A DNA stretch of 64,000 nt, taken from Auricularia sp. M13. Lineage: Eukaryota; Basidiomycota; Agaricomycetes; Auriculariales; Auriculariaceae. Position numbers and translations under genes: made by a program. The notes under the pieces are model-generated. The model worked only from the letters and a program-made list of their open reading frames with translations. It made no database searches and had not been told where the DNA came from. The DNA lies in NCBI GenBank assembly GCA_037042915.1, contig CM073196.1, forward strand, positions 4,487,742 to 4,551,741. Direction: 5' to 3'. Shown here in pieces: positions 1 to 64,000 of the stretch. Position 1 is the first letter of the stretch. Every line of letters starts with the position of its first letter.

Positions 1-225
1 ACTCAGATCCTGCCGATCCTGCTCGGGACAAAGAACCTGTACCAGGCCCTGCGATATTTTGTGCGTACAGTGCAGCCATATTGGAGGATTCATGTAAATG
101 CGGAGCACCCACGACGTTCTTGTGTACGAGTAATGCACAAAACTTGACGGAGACGCGGAAATTCCACAGGGAGGGCTCGCGAGAGTGCGGCACGCCTTAC
201 GCGGGACCGGTCGCGTCCGGACCTC

Positions 226-1070
226 TCAGCGGACGAGGTGTCCACGGATGACAGACACTGGCAGCAGGATAGGCGCACCGTGATTAGCCTCGGTTGTTCC
301 ACGCTGGCGGTCGCATCCTGATCGACGTGACGCCGTGCTACGAAGCCGACAAAGAGTTCGGTCCCGGTGAGAACAGAACAGCATGAGAGCGAGATCTGGA
401 GGCAGTAAACCAGCGCCCATCGATTCGCGCCGCAACCGATACAACCACCTTAATTCACAGTAGAAATCGTAGCAGTATATCAGGACAGCAGGGGCAGCTG
501 TACTTCCAGCACAGTGACGCGCGACATGACCGCGAATACCGGCTCCATGACGCGTCACGAAAGCATCGATCGCCGCGGGCAGATTCATCTGTCGGGCGCC
601 GGAATACTTTGGTTTCAGTCCGCCCGGGGACGGAAATCTGGAGTTCGCGGAGACGCGGCGCAACCGTGAGCAGCGTGTCGCGGAGCTCTGCGTCCGCTTC
701 CCCGCTGACGCGCCCGAGGCGCATGTCGAGAAGATGCAGTACCGATGGGTGCTTCTCAAGAATCCCACGAGGCGTGCACACATCAGGCGCGCGATAACCC
801 CGTAATAGATGAAGGTCTCCAATCAAAAGGTTGGCTTGATCAGAGACGAGAGCGGCTTGCGCTCAGAATTGTCTCTAGGCGTCCGTAACTCGAGCTCACG
901 CATATGTTCGAATAGGTGATATAGAGCCGCGGGCGGGTAGCGGATGGTCGGCGCATGCAGGTTCAGGCGTACGAGGTTCGCGAAGGCGGGCAACGGACGG
1001 AATACCAGAGCCTCAAATGTTGTAGTGCCAAACTGGACGTGTACCAAGCGCAGAAAGTCAGATATAATAG
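226..1070 (-). pseudogene. F-box/LRR-like protein fragment, frame-disrupted
   Basis: I see leucine-rich, F-box-protein-like text on the minus strand in two frames: first FRPLPAFANLVRLNLHAP and FEHMRELELRTP (1047-826), then LIGDLHLLRGY, ILEKHPSVLHLLDMRL and LLTVAPRLRELQISVP (826-600). The two frames join at a run of four T (minus strand, near 828). One base more there would make the text continuous, so this is either a real frameshift or a homopolymer sequencing error. A plausible 55-nt GT...AG intron lies at 449-503. The 5' side has a possible acceptor just above 1070, but I could not find the start or an F-box itself. Below about 450 the frame is uncertain; a possible continuation (LTGTELFVGFVARRHVD) lies in a different frame. 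Such proteins usually act as substrate adaptors of SCF ubiquitin ligases, but that role is not demonstrated here. A decayed member of a large fungal family is the best reading. Confidence 0.4.
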
Positions 1071-1090
1071 CTTAGGAGTGATATCAGTTT

Positions 1091-1905
1091 TTCTAGAGCC
1101 CCCAGGTACGGCCAGATGCTGTATCAGCCTGTATGTCGCGTATGGACTGGCCAAACGGAGACGTCCTGGCGCGCCCGCTTCGATACGAGATGCTGCCGTC
1201 ACGTTGACCGTCGCGGCTGGCTCAAAAACGGACTCGGCGATGGATACTGGCATAAGAGCGAAACAAGCCGACTGTCGCGTCGAACGCGATGACAGCAGTA
1301 TGGTCCAAGGTCCGGGAGCGGAGTTGAATCGCTGGCCGGCTCTTCGTCCCGGACTTAACATTTCCGCCTGCCATATCGCTCGTGCTCACGATTGGTTGGC
1401 TATGCATTCTGGCTTCGCTCCCACGGTACCGGCTCGGCTTGCGCGCGCTGCCAGGCAATGGATCGTGACGGCGGTGCTAGGCTGAGTCGCGCTGCGCGGG
1501 CGGAGCACCGCGGCGGGCTGTGACGTGTACCGTTGAACGACGAGCTATGCGCTCGGCGCTGCTGTCCCTTGCTGCGCAACGCACGATGCAAACGAGTATG
1601 GTTCCTACGTATTGTGGTTATAGGTCCAAGGCGTCCTGGAGCTGGACCTTGGAGGCATTGGACGCCTAGACGGTCTGCGGCGCCATTTTCCTCGCCCTCC
1701 TCGTGCTGCAATTGTGCGTATCAGAGCGAGAATCATCATAGTCGGGTCCAAATATGGACGAATCCCCGACTCGGAGCATGCCTGCGCAATTCGGAACGCC
1801 CTCGCGCTGATCGCCTGCGATTGTAAAGTACTGGACTGCGCCGACTTTCAGGTAATTCCACTTCCGTTACACTTTCTTCAAGTTATTCTTGTTTTTCTTC
1901 TTTTC
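1091..1905. other. Intergenic stretch, no supported gene
   Basis: Several overlapping frames are open on both strands, as expected of GC-rich DNA, but none shows a recognisable domain or a splice structure I can defend. The part above 1200 could hold 5' exons of the F-box-like gene on the minus strand. The part near 1850-1905 is pyrimidine-rich and is probably the leader of the SGNH hydrolase relic that follows. Confidence 0.4.
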
Positions 1906-2614
1906 ATGTTCTTCAAGTCCTCGCTGCTCGCGCTCGCCTTCGCACTCATCCCTGGCGCTAACGCCTTTTCTGGCAAGACCTGCAGGATCATGCCGCTTGA
2001 AGGTGCGTTGGAAGGTCTTACATACGTCGATGTGTAGCTCACGCGCGCGCGGAGTTCAGCCTCGATTACGAACGGCGCGACGACCTGTACAACTTGCTCC
2101 TGAACGACGGCAACACCGTCAACCTGGTTGGCTCGCAGAAGGCAGGCGACTTCCACCATCCATTCAACCAGGGCTATCCCAGCGCGGTCTTGACGGAGGT
2201 CAACGCCCACGGGCAGGACGCCATGCCGTAGTACGCTACGGTCCCAACATCGCGACCATACTCGCCGGCACGAACGACGCCGTGTTCAAGATCGACTCGG
2301 CGGGAGTGCCCGACCGCGTGTACAAGGTCATCGAAGACATCCTCAACTGGCCCTGGCTCACCATGGTCGTCGTCGCGACGCTCCCGCCTAACGGAAACCC
2401 CAAGGCGGACCAGCTCGTCGACACGTGCAACGCTGCCATGCCCGGCGTCGTCCAGCGCTTCAACGACCGAGGGTGCTGGGTCGTGCTCGCCGACATCCGC
2501 TCTGTCGTCGAGCTGGGTGATTTGGTCGACGGGACGCATCCGAACGACGCCGCGTACGAGCGCATGGGCCGCAACTTCTACGAGGCCATCCAGCTCGGCG
2601 AGTCGAGGGGCTAG
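1906..2614 (+). pseudogene. Secreted SGNH/GDSL-type hydrolase, frameshifted
   Basis: The ATG at 1906 opens a good signal peptide (MFFKSSLLALAFALIPGANA). After a possible short intron (2003-2037, 35 nt) the text LYNLLLNDGNTVNLVGSQ matches block II of fungal SGNH esterases. In another frame TILAGTND (block III, oxyanion Asn) and LVDGTHPNDAAYERMG (block V, catalytic Asp-x-x-His) follow, ending at the stop at 2612-2614. Between blocks II and III the first frame stops at 2229-2231, and a one-base shift is needed to reach the second; no GT...AG intron of the right length repairs it. Block I with the nucleophilic Ser (GDS/GAS) is not visible where expected, after RIMPL. Intact relatives are secreted esterases/lipases acting on ester bonds. 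With both the Ser and the frame missing I call this a pseudogene; a missed upstream exon or a sequence error could change that. Confidence 0.75.
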
Positions 2615-3159
2615 CTCGCGGATGTGTACGGTCCGCTGCCGCAGATGGGCTGATTACAGTATATGTCATGAATATCTATAAATGAAACTCTGCTGTTCGT
2701 CTACAGTGCGTGAAACAGAGCGGATGGGCCCGGTTGCCGCGCATTATCAACGCCTTTCCACAGATTGCTAGCCCGGTCCGTGTCACGAAGGTGAGAATAG
2801 GATGAGCGCGGTACAAGAGCTACTACGAGCTCTTCCCAGTTTGCTGAACAGATACAGTAGGCGATAGTGCCAGGGCGAAGGGCCGGGCACAGCAGCAAAC
2901 AACATCAGTAGAACCGGAACGGGCCTATCGACTGACCTGGGCAAGTACTTGAGATTATGGCGCTCCCTACATAACACCGCAGCCGAGTTATTTAAACAAA
3001 AAATGATATAGTAATGAGTGTGTATTGGCCGAGGTATAAGTAACGCAGACTCGGAGCGTCGAAACGGAGAAGTCTAACATCTCTCATATGTGTAGTGAAA
3101 ACAAGACCGTAATCGATGGCCAAGAAAGACCATGCGAAGCGGGAGTCTCTCCGAGTACT
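2615..3159. other. Intergenic region between convergent genes
   Basis: This lies between the 3' ends of the SGNH relic (+) and the transmembrane protein gene (-). AT-rich stretches around 2660-2690 and 2990-3010 could carry polyadenylation signals. I see no coding potential. Confidence 0.5.
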
Positions 3160-4287
3160 TTATGTAGGGCTATAAGGCGGGAGTCGACTACGACGATCAG
3201 CCGACTCGAAACTGTCCGCCCGGGTGGGCGATTTTCCACTGACACTACCCTGAGAACGGTCCTGGGATCCGATTGGCGTTGATTCAGGCGCGTCGCGTGT
3301 TAGCGCGCACAGCGTATGCCACAGAGACATCTTGGATGGCTCTGCGCCGCCGTGACCAGTAAGGTGGCGGACATAAGGGGATATGGATTTCCTCCTGGCT
3401 GTGCGACGGCGAAGGAAGAATGTCGCCAATGCCCCCAAAATAAGCACACCAACTGCAACGGGTACGGCGATGAAGAGCAGAGAGGGACTAGTGGCGGTGG
3501 TAGTAGTGCCGTGGGATCCTGATGCAATCGCCGGATTTGGTGGCGAACCCAACGCCATGCTCGCACTGGCAGCCTGAGTAATGCTGCTGGTAGATGAATG
3601 CACAGTTGACGCCTCCGGTAGACTCTCGTTGAAGTTCACAAAGTAATGCTGGCCAATTTCTTCCATATTTCCGACCGAGTCCGTGTTGTACACGGTGCAG
3701 AGTCCTTGCGCGTCCGTGCCGAGGCACCTCAGCGTGTACTCGCCCGTCGCGCAGACTGGCGGATTAAGATCCTTCCAGGTAGCCAGCCGAATGCCAGTGC
3801 CGGTGGGAAAATGCATCCCACCGGCGGAGCAGACAACTGCTTGATCTGACGCTGAGAGCGCGTGCCAGTGCGTCTGGACCAGCTCCTGGACCTCCGCATT
3901 CAGCAGAGAGACGGACTCCGTCGAAACGGGCGAGAGGCCGAAGATATCCCCAGCCGGCCCGGAGTGCACAGTGCAAAGTACGATTGTCGGTGAACCGGGA
4001 GAGACTGCCATCGTGCGGCATACCTGAGTGCTACCGGCGCCCAGGCAGTATGCCACCAGTGCAGCGTTGCCTATTATCGATCAGCGAAGGACGCCCTTCA
4101 GCCTCGCAGAATAAAGCTCACATGGTCCTTCAGACTGAACTCTACACACCAGAGATTCTGGATGGCAGCAGGACAAGGTCCAGCCTTGGATCATGACGTT
4201 CTGGGCGATTTTATCGGTTTGGTCGCATTCTCTCGATCCGCGAAGCTGTAGTATCCATGATGAAACGAGCACGAGCGTAAGCTGCAT
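3160..4287 (-). CDS. Single-pass membrane protein, Cys-rich ectodomain and PPY tail
   Basis: Spliced from two exons (4287-4122 and 4070-3160; intron 4071-4121, 51 nt, GTGAGC...AATAG with a CTGAT branch site), giving 358 residues. The start was chosen because MQLTLVLVSSWILQL is a convincing signal peptide. The frame stays open upstream, so an earlier start is possible. Residues ~20-215 form an extracellular part with scattered Cys (LSCCHPESLVC, PCNAALVAYC, VCRT, VVCSAGG, PPVCATGEY, LRCLGTDAQGLC) and an N-glycosylation site in NFNES. A Ser/Thr-rich stalk follows, then one membrane helix at ~253-275 (LLFIAVPVAVGVLILGALA) with a stop-transfer LRRRTARRK. The cytoplasmic tail (~80 residues) is Ser/Pro-rich and ends LPPYSPT. 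This layout is common among uncharacterised basidiomycete surface proteins; WW-domain binding by the PPY is an inference. Function unknown. The gene looks intact. Confidence 0.72.
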
Positions 4288-4620
4288 CCCGTCCGCAAGG
4301 TCAGTTCGCAGATACCAGATATTGATCACTGACGAGTGAGGGCTGTCGCAACTGCATTTCAGGTTGGAGATGTCGTGACTCTGGAATGCTCGAGCAGCGT
4401 GGGGCTGACGCGACAAGCACGTCTCCACCCGTTGCAATCTGGCGAAGGACGTTCTTATAGACCGAAGACTAACTGCAAACTCGACAGACCGCCTGCAACA
4501 GTCGAAGTTGGACGATCTTTGATAGTCGCTAATCCGTTGGCCCTTGACTAGCAAGTTTGAGGCAGGATCAGCCAGGCACACGCTTTCTGACGATGCGGAT
4601 GGGAAATAACGGGTACTTAC

Positions 4621-4770
4621 CGTTGCGGTCGTAATTGGAGTCTGTTGCTACGAAATACATACCAGTGACGTCGGTGCGATGTCCGCCACCGTAGTTCTTC
4701 GAGGGAGAGGGGGGAGTGAAGTCGTAGTCCCGTTTGCCGTGAAGATCAAACGCTAGGCCGCCCAACGTGT
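4621..4770 (-). CDS. Exon of an unidentified gene (partial)
   Basis: An open stretch bounded by a good acceptor (AACAG at 4771-4775, minus sense) and an excellent donor (GTAAGT starting at 4620). It encodes about 50 residues with protein-like composition: LAFDLHGKRDY, FTPPSPSKNYGGG and VTGMYFVATDSNYDRNG. I do not recognise the family. It lies upstream of the transmembrane protein gene on the same strand. It may be a 5' exon of that gene or the remains of a separate one; I could not find a following exon that keeps a convincing frame. Confidence 0.4.
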
Positions 4771-5449
4771 CTGTTCATAGGTTATCTAGGGCACAGGAAG
4801 CCGAAATCCACGTCGAATCAGTTAGAGACGAGGGGCAACAGAACCCACAACAGCGCATAAGGGGTGAGGATCGCCCAAGAACAGGAATCTAAGGAAAGAG
4901 CATTGTTCAAACCACGCTATCGCGAGCGCTATATTCTACGACGTACAGATCTTCATCCCATATCAACGCCACTAGTTCGACCGTTCAATATCCACAGTCA
5001 ACAATTCCTTCCGCGGTGGGGTGACGTGTGTTCTGGCGATGTCGAAGTTCAATGGCGCGAGCAGCACTCTACATGCACAGAGATATTGCTCGTGTGTTCG
5101 GTTACTCCTGCTTCATAGGAGGTACCCCATGACTGAAAGCTCGGCTTGCTGGAGCAATCACGCCACCCGAAAGTGCTTTCGGTTTGACATTGTGACAACT
5201 GATGCCCGGATCGAAAGCTTTGGTCAGTGCATACTCTTCTCAGCGGCGCAGAAACTTCTCAAGCCAGGCAATTGCGGTTACAACAATTGCGCAGCAAGTG
5301 CTACGACAGATGTGACGCCGTTTGCCCAGGCTCGAATATCCCCAAAGACAGACCCGACAGGGCGCTTCTGCAGGGACATCGCAGTGCATGTCAGATGCAT
5401 GCGGTGCACCGAAGCGCTCGCCCTCGACCAACGGGCTATATAGCTCAAA
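4771..5449. other. Unresolved stretch before a membrane protein gene
   Basis: Frames are open on both strands but none has a clear domain. The plus-strand part from the ATG at 5130 to about 5440 could hold 5' exon(s) of the following membrane protein gene, whose first supported exon begins just after an acceptor-like TATATAG at about 5442. Confidence 0.35.
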
Positions 5450-6797
5450 GTGGTTTCACCGGTGCGCGCGCTCGACCTCATCTCCGCATTCTTCGAACGC
5501 AACGCAAAATGGGTAGGTTTGCCAGTCGATCACCCCATCGGTACCATAATCTCGTCCGCCACAGCGATCAGCAGAACTCTGCTCCTGTATAGACTTTCAA
5601 CACGCGCGCACCTTGAGCGCGCGCGTTCACAATTTCCCGCCGTATCAGCGATGAGCGCATTCGGCGCCGGCGTAGCCCTGTCATCCTTCTACGCGGCGCG
5701 GCAAGTGAACGACCCCCCGCGCGCGATTTCGTGCCTCGCATGGGCCTTTGCACTGTACATCCTGGCGTTGGTCATCTCGTTCGTCTGGCCTTTCATTCGG
5801 CTGCCAACGTCGCGTCCAGCGTCCGAGTTCTTCCTCCACGACCTTGCTCTAATTCTCAAAAATATTGCCATCATCACCACGCTCGGAGGCAGCATCGTAT
5901 GCATTGCTTCGGGGACCTTTCTGCTTGCCATTGCACTCGCACTGTCTGATGTATCTCGCGCAACTGGTGCAGCGGGATACGCATCTGCGCTCGCAATCGT
6001 GCTGCTGGGACTGTTCGCTCTGGCAACCCCGTGGATTTTCGCGCTGCTAGTTCAGCGCAATCGAATATACTCTGCTGCAGACGTCGAGCGAGAAGCGATG
6101 GTACGCTTCCATCTTTTCATAGTGGCAGCATTCAGCTCAATGACTGAGTGCAACAGACGTTGCTTGCGAAACATGGGGATCTCATGACGTTTCTTCGCAG
6201 ATACAAACGCGACCAGTATTTTCTGCGCAAACTCGTCGAGTGCGGCCAATTGAAACTGGGAGGAACGGACGGCGCGGGGCGAGAGGAGCGCGAGGAGAAG
6301 AATGCGCGGCTTTTGTACCACACGAGTCTGGTGCGCTTAGACGGAAAGCTCGTTCGGGAGCGATTAGCTGAGATTAGAGCAGGCTCTGCACCCACAGGGA
6401 ACACCGCTATACCACCCCGGGGATGGATTCGAGCGCGGCGGGGTCAACCGCGCGCGCGAATTTCTGAGGAGTGTGGCAAGATGGCAGCAACCGCTGGACA
6501 TTTTGCACAGCGCCGGCGACGTCGACGCGTTCTTCAACCTCCCGGAGCCCGAACAGCTGACACGGTTTCTGGTACTGCAGGTAAGGGCGCCGTGTATCTT
6601 TCTTTGTAGGATGGATGCGGACTGATGTTTTGCTTGGGCAGCGGGGATGCGAAGTATTCAGGCCCTCGGATCCACCACGGACTCAATGGCCGCATCCCCC
6701 CTGGCCTATTCCGCGAACTCCCTCCCCAGTACAGCGATGGGCTGGGCAGGCTGAAGACGCGCGGGATGTCCCGTGGGTTTCTGGTCCAAAGCCTTAG
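5450..6797 (+). CDS. Multi-pass membrane protein with Pro-rich tail, four supported exons
   Basis: Exons 5450-6100, 6157-6330, 6383-6580 and 6642-6797 join in frame (~392 residues; introns of 56, 52 and 61 nt, donors GTACGC, GTGCGC, GTAAGG). The 5' end is not fixed: there is no ATG before residue ~68, and an in-frame stop just upstream suggests a missing first exon. N-terminal text includes LDLISAFFERNAKWVGLPVDHPIGTI. Hydrophobic segments lie at about 94-115 (SCLAWAFALYILALVISFVWPF), 136-166 (one or two helices) and 177-200 (ALAIVLLGLFALATPWIFALL). The rest is cytoplasmic-looking: MTFLRRYKRDQYFLRKLVE, a charged EEREEK patch, FLRSVARWQQPLDILHSAGD, and a Pro-rich end. I do not recognise the family, and nothing in the context gives a role. 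Exon junctions are inferred from splice signals and frame, without transcript data. Confidence 0.62.
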
Positions 6798-7199
6798 CCT
6801 TGTGAACTCTGACTCACCACTTTGCACCCAAAAGATTTACGCACCTGTAACGATCGCGCTGATGATGGTCGAAAATATGGAAGATCGACGAAGCAGAGAC
6901 CAGAGAGAACGACTTGGGCAGCAGCTAGAAGGATCGCTGTAGAAAAGCATGTGAAACAGGTCACATCGTGTTGCCTGTACGCGAATAGCACAAATATACA
7001 AACTTAAAGATCATCAGTACACCAGACCACCGCCCGCCGGACTACTCAAGCCCGCTTCGTCTCCTCGCTCTGCGGGGGGCGGAGCCACGGCGCTGGCGAC
7101 GACGGACACGGCACCATACCCGCCAGTTGTATACGCGCCACCACACTCGCTGCATCGCGCCCGACCAGGCAACGTAACGCACGTCGCATGGCGCAAGCA

Positions 7200-7290
7200 C
7201 CAATACCCTCCCACCATGCTGCGCGCGGCGAGCGAGGCAAGCGCGCCGTGCCCGTGAGCAGCGTGGAGACCCACAGCGACGGGCAATCGT
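7200..7290 (-). pseudogene. Possible decayed copy of coiled-coil gene last exon (1)
   Basis: The minus-strand text HAAHGHGALASLAARSMVGG resembles SNAHGHGAQDARSAEQRMAAL in the last exon of the 9065-11072 gene, and the DNA shares the 16-mer GCGCCGTGCCCGTGAG at the matching position. The match is short and lies in low-complexity GC-rich sequence, so chance similarity is not excluded. Confidence 0.3.
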
Positions 7291-8429
7291 CACTCATGGC
7301 GCGCGGGCAGGGGCGGGCCACGCGTCGCGGGCAACATTAATGTGCGTCTGCGGCGGATGGTATCGCGACCGCGGACGGCACAACGCAAGCACGCCCTGTC
7401 CATCACGTACGCCCGCGTCACCGGCTCGAGCTCCTGCGCGCGCGAGCAGGAAGCGCTAACGCTGTCTATCAAGCGCCGCGCAGCAGGACGTCCGATTTCA
7501 GCGGTCACGTCCGACGGTAGCGTCGTGGGCGCTCGCATGGCGCACCGCGCAAGCGCGAGGGGCGCCAGCCAGTGCTTAGGCTGGATGGGTCCTGCTTTCC
7601 CGCATTTCACTAGGCGGACGCGCCATGTCTCCCATAGGCTTTGCGTCTGATGCGCAGACACATCCGCGACGGAGGCCGAGCGTGTCTTCTCCCCGTGCAC
7701 GGCAACAGGGCGTACTTGCTCCGACCCGCGAGCGGATTGCGCAACGACCCGCCACCATCCCGGCGTGCGGAAACGCGATATTATTTCCACCGACAGCAGA
7801 CTGCACGCGCGCGCGACCACGGCCGGGTGCTGCATTACGCTGGAGGTGTCGCGCGCGCCGCCTGGCTAGTCAGCTGTCACGTTTGACGTAGCCGGCCGCG
7901 CGGTGGGCTCGAGTCAAGGCGGTCGTCTTGACGAACAGCGCGCGCGCGGTGTGCTCGATGACGCAGCGGGCGGTCCGGTGTGCTGTTGCCCCACGCGCGT
8001 TGGCCGTCTCGCGCTCGTTCGACCATGGTGCTGCGTCCGACTGCCGCTGGCGGCCGCTGCGCACACGTACGCGCGCCGTATATGCAGTAGCTCTGCCGCA
8101 CGCGCGTGCGCCAGGTCAGGTAGAGGCTCGGCGGAGTGGTGGGCGCGGCTCGGCGTGACCGCGCCGGCGTGGAGCTGACGGTGTCGGCGGGTACTCGCGT
8201 ATGGAACTGCCGCGCGCCCCGTCATGTTCGAATTTGCCGCGTGCCCGCTGTCTGCCGCGTTCGAGCGCCGTCGAGTTACGAGACCGACGAGTTCGTGCGT
8301 CGTCGCGCGCGCCTCGATGGCAGTCCACGGTACGCAACAACCCGCGCGGCGTGCTCATGCCGACTTCCCGATGGCAAGCTACGGCCACGAGCGCAGGCGG
8401 CCCGCGTGCACCTCGTGCGATTTGGCCGC

Positions 8430-8930
8430 TAAGCACGTCCATCGCGCGCTCGCACGCGACTATGGCGTCCTGCGCGCGCGCATGCTGGCGAGCGCCGCCA
8501 TATGCTGCTCTGCGTCGGGGCGCGGGCGTCATGCTCGGCGGTGCAGGGGGCTGTCGCGCCCACCGAGCTCCGGGCATCGTGCGCGTCGTGCGAGCGGGTG
8601 TCGAGCGCAAAGTCAGCGGCCGGGCAGGTCGACGATGGACGGCGCGGCGTGCATGGGATGGAGGGGTAACCAAATCTATCTGGTGGGCGACATGCGCACG
8701 ACGGAGGTCGAGCTGCGGGGCACAGGTCGGAAGCGCCGTGGAGTCCAGTAGATGTGGTACCGGCGCAACGGTGGAAGCGTGCGCAGCAGCCAAACGCGGC
8801 GCATGCGACTGCGTCTGCTCCGCAGGGGCGCGTGTGGACTCCACAATGACCAGCGTTGGATGTCGCGGGCGGTCCTTGTGCACGCATCGCCTGGCGCGCG
8901 TAACGTCCAGCGTGCATGTTCGACAATCAC
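8430..8930 (-). pseudogene. Decayed copy of coiled-coil gene last exon (2)
   Basis: Bases 8432-8519 align with about 9109-9192 at roughly 85% identity by eye, with small deletions that break the frame. The minus-strand protein text ARAQDAIVACERAMDVLSGQIAR corresponds to ARAQDAVVARERAMEALREEIAR of the intact gene. Upstream, weaker matches continue in shifting frames (HDARSSVGATAP, QLDLRR). This is best explained as an old tandem duplicate of the neighbouring gene's 3' end that has lost its frame. Confidence 0.5.
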
Positions 8931-9064
8931 CGGGCGCGCGCTGGGCTGGCCTGCGTGGTCGCGGTTGGGATTCGGCGCGCTGGGTACGAGCTCGCGCTGG
9001 GTTCAGCGACCTCCAGCGAGCGCGCCCGTTCATCCCTCGTGCGCACCCCCGCAAGCGTTTGCGC

Positions 9065-11072
9065 TCACCCAGCGTGCGCACCGCGCAACCGCGCAATCTC
9101 CTCCCGCAGCGCCTCCATCGCGCGCTCGCGCGCAACCACGGCGTCCTGCGCGCGCGCGAGCTCGGCCGCGAGCGCCGCCATGCGCTGCTCTGCGCTACGG
9201 GCGTCTTGTGCGCCGTGCCCGTGAGCGTTGGACGCGCCGGGCGGGTGGACGTCATGCCCGCCGTGTTGGTGGGCGTTGTACGCGGCCGGCGAGAGGGCGT
9301 CGTGCCCGAAGTCGCGCGGCGGCCAACCGCCGGGTAGGAGCTCGACTGCGGGCCCGGGATCGGGATCGGGGTGGATGACCTGCGAGGAATGGCGTTGCGG
9401 GCTGACGTTTGGGCGCGCGTAGACATCGTCGAGGGGCACGAGCGGCGGCAGTGGTGCAGACGACGGGCGCATAGACGCAGGAGCAGGCGGTGGACGCAAG
9501 TCGATTGGCGGCAGTAGCGCAGCTGGCGGCGGCGGACCCGGCCGCGACGAGCCTGCCATTGGCGGTCGCACGGTCGTATCAGGATCCTCCCCATCTTGCG
9601 TGCCGTCGTCCTTGAGCGCGAGCTGCAGCTCGAGCTCGCGCACGCGCCGCATCAGCCGCACGCACTCTGCTTCCAGCAGGCCTGTGCGTGTGAACTGGTC
9701 GGGGTCGAACTGGCGCGGTCGTCAGTATCAGTATCAAGATCGGGCGGCGGCAGCAATAGGAGACAGAGGACGCACAGGCGGGGTTTGGGCAGCAAGACGC
9801 GCAAGACGGCCGCGCTCGCGGTGTTGCGCGGCGAGCGTGTCTTCCAGAACGTTCAGGTGTGCGTCCAGGGCTCGGACGGCTGGCGGAGGCGGCGGAGGTG
9901 CAGTCCGAGCTCGCGGCGGCGGAGTCTGCGCTCGGGTAGGGGACGGCGTTCGCAGTGATTGTATCGGCGAAGGCGCGCGTGCAGACGGGGACGAGCGCGG
10001 GACCGGCGACGGCGAGCGTTGCTGTTTCCGCGCCTGGCGATGTCCGAAGGTTGGTCGAGGCAGGACGACGACGTCGCGGATTGAGCGCGCGGGCGAGATG
10101 GGCGGCGGTGGAGGCGGCGCGGAGCGTACTCTATCTGGACGGCGCGGCGAGCCCGCGAGGGATGACGACCGCGGCGGTGGGTCATCGCGCTCTGCGTGGT
10201 GGTAAACTCGAGCAGCCTGATCAAAGAAAGTATGTCAGCGTACGCCGTAAAGACGTGGGCGCGGTGACGCACCGAAGAGTGATGGATGAAGCGCGCACCT
10301 TGACCTTGGCGTCCAGCAGCCGGACGTCAGCCTCGAGCGCGCGGTTGCGCGCGAGCGTGCGCTCGAGAACGTCCAGCGCGTGCTCGCGCGTAATACGCTC
10401 CATCTCCTGCGCCGCGAACCGGGCGGGTTCGAGGCGCGCTTCGAGCTCGGCTTCGCGGCGCGCGACTTGTGCTGCGAGCAGGGCGACCTGGAGCGCGCTA
10501 GTTCAGCATTCAATATTCAATAAAAGCGGACGAAGGCGCACACCTGCTGCTCGGCGTCCGTCCGCCGCCGTCTTTCAGCCACAAGCTGCGCGCTGAGCGA
10601 TGCTAGCAGCGGCGGAACGTAGGCCACCGCCGCCTCGTCCACATCGGCGCCGCCGCGCATACGGTCCAGCAGCCCACCGTCGTCCGCAGGCTCAGCAAGC
10701 CGCATCGCCGCGGGGTGCAGGACGCGCCAATCTCCCGCGGCCTCCACTGTCCAGCCGTCAGCTTCGCCGCGTACAGCGCTGGTATAGAGAAACGCACCTT
10801 TCTCGACGAGCAAGCCAACCGCGTCGCGCAGCTCGTCGCGCTCCGCCTCCGCCGCGCGCGCTTGTTCCCTTGCTGCACGCGCCGCGCGTTCCTCTGCGTC
10901 GCGGGCGGCGGTGGCAGCGTCCAGCGCGTCGAGCGTCGCGCTCAGCCGCGCCTGGAGCGCCGAGCAGCGCGCGCGGGTCGCGTCCAGGTGCAATTTCAAG
11001 TCGACCTATAAACCGAACAGAACGCAGTCAGCCGAGTTAATGCGCGCGTAGTTGAGCTCAAACGCGCTGACC
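9065..11072 (-). CDS. Pro-rich coiled-coil protein, five exons (5' end open)
   Basis: Exons on the minus strand: (start unknown)-11072, 11005-10544, 10487-10299, 10216-9776 and 9709-9065. All junctions keep the frame; introns are 66, 56, 82 and 66 nt, and the last contains a perfect CTGAC branch site. The four downstream exons encode ~578 residues. Order: helical, Ala/Arg/Glu-rich coiled coil (LQARLSATLDALDAATAARD, AEAERDELRDAVGLLVEKGAF), a middle part (WRVLHPAAMRLAEPADDGG), a second coiled coil (REAELEARLEPARFAAQEME, LERTLARNRALEADVRLLD), a long Ser/Pro/Arg-rich linker with PPPPPP runs, a short coiled coil (RLMRRVRELELQLALKDD), a Pro/His-rich segment and a C-terminal coiled coil (AQDAVVARERAMEALREEIARLRG). 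No catalytic domain is visible. A cytoskeletal or scaffold role is a guess from composition only. The first exon ends at 11072 (AVDNDE); its start was not found. Confidence 0.65.
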
Positions 11073-11150
11073 TCGTCGTTGTCTACCGCCGTCGCCGTCG
11101 CCGTTGCATGCGACGAGAGCTTGGATCGCGGTCGGGTAGCCAGCGTCGGA

Positions 11151-12794
11151 TATGTAGTCAGATAAATCAAGAAATATACCGCAGATTAGATCGGGTCTTG
11201 TGCAATGTTGATACAGCGAGCAAGCGGAAAGCAGGAAAGCGCGAGCGCGAGCGACGAACGGGTGCCGGTACCGAGCCAACCGAGGTCTCGGGGTTCGATC
11301 TCCGACTCCGAACGCCGAACAATGCTTGTCTTCGTTCTATCGCCAGCCTTTCGAGTACTGACCGTGTCTGCCGGCCTATTCGCTGAACCGCACAAAGATT
11401 GGGTGCTCATTAATCTGTGCTCCTTGTGCAGCTGCCGCCGTAACTTCGCACGCTGCAATCATCGCTGGGGCATATTTCCTTCTGCGGCCGACTCTGCTCT
11501 GCACCATCGCCGCTGGATTCTAGAAGTTGCATCTGCGCTCCTGCCTTTGGAATACCTTGCACGCTGGCCGCCTATGAATTGTACTTCGCTTCCGGCTCCG
11601 CTCCCTCTCCTGCGCCTGCGCCTGCTCACCGCGCTCTTCCTGGCGCCGACTCGCGCAAGTGCCGTGCGTATTATACGGACGGCATGTTGCATGATGCGTT
11701 ATGATGTGCGATACCCGCAGTGGCATCGGCCGACTCGGCGCTCTGCTCGCACTGTTTCTTGCCAAGTTCCGCTGCATCGCGTCGCTGTACTGTCCTGAGC
11801 CCGAGTCTACCATCACTGAGGTTAAGCTTGCTGTCCGCTCGCCTACTGTTCCCGTATACCATGGAGCTGAATGCGGGTGCCAACCGGGGCCAGTAGCTGT
11901 GCTCCTCCGTCGACAGCGGCGTGCACGAACGGCTGCGCTCTGTGTATGGCCAGCTGAGCTCGCTCTGAAAATCGTCCGGTGTAAGAATACGCCGCGGCGC
12001 CGAAGATGGCATGGCAACAGCGAGTCAGAGCAGGCTTCAGTATGGCAGTAGTGCGCGAGTTTCGTGTACGCCGAGGCTGCAGGGTGCAGACGGGTTATTG
12101 GAGCTGTCTTCCCATTGTGGATGAGATGCCCGCGCTTTTATACTGCAGCGAGAGCAGGTCTGATCGCCGCGGCAGTCTGAAATGCTATCCCGACGGAGGA
12201 AATCCCTGGGATCCGCACTCCGCACGCCGCTGCACATCCTCAGGCCCGAATCCCTCTTTGCAAGCCCCATGTCCGCCGCAGTCTCCCGTTCATTGTCGCA
12301 GTCCTCACTCGTCCGGCACCGCGCCCGGGTGGGGCTGCATCGGATGCAACTGGCCGTGCGCTGAACCTGAGTCCAATCCTCTGTCCCAGATTGCGCGACC
12401 GATGTCGTTGTCCCTAACGTGCGCTGTCAACTCCTACGACGCCGCGCGTTTCCATGTTCTACACCAGTCGGCGGGCGCGATTTGAGTTCTAAGATGTAGA
12501 CCTGTCACGTCGCCGAGTCGGTGAGGCGCTCCTGGTTGGAGATGATGTGGGTTTCGGGGGTAGCAGATGATGAGAGCGCGAGCGCGAGATTGCTGTGGGC
12601 GATGCTTGTTCTCAGTTGAGCTTGATGGCTTTTTATAGGGGAAGGGCTATTATCTCAGATGGCGTGCGCGCGTGCAATGCGCTCAATCCACCGGCACAGT
12701 ACGCCGAATGGTCAGTAAAAGCGCCGCTCTCCGTGGCTACCCCCGCTCTACTCGCGCCGTGCTCTGAGTACAATTGGCGCGCGTTAGCCCTGCC
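11151..12794. other. Transition zone, no supported gene
   Basis: Frames are open on both strands but none shows a known domain. A possible secreted-protein start lies at 11574 (MNCTSLPAPLPLLRLRLLTALFLAP) and a Cys-rich frame runs at 12006-12485, but I could not join them convincingly. T-loop-like text near 11290 does not fold into a tRNA. From about 12500 the sequence becomes less GC-rich, marking the approach to the repeat zone. Confidence 0.35.
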
Positions 12795-13165
12795 TATTAG
12801 TATGTCGCCCGATCCTGATAGTATCAGGACAAAAAGCCTCCACAGGGCCTAAATCATGGGGTATGGGTATGCAATGTACCTAGAAAATTAGGTTTGACCT
12901 AGTAGAATGTTTTTCAGTTGGTGCCGGAATTTTTGATGCAATATATGGTAACATGGAGGATCACGATTGCCCTTGTCCATCACTTGTTCATCATTTGCTC
13001 ATCAGTCGCTCATCATTTGTTGATCCCTTGTGCATCACTTGTTGGAATGGAGGATAGCTGTGGAGCAGGCAGCCGGGCCGACGAGCGCACAAATGATGAA
13101 CGAGAGCTCAAAAAATGATGGACAAATGATGGACAAATGATGGACAAGGGCTCAACAAGGGGGTC
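12795..13165 (+). repeat. Relic unit of the subtelomeric repeat family
   Basis: It begins TATTAGTATGTCGCCC and continues with the hairpin TCCTGAT/ATCAGGA (loop AGT, 12813-12829), then AAAAAGCCTCC, GTTGGTGCCGGAATTTTTG, TTGTCCATCACTTG-type motifs, and inverted copies (AAATGATGGACAAATGATGG) before 13165. This is the same order of blocks as the head and flanks of the type A/B units, but strongly diverged and AT-shifted. It lies about 6.4 kb inside the main arrays, separated from them by a retroelement fragment. It is probably the oldest surviving copy. Confidence 0.8.
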
Positions 13166-13171
13166 ATGAGA

Positions 13172-13545
13172 AAAACGTGCGCACGTGCGCAAGGTGCGTG
13201 CGCAACATTAATTCAACCATAGAAGCCCATTTAGATAAGATATTGTCATCGTTGAAGGTGATTGTGGTAGCTATGATACCATTGCATGTGATTATCCAAC
13301 AACGGTCATCAAACCTTAAAAATCCACAGAGATATTGTTGATATACACATTTCAACTTGCGTGCGCACGTGCGCACGTGCGCAAAACTAACGTGCGCCTG
13401 CGCACGCACTGCGCACGCATGTTGCAAGTATGCGCACGCAAGTTTGCAAGATGCGCACGCTATTGAAATGCGTGCGCAAAGATGCTCACGCGCTGTGCAC
13501 GCAAGTTGGAACCTTGCGCACGCACTCTTGGAACATGCGCACGCA
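13172..13545 (+). repeat. CG-rich minisatellite, ~21-bp period
   Basis: Copies of TGCGCACGCA spaced 21 bases apart are clear at about 13410, 13431, 13452, 13514 and 13535, with the spacer roughly resembling AGTTTGCAAGA. Alternating CGTGCGCACGTGCGCA blocks flank an AT-rich insert (about 13205-13355). The runs of CGCACG are self-complementary and could adopt Z-DNA or cruciform forms; that is inference. Confidence 0.75.
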
Positions 13546-13550
13546 GTCGT

Positions 13551-14265
13551 TGTTACGCCCGTGCCCCGGTCCGCGGACCTCACGTGCTCCCGGCATCACT
13601 CGGCGTCATTCTACGTCACTCGGTCAACTCGGTCAAGCTCCCGAATACCCGGCTTATCTCCCCTCGTGTTCATATGCTCGGGATATGTTCTCCTCATCGT
13701 CCTCTACCTCTAGACCTCTCCCTCACTTCTCTAGCTTCTCTCCTTACTCGCATACATCCACCTAACTCGCCTTGTCCCTACTGTATCGATAGTGTTCATA
13801 TCCGGTTCGCTCCACTCGTCTTAGTCATTCGCCTCTCGTCATTCGCCCGATCCCCCGATACCTTACCCACTCGCTCTTACTCATCCTATCGGCCGATGAC
13901 GACGATCTCTATTGATCTGAGGCCCCCTCTCCTTCGTCTCTAGGATACACTCCGAGTACATCGGATCACCTCCCCAGGTATAAAAGACCCTCGACTTTGT
14001 ATCTAGCTCCCCAGTTACGAAATCGACATAGTCGTGCCCCTCGCACGCCCTATCTCTCTCTCTCGACTTCGCCTCTGGGTTCTTCCCTCGCCCGACTTAC
14101 TCGTCTGAGTCCTCCGTTGCTCGTGGTCCCTTCGGTCGTGCTACTCGACGTAGCCGGTGTGCTCAATAACGCACCGAAGGCTCTAGTTGTTCGTTCGAGT
14201 GTTCTCTGCGCCCGGACGTTCGACTATCCTTGCAACCAAAACCCCAAGACACAGCAGGCTTAACA
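13551..14265 (+). mobile_element. Candidate LTR of an LTR retrotransposon
   Basis: Starts TGTTACGCCC and ends GGCTTAACA, which are roughly inverted ends of the TG...CA type. The stretch is pyrimidine-rich, carries a TATAAAAG box at 13979-13986, and is followed about 30 bases later by a gag-like reading frame. The matching second LTR is absent because the element is cut at 14916. The LTR boundaries therefore rest on end motifs only, without a pair to compare or a target-site duplication. Confidence 0.5.
13979..13986 (+). promoter_or_regulatory. TATA box in candidate LTR
   Basis: TATAAAAG in a CT-rich context, about 320 bases before the gag-like ATG. This is the expected place for the U3 promoter of an LTR element. 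Confidence 0.5.
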
Positions 14266-14274
14266 GTATTTCGT

Positions 14275-14295
14275 AACTCGAGCTCCGCTCGAGTT
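14275..14295 (+). other. Perfect 8-bp hairpin before gag start
   Basis: Arms AACTCGAG and CTCGAGTT with loop CTCCG lie two bases before the gag-like ATG at 14298. In the transcript this would form a stable stem-loop in the leader. It may be a structural element near a primer-binding or packaging site, or chance. Confidence 0.55.
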
Positions 14296-14297
14296 GT

Positions 14298-14916
14298 ATG
14301 GCCTTTGGGACTCGACAGAATCTCAGAAGAAACCAGGAAGAACCTCATCCTCTACTCGACTCCCCCGACGCTATCCTTCGCGAAGCCCGTCGTCAGGCTC
14401 GTCTTCGCGACCAACAACCTCCTCAGCCGGGTACGCCTTCGCCATCAGTCTCGATGTCGGGCACTAGCCGCTTCAGATCATCTCGGCACTCGCAACCGCC
14501 GAACGATGATGACGAAATCCTCTCGCAACACACTCTCTCCGGCTCGCTTCACACCTCGCGTTTCTCGCCGGCCCAGTCCACACTACGCGTGGACCCGAGC
14601 GGTTCCTACCCTCCCTCAAGTCACACGACGCGATCGCCTTCGCATCCCTCGACTCACTCGCTCGGCTCTCGACACCCTCTCGCGCTCGTTCCGTACACCG
14701 GCTCTCGCTCGACTCCTCGTTTTTCGCAGCAGTCCTCGTCGTTCCGCGGCTTCTTCCCATCCGGCACCCCTAACACGCCCCGGCGTGGCGGCGGGGGTGG
14801 CGGAGGAGGCGGCGGAGGTGGCGGCGGTGGAGGCGGAGGCGGCGGAGGCGGCGGTGGTGGCCATCGAGGTGCTCCCTCGCCCTCGTCGCACCACTCGCAC
14901 CACTCGCACCACTCGC
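14298..14916 (+). pseudogene. Truncated gag-like ORF of LTR retrotransposon
   Basis: The ATG at 14298 opens a Ser/Pro/Arg/Gln-rich frame (LDSPDAILREARRQARLRDQ, then QPPQPGTPSPSVSMSGTS, later PSGTPNTPRRGG). A run of about 25 Gly (14784-14861) and Ser-His-His repeats encoded by three CACCACTCG copies (14889-14915) follow. This composition is typical of the N-terminal part of basidiomycete Ty3-type gag, but no capsid core, zinc knuckle, protease or polymerase follows. The frame runs straight into TTAGG repeats, which supply the stop. The rest of the element is missing: the chromosome was apparently broken here and capped with telomeric DNA. The gag assignment rests on composition and position after a putative LTR. 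Confidence 0.5.
14784..14861 (+). repeat. GGN trinucleotide tract (poly-Gly)
   Basis: About 26 consecutive GGC/GGA/GGT triplets. The G-rich plus strand could form G-quadruplexes. It ends 55 bases before the junction with telomeric repeats. Confidence 0.9.
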
Positions 14917-14939
14917 TAAGGTTAGGTTAGGTTAGGTTA
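14917..14939 (+). repeat. Interstitial telomeric repeats (TAAGG, 3x TTAGG, TTA)
   Basis: TAAGG, three TTAGG and a final TTA, in the same orientation as the terminal telomere at 63946-64000. The left neighbour is the cut gag frame; the right neighbour is the exact left end of E1 (ATGCTCATAG). This looks like a former chromosome end. Confidence 0.9.
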
Positions 14940-16415
14940 ATGCTCATAGATGCCTAGAATCTGGCTAGGCTATTCGACGAAATAATTCGAAGTGATATAT
15001 TGCCAGATAGCCCTTTTCAATGCGGTCACGATGGTATAGCAAGACTGGGATTTTGATAAGCGCCGGGATGGGAAATTGCGAAATAGAGTTCCCGATGGAC
15101 CCGGCATGATCCGGCTTCGTAAAAATATGCTAAATTGGGGGAATATTGGTGGAAAGGTATCCCCAAGGTATCATGGGTGGGGGACCACTGGATGCCGGGA
15201 TATTGATTGTACCTTCCTTATTGGGATGGTATGCATCACTGTTATGTCATTACATGTTCACAATGTGAATTTGGAGAACTATAGGAGCAGCAGCAGACTG
15301 AATAAAATATTTTAATCAGGTTGAGAAGATATGAGAAACAGGAATTCGAACTATGGTGAATGTTGATGACAATAGATTAACATAGTTCATGCAGACACAC
15401 ATGACCGCTGTTGGCTCATCATGCCACTGGCCAGACTGACTCAAGTGTGATCCAGAGGACATGTTCTGCTTGCTGGGGTCTTTGCTTTTGATACCAGGGT
15501 CCCTGGCCCAGCGGACTTCAGCCTGGAGCAGCAACTTGGATGCTTCCGGGCCGTCGGAAGCATACAAGAAGTTGTATGCTTCCGGGCCGCCGCCCACACA
15601 TGACCGCTGTTGGCTCATCATGCCACTGGCCAGACTGACTCAAGTGTCATCCAGAGGACATGTTCTGCTTGCTGGGGTCTTTGCTTGTGATACCAGGGTC
15701 CCTGGCCCAGCGGACTTCAGGCTGGAGCAGCAACTTGGATGCTTCCGGGCCGCCGCCCACACATGACTGCTGTTGGCTCATCATGCCACTGGCCAGACTG
15801 ACTCAAGTGTCATCCAGAGGACATGTTCTGCTTGCTGGGGTCTTTGCTTGTGATACCAGGGTCCCTGGCCCAGCGGACTTCAGGCTGGAGCAGCAACTTG
15901 GATGCTTCCGGGCCGTCGGAAGCATACAAGAAGTTGTATGCTTCCGGGCCGCCGCCCACACATGACCGCTGTTGGCTCATCATGCCACTGGCCAGACTGA
16001 CTCAAGTGTCATCCAGAGGACATGTTCTGCTTGCTGGGGTCTTTGCTTTTGATACCACGGTCCCCGGCCCAGCGGACTGACCCCAATGCCTCAACTTGGA
16101 TGCTTCCGGGCCGTCGGAAGCATACAAGAAGTTGTATGCTCAGATGGTCTTCATCTTCTTTGTCGATGTGCAGTCTAACACGGCGTCAGTGTGAGCCTTG
16201 CAGGTGCATGACCAGCCCATACGTTCCCCGGAAGGCATGGGAAATTGATGGTTGTTGACAGAGCGGCGACTTGAGCGTGCTGGAGTTTGCAGACGGCGCA
16301 CTGGTGCCGCAGCGCGCAGGGGTTGATTACTTACCATTCCCTGCTCAGTGCTCAGTGCGTGTCAATATACCGGAACACGGCATGTACGAGGCCGGTGCCC
16401 TACCGGTGCTGGGGG
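14940..16415 (+). mobile_element. E1 copy 1, subtelomeric element
   Basis: Starts ATGCTCATAGAT followed by a hairpin (GCCTAG / CTAGGC, loop AATCTGG, 14952-14970). The first ~450 bases are AT-rich relative to the surroundings and nearly identical to copies at 16429 and 18239. They are followed by a tandem array (15396-16140) and ~275 bases of other sequence up to 16415, where TTAGG repeats begin. A donor-like GTAAGT on the minus strand near 16330 hints at a gene fragment captured at the right side, but no protein is recognised. No reverse transcriptase, transposase or helicase frame is present. Confidence 0.7.
15396..16140 (+). repeat. Tandem array of 199/163-bp units in E1 copy 1
   Basis: Units start at 15396, 15595, 15758 and 15957 with lengths 199, 163, 199 and a diverging last one. 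Each begins CACACATGACCGCTGTTGG and contains ACATGTTCTGCTTGCTGGGG. The long form has 36 extra bases that include a perfect palindrome (12-bp arms, loop GAAG; 15556-15583 and 15918-15945, a third one degenerate near 16116-16140). Because 199 is not a multiple of three, the short frames reading MFCLLGSLL shift between units and are not taken as coding. Confidence 0.9.
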
Positions 16416-16428
16416 TAAGGTTAGGTTA
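16416..16428 (+). repeat. Interstitial telomeric repeats (TAAGG, TTAGG, TTA)
   Basis: A second internal telomeric remnant, joining the right end of E1 copy 1 (GCTGGGGG) to the exact left end of E1 copy 2 (ATGCTCATAG). Orientation matches the terminal telomere. Confidence 0.85.
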
Positions 16429-16706
16429 ATGCTCATAGATGCCTAGAATCTGGCTAGGCTATTCGACGAAATAATTCGAAGTGATATATTGCCAGATAGC
16501 CCTTTTCAATGCGGTCACGATGGTATAGCAAGACTGGGATTTTGATAAGCGCCGGGATGGGAAATTGCGAAATAGAGTTCCCGATGGACCCGGCATGATC
16601 CGGCTTCGTAAAAATATGCTAAATTGGGGGAATATTGGTGGAAAGGTATCCCCAAGGTATCATGGGTGGGGGACCACTGGATGCCGGGATATTGATTGTA
16701 CCTTCC
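16429..16706 (+). mobile_element. E1 copy 2, truncated on the right
   Basis: About 278 bases nearly identical to the start of E1 copy 1, including the terminal hairpin. It is cut after ACCTTCC and joined directly to the left end of unit B0. Confidence 0.9.
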
Positions 16707-18238
16707 TATTAATATGTCGCCCGGATCTCATGGTATGAGATCCAAAAGGTTCCTGCGCCACGGAAACGAGGAAGGGGGGCTCGGCGCTGACTCGCAAAAT
16801 TATGTTGGGCCCGACAGTTCGACTGAGGGTTGGTGCCGGAATTTTGCGAGCCCCACGGCACTCTGCGTGCAAAGCGCGTTTTGGCCTTGTCCATCACTTG
16901 CCCATCATTTGTCCATCACTTGTCCGCGATTTGTCCATCATTTGTCCGACAAGAGACCGTCAAGAGCTTCCAGGGACTCCAAATGAGAGCAGACACCCCG
17001 ACGGCCATATATCTCCGGAAGGCTGACGATCGTGGCTACGCGATGGTGTCGCTACCTCGGCCGTCCGTTGCCAAAGCAACCCGGAATACCTGCCGATGTC
17101 ACGAAACCCGGACAAGGAGCCGTATCTCCGCGAGGGGTGCAGCTAAACTCGCGGGACGACGAGCGCACGCATTCTGGACGAGAGCCCAACAAATCCCCGA
17201 CAAATGATGGACAAATGATGGACAAGGCGTCGACAAGGAGCCGTATCTCGACGAGGAGTGCAGCCGAAACCGCGGGACGAAGACCAAACACGTTCCAGAC
17301 GTGAGCCCGACCGATTGCCAACAAATGATGGACAAATGATGGACAAGGGACCGACAAGAGCCAATTGCGACCCCAGTTGGACCCCGATCGTCGGACACCC
17401 ATATATCTCCGGGGAGCTCTCGCGAGGGTCTACGCGATGGTACCCTTCACGAGGCTGTGCGCCGTCGTGGCAACGCGCAATTTTCGCCGATGCGACAAAA
17501 TCCGAAATGGGCGACCGCAGACCCTGCCGAGGTTACCTTCCGGAGTCTTCCCCGCGTGCTGGACGACCATCCGATGGGCGGTGCCAAAATACGAACCCTG
17601 CCGATCGAGTTTTGACTGCGCTGTGAAGTGCCGAAGGCAGATCGGGAGACTCGTGGGACCGAGTCAGAGACATCCATATATGACCTGAGAGCTGCCGAAG
17701 ACGCCGATCCGATGCACTGGAAGCCTGGGATCTGCAGGGACCGTGTCCAGGTGTCCAGACCTGATCGCAGTCTGCTGCAAGATCTGCACATGCCAAAGTG
17801 TGTCTCGCTTCGTCCCTGGCGCTCGTCGAGGCCTGAAACTTCTCTGCGCACCATGTCGGGACACTGGGGGCTCATTTGCAGGGGAAACGGCACAAAATCG
17901 CAGAATCCGAAGCCCGCCGACGCTGTCGGACTGGCCTCGATTTGGGGGGTTTGCGGGTGCACGGCTCGGGAGCCTGTCGGTCTGCCCACCGATCGGCCGT
18001 GTTTGGCTGGCAGCAGGCAAAAGGACCCTGCCGATAGTCTGAGCATCCTCGACCTTTGGCCAGGAGAAAGGAAGTCCCACTCAACCGGGGCTGAATACGT
18101 TCTTCCGACTTGGTCTCATCAGCAAAGCCGATTGGAAGCGTGCCGGTCTTTCTTGGAGATCGGAATGCAGCATGTCGGATCTGCAACGAGGAAAATTCCA
18201 GCTCCCCGGAACAGTTTCAACCGTGCGAATGGGTGCTA
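16707..18238 (+). repeat. Unit B0, single older type B repeat
   Basis: Begins TATTAATATGTCGCCC with the type B hairpin (arms GGATCTCAT and ATGAGATCC). It follows the type B consensus to the end but carries more substitutions than the main B array and lacks the last ~45 bases, where E1 copy 3 starts. The isolated position and greater divergence suggest it predates the 40-61 kb array. Confidence 0.9.
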
Positions 18239-19244
18239 ATGCTCATAGATGCCTAGAATCTGGCTAGGCTATTCGACGAAATAATTCGAAGTGATATATT
18301 GCCAGATAGCCCTTTTCAATGCGGTCACGATGGTATAGCAAGACTGGGATTTTGATAAGCGCCGGGATGGGAAATTGCGAAATAGAGTTCCCGATGGACC
18401 CGGCATGATCCGGCTTCGTAAAAATATGCTAAATTGGGGGACTATTGGTGGAAAGGTATCCCCAAGGTATCATGGGTGGGGGACCACTGGATGCCGGGAT
18501 ATTGATTGTACCTTCCTTATTGGGATGGTATGCATCACTGTTATGTCATTACATGTTCACAATGTGAATTTGGAGAACTATAGGAGCAGCAGCAGACTGA
18601 ATAAAATATTTTAATCAGGTTGAGAAGATATGAGAAACAGGAATTCGAACTATGGTGAATGTTGATGACAATAGATTAACATAGTTCATGCAGACACACA
18701 TGACCGCTGTTGGCTCATCATGCCACTGGCCAGACTGACTCAAGTGTGATCCAGAGGACATGTTCTGCTTGCTGGGGTCTTTGCTTGTGATACCAGGGTC
18801 CCTGGCCCAGCGGACTTCAGGCTGGAGCAGCAACTTGGATGCTTCCGGGCCGCCGCCCACACATGACTGCTGTTGGCTCATCATGCCACTGGCCAGACTG
18901 ACTCAAGTGTCATCCAGAGGACATGTTCTGCTTGCTGGGGTCTTTGCTTTTGATACAAGGGTCCCTGGCCCAGCGGACTTCAGGCTGGAGCAGCAACTTG
19001 GATGCTTCCGGGCCGTCGGAAGCATACAAGAAGTTGTATGCTTCCGGGCCGCCGCCCACACATGACCGCTGTTGGCTCATCGTGCCACTGGCCAGACTGA
19101 CTCAAGTGTCATCCAGAGGACATGTTCTGCTTGCTGGGGTCTTTGCTTTTGATACCAGGGTCCCTGGCCCAGCGGACTTCAGCCTGGAGCAGCAACTTGG
19201 ATGCTTCCGGCACCTCCAGCTCCAGCTCACAGCTTCTGTCACCT
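18239..19244 (+). mobile_element. E1 copy 3, truncated on the right
   Basis: Starts AATGCTCATAGATGCC without TTAGG in front and matches E1 copy 1 through the AT-rich part. It then has a tandem array with units from 18695 (163), 18858 (199) and 19057 (cut). A full palindrome lies at 19018-19045. It ends in a short CTCCAGCTCCAGC-like stretch and joins the first type A unit at 19245. Confidence 0.88.
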
Positions 19245-22200
19245 CTTAATATGTCGCCCGATCCTGATGGTATCAGGACGAAAAGCTTCCAGGGGACGCA
19301 ATATCGGAGATAGCCGGTCGGCGGAACGTCATAAAATTATCGACGCCCTCAGAAAACATTCCGGAGTTGGTGCCGGAATTTTGTGTGGCCCGTGGCAGGC
19401 TGCGTGCAAAGCGCCTGTCGGCCTTGTCCATCATTTGTGCATCATTTGTGCATCACTTGTTGATGGCTTGTCCGTCATTTGTTGATGGCTTGTCCATCAT
19501 TTGTTGGCCCGGTTGGTGTGAAGCCAATGCACCGAGTTGAACGCGGACAACGAACAAAGTCGACACGAACGACAGGCAAGAGGCCAGCAAATGATGGACG
19601 AGAGCCCAGCAAATCACCAACGAATGATGGACAAATGATGAACAAGGCGTCGACAAGGAGCCGTATCTCCGCGAGGGGAGCAGCTAAACTCGCGGGACGA
19701 CGAGCGAACGCATTCTGGACGAGAGCCCAACGAATCACCAACGAATGATGAACAAATGATGGACAAGAGCTCAACAAGGAGCCGTAGCGCAACGAGGAGT
19801 GCAGCTGAAACCGCGGGACGAAGAGCAAACCCATTCCAGACATGCAGCCGACCGATCACCAACAAATGATGGACAAATGATGGACGAGGGACCGACAAGA
19901 GCCAATTGCGACCCCAACTGGATCCCGATCGCCGGACACCCATATAACTCCGGGGAGCTCTCGCCGAGGTCTACGCGATGGTACCCTTCGCGAGGCTGTG
20001 CGCCGTCATGGCAACGCGCAATTTCCGCCGATGCGACAAAATCCGAAATGGGCGACCGCAGACCCTGCCGAGGTTACCTTCCGGAGTCTTCCCGGCGTGC
20101 TGGACGACCACCCGATGGGCGGTGCCAAAATACGAACCCTGCCGATCGAGTTTTGACTGCGCTGTGAAGTGCCGAAGGCAGATCGGGAGACTCGTGGGAC
20201 CGAGTCAGAGACATCCATATATGACCTGAGAGCTGCCGAAGACGCCGATCCGATGCACTGGAAGCCTGGGATCTGCAGGGACCGTGTCCAGGTGTCCAGA
20301 CCTGATCTCACTCTGCCGCAGGATTTGCAGATGCCAAACTGGGTCTGGCTTCGTCCCTGGCGCTCGTCGAGGCCTGAAACTTCTCTGCGCACCATGTCGG
20401 GACACTGGGGGCTCAGATCCAGGGGAAAAGGCACAAAATCGCAGAATCCGAAGCCCGCCGACGCTGTCGGACTGGCCTCGATTTGGGGCTTTGGGGGTGC
20501 GCGGCTCGGGAGCCTGTTCGGTCTGCCCCACCGATCGGCTGTGTTTGGCTGGCAGAAGGCAAAAGGACTCTGCCGATAGTCTGAGCATCCTCGACCTTTG
20601 GCCAGGAGAAAGGAAGTCACACTCAACCGGGGCTGAATACGTTCTTCCGACTTGGTTTCGTCAGCTAAGCCGATTGGAAGCGTGCCCATCTTTCTCGGCG
20701 ATCGTGATGCCGCATGTCTGATCTGCAACGAGAAAAATTCCAGCTCCCCGGAACAGTTTCAACCGTGCGAATCGGTGCACCGGTCGTGCCGCTGCGAGTC
20801 GGCCGAGGTCCCAGAACATCTTAATATGTCGCCCGATCCTGATGGTATCAGGACGAAAAGCTTCCAGGGGACGCAATATCGGAGATAGCCGGTCGGCGGA
20901 ACGTCATAAAATTATCGACGCCCTCAGAAAACATTCCGGAGTTGGTGCCGGAATTTTGTGTGGCCCGTGGCAGGCTGCGTGCAAAGCGCCTGTCGGCCTT
21001 GTCCATCATTTGTGCATCATTTGTGCATCACTTGTTGATGGCTTGTCCGTCATTTGTTGATGGCTTGTCCATCATTTGTTGGCCCGGTTGGTGTGAAGCC
21101 AATGCACCGAGTTGAACGCGGACAACGAACAAAGTCGACACGAACGACAGGCAAGAGGCCAGCAAATGATGGACGAGAGCCCAGCAAATCACCAACGAAT
21201 GATGGACAAATGATGAACAAGGCGTCGACAAGGAGCCGTATCTCCGCGAGGGGAGCAGCTAAACTCGCGGGACGACGAGCGAACGCATTCTGGACGAGAG
21301 CCCAACGAATCACCAACGAATGATGAACAAATGATGGACAAGAGCTCAACAAGGAGCCGTAGCGCAACGAGGAGTGCAGCTGAAACCGCGGGACGAAGAG
21401 CAAACCCATTCCAGACATGCAGCCGACCGATCACCAACAAATGATGGACAAATGATGGACGAGGGACCGACAAGAGCCAATTGCGACCCCAACTGGATCC
21501 CGATCGCCGGACACCCATATACCTCCGGGGAGCTCTCGCCGAGGTCTACGCGATGGTACCCTTCGCGAGGCTGTGCGCCGTCATGGCAACGCGCAATTTC
21601 CGCCGATGCGACAAAATCCGAAATGGGCGACCGCAGACCCTGCCGAGGTTACCTTCCGGAGTCTTCCCGGCGTGCTGGACGACCACCCGATGGGCGGTGC
21701 CAAAATACGAACCCTGCCGATCGAGTTTTGACTGCGCTGTGAAGTGCCGAAGGCAGATCGGGAGACTCGTGGGACCGAGTCAGAGACATCCATATATGAC
21801 CTGAGAGCTGCCGAAGACGCCGATCCGATGCACTGGAAGCCTGGGATCTGCAGGGACCGTGTCCAGGTGTCCAGACCTGATCTCACTCTGCCGCAGGATT
21901 TGCAGATGCCAAACTGGGTCTGGCTTCGTCCCTGGCGCTCGTCGAGGCCTGAAACTTCTCTGCGCACCATGTCGGGACACTGGGGGCTCAGATCCAGGGG
22001 AAAAGGCACAAAATCGCAGAATCCGAAGCCCGCCGACGCTGTCGGACTGGCCTCGATTTGGGGCTTTGGGGGTGCGCGGCTCGGGAGCCTGTTCGGTCTG
22101 CCCCACCGATCGGCTGTGTTTGGCTGGCAGAAGGCAAAAGGACTCTGCCGATAGTCTGAGCATCCTCGACCTTTGGCCAGGAGAAAGGAAGTCACACTCA

Positions 22201-25200
22201 ACCGGGGCTGAATACGTTCTTCCGACTTGGTTTCGTCAGCTAAGCCGATTGGAAGCGTGCCCATCTTTCTCGGCGATCGTGATGCCGCATGTCTGATCTG
22301 CAACGAGAAAAATTCCAGCTCCCGGAACAGTTTCAACCGTGCGAATCGGTGCACCGGTCGTGCCGCTGCGAGTCGGCCGAGGTCCCAGAACATCTTAATA
22401 TGTCGCCCGATCCTGATGGTATCAGGACGAAAAGCTTCCAGGGGACGCAATATCGGAGATAGCCGGTCGGCGGAACGTCATAAAATTATCGACGCCCTCA
22501 GAAAACATTCCGGAGTTGGTGCCGGAATTTTGTGTGGCCCGTGGCAGGCTGCGTGCAAAGCGCCTGTCGGCCTTGTCCATCATTTGTGCATCATTTGTGC
22601 ATCACTTGTTGATGGCTTGTCCGTCATTTGTTGATGGCTTGTCCATCATTTGTTGGCCCGGTTGGTGTGAAGCCAATGCACCGAGTTGAACGCGGACAAC
22701 GAACAAAGTCGACACGAACGACAGGCAAGAGGCCAGCAAATGATGGACGAGAGCCCAGCAAATCACCAACGAATGATGGACAAATGATGAACAAGGCGTC
22801 GACAAGGAGCCGTATCTCCGCGAGGGGAGCAGCTAAACTCGCGGGACGACGAGCGAACGCATTCTGGACGAGAGCCCAACGAATCACCAACGAATGATGA
22901 ACAAATGATGGACAAGAGCTCAACAAGGAGCCGTAGCGCAACGAGGAGTGCAGCTGAAACCGCGGGACGAAGAGCAAACCCATTCCAGACATGCAGCCGA
23001 CCGATCACCAACAAATGATGGACAAATGATGGACGAGGGACCGACAAGAGCCAATTGCGACCCCAACTGGATCCCGATCGCCGGACACCCATATACCTCC
23101 GGGGAGCTCTCGCCGAGGTCTACGCGATGGTACCCTTCGCGAGGCTGTGCGCCGTCATGGCAACGCGCAATTTCCGCCGATGCGACAAAATCCGAAATGG
23201 GCGACCGCAGACCCTGCCGAGGTTACCTTCCGGAGTCTTCCCGGCGTGCTGGACGACCACCCGATGGGCGGTGCCAAAATACGAACCCTGCCGATCGAGT
23301 TTTGACTGCGCTGTGAAGTGCCGAAGGCAGATCGGGAGACTCGTGGGACCGAGTCAGAGACATCCATATATGACCTGAGAGCTGCCGAAGACGCCGATCC
23401 GATGCACTGGAAGCCTGGGATCTGCAGGGACCGTGTCCAGGTGTCCAGACCTGATCTCACTCTGCCGCAGGATTTGCAGATGCCAAACTGGGTCTGGCTT
23501 CGTCCCTGGCGCTCGTCGAGGCCTGAAACTTCTCTGCGCACCATGTCGGGACACTGGGGGCTCAGATCCAGGGGAAAAGGCACAAAATCGCAGAATCCGA
23601 AGCCCGCCGACGCTGTCGGACTGGCCTCGATTTGGGGCTTTGGGGGTGCGCGGCTCGGGAGCCTGTTCGGTCTGCCCCACCGATCGGCTGTGTTTGGCTG
23701 GCAGAAGGCAAAAGGACTCTGCCGATAGTCTGAGCATCCTCGACCTTTGGCCAGGAGAAAGGAAGTCACACTCAACCGGGGCTGAATACGTTCTTCCGAC
23801 TTGGTTTCGTCAGCTAAGCCGATTGGAAGCGTGCCCATCTTTCTCGGCGATCGTGATGCCGCATGTCTGATCTGCAACGAGAAAAATTCCAGCTCCCCGG
23901 AACAGTTTCAACCGTGCGAATCGGTGCACCGGTCGTGCCGCTGCGAGTCGGCCGAGGTCCCAGAACATCTTAATATGTCGCCCGATCCTGATGGTATCAG
24001 GACGAAAAGCTTCCAGGGGACGCAATATCGGAGATAGCCGGTCGGCGGAACGTCATAAAATTATCGACGCCCTCAGAAAACATTCCGGAGTTGGTGCCGG
24101 AATTTTGTGTGGCCCGTGGCAGGCTGCGTGCAAAGCGCCTGTCGGCCTTGTCCATCATTTGTGCATCATTTGTGCATCACTTGTTGATGGCTTGTCCGTC
24201 ATTTGTTGATGGCTTGTCCATCATTTGTTGGCCCGGTTGGTGTGAAGCCAATGCACCGAGTTGAACGCGGACAACGAACAAAGTCGACACGAACGACAGG
24301 GGCAAGAGGCCAGCAAATGATGGACGAGAGCCCAGCAAATCACCAACGAATGATGGACAAATGATGAACAAGGCGTCGACAAGGAGCCGTATCTCCGCGA
24401 GGGGAGCAGCTAAACTCGCGGGACGACGAGCGAACGCATTCTGGACGAGAGCCCAACGAATCACCAACGAATGATGAACAAATGATGGACAAGAGCTCAA
24501 CAAGGAGCCGTAGCGCAACGAGGAGTGCAGCTGAAACCGCGGGACGAAGAGCAAACCCATTCCAGACATGCAGCCGACCGATCACCAACAAATGATGGAC
24601 AAATGATGGACGAGGGACCGACAAGAGCCAATTGCGACCCCAACTGGATCCCGATCGCCGGACACCCATATACCTCCGGGGAGCTCTCGCCGAGGTCTAC
24701 GCGATGGTACCCTTCGCGAGGCTGTGCGCCGTCATGGCAACGCGCAATTTCCGCCGATGCGACAAAATCCGAAATGGGCGACCGCAGACCCTGCCGAGGT
24801 TACCTTCCGGAGTCTTCCCGGCGTGCTGGACGACCACCCGATGGGCGGTGCCAAAATACGAACCCTGCCGATCGAGTTTTGACTGCGCTGTGAAGTGCCG
24901 AAGGCAGATCGGGAGACTCGTGGGACCGAGTCAGAGACATCCATATATGACCTGAGAGCTGCCGAAGACGCCGATCCGATGCACTGGAAGCCTGGGATCT
25001 GCAGGGACCGTGTCCAGGTGTCCAGACCTGATCTCACTCTGCCGCAGGATTTGCAGATGCCAAACTGGGTCTGGCTTCGTCCCTGGCGCTCGTCGAGGCC
25101 TGAAACTTCTCTGCGCACCATGTCGGGACACTGGGGGCTCAGATCCAGGGGAAAAGGCACAAAATCGCAGAATCCGAAGCCCGCCGACGCTGTCGGACTG

Positions 25201-28200
25201 GCCTCGATTTGGGGCTTTGGGGGTGCGCGGCTCGGGAGCCTGTTCGGTCTGCCCCACCGATCGGCTGTGTTTGGCTGGCAGAAGGCAAAAGGACTCTGCC
25301 GATAGTCTGAGCATCCTCGACCTTTGGCCAGGAGAAAGGAAGTCACACTCAACCGGGGCTGAATACGTTCTTCCGACTTGGTTTCGTCAGCTAAGCCGAT
25401 TGGAAGCGTGCCCATCTTTCTCGGCGATCGTGATGCCGCATGTCTGATCTGCAACGAGAAAAATTCCAGCTCCCCGGAACAGTTTCAACCGTGCGAATCG
25501 GTGCACCGGTCGTGCCGCTGCGAGTCGGCCGAGGTCCCAGAACATCTTAATATGTCGCCCGATCCTGATGGTATCAGGACGAAAAGCTTCCAGGGGACGC
25601 AATATCGGAGATAGCCGGTCGGCGGAACGTCATAAAATTATCGACGCCCTCAGAAAACATTCCGGAGTTGGTGCCGGAATTTTGTGTGGCCCGTGGCAGG
25701 CTGCGTGCAAAGCGCCTGTCGGCCTTGTCCATCATTTGTGCATCATTTGTGCATCACTTGTTGATGGCTTGTCCGTCATTTGTTGATGGCTTGTCCATCA
25801 TTTGTTGGCCCGGTTGGTGTGAAGCCAATGCACCGAGTTGAACGCGGACAACGAACAAAGTCGACACGAACGACAGGCAAGAGGCCAGCAAATGATGGAC
25901 GAGAGCCCAGCAAATCACCAACGAATGATGGACAAATGATGAACAAGGCGTCGACAAGGAGCCGTATCTCCGCGAGGGGAGCAGCTAAACTCGCGGGACG
26001 ACGAGCGAACGCATTCTGGACGAGAGCCCAACGAATCACCAACGAATGATGAACAAATGATGGACAAGAGCTCAACAAGGAGCCGTAGCGCAACGAGGAG
26101 TGCAGCTGAAACCGCGGGACGAAGAGCAAACCCATTCCAGACATGCAGCCGACCGATCACCAACAAATGATGGACAAATGATGGACGAGGGACCGACAAG
26201 AGCCAATTGCGACCCCAACTGGATCCCGATCGCCGGACACCCATATACCTCCGGGGAGCTCTCGCCGAGGTCTACGCGATGGTACCCTTCGCGAGGCTGT
26301 GCGCCGCCGTCATGGCAACGCGCAATTTCCGCCGATGCGACAAAATCCGAAATGGGCGACCGCAGACCCTGCCGAGGTTACCTTCCGGAGTCTTCCCGGC
26401 GTGCTGGACGACCACCCGATGGGCGGTGCCAAAATACGAACCCTGCCGATCGAGTTTTGACTGCGCTGTGAAGTGCCGAAGGCAGATCGGGAGACTCGTG
26501 GGACCGAGTCAGAGACATCCATATATGACCTGAGAGCTGCCGAAGACGCCGATCCGATGCACTGGAAGCCTGGGATCTGCAGGGACCGTGTCCAGGTGTC
26601 CAGACCTGATCTCACTCTGCCGCAGGATTTGCAGATGCCAAACTGGGTCTGGCTTCGTCCCTGGCGCTCGTCGAGGCCTGAAACTTCTCTGCGCACCATG
26701 TCGGGACACTGGGGGCTCAGATCCAGGGGAAAAGGCACAAAATCGCAGAATCCGAAGCCCGCCGACGCTGTCGGACTGGCCTCGATTTGGGGCTTTGGGG
26801 GTGCGCGGCTCGGGAGCCTGTTCGGTCTGCCCCACCGATCGGCTGTGTTTGGCTGGCAGAAGGCAAAAGGACTCTGCCGATAGTCTGAGCATCCTCGACC
26901 TTTGGCCAGGAGAAAGGAAGTCACACTCAACCGGGGCTGAATACGTTCTTCCGACTTGGTTTCGTCAGCTAAGCCGATTGGAAGCGTGCCCATCTTTCTC
27001 GGCGATCGTGATGCCGCATGTCTGATCTGCAACGAGAAAAATTCCAGCTCCCCGGAACAGTTTCAACCGTGCGAATCGGTGCACCGGTCGTGCCGCTGCG
27101 AGTCGGCCGAGGTCCCAGAACATCTTAATATGTCGCCCGATCCTGATGGTATCAGGACGAAAAGCTTCCAGGGGACGCAATATCGGAGATAGCCGGTCGG
27201 CGGAACGTCATAAAATTATCGACGCCCTCAGAAAACATTCCGGAGTTGGTGCCGGAATTTTGTGTGGCCCGTGGCAGGCTGCGTGCAAAGCGCCTGTCGG
27301 CCTTGTCCATCATTTGTGCATCATTTGTGCATCACTTGTTGATGGCTTGTCCGTCATTTGTTGATGGCTTGTCCATCATTTGTTGGCCCGGTTGGTGTGA
27401 AGCCAATGCACCGAGTTGAACGCGGACAACGAACAAAGTCGACACGAACGACAGGCAAGAGGCCAGCAAATGATGGACGAGAGCCCAGCAAATCACCAAC
27501 GAATGATGGACAAATGATGAACAAGGCGTCGACAAGGAGCCGTATCTCCGCGAGGGGAGCAGCTAAACTCGCGGGACGACGAGCGAACGCATTCTGGACG
27601 AGAGCCCAACGAATCACCAACGAATGATGAACAAATGATGGACAAGAGCTCAACAAGGAGCCGTAGCGCAACGAGGAGTGCAGCTGAAACCGCGGGACGA
27701 AGAGCAAACCCATTCCAGACATGCAGCCGACCGATCACCAACAAATGATGGACAAATGATGGACGAGGGACCGACAAGAGCCAATTGCGACCCCAACTGG
27801 ATCCCGATCGCCGGACACCCATATACCTCCGGGGAGCTCTCGCCGAGGTCTACGCGATGGTACCCTTCGCGAGGCTGTGCGCCGTCATGGCAACGCGCAA
27901 TTTCCGCCGATGCGACAAAATCCGAAATGGGCGACCGCAGACCCTGCCGAGGTTACCTTCCGGAGTCTTCCCGGCGTGCTGGACGACCACCCGATGGGCG
28001 GTGCCAAAATACGAACCCTGCCGATCGAGTTTTGACTGCGCTGTGAAGTGCCGAAGGCAGATCGGGAGACTCGTGGGACCGAGTCAGAGACATCCATATA
28101 TGACCTGAGAGCTGCCGAAGACGCCGATCCGATGCACTGGAAGCCTGGGATCTGCAGGGACCGTGTCCAGGTGTCCAGACCTGATCTCACTCTGCCGCAG

Positions 28201-31200
28201 GATTTGCAGATGCCAAACTGGGTCTGGCTTCGTCCCTGGCGCTCGTCGAGGCCTGAAACTTCTCTGCGCACCATGTCGGGACACTGGGGGCTCAGATCCA
28301 GGGGAAAAGGCACAAAATCGCAGAATCCGAAGCCCGCCGACGCTGTCGGACTGGCCTCGATTTGGGGCTTTGGGGGTGCGCGGCTCGGGAGCCTGTTCGG
28401 TCTGCCCCACCGATCGGCTGTGTTTGGCTGGCAGAAGGCAAAAGGACTCTGCCGATAGTCTGAGCATCCTCGACCTTTGGCCAGGAGAAAGGAAGTCACA
28501 CTCAACCGGGGCTGAATACGTTCTTCCGACTTGGTTTCGTCAGCTAAGCCGATTGGAAGCGTGCCCATCTTTCTCGGCGATCGTGATGCCGCATGTCTGA
28601 TCTGCAACGAGAAAAATTCCAGCTCCCCGGAACAGTTTCAACCGTGCGAATCGGTGCACCGGTCGTGCCGCTGCGAGTCGGCCGAGGTCCCAGAACATCT
28701 TAATATGTCGCCCGATCCTGATGGTATCAGGACGAAAAGCTTCCAGGGGACGCAATATCGGAGATAGCCGGTCGGCGGAACGTCATAAAATTATCGACGC
28801 CCTCAGAAAACATTCCGGAGTTGGTGCCGGAATTTTGTGTGGCCCGTGGCAGGCTGCGTGCAAAGCGCCTGTCGGCCTTGTCCATCATTTGTGCATCATT
28901 TGTGCATCACTTGTTGATGGCTTGTCCGTCATTTGTTGATGGCTTGTCCATCATTTGTTGGCCCGGTTGGTGTGAAGCCAATGCACCGAGTTGAACGCGG
29001 ACAACGAACAAAGTCGACACGAACGACAGGCAAGAGGCCAGCAAATGATGGACGAGAGCCCAGCAAATCACCAACGAATGATGGACAAATGATGAACAAG
29101 GCGTCGACAAGGAGCCGTATCTCCGCGAGGGGAGCAGCTAAACTCGCGGGACGACGAGCGAACGCATTCTGGACGAGAGCCCAACGAATCACCAACGAAT
29201 GATGAACAAATGATGGACAAGAGCTCAACAAGGAGCCGTAGCGCAACGAGGAGTGCAGCTGAAACCGCGGGACGAAGAGCAAACCCATTCCAGACATGCA
29301 GCCGACCGATCACCAACAAATGATGGACAAATGATGGACGAGGGACCGACAAGAGCCAATTGCGACCCCAACTGGATCCCGATCGCCGGACACCCATATA
29401 CCTCCGGGGAGCTCTCGCCGAGGTCTACGCGATGGTACCCTTCGCGAGGCTGTGCGCCGTCATGGCAACGCGCAATTTCCGCCGATGCGACAAAATCCGA
29501 AATGGGCGACCGCAGACCCTGCCGAGGTTACCTTCCGGAGTCTTCCCGGCGTGCTGGACGACCACCCGATGGGCGGTGCCAAAATACGAACCCTGCCGAT
29601 CGAGTTTTGACTGCGCTGTGAAGTGCCGAAGGCAGATCGGGAGACTCGTGGGACCGAGTCAGAGACATCCATATATGACCTGAGAGCTGCCGAAGACGCC
29701 GATCCGATGCACTGGAAGCCTGGGATCTGCAGGGACCGTGTCCAGGTGTCCAGACCTGATCTCACTCTGCCGCAGGATTTGCAGATGCCAAACTGGGTCT
29801 GGCTTCGTCCCTGGCGCTCGTCGAGGCCTGAAACTTCTCTGCGCACCATGTCGGGACACTGGGGGCTCAGATCCAGGGGAAAAGGCACAAAATCGCAGAA
29901 TCCGAAGCCCGCCGACGCTGTCGGACTGGCCTCGATTTGGGGCTTTGGGGTGCGCGGCTCGGGAGCCTGTTCGGTCTGCCCCACCGATCGGCTGTGTTTG
30001 GCTGGCAGAAGGCAAAAGGACTCTGCCGATAGTCTGAGCATCCTCGACCTTTGGCCAGGAGAAAGGAAGTCACACTCAACCGGGGCTGAATACGTTCTTC
30101 CGACTTGGTTTCGTCAGCTAAGCCGATTGGAAGCGTGCCCATCTTTCTCGGCGATCGTGATGCCGCATGTCTGATCTGCAACGAGAAAAATTCCAGCTCC
30201 CCGGAACAGTTTCAACCGTGCGAATCGGTGCACCGGTCGTGCCGCTGCGAGTCGGCCGAGGTCCCAGAACATCTTAATATGTCGCCCGATCCTGATGGTA
30301 TCAGGACGAAAAGCTTCCAGGGGACGCAATATCGGAGATAGCCGGTCGGCGGAACGTCATAAAATTATCGACGCCCTCAGAAAACATTCCGGAGTTGGTG
30401 CCGGAATTTTGTGTGGCCCGTGGCAGGCTGCGTGCAAAGCGCCTGTCGGCCTTGTCCATCATTTGTGCATCATTTGTGCATCACTTGTTGATGGCTTGTC
30501 CGTCATTTGTTGATGGCTTGTCCATCATTTGTTGGCCCGGTTGGTGTGAAGCCAATGCACCGAGTTGAACGCGGACAACGAACAAAGTCGACACGAACGA
30601 CAGGCAAGAGGCCAGCAAATGATGGACGAGAGCCCAGCAAATCACCAACGAATGATGGACAAATGATGAACAAGGCGTCGACAAGGAGCCGTATCTCCGC
30701 GAGGGGAGCAGCTAAACTCGCGGGACGACGAGCGAACGCATTCTGGACGAGAGCCCAACGAATCACCAACGAATGATGAACAAATGATGGACAAGAGCTC
30801 AACAAGGAGCCGTAGCGCAACGAGGAGTGCAGCTGAAACCGCGGGACGAAGAGCAAACCCATTCCAGACATGCAGCCGACCGATCACCAACAAATGATGG
30901 ACAAATGATGGACGAGGGACCGACAAGAGCCAATTGCGACCCCAACTGGATCCCGATCGCCGGACACCCATATAACTCCGGGGAGCTCTCGCCGAGGTCT
31001 ACGCGATGGTACCCTTCGCGAGGCTGTGCGCCGTCATGGCAACGCGCAATTTCCGCCGATGCGACAAAATCCGAAATGGGCGACCGCAGACCCTGCCGAG
31101 GTTACCTTCCGGAGTCTTCCCGGCGTGCTGGACGACCACCCGATGGGCGGTGCCAAAATACGAACCCTGCCGATCGAGTTTTGACTGCGCTGTGAAGTGC

Positions 31201-34200
31201 CGAAGGCAGATCGGGAGACTCGTGGGACCGAGTCAGAGACATCCATATATGACCTGAGAGCTGCCGAAGACGCCGATCCGATGCACTGGAAGCCTGGGAT
31301 CTGCAGGGACCGTGTCCAGGTGTCCAGACCTGATCTCACTCTGCCGCAGGATTTGCAGATGCCAAACTGGGTCTGGCTTCGTCCCTGGCGCTCGTCGAGG
31401 CCTGAAACTTCTCTGCGCACCATGTCGGGACACTGGGGGCTCAGATCCAGGGGAAAAGGCACAAAATCGCAGAATCCGAAGCCCGCCGACGCTGTCGGAC
31501 TGGCCTCGATTTGGGGCTTTGGGGTGCGCGGCTCGGGAGCCTGTTCGGTCTGCCCCACCGATCGGCTGTGTTTGGCTGGCAGAAGGCAAAAGGACTCTGC
31601 CGATAGTCTGAGCATCCTCGACCTTTGGCCAGGAGAAAGGAAGTCACACTCAACCGGGGCTGAATACGTTCTTCCGACTTGGTTTCGTCAGCTAAGCCGA
31701 TTGGAAGCGTGCCCATCTTTCTCGGCGATCGTGATGCCGCATGTCTGATCTGCAACGAGAAAAATTCCAGCTCCCCGGAACAGTTTCAACCGTGCGAATC
31801 GGTGCACCGGTCGTGCCGCTGCGAGTCGGCCGAGGTCCCAGAACATCTTAATATGTCGCCCGATCCTGATGGTATCAGGACGAAAAGCTTCCAGGGGACG
31901 CAATATCGGAGATAGCCGGTCGGCGGAACGTCATAAAATTATCGACGCCCTCAGAAAACATTCCGGAGTTGGTGCCGGAATTTTGTGTGGCCCGTGGCAG
32001 GCTGCGTGCAAAGCGCCTGTCGGCCTTGTCCATCATTTGTGCATCATTTGTGCATCACTTGTTGATGGCTTGTCCGTCATTTGTTGATGGCTTGTCCATC
32101 ATTTGTTGGCCCGGTTGGTGTGAAGCCAATGCACCGAGTTGAACGCGGACAACGAACAAAGTCGACACGAACGACAGGCAAGAGGCCAGCAAATGATGGA
32201 CGAGAGCCCAGCAAATCACCAACGAATGATGGACAAATGATGAACAAGGCGTCGACAAGGAGCCGTATCTCCGCGAGGGGAGCAGCTAAACTCGCGGGAC
32301 GACGAGCGAACGCATTCTGGACGAGAGCCCAACGAATCACCAACGAATGATGAACAAATGATGGACAAGAGCTCAACAAGGAGCCGTAGCGCAACGAGGA
32401 GTGCAGCTGAAACCGCGGGACGAAGAGCAAACCCATTCCAGACATGCAGCCGACCGATCACCAACAAATGATGGACAAATGATGGACGAGGGACCGACAA
32501 GAGCCAATTGCGACCCCAACTGGATCCCGATCGCCGGACACCCATATAACTCCGGGGAGCTCTCGCCGAGGTCTACGCGATGGTACCCTTCGCGAGGCTG
32601 TGCGCCGTCATGGCAACGCGCGCAATTTCCGCCGATGCGACAAAATCCGAAATGGGCGACCGCAGACCCTGCCGAGGTTACCTTCCGGAGTCTTCCCGGC
32701 GTGCTGGACGACCACCCGATGGGCGGTGCCAAAATACGAACCCTGCCGATCGAGTTTTGACTGCGCTGTGAAGTGCCGAAGGCAGATCGGGAGACTCGTG
32801 GGACCGAGTCAGAGACATCCATATATGACCTGAGAGCTGCCGAAGACGCCGATCCGATGCACTGGAAGCCTGGGATCTGCAGGGACCGTGTCCAGGTGTC
32901 CAGACCTGATCTCACTCTGCCGCAGGATTTGCAGATGCCAAACTGGGTCTGGCTTCGTCCCTGGCGCTCGTCGAGGCCTGAAACTTCTCTGCGCACCATG
33001 TCGGGACACTGGGGGCTCAGATCCAGGGGAAAAGGCACAAAATCGCAGAATCCGAAGCCCGCCGACGCTGTCGGACTGGCCTCGATTTGGGGCTTTGGGG
33101 GTGCGCGGCTCGGGAGCCTGTTCGGTCTGCCCCACCGATCGGCTGTGTTTGGCTGGCAGAAGGCAAAAGGACTCTGCCGATAGTCTGAGCATCCTCGACC
33201 TTTGGCCAGGAGAAAGGAAGTCACACTCAACCGGGGCTGAATACGTTCTTCCGACTTGGTTTCGTCAGCTAAGCCGATTGGAAGCGTGCCCATCTTTCTC
33301 GGCGATCGTGATGCCGCATGTCTGATCTGCAACGAGAAAAATTCCAGCTCCCGGAACAGTTTCAACCGTGCGAATCGGTGCACCGGTCGTGCCGCTGCGA
33401 GTCGGCCGAGGTCCCAGAACATCTTAATATGTCGCCCGATCCTGATGGTATCAGGACGAAAAGCTTCCAGGGGACGCAATATCGGAGATAGCCGGTCGGC
33501 GGAACGTCATAAAATTATCGACGCCCTCAGAAAACATTCCGGAGTTGGTGCCGGAATTTTGTGTGGCCCGTGGCAGGCTGCGTGCAAAGCGCCTGTCGGC
33601 CTTGTCCATCATTTGTGCATCATTTGTGCATCACTTGTTGATGGCTTGTCCGTCATTTGTTGATGGCTTGTCCATCATTTGTTGGCCCGGTTGGTGTGAA
33701 GCCAATGCACCGAGTTGAACGCGGACAACGAACAAAGTCGACACGAACGACAGGCAAGAGGCCAGCAAATGATGGACGAGAGCCCAGCAAATCACCAACG
33801 AATGATGGACAAATGATGAACAAGGCGTCGACAAGGAGCCGTATCTCCGCGAGGGGAGCAGCTAAACTCGCGGGACGACGAGCGAACGCATTCTGGACGA
33901 GAGCCCAACGAATCACCAACGAATGATGAACAAATGATGGACAAGAGCTCAACAAGGAGCCGTAGCGCAACGAGGAGTGCAGCTGAAACCGCGGGACGAA
34001 GAGCAAACCCATTCCAGACATGCAGCCGACCGATCACCAACAAATGATGGACAAATGATGGACGAGGGACCGACAAGAGCCAATTGCGACCCCAACTGGA
34101 TCCCGATCGCCGGACACCCATATAACTCCGGGGAGCTCTCGCCGAGGTCTACGCGATGGTACCCTTCGCGAGGCTGTGCGCCGTCATGGCAACGCGCAAT

Positions 34201-37200
34201 TTCCGCCGATGCGACAAAATCCGAAATGGGCGACCGCAGACCCTGCCGAGGTTACCTTCCGGAGTCTTCCCGGCGTGCTGGACGACCACCCGATGGGCGG
34301 TGCCAAAATACGAACCCTGCCGATCGAGTTTTGACTGCGCTGTGAAGTGCCGAAGGCAGATCGGGAGACTCGTGGGACCGAGTCAGAGACATCCATATAT
34401 GACCTGAGAGCTGCCGAAGACGCCGATCCGATGCACTGGAAGCCTGGGATCTGCAGGGACCGTGTCCAGGTGTCCAGACCTGATCTCACTCTGCCGCAGG
34501 ATTTGCAGATGCCAAACTGGGTCTGGCTTCGTCCCTGGCGCTCGTCGAGGCCTGAAACTTCTCTGCGCACCATGTCGGGACACTGGGGGCTCAGATCCAG
34601 GGGAAAAGGCACAAAATCGCAGAATCCGAAGCCCGCCGACGCTGTCGGACTGGCCTCGATTTGGGGCTTTGGGGTGCGCGGCTCGGGAGCCTGTTCGGTC
34701 TGCCCCACCGATCGGCTGTGTTTGGCTGGCAGAAGGCAAAAGGACTCTGCCGATAGTCTGAGCATCCTCGACCTTTGGCCAGGAGAAAGGAAGTCACACT
34801 CAACCGGGGCTGAATACGTTCTTCCGACTTGGTTTCGTCAGCTAAGCCGATTGGAAGCGTGCCCATCTTTCTCGGCGATCGTGATGCCGCATGTCTGATC
34901 TGCAACGAGAAAAATTCCAGCTCCCGGAACAGTTTCAACCGTGCGAATCGGTGCACCGGTCGTGCCGCTGCGAGTCGGCCGAGGTCCCAGAACATCTTAA
35001 TATGTCGCCCGATCCTGATGGTATCAGGACGAAAAGCTTCCAGGGGACGCAATATCGGAGATAGCCGGTCGGCGGAACGTCATAAAATTATCGACGCCCT
35101 CAGAAAACATTCCGGAGTTGGTGCCGGAATTTTGTGTGGCCCGTGGCAGGCTGCGTGCAAAGCGCCTGTCGGCCTTGTCCATCATTTGTGCATCATTTGT
35201 GCATCACTTGTTGATGGCTTGTCCGTCATTTGTTGATGGCTTGTCCATCATTTGTTGGCCCGGTTGGTGTGAAGCCAATGCACCGAGTTGAACGCGGACA
35301 ACGAACAAAGTCGACACGAACGACAGGCAAGAGGCCAGCAAATGATGGACGAGAGCCCAGCAAATCACCAACGAATGATGGACAAATGATGAACAAGGCG
35401 TCGACAAGGAGCCGTATCTCCGCGAGGGGAGCAGCTAAACTCGCGGGACGACGAGCGAACGCATTCTGGACGAGAGCCCAACGAATCACCAACGAATGAT
35501 GAACAAATGATGGACAAGAGCTCAACAAGGAGCCGTAGCGCAACGAGGAGTGCAGCTGAAACCGCGGGACGAAGAGCAAACCCATTCCAGACATGCAGCC
35601 GACCGATCACCAACAAATGATGGACAAATGATGGACGAGGGACCGACAAGAGCCAATTGCGACCCCAACTGGATCCCGATCGCCGGACACCCATATAACT
35701 CCGGGGAGCTCTCGCCGAGGTCTACGCGATGGTACCCTTCGCGAGACTGTGCGCCGTCATGGCAACGCGCAATTTCCGCCGATGCGACAAAATCCGAAAT
35801 GGGCGACCGCAGACCCTGCCGAGGTTACCTTCCGGAGTCTTCCCGGCGTGCTGGACGACCACCCGATGGGCGGTGCCAAAATACGAACCCTGCCGATCGA
35901 GTTTTGACTGCGCTGTGAAGTGCCGAAGGCAGATCGGGAGACTCGTGGGACCGAGTCAGAGACATCCATATATGACCTGAGAGCTGCCGAAGACGCCGAT
36001 CCGATGCACTGGAAGCCTGGGATCTGCAGGGACCGTGTCCAGGTGTCCAGACCTGATCTCACTCTGCCGCAGGATTTGCAGATGCCAAACTGGGTCTGGC
36101 TTCGTCCCTGGCGCTCGTCGAGGCCTGAAACTTCTCTGCGCACCATGTCGGGACACTGGGGGCTCAGATCCAGGGGAAAAGGCACAAAATCGCAGAATCC
36201 GAAGCCCGCCGACGCTGTCGGACTGGCCTCGATTTGGGGCTTTGGGGGTGCGCGGCTCGGGAGCCTGTTCGGTCTGCCCCACCGATCGGCTGTGTTTGGC
36301 TGGCAGAAGGCAAAAGGACTCTGCCGATAGTCTGAGCATCCTCGACCTTTGGCCAGGAGAAAGGAAGTCACACTCAACCGGGGCTGAATACGTTCTTCCG
36401 ACTTGGTTTCGTCAGCTAAGCCGATTGGAAGCGTGCCCATCTTTCTCGGCGATCGTGATGCCGCATGTCTGATCTGCAACGAGAAAAATTCCAGCTCCCC
36501 GGAACAGTTTCAACCGTGCGAATCGGTGCACCGGTCGTGCCGCTGCGAGTCGGCCGAGGTCCCAGAACATCTTAATATGTCGCCCGATCCTGATGGTATC
36601 AGGACGAAAAGCTTCCAGGGGACGCAATATCGGAGATAGCCGGTCGGCGGAACGTCATAAAATTATCGACGCCCTCAGAAAACATTCCGGAGTTGGTGCC
36701 GGAATTTTGTGTGGCCCGTGGCAGGCTGCGTGCAAAGCGCCTGTCGGCCTTGTCCATCATTTGTGCATCATTTGTGCATCACTTGTTGATGGCTTGTCCG
36801 TCATTTGTTGATGGCTTGTCCATCATTTGTTGGCCCGGTTGGTGTGAAGCCAATGCACCGAGTTGAACGCGGACAACGAACAAAGTCGACACGAACGACA
36901 GGCAAGAGGCCAGCAAATGATGGACGAGAGCCCAGCAAATCACCAACGAATGATGGACAAATGATGAACAAGGCGTCGACAAGGAGCCGTATCTCCGCGA
37001 GGGGAGCAGCTAAACTCGCGGGACGACGAGCGAACGCATTCTGGACGAGAGCCCAACGAATCACCAACGAATGATGAACAAATGATGGACAAGAGCTCAA
37101 CAAGGAGCCGTAGCGCAACGAGGAGTGCAGCTGAAACCGCGGGACGAAGAGCAAACCCATTCCAGACATGCAGCCGACCGATCACCAACAAATGATGGAC

Positions 37201-39719
37201 AAATGATGGACGAGGGACCGACAAGAGCCAATTGCGACCCCAACTGGATCCCGATCGCCGGACACCCATATAACTCCGGGGAGCTCTCGCCGAGGTCTAC
37301 GCGATGGTACCCTTCGCGAGACTGTGCGCCGTCATGGCAACGCGCAATTTCCGCCGATGCGACAAAATCCGAAATGGGCGACCGCAGACCCTGCCGAGGT
37401 TACCTTCCGGAGTCTTCCCGGCGTGCTGGACGACCACCCGATGGGCGGTGCCAAAATACGAACCCTGCCGATCGAGTTTTGACTGCGCTGTGAAGTGCCG
37501 AAGGCAGATCGGGAGACTCGTGGGACCGAGTCAGAGACATCCATATATGACCTGAGAGCTGCCGAAGACGCCGATCCGATGCACTGGAAGCCTGGGATCT
37601 GCAGGGACCGTGTCCAGGTGTCCAGACCTGATCTCACTCTGCCGCAGGATTTGCAGATGCCAAACTGGGTCTGGCTTCGTCCCTGGCGCTCGTCGAGGCC
37701 TGAAACTTCTCTGCGCACCATGTCGGGACACTGGGGGCTCAGATCCAGGGGAAAAGGCACAAAATCGCAGAATCCGAAGCCCGCCGACGCTGTCGGACTG
37801 GCCTCGATTTGGGGCTTTGGGGGTGCGCGGCTCGGGAGCCTGTTCGGTCTGCCCCACCGATCGGCTGTGTTTGGCTGGCAGAAGGCAAAAGGACTCTGCC
37901 GATAGTCTGAGCATCCTCGACCTTTGGCCAGGAGAAAGGAAGTCACACTCAACCGGGGCTGAATACGTTCTTCCGACTTGGTTTCGTCAGCTAAGCCGAT
38001 TGGAAGCGTGCCCATCTTTCTCGGCGATCGTGATGCCGCATGTCTGATCTGCAACGAGAAAAATTCCAGCTCCCGGAACAGTTTCAACCGTGCGAATCGG
38101 TGCACCGGTCGTGCCGCTGCGAGTCGGCCGAGGTCCCAGAACATCTTAATATGTCGCCCGATCCTGATGGTATCAGGACGAAAAGCTTCCAGGGGACGCA
38201 ATATCGGAGATAGCCGGTCGGCGGAACGTCATAAAATTATCGACGCCCTCAGAAAACATTCCGGAGTTGGTGCCGGAATTTTGTGTGGCCCGTGGCAGGC
38301 TGCGTGCAAAGCGCCTGTCGGCCTTGTCCATCATTTGTGCATCATTTGTGCATCACTTGTTGATGGCTTGTCCGTCATTTGTTGATGGCTTGTCCATCAT
38401 TTGTTGGCCCGGTTGGTGTGAAGCCAATGCACCGAGTTGAACGCGGACAACGAACAAAGTCGACACGAACGACAGGCAAGAGGCCAGCAAATGATGGACG
38501 AGAGCCCAGCAAATCACCAACGAATGATGGACAAATGATGAACAAGGCGTCGACAAGGAGCCGTATCTCCGCGAGGGGAGCAGCTAAACTCGCGGGACGA
38601 CGAGCGAACGCATTCTGGACGAGAGCCCAACGAATCACCAACGAATGATGAACAAATGATGGACAAGAGCTCAACAAGGAGCCGTAGCGAAACGAGGAGT
38701 GCAGCTGAAACCGCGGGACGAAGAGCAAACCCATTCCAGACATGCAGCCGACCGATCACCAACAAATGATGGACAAATGATGGACGAGGGACCGACAAGA
38801 GCCAATTGCGACCCCAACTGGATCCCGATCGCCGGACACCCATATAACTCCGGGAGCTCTCGCCGAGGTCTACGCGATGGTACCCTTCGCGAGACTGTGC
38901 GCCGTCATGGCAACGCGCAATTTCCGCCGATGCGACAAAATCCGAAATGGGCGACCGCAGACCCTGCCGAGGTTACCTTCCGGAGTCTTCCCGGCGTGCT
39001 GGACGACCACCCGATGGGCGGTGCCAAAATACGAACCCTGCCGATCGAGTTTTGACTGCGCTGTGAAGTGCCGAAGGCAGATCGGGAGACTCGTGGGACC
39101 GAGTCAGAGACATCCATATATGACCTGAGAGCTGCCGAAGACGCCGATCCGATGCACTGGAAGCCTGGGATCTGCAGGGACCGTGTCCAGGTGTCCAGAC
39201 CTGATCTCACTCTGCCGCAGGATTTGCAGATGCCAAACTGGGTCTGGCTTCGTCCCTGGCGCTCGTCGAGGCCTGAAACTTCTCTGCGCACCATGTCGGG
39301 ACACTGGGGGCTCAGATCCAGGGGAAAAGGCACAAAATCGCAGAATCCGAAGCCCGCCGACGCTGTCGGACTGGCCTCGATTTGGGGCTTTGGGGGTGCG
39401 CGGCTCGGGAGCCTGTTCGGTCTGCCCCACCGATCGGCTGTGTTTGGCTGGCAGAAGGCAAAAGGACTCTGCCGATAGTCTGAGCATCCTCGACCTTTGG
39501 CCAGGAGAAAGGAAGTCACACTCAACCGGGGCTGAATACGTTCTTCCGACTTGGTTTCGTCAGCTAAGCCGATTGGAAGCGTGCCCATCTTTCTCGGCGA
39601 TCGTGATGCCGCATGTCTGATCTGCAACGAGAAAAATTCCAGCTCCCGGAACAGTTTCAACCGTGGATCTCGGTGCACCGGTCGTGCCGCTGATGCAGTC
39701 GGCCGAGGTCCCAGAACAT
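19245..39719 (+). repeat. Type A satellite: 13 head-to-tail ~1575-bp units
   Basis: Unit starts (CTTAATATG): 19245, 20820, 22394, 23969, 25546, 27124, 28699, 30273, 31847, 33423, 34996, 36571, 38145. Lengths are 1573-1578, and units are nearly identical apart from point changes and homopolymer indels. Parts in order: terminus CTTAATATGTCGCCC and hairpin TCCTGAT-GGT-ATCAGGA; a GTTGGTGCCGGAATTTTG block; direct TTTGTSCATCA motifs (19422-19510 in unit 1); inverted copies (AAATGATGGACAAATGATGG) inside two ~122-bp subrepeats starting ACAAGGAGCCGTA; then ~1 kb of unique GC-rich sequence. Overlapping frames exist on both strands (up to 368 codons) but change with single-base indels between copies, so I regard the array as non-coding. 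Confidence 0.95.
19262..19278 (+). other. Terminal hairpin of type A unit (example)
   Basis: TCCTGAT-GGT-ATCAGGA, 7 perfect pairs, 17 bases from the unit's left end. Present in each type A unit. Equivalent hairpins with different stems occur at 12813-12829 (relic), 40225-40245 (type B, 9 pairs) and 62220-62242 (type C, 10 pairs). Confidence 0.9.
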
Positions 39720-40208
39720 CTTAATATGTGCCCGATCCTGATGGTATCAGGACGAAAAGCTTCCAGGGGACGCAATATCGGAGATAGCCGGTCATTTGCA
39801 GGCGGAACGTCATAAAATTATCGACGCCCTCAGAAAACATTCCGGAGTTGGTGCCGAATTTTGTGTGGCCCGTGGCAGGCTGCGTGCAAAGCGCCTGTCG
39901 GCCTTGTCCATCATTTGTGCATCATTTGTGCATCACTTGTTGATGGCTTGTCCGTCATTTGTTGATGGCTTGTCCATCATTTGTTGGCCCGGTTGGTGTG
40001 AAGCCAATGCACCGAGTTGAACGCGGACAACGAACAAAGTCGACACGAACGACAGGCAAGAGGCCAGCAAATGATGGACGAGAGCCCAGCAAATCACCAA
40101 CGAATGATGGACAAATGATGAACAAGGCGTCGACAAGGAGCCGTATCTCCGCGAGGGGAGCAGCTAAACTCGCGGGACGACGAGCGAACGCATTCTGGAC
40201 GAGAGCCC
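39720..40208 (+). repeat. Type A unit 14, truncated at 489 bp
   Basis: The left end is intact in position but has extra small indels (TTAATATGTGCCC, ATTTGCAGGCGG). It is cut inside the subrepeat after GGACGAGAGCCC, where the first type B unit starts. The elevated damage in this last unit suggests that it was once exposed as a chromosome end or assembled from poorer reads. Confidence 0.9.
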
Positions 40209-43200
40209 TATTAATATGTCGCCCGGATCTCATGGTATGAGATCCAAAAGGTTCCTGCGCCACGGAAACGAGGAAGGGGGGCTTGGCGCTGACTCGCAAA
40301 ATTATGTTGGGCCCGGCAGTTCGATTGAGGGTTGGTGCCGGAATTTTGCGAGCCCCACGGCACTCTGCGTGCAAAGCGCGTTTTGGCCTTGTCCATCACT
40401 TGCCCATCATTTGTCCATCACTTGTCCGCGATTTGTCCATCATTTGTCCGACAAGAGACCGTCAAGAGCTTCCAGGGACTCCAAATGAGAGCAGACACCC
40501 CGACAGCCATATATCTCCGGAAGGCTGACGATCGTGGCTACGCGATGGTGTCGCTACCTCGGCCGTCCGTTGCCAAAGCAACCCGGAATACCTGCCGATG
40601 TCATGAAACCCGGACAAGGAGCCGTATCTCCGCGAGGGGTGCAGCTAAACTCGCGGGACGACGAGCGCACGCATTCTGGACGAGAGCCCGACAAATCCCG
40701 ACAAATGATGGACAAATGATGGACAAGGCGTCGACAAGGAGCCGTATCTCGACGAGGAGTGCAGCCGAAACCGCGGGACGAAGACCAAACACGTTCCAGA
40801 CGTGAGCCCGACCGATTGCCAACAAATGATGGACAAATGATGGACAAGGGACCGACAAGAGCCAATTGCGACCCCAGTTGGACCCCGATCGTCGGACACC
40901 CATATATCTCCGGGGAGCTCTCGCGAGGGTCTACGCGATGGTACCATTCACGAGGCTGTGCGCCGTCATGGCAACGCGCAATTTTCGCCGATGCGACAAA
41001 ATCCGAAATGGGCGACCGCAGACCCTGCCGAGGTTACCTTCCGGAGTCTTCCCGGCGTGCTGGACGACCATCCGATGGGCGGTGCCAAAATACGAACCCT
41101 GCCGATCGAGGTTTGACTGCGCTGTGAAGTGCCGAAGGCAGATCGTGAGACTCGTGGGACCGAGTCAGAGACATCCAGACATGACCTGAGAGCTGCCGAA
41201 GACGCCGATCGGATGCACAGGAAGCCTGGGATCTGCAGGGACCGTGTCCAGACCTGATCGCACTCTGCTGCAAGATCTGCACACGCCAAAGTGTGTCTCG
41301 CTTCGTCCCTGGCGCTCGTCGAGGCCTGAAACTTCTCTGCGCACCATGTCGGGACACTGGGGGCTCATTTGCAGGGGAAACGGCACAAAATCGCAGAATC
41401 CGAAGCCCGCCGACGCTGTCGGACTGGCCTCGATTTGGGGCTTTTGGGGGGGTGCGCGGCTCGGGAGCCTGTCGGTCTGCCCACCGATCGGCCGTGTTTG
41501 GCTGGCAGCAGGCAAAAGGACGCTGCCGATAGTCTGAGCATCCTCGACCTTTGGCCAGGAGAAAGGAAGTCCCACTCAACCGGGGCTTAATACGTTCTTC
41601 CGACTTGGTCTCGTCAGCGAAGCCGATTGGAAGCGTGCCCGTCTTTCTTGGCGATCGGAATGCAGCATGTCGGATCTGCGACGAGAAAAATTCCAGCTCC
41701 CCGGAACAGTTTCAACCGTGCGAATCGGTGCGCCGGTCGTGCCGCTGCGAGTGGGCCGAGGTCCCGGAAGATATTAATATGTCGCCCGGATCTCATGGTA
41801 TGAGATCCAAAAGGTTCCTGCGCCACGGAAACGAGGAAGGGGGCTTGGCGCTGACTCGCAAAATTATGTTGGGCCCGGCAGTTCGATTGAGGGTTGGTGC
41901 CGGAATTTTGCGAGCCCCACGGCACTCTGCGTGCAAAGCGCGTTTTGGCCTTGTCCATCACTTGCCCATCATTTGTCCATCACTTGTCCGCGATTTGTCC
42001 ATCATTTGTCCGACAAGAGACCGTCAAGAGCTTCCAGGGACTCCAAATGAGAGCAGACACCCCGACAGCCATATATCTCCGGAAGGCTGACGATCGTGGC
42101 TACGCGATGGTGTCGCTACCTCGGCCGTCCGTTGCCAAAGCAACCCGGAATACCTGCCGATGTCATGAAACCCGGACAAGGAGCCGTATCTCCGCGAGGG
42201 GTGCAGCTAAACTCGCGGGACGACGAGCGCACGCATTCTGGACGAGAGCCCGACAAATCCCGACAAATGATGGACAAATGATGGACAAGGCGTCGACAAG
42301 GAGCCGTATCTCGACGAGGAGTGCAGCCGAAACCGCGGGACGAAGACCAAACACGTTCCAGACGTGAGCCCGACCGATTGCCAACAAATGATGGACAAAT
42401 GATGGACAAGGGACCGACAAGAGCCAATTGCGACCCCAGTTGGACCCCGATCGTCGGACACCCATATATCTCCGGGGAGCTCTCGCGAGGGTCTACGCGA
42501 TGGTACCATTCACGAGGCTGTGCGCCGTCATGGCAACGCGCAATTTTCGCCGATGCGACAAAATCCGAAATGGGCGACCGCAGACCCTGCCGAGGTTACC
42601 TTCCGGAGTCTTCCCGGCGTGCTGGACGACCATCCGATGGGCGGTGCCAAAATACGAACCCTGCCGATCGAGGTTTGACTGCGCTGTGAAGTGCCGAAGG
42701 CAGATCGTGAGACTCGTGGGACCGAGTCAGAGACATCCAGACATGACCTGAGAGCTGCCGAAGACGCCGATCGGATGCACAGGAAGCCTGGGATCTGCAG
42801 GGACCGTGTCCAGACCTGATCGCACTCTGCTGCAAGATCTGCACACGCCAAAGTGTGTCTCGCTTCGTCCCTGGCGCTCGTCGAGGCCTGAAACTTCTCT
42901 GCGCACCATGTCGGGACACTGGGGGCTCATTTGCAGGGGAAACGGCACAAAATCGCAGAATCCGAAGCCCGCCGACGCTGTCGGACTGGCCTCGATTTGG
43001 GGCTTTTGGGGGGGTGCGCGGCTCGGGAGCCTGTCGGTCTGCCCACCGATCGGCCGTGTTTGGCTGGCAGCAGGCAAAAGGACGCTGCCGATAGTCTGAG
43101 CATCCTCGACCTTTGGCCAGGAGAAAGGAAGTCCCACTCAACCGGGGCTTAATACGTTCTTCCGACTTGGTCTCGTCAGCGAAGCCGATTGGAAGCGTGC

Positions 43201-46200
43201 CCGTCTTTCTTGGCGATCGGAATGCAGCATGTCGGATCTGCGACGAGAAAATTCCAGCTCCCGGAACAGTTTCAACCGTGCGAATCGGTGCGCCGGTCGT
43301 GCCGCTGCGAGTGGGCCGAGGTCCCGGAAGATATTAATATGTCGCCCGGATCTCATGGTATGAGATCCAAAGGTTCCTGCGCCACGGAAACGAGGAAGGG
43401 GGCTTGGCGCTGACTCGCAAAATTATGTTGGGCCCGGCAGTTCGATTGAGGGTTGGTGCCGGAATTTTGCGAGCCCCACGGCACTCTGCGTGCAAAGCGC
43501 GTTTTGGCCTTGTCCATCACTTGCCCATCATTTGTCCATCACTTGTCCGCGATTTGTCCATCATTTGTCCGACAAGAGACCGTCAAGAGCTTCCAGGGAC
43601 TCCAAATGAGAGCAGACACCCCGACAGCCATATATCTCCGGAAGGCTGACGATCGTGGCTACGCGATGGTGTCGCTACCTCGGCCGTCCGTTGCCAAAGC
43701 AACCCGGAATACCTGCCGATGTCATGAAACCCGGACAAGGAGCCGTATCTCCGCGAGGGGTGCAGCTAAACTCGCGGGACGACGAGCGCACGCATTCTGG
43801 ACGAGAGCCCGACAAATCCCCGACAAATGATGGACAAATGATGGACAAGGCGTCGACAAGGAGCCGTATCTCGACGAGGAGTGCAGCCGAAACCGCGGGA
43901 CGAAGACCAAACACGTTCCAGACGTGAGCCCGACCGATTGCCAACAAATGATGGACAAATGATGGACAAGGGACCGACAAGAGCCAATTGCGACCCCAGT
44001 TGGACCCCGATCGTCGGACACCCATATATCTCCGGGGAGCTCTCGCGAGGGTCTACGCGATGGTACCATTCACGAGGCTGTGCGCCGTCATGGCAACGCG
44101 CAATTTTCGCCGATGCGACAAAATCCGAAATGGGCGACCGCAGACCCTGCCGAGGTTACCTTCCGGAGTCTTCCCGGCGTGCTGGACGACCATCCGATGG
44201 GCGGTGCCAAAATACGAACCCTGCCGATCGAGGTTTGACTGCGCTGTGAAGTGCCGAAGGCAGATCGTGAGACTCGTGGGACCGAGTCAGAGACATCCAG
44301 ACATGACCTGAGAGCTGCCGAAGACGCCGATCGGATGCACAGGAAGCCTGGGATCTGCAGGGACCGTGTCCAGACCTGATCGCACTCTGCTGCAAGATCT
44401 GCACACGCCAAAGTGTGTCTCGCTTCGTCCCTGGCGCTCGTCGAGGCCTGAAACTTCTCTGCGCACCATGTCGGGACACTGGGGGCTCAGATCCAGGGGA
44501 AAAGGCACAAAATCGCAGAATCCGAAGCCCGCCGACGCTGTCGGACTGGCCTCGATTTGGGGCTTTGGGGGGGTGCGCGGCTCGGGAGCCTGTCGGTCTG
44601 CCCACCGATCGGCCGTGTTTGGCTGGCAGCAGGCAAAAGGACGCTGCCGATAGTCTGAGCATCCTCGACCTTTGGCCAGGAGAAAGGAAGTCCCACTCAA
44701 CCGGGGCTTAATACGTTCTTCCGACTTGGTCTCGTCAGCGAAGCCGATTGGAAGCGTGCCCGTCTTTCTTGGCGATCGGAATGCAGCATGTCGGATCTGC
44801 GACGAGAAAAATTCCAGCTCCCCGGAACAGTTTCAACCGTGCGAATCGGTGCGCCGGTCGTGCCGCTGCGAGTGGGCCGAGGTCCCGGAAGATATTAATA
44901 TGTCGCCCGGATCTCATGGTATGAGATCCAAAAGGTTCCTGCGCCACGGAAACGAGGAAGGGGGGCTTGGCGCTGACTCGCAAAATTATGTTGGGCCCGG
45001 CAGTTCGATTGAGGGTTGGTGCCGGAATTTTGCGAGCCCCACGGCACTCTGCGTGCAAAGCGCGTTTTGGCCTTGTCCATCACTTGCCCATCATTTGTCC
45101 ATCACTTGTCCGCGATTTGTCCATCATTTGTCCGACAAGAGACCGTCAAGAGCTTCCAGGGACTCCAAATGAGAGCAGACACCCCGACAGCCATATATCT
45201 CCGGAAGGCTGACGATCGTGGCTACGCGATGGTGTCGCTACCTCGGCCGTCCGTTGCCAAAGCAACCTGGAATACCTGCCGATGTCATGAAACCCGGACA
45301 AGGAGCCGTATCTCCGCGAGGGGTGCAGCTAAACTCGCGGGACGACGAGCGCACGCATTCTGGACGAGAGCCCGACAAATCCCCGACAAATGATGGACAA
45401 ATGATGGACAAGGCGTCGACAAGGAGCCGTATCTCGACGAGGAGTGCAGCCGAAACCGCGGGACGAAGACCAAACACGTTCCAGACGTGAGCCCGACCGA
45501 TTGCCAACAAATGATGGACAAATGATGGACAAGGGACCGACAAGAGCCAATTGCGACCCCAGTTGGACCCCGATCGTCGGACACCCATATATCTCCGGGG
45601 AGCTCTCGCGAGGGTCTACGCGATGGTACCATTCACGAGGCTGTGCGCCGTCATGGCAACGCGCAATTTTCGCCGATGCGACAAAATCCGAAATGGGCGA
45701 CCGCAGACCCTGCCGAGGTTACCTTCCGGAGTCTTCCCGGCGTGCTGGACGACCATCCGATGGGCGGTGCCAAAATACGAACCCTGCCGATCGAGGTTTG
45801 ACTGCGCTGTGAAGTGCCGAAGGCAGATCGTGAGACTCGTGGGACCGAGTCAGAGACATCCAGACATGACCTGAGAGCTGCCGAAGACGCCGATCGGATG
45901 CACAGGAAGCCTGGGATCTGCAGGGACCGTGTCCAGACCTGATCGCACTCTGCTGCAAGATCTGCACACGCCAAAGTGTGTCTCGCTTCGTCCCTGGCGC
46001 TCGTCGAGGCCTGAAACTTCTCTGCGCACCATGTCGGGACACTGGGGGCTCATTTGCAGGGGAAACGGCACAAAATCGCAGAATCCGAAGCCCGCCGACG
46101 CTGTCGGACTGGCCTCGATTTGGGGCTTTGGGGGGGTGCGCGGCTCGGGAGCCTGTCGGTCTGCCCACCGATCGGCCGTGTTTGGCTGGCAGCAGGCAAA

Positions 46201-49200
46201 AGGACGCTGCCGATAGTCTGAGCATCCTCGACCTTTGGCCAGGAGAAAGGAAGTCCCACTCAACCGGGGCTTAATACGTTCTTCCGACTTGGTCTCGTCA
46301 GCGAAGCCGATTGAAGCGTGCCCGTCTTTCTTGGCGATCGGAATGCAGCATGTCGGATCTGCGACGAGAAAAATTCCAGCTCCCCGGAACAGTTTCAACC
46401 GTGCGAATCGGTGCGCCGGTCGTGCCGCTGCGAGTGGGCCGAGGTCCCGGAAGATATTAATATGTCGCCCGGATCTCATGGTATGAGATCCAAAAGGTTC
46501 CTGCGCCACGGAAACGAGGAAGGGGGGCTTGGCGCTGACTCGCAAAATTATGTTGGGCCCGGCAGTTCGATTGAGGGTTGGTGCCGGAATTTTGCGAGCC
46601 CCACGGCACTCTGCGTGCAAAGCGCGTTTTGGCCTTGTCCATCACTTGCCCATCATTTGTCCATCACTTGTCCGCGATTTGTCCATCATTTGTCCGACAA
46701 GAGACCGTCAAGAGCTTCCAGGGACTCCAAATGAGAGCAGACACCCCGACAGCCATATATCTCCGGAAGGCTGACGATCGTGGCTACGCGATGGTGTCGC
46801 TACCTCGGCCGTCCGTTGCCAAAGCAACCCGGAATACCTGCCGATGTCATGAAACCCGGACAAGGAGCCGTATCTCCGCGAGGGGGTGCAGCTAAACTCG
46901 CGGGACGACGAGCGCACGCATTCTGGACGAGAGCCCGACAAATCCCCGACAAATGATGGACAAATGATGGACAAGGCGTCGACAAGGAGCCGTATCTCGA
47001 CGAGGAGTGCAGCCGAAACCGCGGGACGAAGACCAAACACGTTCCAGACGTGAGCCCGACCGATTGCCAACAAATGATGGACAAATGATGGACAAGGGAC
47101 CGACAAGAGCCAATTGCGACCCCAGTTGGACCCCGATCGTCGGACACCCATATATCTCCGGGGAGCTCTCGCGAGGGTCTACGCGATGGTACCATTCACG
47201 AGGCTGTGCGCCGTCATGGCAACGCGCAATTTTCGCCGATGCGACAAAATCCGAAATGGGCGACCGCAGACCCTGCCGAGGTTACCTTCCGGAGTCTTCC
47301 CGGCGTGCTGGACGACCATCCGATGGGCGGTGCCAAAATACGAACCCTGCCGATCGAGGTTTGACTGCGCTGTGAAGTGCCGAAGGCAGATCGTGAGACT
47401 CGTGGGACCAAGTCAGAGACATCCAGACATGACCTGAGAGCTGCCGAAGACGCCGATCGGATGCACAGGAAGCCTGGGATCTGCAGGGACCGTGTCCAGA
47501 CCTGATCGCACTCTGCTGCAAGATCTGCACACGCCAAAGTGTGTCTCGCTTCGTCCCTGGCGCTCGTCGAGGCCTGAAACTTCTCTGCGCACCATGTCGG
47601 GACACTGGGGGCTCATTTGCAGGGGAAACGGCACAAAATCGCAGAATCCGAAGCCCGCCGACGCTGTCGGACTGGCCTCGATTTGGGGCTTTTGGGGGGG
47701 TGCGCGGCTCGGGAGCCTGTCGGTCTGCCCACCGATCGGCCGTGTTTGGCTGGCAGCAGGCAAAAGGACGCTGCCGATAGTCTGAGCATCCTCGACCTTT
47801 GGCCAGGAGAAAGGAAGTCCCACTCAACCGGGGCTTAATACGTTCTTCCGACTTGGTCTCGTCAGCGAAGCCGATTGGAAGCGTGCCCGTCTTTCTTGGC
47901 GATCGGAATGCAGCATGTCGGATCTGCGACGAGAAAAATTCCAGCTCCCCGGAACAGTTTCAACCGTGCGAATCGGTGCGCCGGTCGTGCCGCTGCGAGT
48001 GGGCCGAGGTCCCGGAAGATATTAATATGTCGCCCGGATCTCATGGTATGAGATCCAAAAGGTTCCTGCGCCACGGAAACGAGGAAGGGGGCTTGGCGCT
48101 GACTCGCAAAATTATGTTGGGCCCGGCAGTTCGATTGAGGGTTGGTGCCGGAATTTTGCGAGCCCCACGGCACTCTGCGTGCAAAGCGCGTTTTGGCCTT
48201 GTCCATCACTTGCCCATCATTTGTCCATCACTTGTCCGCGATTTGTCCATCATTTGTCCGACAAGAGACCGTCAAGAGCTTCCAGGGACTCCAAATGAGA
48301 GCAGACACCCCGACAGCCATATATCTCCGGAAGGCTGACGATCGTGGCTACGCGATGGTGTCGCTACCTCGGCCGTCCGTTGCCAAAGCAACCCGGAATA
48401 CCTGCCGATGTCATGAAACCCGGACAAGGAGCCGTATCTCCGCGAGGGTGCAGCTAAACTCGCGGGACGACGAGCGCACGCATTCTGGACGAGAGCCCGA
48501 CAAATCCCCGACAAATGATGGACAAATGATGGACAAGGCGTCGACAAGGAGCCGTATCTCGACGAGGAGTGCAGCCGAAACCGCGGGACGAAGACCAAAC
48601 ACGTTCCAGACGTGAGCCCGACCGATTGCCAACAAATGATGGACAAATGATGGACAAGGGACCGACAAGAGCCAATTGCGACCCCAGTTGGACCCCGATC
48701 GTCGGACACCCATATATCTCCGGGGAGCTCTCGCGAGGGTCTACGCGATGGTACCATTCACGAGGCTGTGCGCCGTCATGGCAACGCGCAATTTTCGCCG
48801 ATGCGACAAAATCCGAAATGGGCGACCGCAGACCCTGCCGAGGTTACCTTCCGGAGTCTTCCCGGCGTGCTGGACGACCATCCGATGGGCGGTGCCAAAA
48901 TACGAACCCTGCCGATCGAGGTTTGACTGCGCTGTGAAGTGCCGAAGGCAGATCGTGAGACTCGTGGGACCGAGTCAGAGACATCCAGACATGACCTGAG
49001 AGCTGCCGAAGACGCCGATCGGATGCACAGGAAGCCTGGGATCTGCAGGGACCGTGTCCAGACCTGATCGCACTCTGCTGCAAGATCTGCACACGCCAAA
49101 GTGTGTCTCGCCGTCCCTGGCGCTCGTCGAGGCCTGAAACTTCTCTGCGCACCATGTCGGGACACTGGGGGCTCATTTGCAGGGGAAACGGCACAAAATC

Positions 49201-52200
49201 GCAGAATCCGAAGCCCGCCCGACGCTGTCGGACTGGCCTCGATTTGGGGCTTTTGGGGGTGCGCGGCTCGGGAGCCTGTCGGTCTGCCCACCGATCGGCC
49301 GTGTTTGGCTGGCAGCAGGCAAAAGGATGCTGCCGATAGTCTGAGCATCCTCGACCTTTGGCCAGGAGAAAGGAAGTCCCACTCAACCGGGGCTTAATAC
49401 GTTCTTCCGACTTGGTCTCGTCAGCGAAGCCGATTGGAAGCGTGCCCGTCTTTCTTGGCGATCGGAATGCAGCATGTCGGATCTGCGACGAGAAAAATTC
49501 CAGCTCCCCGGAACAGTTTCAACCGTGCGAATCGGTGCGCCGGTCGTGCCGCTGCGAGTGGGCCGAGGTCCCGGAAGATATTAATATGTCGCCCGGATCT
49601 CATGGTATGAGATCCAAAAGGTTCCTGCGCCACGGAAACGAGGAAGGGGGGCTTGGCGCTGACTCGCAAAATTATGTTGGGCCCGGCAGTTCGATTGAGG
49701 GTTGGTGCCGGAATTTTGCGAGCCCCACGGCACTCTGCGTGCAAAGCGCGTTTTGGCCTTGTCCATCACTTGCCCATCATTTGTCCATCACTTGTCCGCG
49801 ATTTGTCCATCATTTGTCCGACAAGAGACCGTCAAGAGCTTCCAGGGACTCCAAATGAGAGCAGACACCCCGACAGCCATATATCTCCGGAAGGCTGACG
49901 ATCGTGGCTACGCGATGGTGTCGCTACCTCGGCCGTCCGTTGCCAAAGCAACCCGGAATACCTGCCGATGTCATGAAACCCGGACAAGGAGCCGTATCTC
50001 CGCGAGGGTGCAGCTAAACTCGCGGGGACGACGAGCGCACGCATTCTGGACGAGAGCCCGACAAATCCCGACAAATGATGGACAAATGATGGACAAGGCG
50101 TCGACAAGGAGCCGTATCTCGACGAGGAGTGCAGCGAAACCGCGGGACGAAGACCAAACACGTTCCAGACGTGAGCCCGACCGATTGCCAACAAATGATG
50201 GACAAATGATGGACAAGGGACCGACAAGAGCCAATTGCGACCCCAGTTGGACCCCGATCGTCGGACACCCATATATCTCCGGGGAGCTCTCGCGAGGGTC
50301 TACGCGATGGTACCATTCACGAGGCTGTGCGCCGTCATGGCAACGCGCAATTTTCGCCGATGCGACAAAATCCGAAATGGGCGACCGCAGACCCTGCCGA
50401 GGTTACCTTCCGGAGTCTTCCCGGCGTGCTGGACGACCATCCGATGGGCGGTGCCAAAATACGAACCCTGCCGATCGAGGTTTGACTGCGCTGTGAAGTG
50501 CCGAAGGCAGATCGTGAGACTCGTGGGACCGAGTCAGAGACATCCAGACATGACCTGAGAGCTGCCGAAGACGCCGATCGGATGCACAGGAAGCCTGGGA
50601 TCTGCAGGGACCGTGTCCAGACCTGATCGCACTCTGCTGCAAGATCTGCACACGCCAAAGTGTGTCTCGCTTCGTCCCTGGCGCTCGTCGAGGCCTGAAA
50701 CTTCTCTGCGCACCATGTCGGGACACTGGGGGCTCATTTGCAGGGGAAACGGCACAAAATCGCAGAATCCGAAGCCCGCCGACGCTGTCGGACTGGCCTC
50801 GATTTGGGGCTTTTGGGGGGGTGCGCGGCTCGGGAGCCTGTCGGTCTGCCCACCGATCGGCCGTGTTTGGCTGGCAGCAGGCAAAAGGACGCTGCCGATA
50901 GTCTGAGCATCCTCGACCTTTGGCCAGGAGAAAGGAAGTCCCACTCAACCGGGGCTTAATACGTTCTTCCGACTTGGTCTCGTCAGCGAAGCCGATTGGA
51001 AGCGTGCCCGTCTTTCTTGGCGATCGGAATGCAGCATGTCGGATCTGCGACGAGAAAAATTCCAGCTCCCCGGAACAGTTTCAACCGTGCGAATCGGTGC
51101 GCCGGTCGTGCCGCTGCGAGTGGGCCGAGGTCCCGGAAGATATTAATATGTCGCCCGGATCTCATGGTATGAGATCCAAAAGGTTCCTGCGCCACGGAAA
51201 CGAGGAAGGGGGCTTGGCGCTGACTCGCAAAATTATGTTGGGCCCGGCAGTTCGATTGAGGGTTGGTGCCGGAATTTTGCGAGCCCCACGGCACTCTGCG
51301 TGCAAAGCGCGTTTGGCCTTGTCCATCACTTGCCCATCATTTGTCCATCACTTGTCCGCGATTTGTCCATCATTTGTCCGACAAGAGACCGTCAAGAGCT
51401 TCCAGGGACTCCAAATGAGAGCAGACACCCCGACAGCCATATATCTCCGGAAGGCTGACGATCGTGGCTACGCGATGGTGTCGCTACCTCGGCCGTCCGT
51501 TGCCAAAGCAACCCGGAATACCTGCCGATGTCATGAAACCCGGACAAGGAGCCGTATCTCCGCGAGGGGTGCAGCTAAACTCGCGGGGACGACGAGCGCA
51601 CGCATTCTGGACGAGAGCCCGACAAATCCCCGACAAATGATGGACAAATGATGGACAAGGCGTCGACAAGGAGCCGTATCTCGACGAGGAGTGCAGCGAA
51701 ACCGCGGGACGAAGACCAAACACGTTCCAGACGTGAGCCCGACCGATTGCCAACAAATGATGGACAAATGATGGACAAGGGACCGACAAGAGCCAATTGC
51801 GACCCCAGTTGGACCCCGATCGTCGGACACCCATATATCTCCGGGGAGCTCTCGCGAGGGTCTACGCGATGGTACCATTCACGAGGCTGTGCGCCGTCAT
51901 GGCAACGCGCAATTTTCGCCGATGCGACAAAATCCGAAATGGGCGACCGCAGACCCTGCCGAGGTTACCTTCCGGAGTCTTCCCGGCGTGCTGGACGACC
52001 ATCCGATGGGCGGTGCCAAAATACGAACCCTGCCGATCGAGGTTTGACTGCGCTGTGAAGTGCCGAAGGCAGATCGTGAGACTCGTGGGACCGAGTCAGA
52101 GACATCCAGACATGACCTGAGAGCTGCCGAAGACGCCGATCGGATGCACAGGAAGCCTGGGATCTGCAGGGACCGTGTCCAGACCTGATCGCACTCTGCT

Positions 52201-55200
52201 GCAAGATCTGCACACGCCAAAGTGTGTCTCGCTTCGTCCCTGGCGCTCGTCGAGGCCTGAAACTTCTCTGCGCACCATGTCGGGACACTGGGGGCTCATT
52301 TGCAGGGGAAACGGCACAAAATCGCAGAATCCGAAGCCCGCCGACGCTGTCGGACTGGCCTCGATTTGGGGCTTTTGGGGGTGCGCGGCTCGGGAGCCTG
52401 TCGGTCTGCCCACCGATCGGCCGTGTTTGGCTGGCAGCAGGCAAAAGGACGCTGCCGATAGTCTGAGCATCCTCGACCTTTGGCCAGGAGAAAGGAAGTC
52501 CCACTCAACCGGGGCTTAATACGTTCTTCCGACTTGGTCTCGTCAGCGAAGCCGATTGGAAGCGTGCCCGTCTTTCTTGGCGATCGGAATGCAGCATGTC
52601 GGATCTGCGACGAGAAAATTCCAGCTCCCGGAACAGTTTCAACCGTGCGAATCGGTGCGCCGGTCGTGCCGCTGCGAGTGGGCCGAGGTCCCGGAAGATA
52701 TTAATATGTCGCCCGGATCTCATGGTATGAGATCCAAAAGGTTCCTGCGCCACGGAAACGAGGAAGGGGGCTTGGCGCTGACTCGCAAAATTATGTTGGG
52801 CCCGGCAGTTCGATTGAGGGTTGGTGCCGGAATTTTGCGAGCCCCACGGCACTCTGCGTGCAAAGCGCGTTTTGGCCTTGTCCATCACTTGCCCATCATT
52901 TGTCCATCACTTGTCCGCGATTTGTCCATCATTTGTCCGACAAGAGACCGTCAAGAGCTTCCAGGGACTCCAAATGAGAGCAGACACCCCGACAGCCATA
53001 TATCTCCGGAAGGCTGACGATCGTGGCTCGCGATGGTGTCGCTACCTCGGCCGTCCGTTGCCAAAGCAACCCGGAATACCTGCCGATGTCATGAAACCCG
53101 GACAAGGAGCCGTATCTCCGCGAGGGGTGCAGCTAAACTCGCGGGACGACGAGCGCACGCATTCTGGACGAGAGCCCGACAAATCCCCGACAAATGATGG
53201 ACAAATGATGGACAAGGCGTCGACAAGGAGCCGTATCTCGACGAGGAGTGCAGCCGAAACCGCGGGACGAAGACCAAACACGTTCCAGACGTGAGCCCGA
53301 CCGATTGCCAACAAATGATGGACAAATGATGGACAAGGGACCGACAAGAGCCAATTGCGACCCCAGTTGGACCCCGATCGTCGGACACCCATATATCTCC
53401 GGGGAGCTCTCGCGAGGGTCTACGCGATGGTACCATTCACGAGGCTGTGCGCCGTCATGGCAACGCGCAATTTTCGCCGATGCGACAAAATCCGAAATGG
53501 GCGACCGCAGACCCTGCCGAGGTTACCTTCCGGAGTCTTCCGGCGTGCTGGACGACCATCCGATGGGCGGTGCCAAAATACGAACCCTGCCGATCGAGGT
53601 TTGACTGCGCTGTGAAGTGCCGAAGGCAGATCGTGAGACTCGTGGGACCGAGTCAGAGACATCCAGACATGACCTGAGAGCTGCCGAAGACGCCGATCGG
53701 ATGCACAGGAAGCCTGGGATCTGCAGGGACCGTGTCCAGACCTGATCGCACTCTGCTGCAAGATCTGCACACGCCAAAGTGTGTCTCGCTTCGTCCCTGG
53801 CGCTCGTCGAGGCCTGAAACTTCTCTGCGCACCATGTCGGGACACTGGGGGCTCATTTGCAGGGGAAACGGCACAAAATCGCAGAATCCGAAGCCCGCCG
53901 ACGCTGTCGGACTGGCCTCGATTTGGGGCTTTTGGGGGGGTGCGCGGCTCGGGAGCCTGTCGGTCTGCCCACCGATCGGCCGTGTTTGGCTGGCAGCAGG
54001 CAAAAGGACGCTGCCGATAGTCTGAGCATCCTCGACCTTTGGCCAGGAGAAAGGAAGTCCCACTCAACCGGGGCTTAATACGTTCTTCCGACTTGGTCTC
54101 GTCAGCGAAGCCGATTGGAAGCGTGCCCGTCTTTCTTGGCGATCGGAATGCAGCATGTCGGATCTGCGACGAGAAAAATTCCAGCTCCCCGGAACAGTTT
54201 CAACCGTGCGAATCGGTGCGCCGGTCGTGCCGCTGCGAGTGGGCCGAGGTCCCGGAAGATATTAATATGTCGCCCGGATCTCATGGTATGAGATCCAAAA
54301 GGTTCCTGCGCCACGGAAACGAGGAAGGGGGGCTTGGCGCTGACTCGCAAAATTATGTTGGGCCCGGCAGTTCGATTGAGGGTTGGTGCCGGAATTTTGC
54401 GAGCCCCACGGCACTCTGCGTGCAAAGCGCGTTTTGGCCTTGTCCATCACTTGCCCATCATTTGTCCATCACTTGTCCGCGATTTGTCCATCATTTGTCC
54501 GACAAGAGACCGTCAAGAGCTTCCAGGGACTCCAAATGAGAGCAGACACCCCGACAGCCATATATCTCCGGAAGGCTGACGATCGTGGCTACGCGATGGT
54601 GTCGCTACCTCGGCCGTCCGTTGCCAAAGCAACCCGGAATACCTGCCGATGTCATGAAACCCGGACAAGGAGCCGTATCTCCGCGAGGGGTGCAGCTAAA
54701 CTCGCGGGACGACAGCGCACGCATTCTGGACGAGAGCCCGACAAATCCCGACAAATGATGGACAAATGATGGACAAGGCGTCGACAAGGAGCCGTATCTC
54801 GACGAGGAGTGCAGCCGAAACCGCGGGACGAAGACCAAACACGTTCCAGACGTGAGCCCGACCGATTGCCAACAAATGATGGACAAATGATGGACAAGGG
54901 ACCGACAAGAGCCAATTGCGACCCCAGTTGGACCCCGATCGTCGGACACCCATATATCTCCGGGGAGCTCTCGCGAGGGTCTACGCGATGGTACCATTCA
55001 CGAGGCTGTGCGCCGTCATGGCAACGCGCAATTTTCGCCGATGCGACAAAATCCGAAATGGGCGACCGCAGACCCTGCCGAGGTTACCTTCCGGAGTCTT
55101 CCCGGCGTGCTGGACGACCATCCGATGGGCGGTGCCAAAATACGAACCCTGCCGATCGAGGTTTGACTGCGCTGTGAAGTGCCGAAGGCAGATCGTGAGA

Positions 55201-58200
55201 CTCGTGGGACCGAGTCAGAGACATCCAGACATGACCTGAGAGCTGCCGAAGACGCCGATCGGATGCACAGGAAGCCTGGGATCTGCAGGGACCGTGTCCA
55301 GACCTGATCGCACTCTGCTGCAAGATCTGCACACGCCAAAGTGTGTCTCGCTTCGTCCCTGGCGCTCGTCGAGGCCTGAAACTTCTCTGCGCACCATGTC
55401 GGGACACTGGGGGCTCATTTGCAGGGGAAACGGCACAAAATCGCAGAATCCGAAGCCCGCCGACGCTGTCGGACTGGCCTCGATTTGGGGCTTTTGGGGG
55501 TGCGCGGCTCGGGAGCCTGTCGGTCTGCCCACCGATCGGCCGTGTTTGGCTGGCAGCAGGCAAAAGGACGCTGCCGATAGTCTGAGCATCCTCGACCTTT
55601 GGCCAGGAGAAAGGAAGTCCCACTCAACCGGGGCTTAATACGTTCTTCCGACTTGGTCTCGTCAGCGAAGCCGATTGGAAGCGTGCCCGTCTTTCTTGGC
55701 GATCGGAATGCAGCATGTCGGATCTGCGACGAGAAAAATTCCAGCTCCCCGGAACAGTTTCAACCGTGCGAATCGGTGCGCCGGTCGTGCCGCTGCGAGT
55801 GGGCCGAGGTCCCGGAAGATATTAATATGTCGCCCGGATCTCATGGTATGAGATCCAAAAGGTTCCTGCGCCACGGAAACGAGGAAGGGGGGCTTGGCGC
55901 TGACTCGCAAAATTATGTTGGGCCCGGCAGTTCGATTGAGGGTTGGTGCCGGAATTTTGCGAGCCCCACGGCACTCTGCGTGCAAAGCGCGTTTTGGCCT
56001 TGTCCATCACTTGCCCATCATTTGTCCATCACTTGTCCGCGATTTGTCCATCATTTGTCCGACAAGAGACCGTCAAGAGCTTCCAGGGACTCCAAATGAG
56101 AGCAGACACCCCGACAGCCATATATCTCCGGAAGGCTGACGATCGTGGCTACGCGATGGTGTCGCTACCTCGGCCGTCCGTTGCCAAAGCAACCCGGAAT
56201 ACCTGCCGATGTCATGAAACCCGGACAAGGAGCCGTATCTCCGCGAGGGGTGCAGCTAAACTCGCGGGACGACGAGCGCACGCATTCTGGACGAGAGCCC
56301 GACAAATCCCGACAAATGATGGACAAATGATGGACAAGGCGTCGACAAGGAGCCGTATCTCGACGAGGAGTGCAGCCGAAACCGCGGGACGAAGACCAAA
56401 CACGTTCCAGACGTGAGCCCGACCGATTGCCAACAAATGATGGACAAATGATGGACAAGGGACCGACAAGAGCCAATTGCGACCCCAGTTGGACCCCGAT
56501 CGTCGGACACCCATATATCTCCGGGGAGCTCTCGCGAGGGTCTACGCGATGGTACCATTCACGAGGCTGTGCGCCGTCATGGCAACGCGCAATTTTCGCC
56601 GATGCGACAAAATCCGAAATGGGCGACCGCAGACCCTGCCGAGGTTACCTTCCGGAGTCTTCCGGCGTGCTGGACGACCATCCGATGGGCGGTGCCAAAA
56701 TACGAACCCTGCCGATCGAGGTTTGACTGCGCTGTGAAGTGCCGAAGGCAGATCGTGAGACTCGTGGGACCGAGTCAGAGACATCCAGACATGACCTGAG
56801 AGCTGCCGAAGACGCCGATCGGATGCACAGGAAGCCTGGGATCTGCAGGGACCGTGTCCAGACCTGATCGCACTCTGCTGCAAGATCTGCACACGCCAAA
56901 GTGTGTCTCGCTTCGTCCCTGGCGCTCGTCGAGGCCTGAAACTTCTCTGCGCACCATGTCGGGACACTGGGGGCTCATTTGCAGGGGAAACGGCACAAAA
57001 TCGCAGAATCCGAAGCCCGCCGACGCTGTCGGACTGGCCTCGATTTGGGGCTTTTGGGGGTGCGCGGCTCGGGAGCCTGTCGGTCTGCCCACCGATCGGC
57101 CGTGTTTGGCTGGCAGCAGGCAAAAGGACGCTGCCGATAGTCTGAGCATCCTCGACCTTTGGCCAGGAGAAAGGAAGTCCCACTCAACCGGGGCTTAATA
57201 CGTTCTTCCGACTTGGTCTCGTCAGCGAAGCCGATTGGAAGCGTGCCCGTCTTTCTTGGCGATCGGAATGCAGCATGTCGGATCTGCGACGAGAAAAATT
57301 CCAGCTCCCGGAACAGTTTCAACCGTGCGAATCGGTGCGCCGGTCGTGCCGCTGCGAGTGGGCCGAGGTCCCGGAAGATATTAATATGTCGCCCGGATCT
57401 CATGGTATGAGATCCAAAAGGTTCCTGCGCCACGGAAACGAGGAAGGGGGCTTGGCGCTGACTCGCAAAATTATGTTGGGCCCGGCAGTTCGATTGAGGG
57501 TTGGTGCCGGAATTTTGCGAGCCCCACGGCACTCTGCGTGCAAAGCGCGTTTGGCCTTGTCCATCACTTGCCCATCATTTGTCCATCACTTGTCCGCGAT
57601 TTGTCCATCATTTGTCCGACAAGAGACCGTCAAGAGCTTCCAGGGACTCCAAATGAGAGCAGACACCCCGACAGCCATATATCTCCGGAAGGCTGACGAT
57701 CGTGGCTACGCGATGGTGTCGCTACCTCGGCCGTCCGTTGCCAAAGCAACCCGGAATACCTGCCGATGTCATGAAACCCGGACAAGGAGCCGTATCTCCG
57801 CGAGGGGTGCAGCTAAACTCGCGGGACGACGAGCGCACGCATTCTGGACGAGAGCCCGACAAATCCCGACAAATGATGGACAAATGATGGACAAGGCGTC
57901 GACAAGGAGCCGTATCTCGACGAGGAGTGCAGCCGAAACCGCGGGACGAAGACCAAACACGTTCCAGACGTGAGCCCGACCGATTGCCAACAAATGATGG
58001 ACAAATGATGGACAAGGGACCGACAAGAGCCAATTGCGACCCCAGTTGGACCCCGATCGTCGGACACCCATATATCTCCGGGGAGCTCTCGCGAGGGTCT
58101 ACGCGATGGTACCATTCACGAGGCTGTGCGCCGTCATGGCAACGCGCAATTTTCGCCGATGCGACAAAATCCGAAATGGGCGACCGCAGACCCTGCCGAG

Positions 58201-60500
58201 GTTACCTTCCGGAGTCTTCCCGGCGTGCTGGACGACCATCCGATGGGCGGTGCCAAAATACGAACCCTGCCGATCGAGGTTTGACTGCGCTGTGAAGTGC
58301 CGAAGGCAGATCGTGAGACTCGTGGGACCGAGTCAGAGACATCCAGACATGACCTGAGAGCTGCCGAAGACGCCGATCGGATGCACAGGAAGCCTGGGAT
58401 CTGCAGGGACCGTGTCCAGACCTGATCGCACTCTGCTGCAAGATCTGCACACGCCAAAGTGTGTCTCGCTTCGTCCCTGGCGCTCGTCGAGGCCTGAAAC
58501 TTCTCTGCGCACCATGTCGGGACACTGGGGGCTCATTTGCAGGGGAAACGGCACAAAATCGCAGAATCCGAAGCCCGCCGACGCTGTCGGACTGGCCTCG
58601 ATTTGGGGCTTTTGGGGGGGTGCGCGGCTCGGGAGCCTGTCGGTCTGCCCACCGATCGGCCGTGTTTGGCTGGCAGCAGGCAAAAGGACGCTGCCGATAG
58701 TCTGAGCATCCTCGACCTTTGGCCAGGAGAAAGGAAGTCCCACTCAACCGGGGCTTAATACGTTCTTCCGACTTGGTCTCGTCAGCGAAGCCGATTGGAA
58801 GCGTGCCCGTCTTTCTTGGCGATCGGAATGCAGCATGTCGGATCTGCGACGAGAAAATTCCAGCTCCCGGAACAGTTTCAACCGTGCGAATCGGTGCGCC
58901 GGTCGTGCCGCTGCGAGTGGGCCGAGGTCCCGGAAGATATTAATATGTCGCCCGGATCTCATGGTATGAGATCCAAAAGGTTCCTGCGCCACGGAAACGA
59001 GGAAGGGGGGCTTGGCGCTGACTCGCAAAATTATGTTGGGCCCGGCAGTTCGATTGAGGGTTGGTGCCGGAATTTTGCGAGCCCCACGGCACTCTGCGTG
59101 CAAAGCGCGTTTTGGCCTTGTCCATCACTTGCCCATCATTTGTCCATCACTTGTCCGCGATTTGTCCATCATTTGTCCGACAAGAGACCGTCAAGAGCTT
59201 CCAGGGACTCCAAATGAGAGCAGACACCCCGACAGCCATATATCTCCGGAAGGCTGACGATCGTGGCTACGCGATGGTGTCGCTACCTCGGCCGTCCGTT
59301 GCCAAAGCAACCCGGAATACCTGCCGATGTCATGAAACCCGGACAAGGAGCCGTATCTCCGCGAGGGGTGCAGCTAAACTCGCGGGACGACGAGCGCACG
59401 CATTCTGGACGAGAGCCCGACAAATCCCCGACAAATGATGGACAAATGATGGACAAGGCGTCGACAAGGAGCCGTATCTCGACGAGGAGTGCAGCCGAAA
59501 CCGCGGGACGAAGACCAAACACGTTCCAGACGTGAGCCCGACCGATTGCCAACAAATGATGGACAAATGATGGACAAGGGACCGACAAGAGCCAATTGCG
59601 ACCCCAGTTGGACCCCGATCGTCGGACACCCATATATCTCCGGGGAGCTCTCGCGAGGGTCTACGCGATGGTACCATTCACGAGGCTGTGCGCCGTCATG
59701 GCAACGCGCAATTTTCGCCGATGCGACAAAATCCGAAATGGGCGACCGCAGACCCTGCCGAGGTTACCTTCCGGAGTCTTCCCGGCGTGCTGGACGACCA
59801 TCCGATGGGCGGTGCCAAAATACGAACCCTGCCGATCGAGGTTTGACTGCGCTGTGAAGTGCCGAAGGCAGATCGTGAGACTCGTGGGACCGAGTCAGAG
59901 ACATCCAGACATGACCTGAGAGCTGCCGAAGACGCCGATCGGATGCACAGGAAGCCTGGGATCTGCAGGGACCGTGTCCAGACCTGATCGCACTCTGCTG
60001 CAAGATCTGCACACGCCAAAGTGTGTCTCGCTTCGTCCCTGGCGCTCGTCGAGGCCTGAAACTTCTCTGCGCACCATGTCGGGACACTGGGGGCTCATTT
60101 GCAGGGGAAACGGCACAAAATCGCAGAATCCGAAGCCCGCCGACGCTGTCGGACTGGCCTCGATTTGGGGCTTTGGGGGGGTGCGCGGCTCGGGAGCCTG
60201 TCGGTCTGCCCACCGATCGGCCGTGTTTGGCTGGCAGCAGGCAAAAGGACGCTGCCGATAGTCTGAGCATCCTCGACCTTTGGCCAGGAGAAAGGAAGTC
60301 CCACTCAACCGGGGCTTAATACGTTCTTCCGACTTGGTCTCGTCAGCGAAGCCGATTGGAAGCGTGCCCGTCTTTCTTGGCGATCGGAATGCAGCATGTC
60401 GGATCTGCGACGAGAAAAATTCCAGCTCCCCGGAACAGTTTCAACCGTGCGAATCGGTGCGCCGGTCGTGCCGCTGCGAGTGGGCCGAGGTCCCGGAAGA
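40209..60500 (+). repeat. Type B satellite: 13 head-to-tail ~1561-bp units
   Basis: Unit starts (TATTAATATG): 40209, 41772, 43332, 44893, 46455, 48020, 49579, 51141, 52699, 54260, 55820, 57379, 58938. Lengths are 1558-1565. The terminus is shared with type A, but the hairpin stem differs (GGATCTCAT / ATGAGATCC). The head diverges from type A, while the last ~1 kb is closely similar. Each unit carries the CATATATCTCCGG module twice (40508 and 40901 in unit 1), where type A has it once. Direct TTGTCCATCA motifs and inverted ACAAATGATGG arrays are kept. Many single-base length changes sit in G or A runs. No gene is supported. Confidence 0.95.
44485..44515 (+). repeat. Type A patch inside a type B unit
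   Basis: Unit 43332-44892 reads CTCAGATCCAGGGGAAAAGG, as type A does, where the other type B units read CTCATTTGCAGGGGAAACGG. Flanks on both sides are type B. This is a short conversion tract. Confidence 0.85.
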
Positions 60501-61390
60501 TATTAATATGTCGCCCGGATCTCATGGTATGAGATCCAAAAGGTTCCTGCGCCACGGAAACGAGGAAGGGGGGCTTGGCGCTGACTCGCAAAATTATGTT
60601 GGGCCCGGCAGTTCGATTGAGGGTTGGTGCCGGAATTTTGCGAGCCCCACGGCACTCTGCGTGCAAAGCGCGTTTTGGCCTTGTCCATCACTTGCCCATC
60701 ATTTGTCCATCACTTGTCCGCGATTTGTCCATCATTTGTCCGACAAGAGACCGTCAAGAGCTTCCAGGGACTCCAAATGAGAGCAGACACCCCGACAGCC
60801 ATATATCTCCGGAAGGCTGACGATCGTGGCTACGCGATGGTGTCGCTACCTCGGCCGTCCGTTGCCAAAGCAACCGGAATACCTGCCGATGTCATGAAAC
60901 CCGGACAAGGAGCCGTATCTCCGCGAGGGTGCAGCTAAACTCGCGGGACGACGAGCGCACGCATTCTGGACGAGAGCCCGACAAATCCCGACAAATGATG
61001 GACAAATGATGGACAAGGCGTCGACAAGGAGCCGTATCTCGACGAGGAGTGCAGCCGAAACCGCAGGACGAAGACCAAACACGTTCCAGACGTGAGCCCG
61101 ACCGATTGCCAACAAATGATGGACAAATGATGGACAAGGGACCGACAAGAGCCAATTGCGACCCCAGTTGGACCCCGATCGTCGGACACCCATATATCTC
61201 CGGGGAGCTCTCGCGAGGGTCTACGCGATGGTACCATTCACGAGGCTGTGCGCCGTCATGGCAACGCGCAATTTTCGCCGATGCGACAAAATCCGAAATG
61301 GGCGACCGCAGACCCTGCCGAGGTTACCTTCCGGAGTCTTCCCGGCGTGCTGGACGACCATCCGATGGGCGGTGCCAAAATACGAACCCT
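60501..61390 (+). repeat. Type B unit 14, truncated at 890 bp
   Basis: A normal type B left end and body, cut after AATACGAACCCT. A new unit with a type A head begins at 61391. Confidence 0.93.
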
Positions 61391-62204
61391 CTTAATATGT
61401 CGCCCGATCCCGATGGTATCAGGATGAAAAGCTTCCAGGGGACGCAATATCGGAGATAGCCGGTCGGCGGAACGTCAGAAAATTATCGACGCCCTCAGAA
61501 AACATTCCGGAGTTGGTGCCGGAATTTTGTGTGGCCCCTGGCAGGCTGCGTGCAAAGCGCCTGTCGGCCTTGTCCATCATTTGTGCATCATTTGTCCATC
61601 ACTTGTCCGCGATTTGTCCATCATTTGTCCGACAAGAGACCGTCAAGAGCTTCCAGGGACTCCAAATGAGAGCAGACACCCCGACAGCCATATATCTCCG
61701 GAAGGCTGACGATCGTGGCTACGCGATGGTGTCGCTACCTCGGCCGTCCGTTGCCAAAGCAACCCGGAATACCTGCCGATGTCACGAAACCCGGACAAGG
61801 AGCCGTATCTCCGCGAGGGGTGCAGCTAAACTCGCGGGACGACGAGCGAACGCATTCTGGACGAGAGCCCAACGAATCACCAACGAATGATGAACAAATG
61901 ATGGACAAGAGCTCAACAAGGAGCCGTAGCGCAACGAGGAGTGCAGCTGAAACCACGGGACGAAGAGCAAACCCATTCCAGACATGAACCCGACCGATCA
62001 CCAACAAATGATGGACAAATGATGGACAAGGGACCGACAAGAGCCAATTGCGACCCCAGTTGGACCCCGATCGTCGGACACCCATATATATCCGGGAGCT
62101 CGCGAGGGTCTACGCGATGGTACCCTTTGCGAGGCTGTGCGCCGTCATGGCAACGCGCAATTTCCGCCGACGCGACAAAATCCGAAATGGGCGACCGCAG
62201 ACCC
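61391..62204 (+). repeat. Chimeric A/B unit, truncated at 814 bp
   Basis: The head is type A (CTTAATATGTCGCCCGATCC; one stem base changed, giving a C-A mismatch). It switches to type B within the TTTGTCCATCA motifs near 61590, returns to type A-like text near 61850 (AACGAATCACCAACGAATGA), then ends with mixed text. It is cut after GCAGACCC, where the type C unit starts. The switches fall in shared motifs, as expected of homologous exchange or template switching. Confidence 0.88.
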
Positions 62205-62500
62205 TATTAATATGTCGCCTTTCTTTGATGACATCAAAGAAAAAAGCTTCCTGAGGGGGGGTATCGCACGCTGTGACCCAAAATGAAAATCCTCCATATA
62301 GCCCAATGTCTTAAGAAATTTCTGCATTTGGTCCGAGATTTTTCTGATCAATATTCATCTCAGGGGAAATTATCCAAAATAATGGTGTATTCCAGCCAGC
62401 GCCAGCAAACCAGCAAACCAGCAAAGCAGCAAACCAGCAAATTTTGGTGATGCACAAATGTTTGTGATGGGCTCTGTGACTATGCACACAGGTGCTGCCA
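62205..62500 (+). repeat. Type C unit head
   Basis: Starts TATTAATATGTCGCC, then a 10-pair hairpin (62220-62242; arms TTTCTTTGAT and ATCAAAGAAA, loop GAC) and AAAAAGCTTCC. A block like the GTTGGTGCCGGAATTTTG of A/B occurs as TTTGGTCCGAGATTTTTC. The rest is unlike A or B and AT-richer. A CCAGCAAA octamer repeats about five times at 62397-62442. Confidence 0.85.
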
Positions 62501-63040
62501 TCAGGTAGATTTGCCCATCATGAAAATTTGTCCATCACCGAAATTTGCCCATCACGTATATTTGCTGAACCCACAGAGGCGCTGCCATCACCGAAATTTG
62601 TCCATCATCAAAATTTGTCCATCACCGAAATTTGCCCATCACCGAAATTTGTCCATCAGGAAAATTTGCCCATCACGAATATTTGCTGAACCCACAGACG
62701 CGCTGCCATCACCGAAATTTGCCCATCACCGAAATTTGCCCATCATCAAAATTTGTCCATCACGAAAATTTGCCCATCCCCAAAATTTGCCCATCACCGA
62801 AATTTGCCCATCACTGAAATTTGCCCATCACCGAAATTTGCCCATCACGTATATTTGCTGAACCCACAGAGGCGCTGCCATCACCGAAATTTGTCCATCA
62901 TCAAAATTTGTCCATCACCAAAATTTGCCCATCACGAAAATTTGCCCATCACGAATATTTGCTGAACCCACAGAGGCGCTGCCATCACCGAAATTTGACC
63001 ATCATCAAAATTTGTCCATCACAAAAATTTGCCCATCACA
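62501..63040 (+). repeat. 17-bp minisatellite with higher-order spacing (type C)
   Basis: About 23 copies of a 17-mer of the form CCGAAATTTGCCCATCA, alternating T/C in TTTGYCCATCA. They are interrupted four times (near 62562, 62685, 62856, 62960) by TGCTGAACCCACAG plus a GCGCTGCCATCACC segment. The core TTTGYCCATCA is the same motif that recurs in type A and B units and in the relic. Confidence 0.92.
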
Positions 63041-63945
63041 TCGGCTTTCTGCACCGCTGGGACAGTTGGTACACACCGTGGTCCATTTGTGTTCTTTCTC
63101 ATTAATGAACATGACTGCGGTTGTTGTGTGATATCGCACCAATCGTCGTGATGTTCGTAGATGAGATAAAGCAAGATGGCTGTTAGTGATGCCTCTACGC
63201 TGACCGCAGCGTCGGACGGCTCTACCTGTTAACGAACAAGATTGTCCTGAGACCTACCATTACTATTATGTATGTAGTCAAATAATTAGAGACCTACTAC
63301 TACTATTATGTACATAGTAAACTGATTAGACAACTACCACTACTATTATGTACAAAGTAAAGGCGCGTGCCGCACGTGACAAGACGCGAAGGGCTCGCGG
63401 ACGCCCATGAGTGGCTCCGCTTTCCGAGCAATGCTGGTCAGGCATGGGATGCTTGCGGATTCACGGACGCCGAGAGTATGCGCGGCGTGGTCTGCGTCGA
63501 GATTTCTCGTCAAGTTGCGGCGTCCGAGAGCAATCCCAGCAGTGGGTCGCGCCAGTCCCAAATAGAATGCCTGAGGTGCGCTGGGCCATTGCGGTAGCAT
63601 GCTGGGTTAGGCTGCAGCAGAACGGAAGTACTCGGCTGCAGTAATAAGTGGATCCGTTCATTGCCTGCGAGCTTTAACGACATAGGGCGAACCTGTTATA
63701 CGCAACATCTTGCGGTTTGGAGCGGATGCGGCTAGGGCTCTGTGTGAAACATATGTTTATAAACCTCGTTTACAAAGCATGTCTTAATATCTGTTATTAA
63801 CGCTTGCTTAATGAGGCACTTGGTGTTAGAAACACGGAGGTATATAAAAGCCTTTGAACGGTACCGAGCTGACGTCAGACATCTGCATTCCTGGCTCAGG
63901 CCACGTCGCGACAGCTCTCCTCTCTGCACTAGTCTTATCCTGGGA
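63041..63945. other. Subterminal region next to the telomere
   Basis: About 0.9 kb without a supported gene. A 40-bp unit (GAGACCTACTACTACTATTA type) is repeated three times at 63249-63365. A TATATAAAAG box lies at 63841-63850. No start or terminus of the A/B/C type occurs here. Confidence 0.5.
63249..63365 (+). repeat. 40-bp tandem repeat, three copies
   Basis: Copies start at 63249, 63289 and 63329. Each contains CTACTATTATGTA and ends near GATTAGA or AATTAGA. The copies are diverged, so this is an older duplication. Confidence 0.85.
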
Positions 63946-64000
63946 TTAGGTTAGGTTAGGTTAGGTTAGGTTAGGTTAGGTTAGGTTAGGTTGGGTTAGG
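63946..64000 (+). repeat. Telomere, (TTAGG)n
   Basis: Eleven pentamers: nine TTAGG, one TTGGG (63991-63995) and a last TTAGG, running to the end of the window. The G-rich strand reads outward, so this is the right chromosome end. The repeat is five bases long throughout. Confidence 0.95.

Follow-up and report, generated by a model that had tools for sequence, protein, structure and literature searches.

Hairpin-ended repeat units joined after CC near the chromosome ends of Auricularia sp. M13

Layered repeats at the end of contig C4

The window, by which we mean the whole stretch of DNA analysed, is the terminal 64 kb of the 4.55-Mb contig C4 of Auricularia sp. M13 (genome 52.1 Mb, 14 contigs). 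Its proximal 12.8 kb contains a GDSL lipase-like frame at 1889–2614, and among eight further frames scanned from 1–14930 no family scored above the cut-off. From position 12795 outward the window is built of the following features.

12795–13157, plus strand: relic unit beginning TATTAGTATGTCGCC, with hairpin TCCTGAT/ATCAGGA, joined after CC
13158–14914, no strand assigned: dispersed repeat (Ty3/gypsy-like by eye), distal to the relic and outside the unit
14915–16706, plus strand: two E2 segments, each beginning in TTAGG repeats (near 14918 and 16416)
16707–18236, plus strand: single B unit, joined after CC of E2, distal end truncated
18237–19243, plus strand: third E2 segment, starting TAATGCTC, without a TTAGG tract
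19244–40208, plus strand: A array, first unit after CC; 13 full units of 1573–1578 bases
40209–61389, plus strand: B array, first unit interrupting an A unit after CC; 13 full units, each 1558–1565 bases long
61390–62204, plus strand: A' unit whose stem has one mismatch, joined after CC within a B unit and itself truncated at CC
62205–63935, plus strand: C unit with hairpin TTTCTTTGAT/ATCAAAGAAA, after CC inside the A' unit
62205–62242, minus strand: terminal hairpin of C, its stem 15 nt before the joined end on this strand
63946–64000, plus strand: telomere repeats (TTAGG) closing C4 on the right, separated from the truncated C unit by 10 unmatched bases

Read from inside outward, the layers are the relic, the dispersed repeat, E2 on telomere repeats (twice), B, E2, the A array, the B array, A', C and the telomere, and from the A array on, each unit layer starts where the preceding unit is cut. 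The relic is 363 bases long, and its body matches nothing elsewhere except its own inverted repeats; the dispersed repeat that follows has copies at many genome sites (match evidence for 13158–13540, the remainder by eye). The second E2 segment is interrupted by the single B unit, and E2 without this insertion reads CC·TTATTGG at the join (the raised dot marks the join throughout). The full units share a mean pairwise identity of 99.87% in the A array, with internal junctions AGAACA·TCTTAATATG, and of 99.93% in the B array, with internal junctions GGAAGA·TATTAATATG; the final unit of each array is truncated at CC. The C unit of the window matches other C copies as far as 63935.

The unit families are related to different degrees. 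A and B units are 83% identical, a B terminus and hairpin at C2:2612908 sit atop a diverged body approximately 70% like A and B, and the units at loci L063 and L011 are mosaics. Family C has no blast match to A or B at E up to 1e-5, despite the common terminus and hairpin. The 10-mer TTG[CT]CCATCA occurs 21 times in C, eight times in B, five times in A and four times in the relic, with no copy in E2, in window positions 1–12794 or in the gypsy-like stretch. A pattern search allowing C or T at the sixth base of the terminus gave 41 places (control, 1), which include a further family, D, with the terminus T[A/C]TTACTATGTCGCC, the loop ACC and the stem GGCTTGAT/ATCAATCC, ATCAAGCC or ATCAGGCC. Arrays of D (unit approximately 1,152 bases) lie at the right ends of contigs C7 and C10 and at the left end of C13, and additional copies lie on C2, C6, C7, C11 and C12; D contains no copy of TTG[CT]CCATCA and five of the related CTTNCCATCA.

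Long C copies on contigs C2 and C7 are colinear through the 9 kb read, a match of 52 bases is found 14.7 kb away from the C2 start, and C2, C7 and C9 have long end segments in common. The copy on C9 contains a broken hAT-like stretch, a weak match to DUF659 (E 5e-4, 20.2 bits against a cut-off of 34.7). We considered C as an autonomous element and rejected it, since C2 and C7 run kilobases beyond the end of the C9 copy, with a gypsy-like element; we take the C9 copy to be a chromosome-end segment rather than a defined autonomous unit.

Eight E2 copies begin in TTAGG repeats, a count biased by a search pattern that itself contained TTAGG; two copies (window 18237 and C9:3689196) have no preceding TTAGG. 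Segments E3, E4 and E5 likewise follow TTAGG repeats where read. Nine frames were read from the E2–E5 stretches of C12 and of the C2 right end; they gave no reverse transcriptase and only a weak DUF3673 match. Two matches to the telomerase RNA-binding domain, on contig C10, indicate that the genome encodes telomerase.

The terminal hairpin and its paired changes

The original prediction held that relic, A, B and C units share one terminus, followed at once by a hairpin with a three-base loop. All four window unit types carry this arrangement, with the stems that had been described, at 12795 (relic), from 19244 (A), at 16707 and from 40209 (B), and at 62205 (C). The consensus of the unit starts is T[A/C]TTA[A/G/C]TATGTCGCC with the hairpin following. 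With up to two mismatches, TTARTATGTCGCC occurs 32 times in the window, always on the plus strand (100 shuffles: mean 1.06, maximum 4). Genome-wide, TATTAATATGTCGCC occurs at 179 places and its reversed form at none, and the B terminus with loop and both arms, through the seventh base of the 3' arm, occurs at 167. In letter-shuffled 25-mers, a stem of equal or greater length with a three-base loop arises with a probability of 5.4e-4 for A, 2e-5 for B and 1e-5 for C. The terminus-hairpin structure is real, repeated and unusual.

Perfect pairing in every family, as had been proposed, is found in most units, with the three-base loop kept; the exceptions are A' and the D arrays, with one mismatch each. 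In A' (window 61390, and also on C2, C7 and C11) a C.A mismatch lies mid-stem, and folded as single-stranded DNA this hairpin is equalled by 153 of 200 shuffles; the stems of the D arrays carry a C.T mismatch. The window unit at 39719 has a damaged terminus and an intact hairpin. Termini with unpaired stems, which would have spoken against a selected structure, do occur elsewhere as five exact matches without a hairpin (C9:2131368, C1:89871, C3:1770223, C1:9180509 and C7:305937), all of them outside units, and these look like chance occurrences.

Covariation was assessed on 12 distinct starts (the relic, A and three variants, two B, two C and three D). The stem cells, 105 in number, are 90.5% paired, and 21 are changed on both sides; the shuffle means are 73.0% and 7.0, and neither observed value is reached in 500 shuffles. 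The covariation score is 0.480 (shuffled mean 0.174, 0/500 reaching 0.480), in a set whose 12 rows are related and contain only four independent stems, a relatedness that the shuffles leave in place. Sliding the arms by 1–3 columns gives at most 47.6% paired, 6 cells and a score of 0.214. Paired changes that retain pairing occur in six of the nine pairs; this number is reached in 58/500 shuffles and the number of pair types in 301/500, so neither is unusual. A minus-strand covariance model of the same terminus, built from 10 rows, recovered the known units in the examined sequence at E values down to 1.6e-8 and nothing convincing beyond them (best extra match, E 0.066).

The idea of a constrained structure terminating a mobile or replicating unit is thus supported, as judged from aligned unit starts, by the score and by a fourth stem, that of D, which also pairs (one mismatch in the arrays); the two counts that are not unusual and the four independent stems limit it. 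Quasi-palindrome template switching could also be a source of paired changes without selection, and such a switch would leave a reverse-complemented loop, as seen in D (ACC) relative to A and B (GGT). This bears on a second reading of the hairpin, in which the terminus is a palindromic site for a DNA-binding dimer, kept or made symmetric through template switching, and the covariation reflects protein binding or mutation bias rather than the folding of a single strand. The perfect or near-perfect inverted repeats around a three-base spacer, the two innermost stem pairs (invariant across the 12 starts) and the D loop agree with it. However, the whole-stem sequence varies between families, which a sequence-specific protein would hardly tolerate, and the CC joins described below are unexplained by such a site alone; we regard this reading as improbable.

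As to the strand that folds, the distance from the stem to the joined end on the minus strand is 15 nt in C, 16 in B and 18 in A. Among single changes that retain a wobble pair, approximately two events favour the minus strand and one the plus strand. A minus-strand RNA structure, suggested by C.A and A.C mismatches on the plus strand (G.U on the minus), is not claimed here: the D3 copy points the opposite way, and paired changes are absent from the outer stem that is predicted for the minus strand. A hammerhead ribozyme was dropped as a candidate: letters resembling CTGATG/GAAA in the A and C stems are absent from B, and Rfam gives no match at gathering score in the window and no hammerhead among five weak matches over 12700–22500.

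Joins after CC and the boundaries of unit blocks

Outside array-internal junctions, the terminus is preceded by CC in 34 of 35 joins (joins grouped by 14-base flank and assumed independent), against approximately 7% expected; the background is 7.1% (0.071) of positions following CC in A, B, C and E2. The first set, from the sequence examined around 30 starts that are not array junctions, gave 29 of 29 after CC, once C9:2131368 (no hairpin, no CC) had been dropped and with one start (L049:2527) kept that ends after 21 bases, before the hairpin. The D starts, which are independent of the formation of the rule, gave five of six after CC and one after TC (C11:3196790), the set of six leaving out four array junctions and the hairpin-less matches named above other than that on C9. 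Within arrays, the A (AGAACA) and B (GGAAGA) junctions are without CC and those of D (AGAACC) have it, so that unit-length templates would need an exact cut. There is no poly(A) at the joins.

For 16 joins the unjoined version is known, and in all of them the join is placed after the final C of the run. The next base in the unjoined sequence is T in 11, A in four and G in one, one continuation (L049:2548) being counted as T that is T in family A and C in A'; T is expected after C-runs in 17.8% of cases (11/16 observed, p 1e-5). Two long and clean examples are CATACGCCC·TATTAAT on C9, for which C7 and C2 have the unjoined CATACGCCC·TCCCGCG, and CCCAACC·TATTAAT on C2, for which C6 has CCCAACC·TAGGTCC. 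At 9 of 9 joins with a known continuation and an available far side, the interrupted sequence does not resume.

What lies on the far side instead is the next unit at CC (window, C2, C5, C7, C9, C11 and C12), E2, or other DNA (C5, the array end on C2, and C12), and TTAGG repeats adjoin truncated units on C1, at two places on C11 and, beyond 10 intervening bases, at the C unit of the window. No unit outside arrays with an intact distal end was seen in the boundaries examined. Among the matches listed (the first 100 of 179), 12 contig ends have units within 100 kb, and at 11 of them the units point outward, the exception being inward-pointing units at C5:58000, at the left end of that contig. On C2, a B array of approximately 56 units pointing right faces left-pointing units 74 kb apart. 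TTAGG tracts lie near units deep in contigs C1, C6 and C11, as former ends would have. The original prediction had recognised the hairpin end; the CC joins, the one-sided truncation and the end-addition pattern were absent from it.

As a check on bias, all blocks resembling A, B, C, D or the relic in the examined sequence were asked for their starting point. Left boundaries of unit blocks against non-unit DNA lie at the terminus in 16 of 18 cases, the 18 leaving out blocks at the edge of the examined stretch, duplicate loci and two internal unit breaks (L054 and L064). The two mid-unit starts, a share that may be higher because most loci were selected via the terminus, are at D position 855 on C2 (L003, after ...GGCTACATC) and at B position 118 on C7 (L034, after ...CTCTCACA), neither after CC.

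These mid-unit starts favour an explanation by ordinary recombination, in which break-induced replication and unequal exchange among subtelomeres spread existing units and the hairpin or AT-rich terminus is a frequent breakpoint. The nearly identical array units of A and B, the mosaics at L063 and L011 and the long end segments common to C2, C7 and C9 are in keeping with it, and E2 copies after TTAGG would fit the telomere-seeded amplification described in Pyricularia in the accessible text of PMC8381367. Yet 35 joins with unlike flanks use one donor base, usually with 2–3 bases of homology, whereas random microhomology repair would draw on many donor points. We consider recombination alone rather unlikely as the origin of the joins.

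Addition to chromosome ends as a candidate mechanism

In Drosophila HeT-A/TART and in the rotifer terminons, elements are attached successively to the chromosome end and truncated on their outer side; the former come from a telomerase-free system, and the latter carry a Penelope-like reverse transcriptase. Here telomerase is encoded in the genome, and no Penelope-like gene was recognised in the unit frames. The observations are that the unit end is mostly fixed, that the chromosome side reads CC(T), that the interrupted sequence does not return and that the units are layered. We propose, tentatively and as something possible that falls short of probable, that A, B, C, D and the relic represent non-autonomous elements which become attached where a chromosome end has broken or eroded, and the structure is best seen, from its arrangement, as a variant of chromosome-end-adding elements.

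The hairpin end would go on first, comparable to telomeric retrotransposons that add their 3' end first. Read on the minus strand, the hairpin would be a 3'-terminal stem-loop bound by an enzyme supplied elsewhere, and a chromosome 3' end ...CC(T) would prime copying from the hairpin end outward. A template ending ...ATTAATAGG would seed 2–3 bases of CC(T), which would account for CC and for the preference for T. We would prefer RNA as the template, with a reverse transcriptase doing the copying, for two reasons. Telomeric retrotransposons have the same polarity, a single precise end and a truncated opposite end, and a terminal stem-loop common to unlike bodies is reminiscent of those non-autonomous elements that borrow a partner's 3' tail. 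The colinear long C copies on C2 and C7, which look like duplicated end segments, fit DNA copying better than RNA. Arrays would then grow and homogenise by recombination or circular templates, and erosion followed by telomerase would leave truncated, TTAGG-capped forms.

No enzyme gene was recognised in the units, and no RNA or circle of theirs was found. Scanning ten frames from A, B and D units against Pfam yielded nothing at E up to 0.1, nine frames taken from C on C9 yielded a single weak match, to DUF659, and none of these scanned frames holds a reverse transcriptase; at least 150 RVT_1 matches, from 150 scored among 348 candidates, include none tied to a unit. This absence counts against end addition, as do the joins without poly(A), the array junctions of A and B without CC, the long C segments, the two mid-unit blocks, the join after TC at C11:3196790, the lack of the 10-mer in D and the inward units at C5:58000.

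Like the units, MoTeR1/MoTeR2 of Magnaporthe and FoTeR of Fusarium are chromosome-terminal, have a single precise end, the proximal one, and a truncated distal end bearing new telomere repeats, and form mixed head-to-tail arrays; in the parts of PMC7367193 and PMC12857005 considered here, both are oriented with the 5' end outward, truncated copies are present, and MoTeR2 is likely defective and probably moved by the MoTeR1 enzyme. Seeds of 1–4 bases were reported for 19 of 24 new telomeres in Magnaporthe (PMC7367193, in part). Distal truncation of this type, followed by new telomere repeats, is seen here on C1 and C11 (two cases on the latter) and, with 10 bases intervening, in the window. In contrast to these elements, as the same sections present them, A–D and the relic join after CC in non-telomeric DNA rather than in telomere repeats (only E2–E5 do follow TTAGG), array copies have no telomere repeats between them, and the terminal hairpin covaries; the word 'hairpin' does not occur in the main text of PMC7367193 or PMC12857005. 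Layered, truncated end segments with short telomere tracts, like E2–E5, also arise by the Pyricularia amplification (a 4-kb repeat with interstitial telomeres; PMC8381367, accessible text), from which the A–D joins differ in having no telomere tract and in beginning at one fixed base.

A rolling-circle origin of the Helitron or IS91 type offers another account of the hairpin. A Rep protein would nick the hairpin-marked element end, and one-ended transfer to CC·T would carry tandem copies or the whole distal arm of the donor, which the C segments common to C2, C7 and C9 would fit. The subterminal hairpin, the tandem arrays and the fixed short target are consistent with it, and the genome has 51 Helitron Rep domain matches, some of them pieces of one gene. 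In canonical Helitrons the hairpin lies approximately 10–12 nt from the 3' end; that of the units (7–10 pairs, loop of 3, 15–18 nt from the joined end) lies somewhat further away. However, the units lack the 5' TC and 3' CTRR of Helitron ends, their minus-strand ends being ...TTAATA or ...TTAAGA (D, ...GTAAGA or GTAATA; relic, CTAATA), and solo copies intact at both ends were not seen. Among the matches listed, no Rep match of the 51 comes as close as 45 kb to a terminus. A Rep-helicase element with the same ends was not found, in a partner search (up to two mismatches) that left out B by design, missed D and could be escaped by a diverged partner; in the 3' flanks of the Rep loci, copies are too diverged or enter tandem repeats. 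Joined ends and tandem copies have been reported for fungal Helitrons (PMC5148889). Fungal Helitrons, including the non-canonical Helitron2 type, share with the units the near-end hairpin and the tandem copies, and differ in target, since the units follow CC·T and not AT, TT or the reported FoHeli sites, so far as the accessible text of PMC5148889 and PMC4289320 goes. We hold rolling-circle transfer to be unlikely.

Hairpin-ended units joined at CC are not described in the text consulted of PMC4289320, PMC7473861, PMC5148889, PMC8381367, PMC12857005 and PMC7367193, a set that leaves most of the subscription-journal literature uncovered. At the join, each partner is nearly fixed: the chromosome presents CC(T) and the unit a single base, and telomerase is encoded in the same genome. 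Under addition to chromosome ends, a telomerase-bearing genome would have a second, sequence-specific handling of broken chromosomes, in which an exposed CC(T) 3' end is extended from the fixed hairpin end of a few unit types; this wider proposition is a doubtful one. New CC·TATTAATATG joins would offer a simple, countable readout for finding the enzyme. If the proposition is true, the chromosome arms would be a readable, layered record of past breaks, from which a relative history of end loss and repair may be derived.

Chromosome-end segments and telomere repeats

The E2 segment (TTAATGCTCATAGATGCC...), one of four chromosome-end segments that follow TTAGG repeats, begins within such repeats at eight places in the genome, as located by a pattern search in which the pattern itself contained TTAGG.

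Starts of E2 within TTAGG repeats (contig:position)
C1:1081405
C2:5173238
C4:4502673
C4:4504162
C5:25954
C8:1866761
C11:3215844
C12:1206410

Close to its start, E2 carries a stem of its own (GCCTAG/CTAGGC), and TTAGG tracts also precede the other three segments, E3, E4 and E5. At the right end of contig C3 and the left end of C4, B units run off the sequence and telomere repeats are absent; the B arrays there are therefore longer than assembled.

Rearranged units

The copy of family C on contig C7 (loci L053/L052) has an internal deletion of ~2.9 kb relative to the copies on C9 and C2, near element position 2943. The deletion breakpoint holds AACCTAACC, which would fit telomerase action on a broken end that was then rejoined. 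Just past the site of the join on C9 (CATACGCCC), the uncut sequence of C2 and C7 reaches a second palindrome, with an 8-pair stem and a 3-base loop (CGCGTTGC TCG GCAACGCG).

Two loci, L063 and L011 (C2), are patchwork units in which the terminus reverts to other unit sequence within a few bases, a pattern that looks like template switching. Elsewhere, blocks start mid-unit against other DNA, lacking the CC.

Blocks starting mid-unit
L034:1232, C7 (coordinate in unit orientation)
L003:1104, C2

Two unit sets face one another in the middle of C2, an arrangement that looks as though either two ends had fused head to head or the assembly had been joined at this point.

Facing unit sets
C2:2434890-2520744, + strand
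C2:2595002-2612922, - strand

Helitron genes and a shared 10-mer

Genome-wide, the Helitron Rep N domain gives 51 matches, and frames of >2,000 amino acids carry several of them. The bodies of the A, B, C and relic units in the window have in common the 10-mer TTG[CT]CCATCA, which is absent from D units. It occurs in up to 21 copies, a number reached in C, although C otherwise differs from A and B; this 10-mer may be a protein-binding site.
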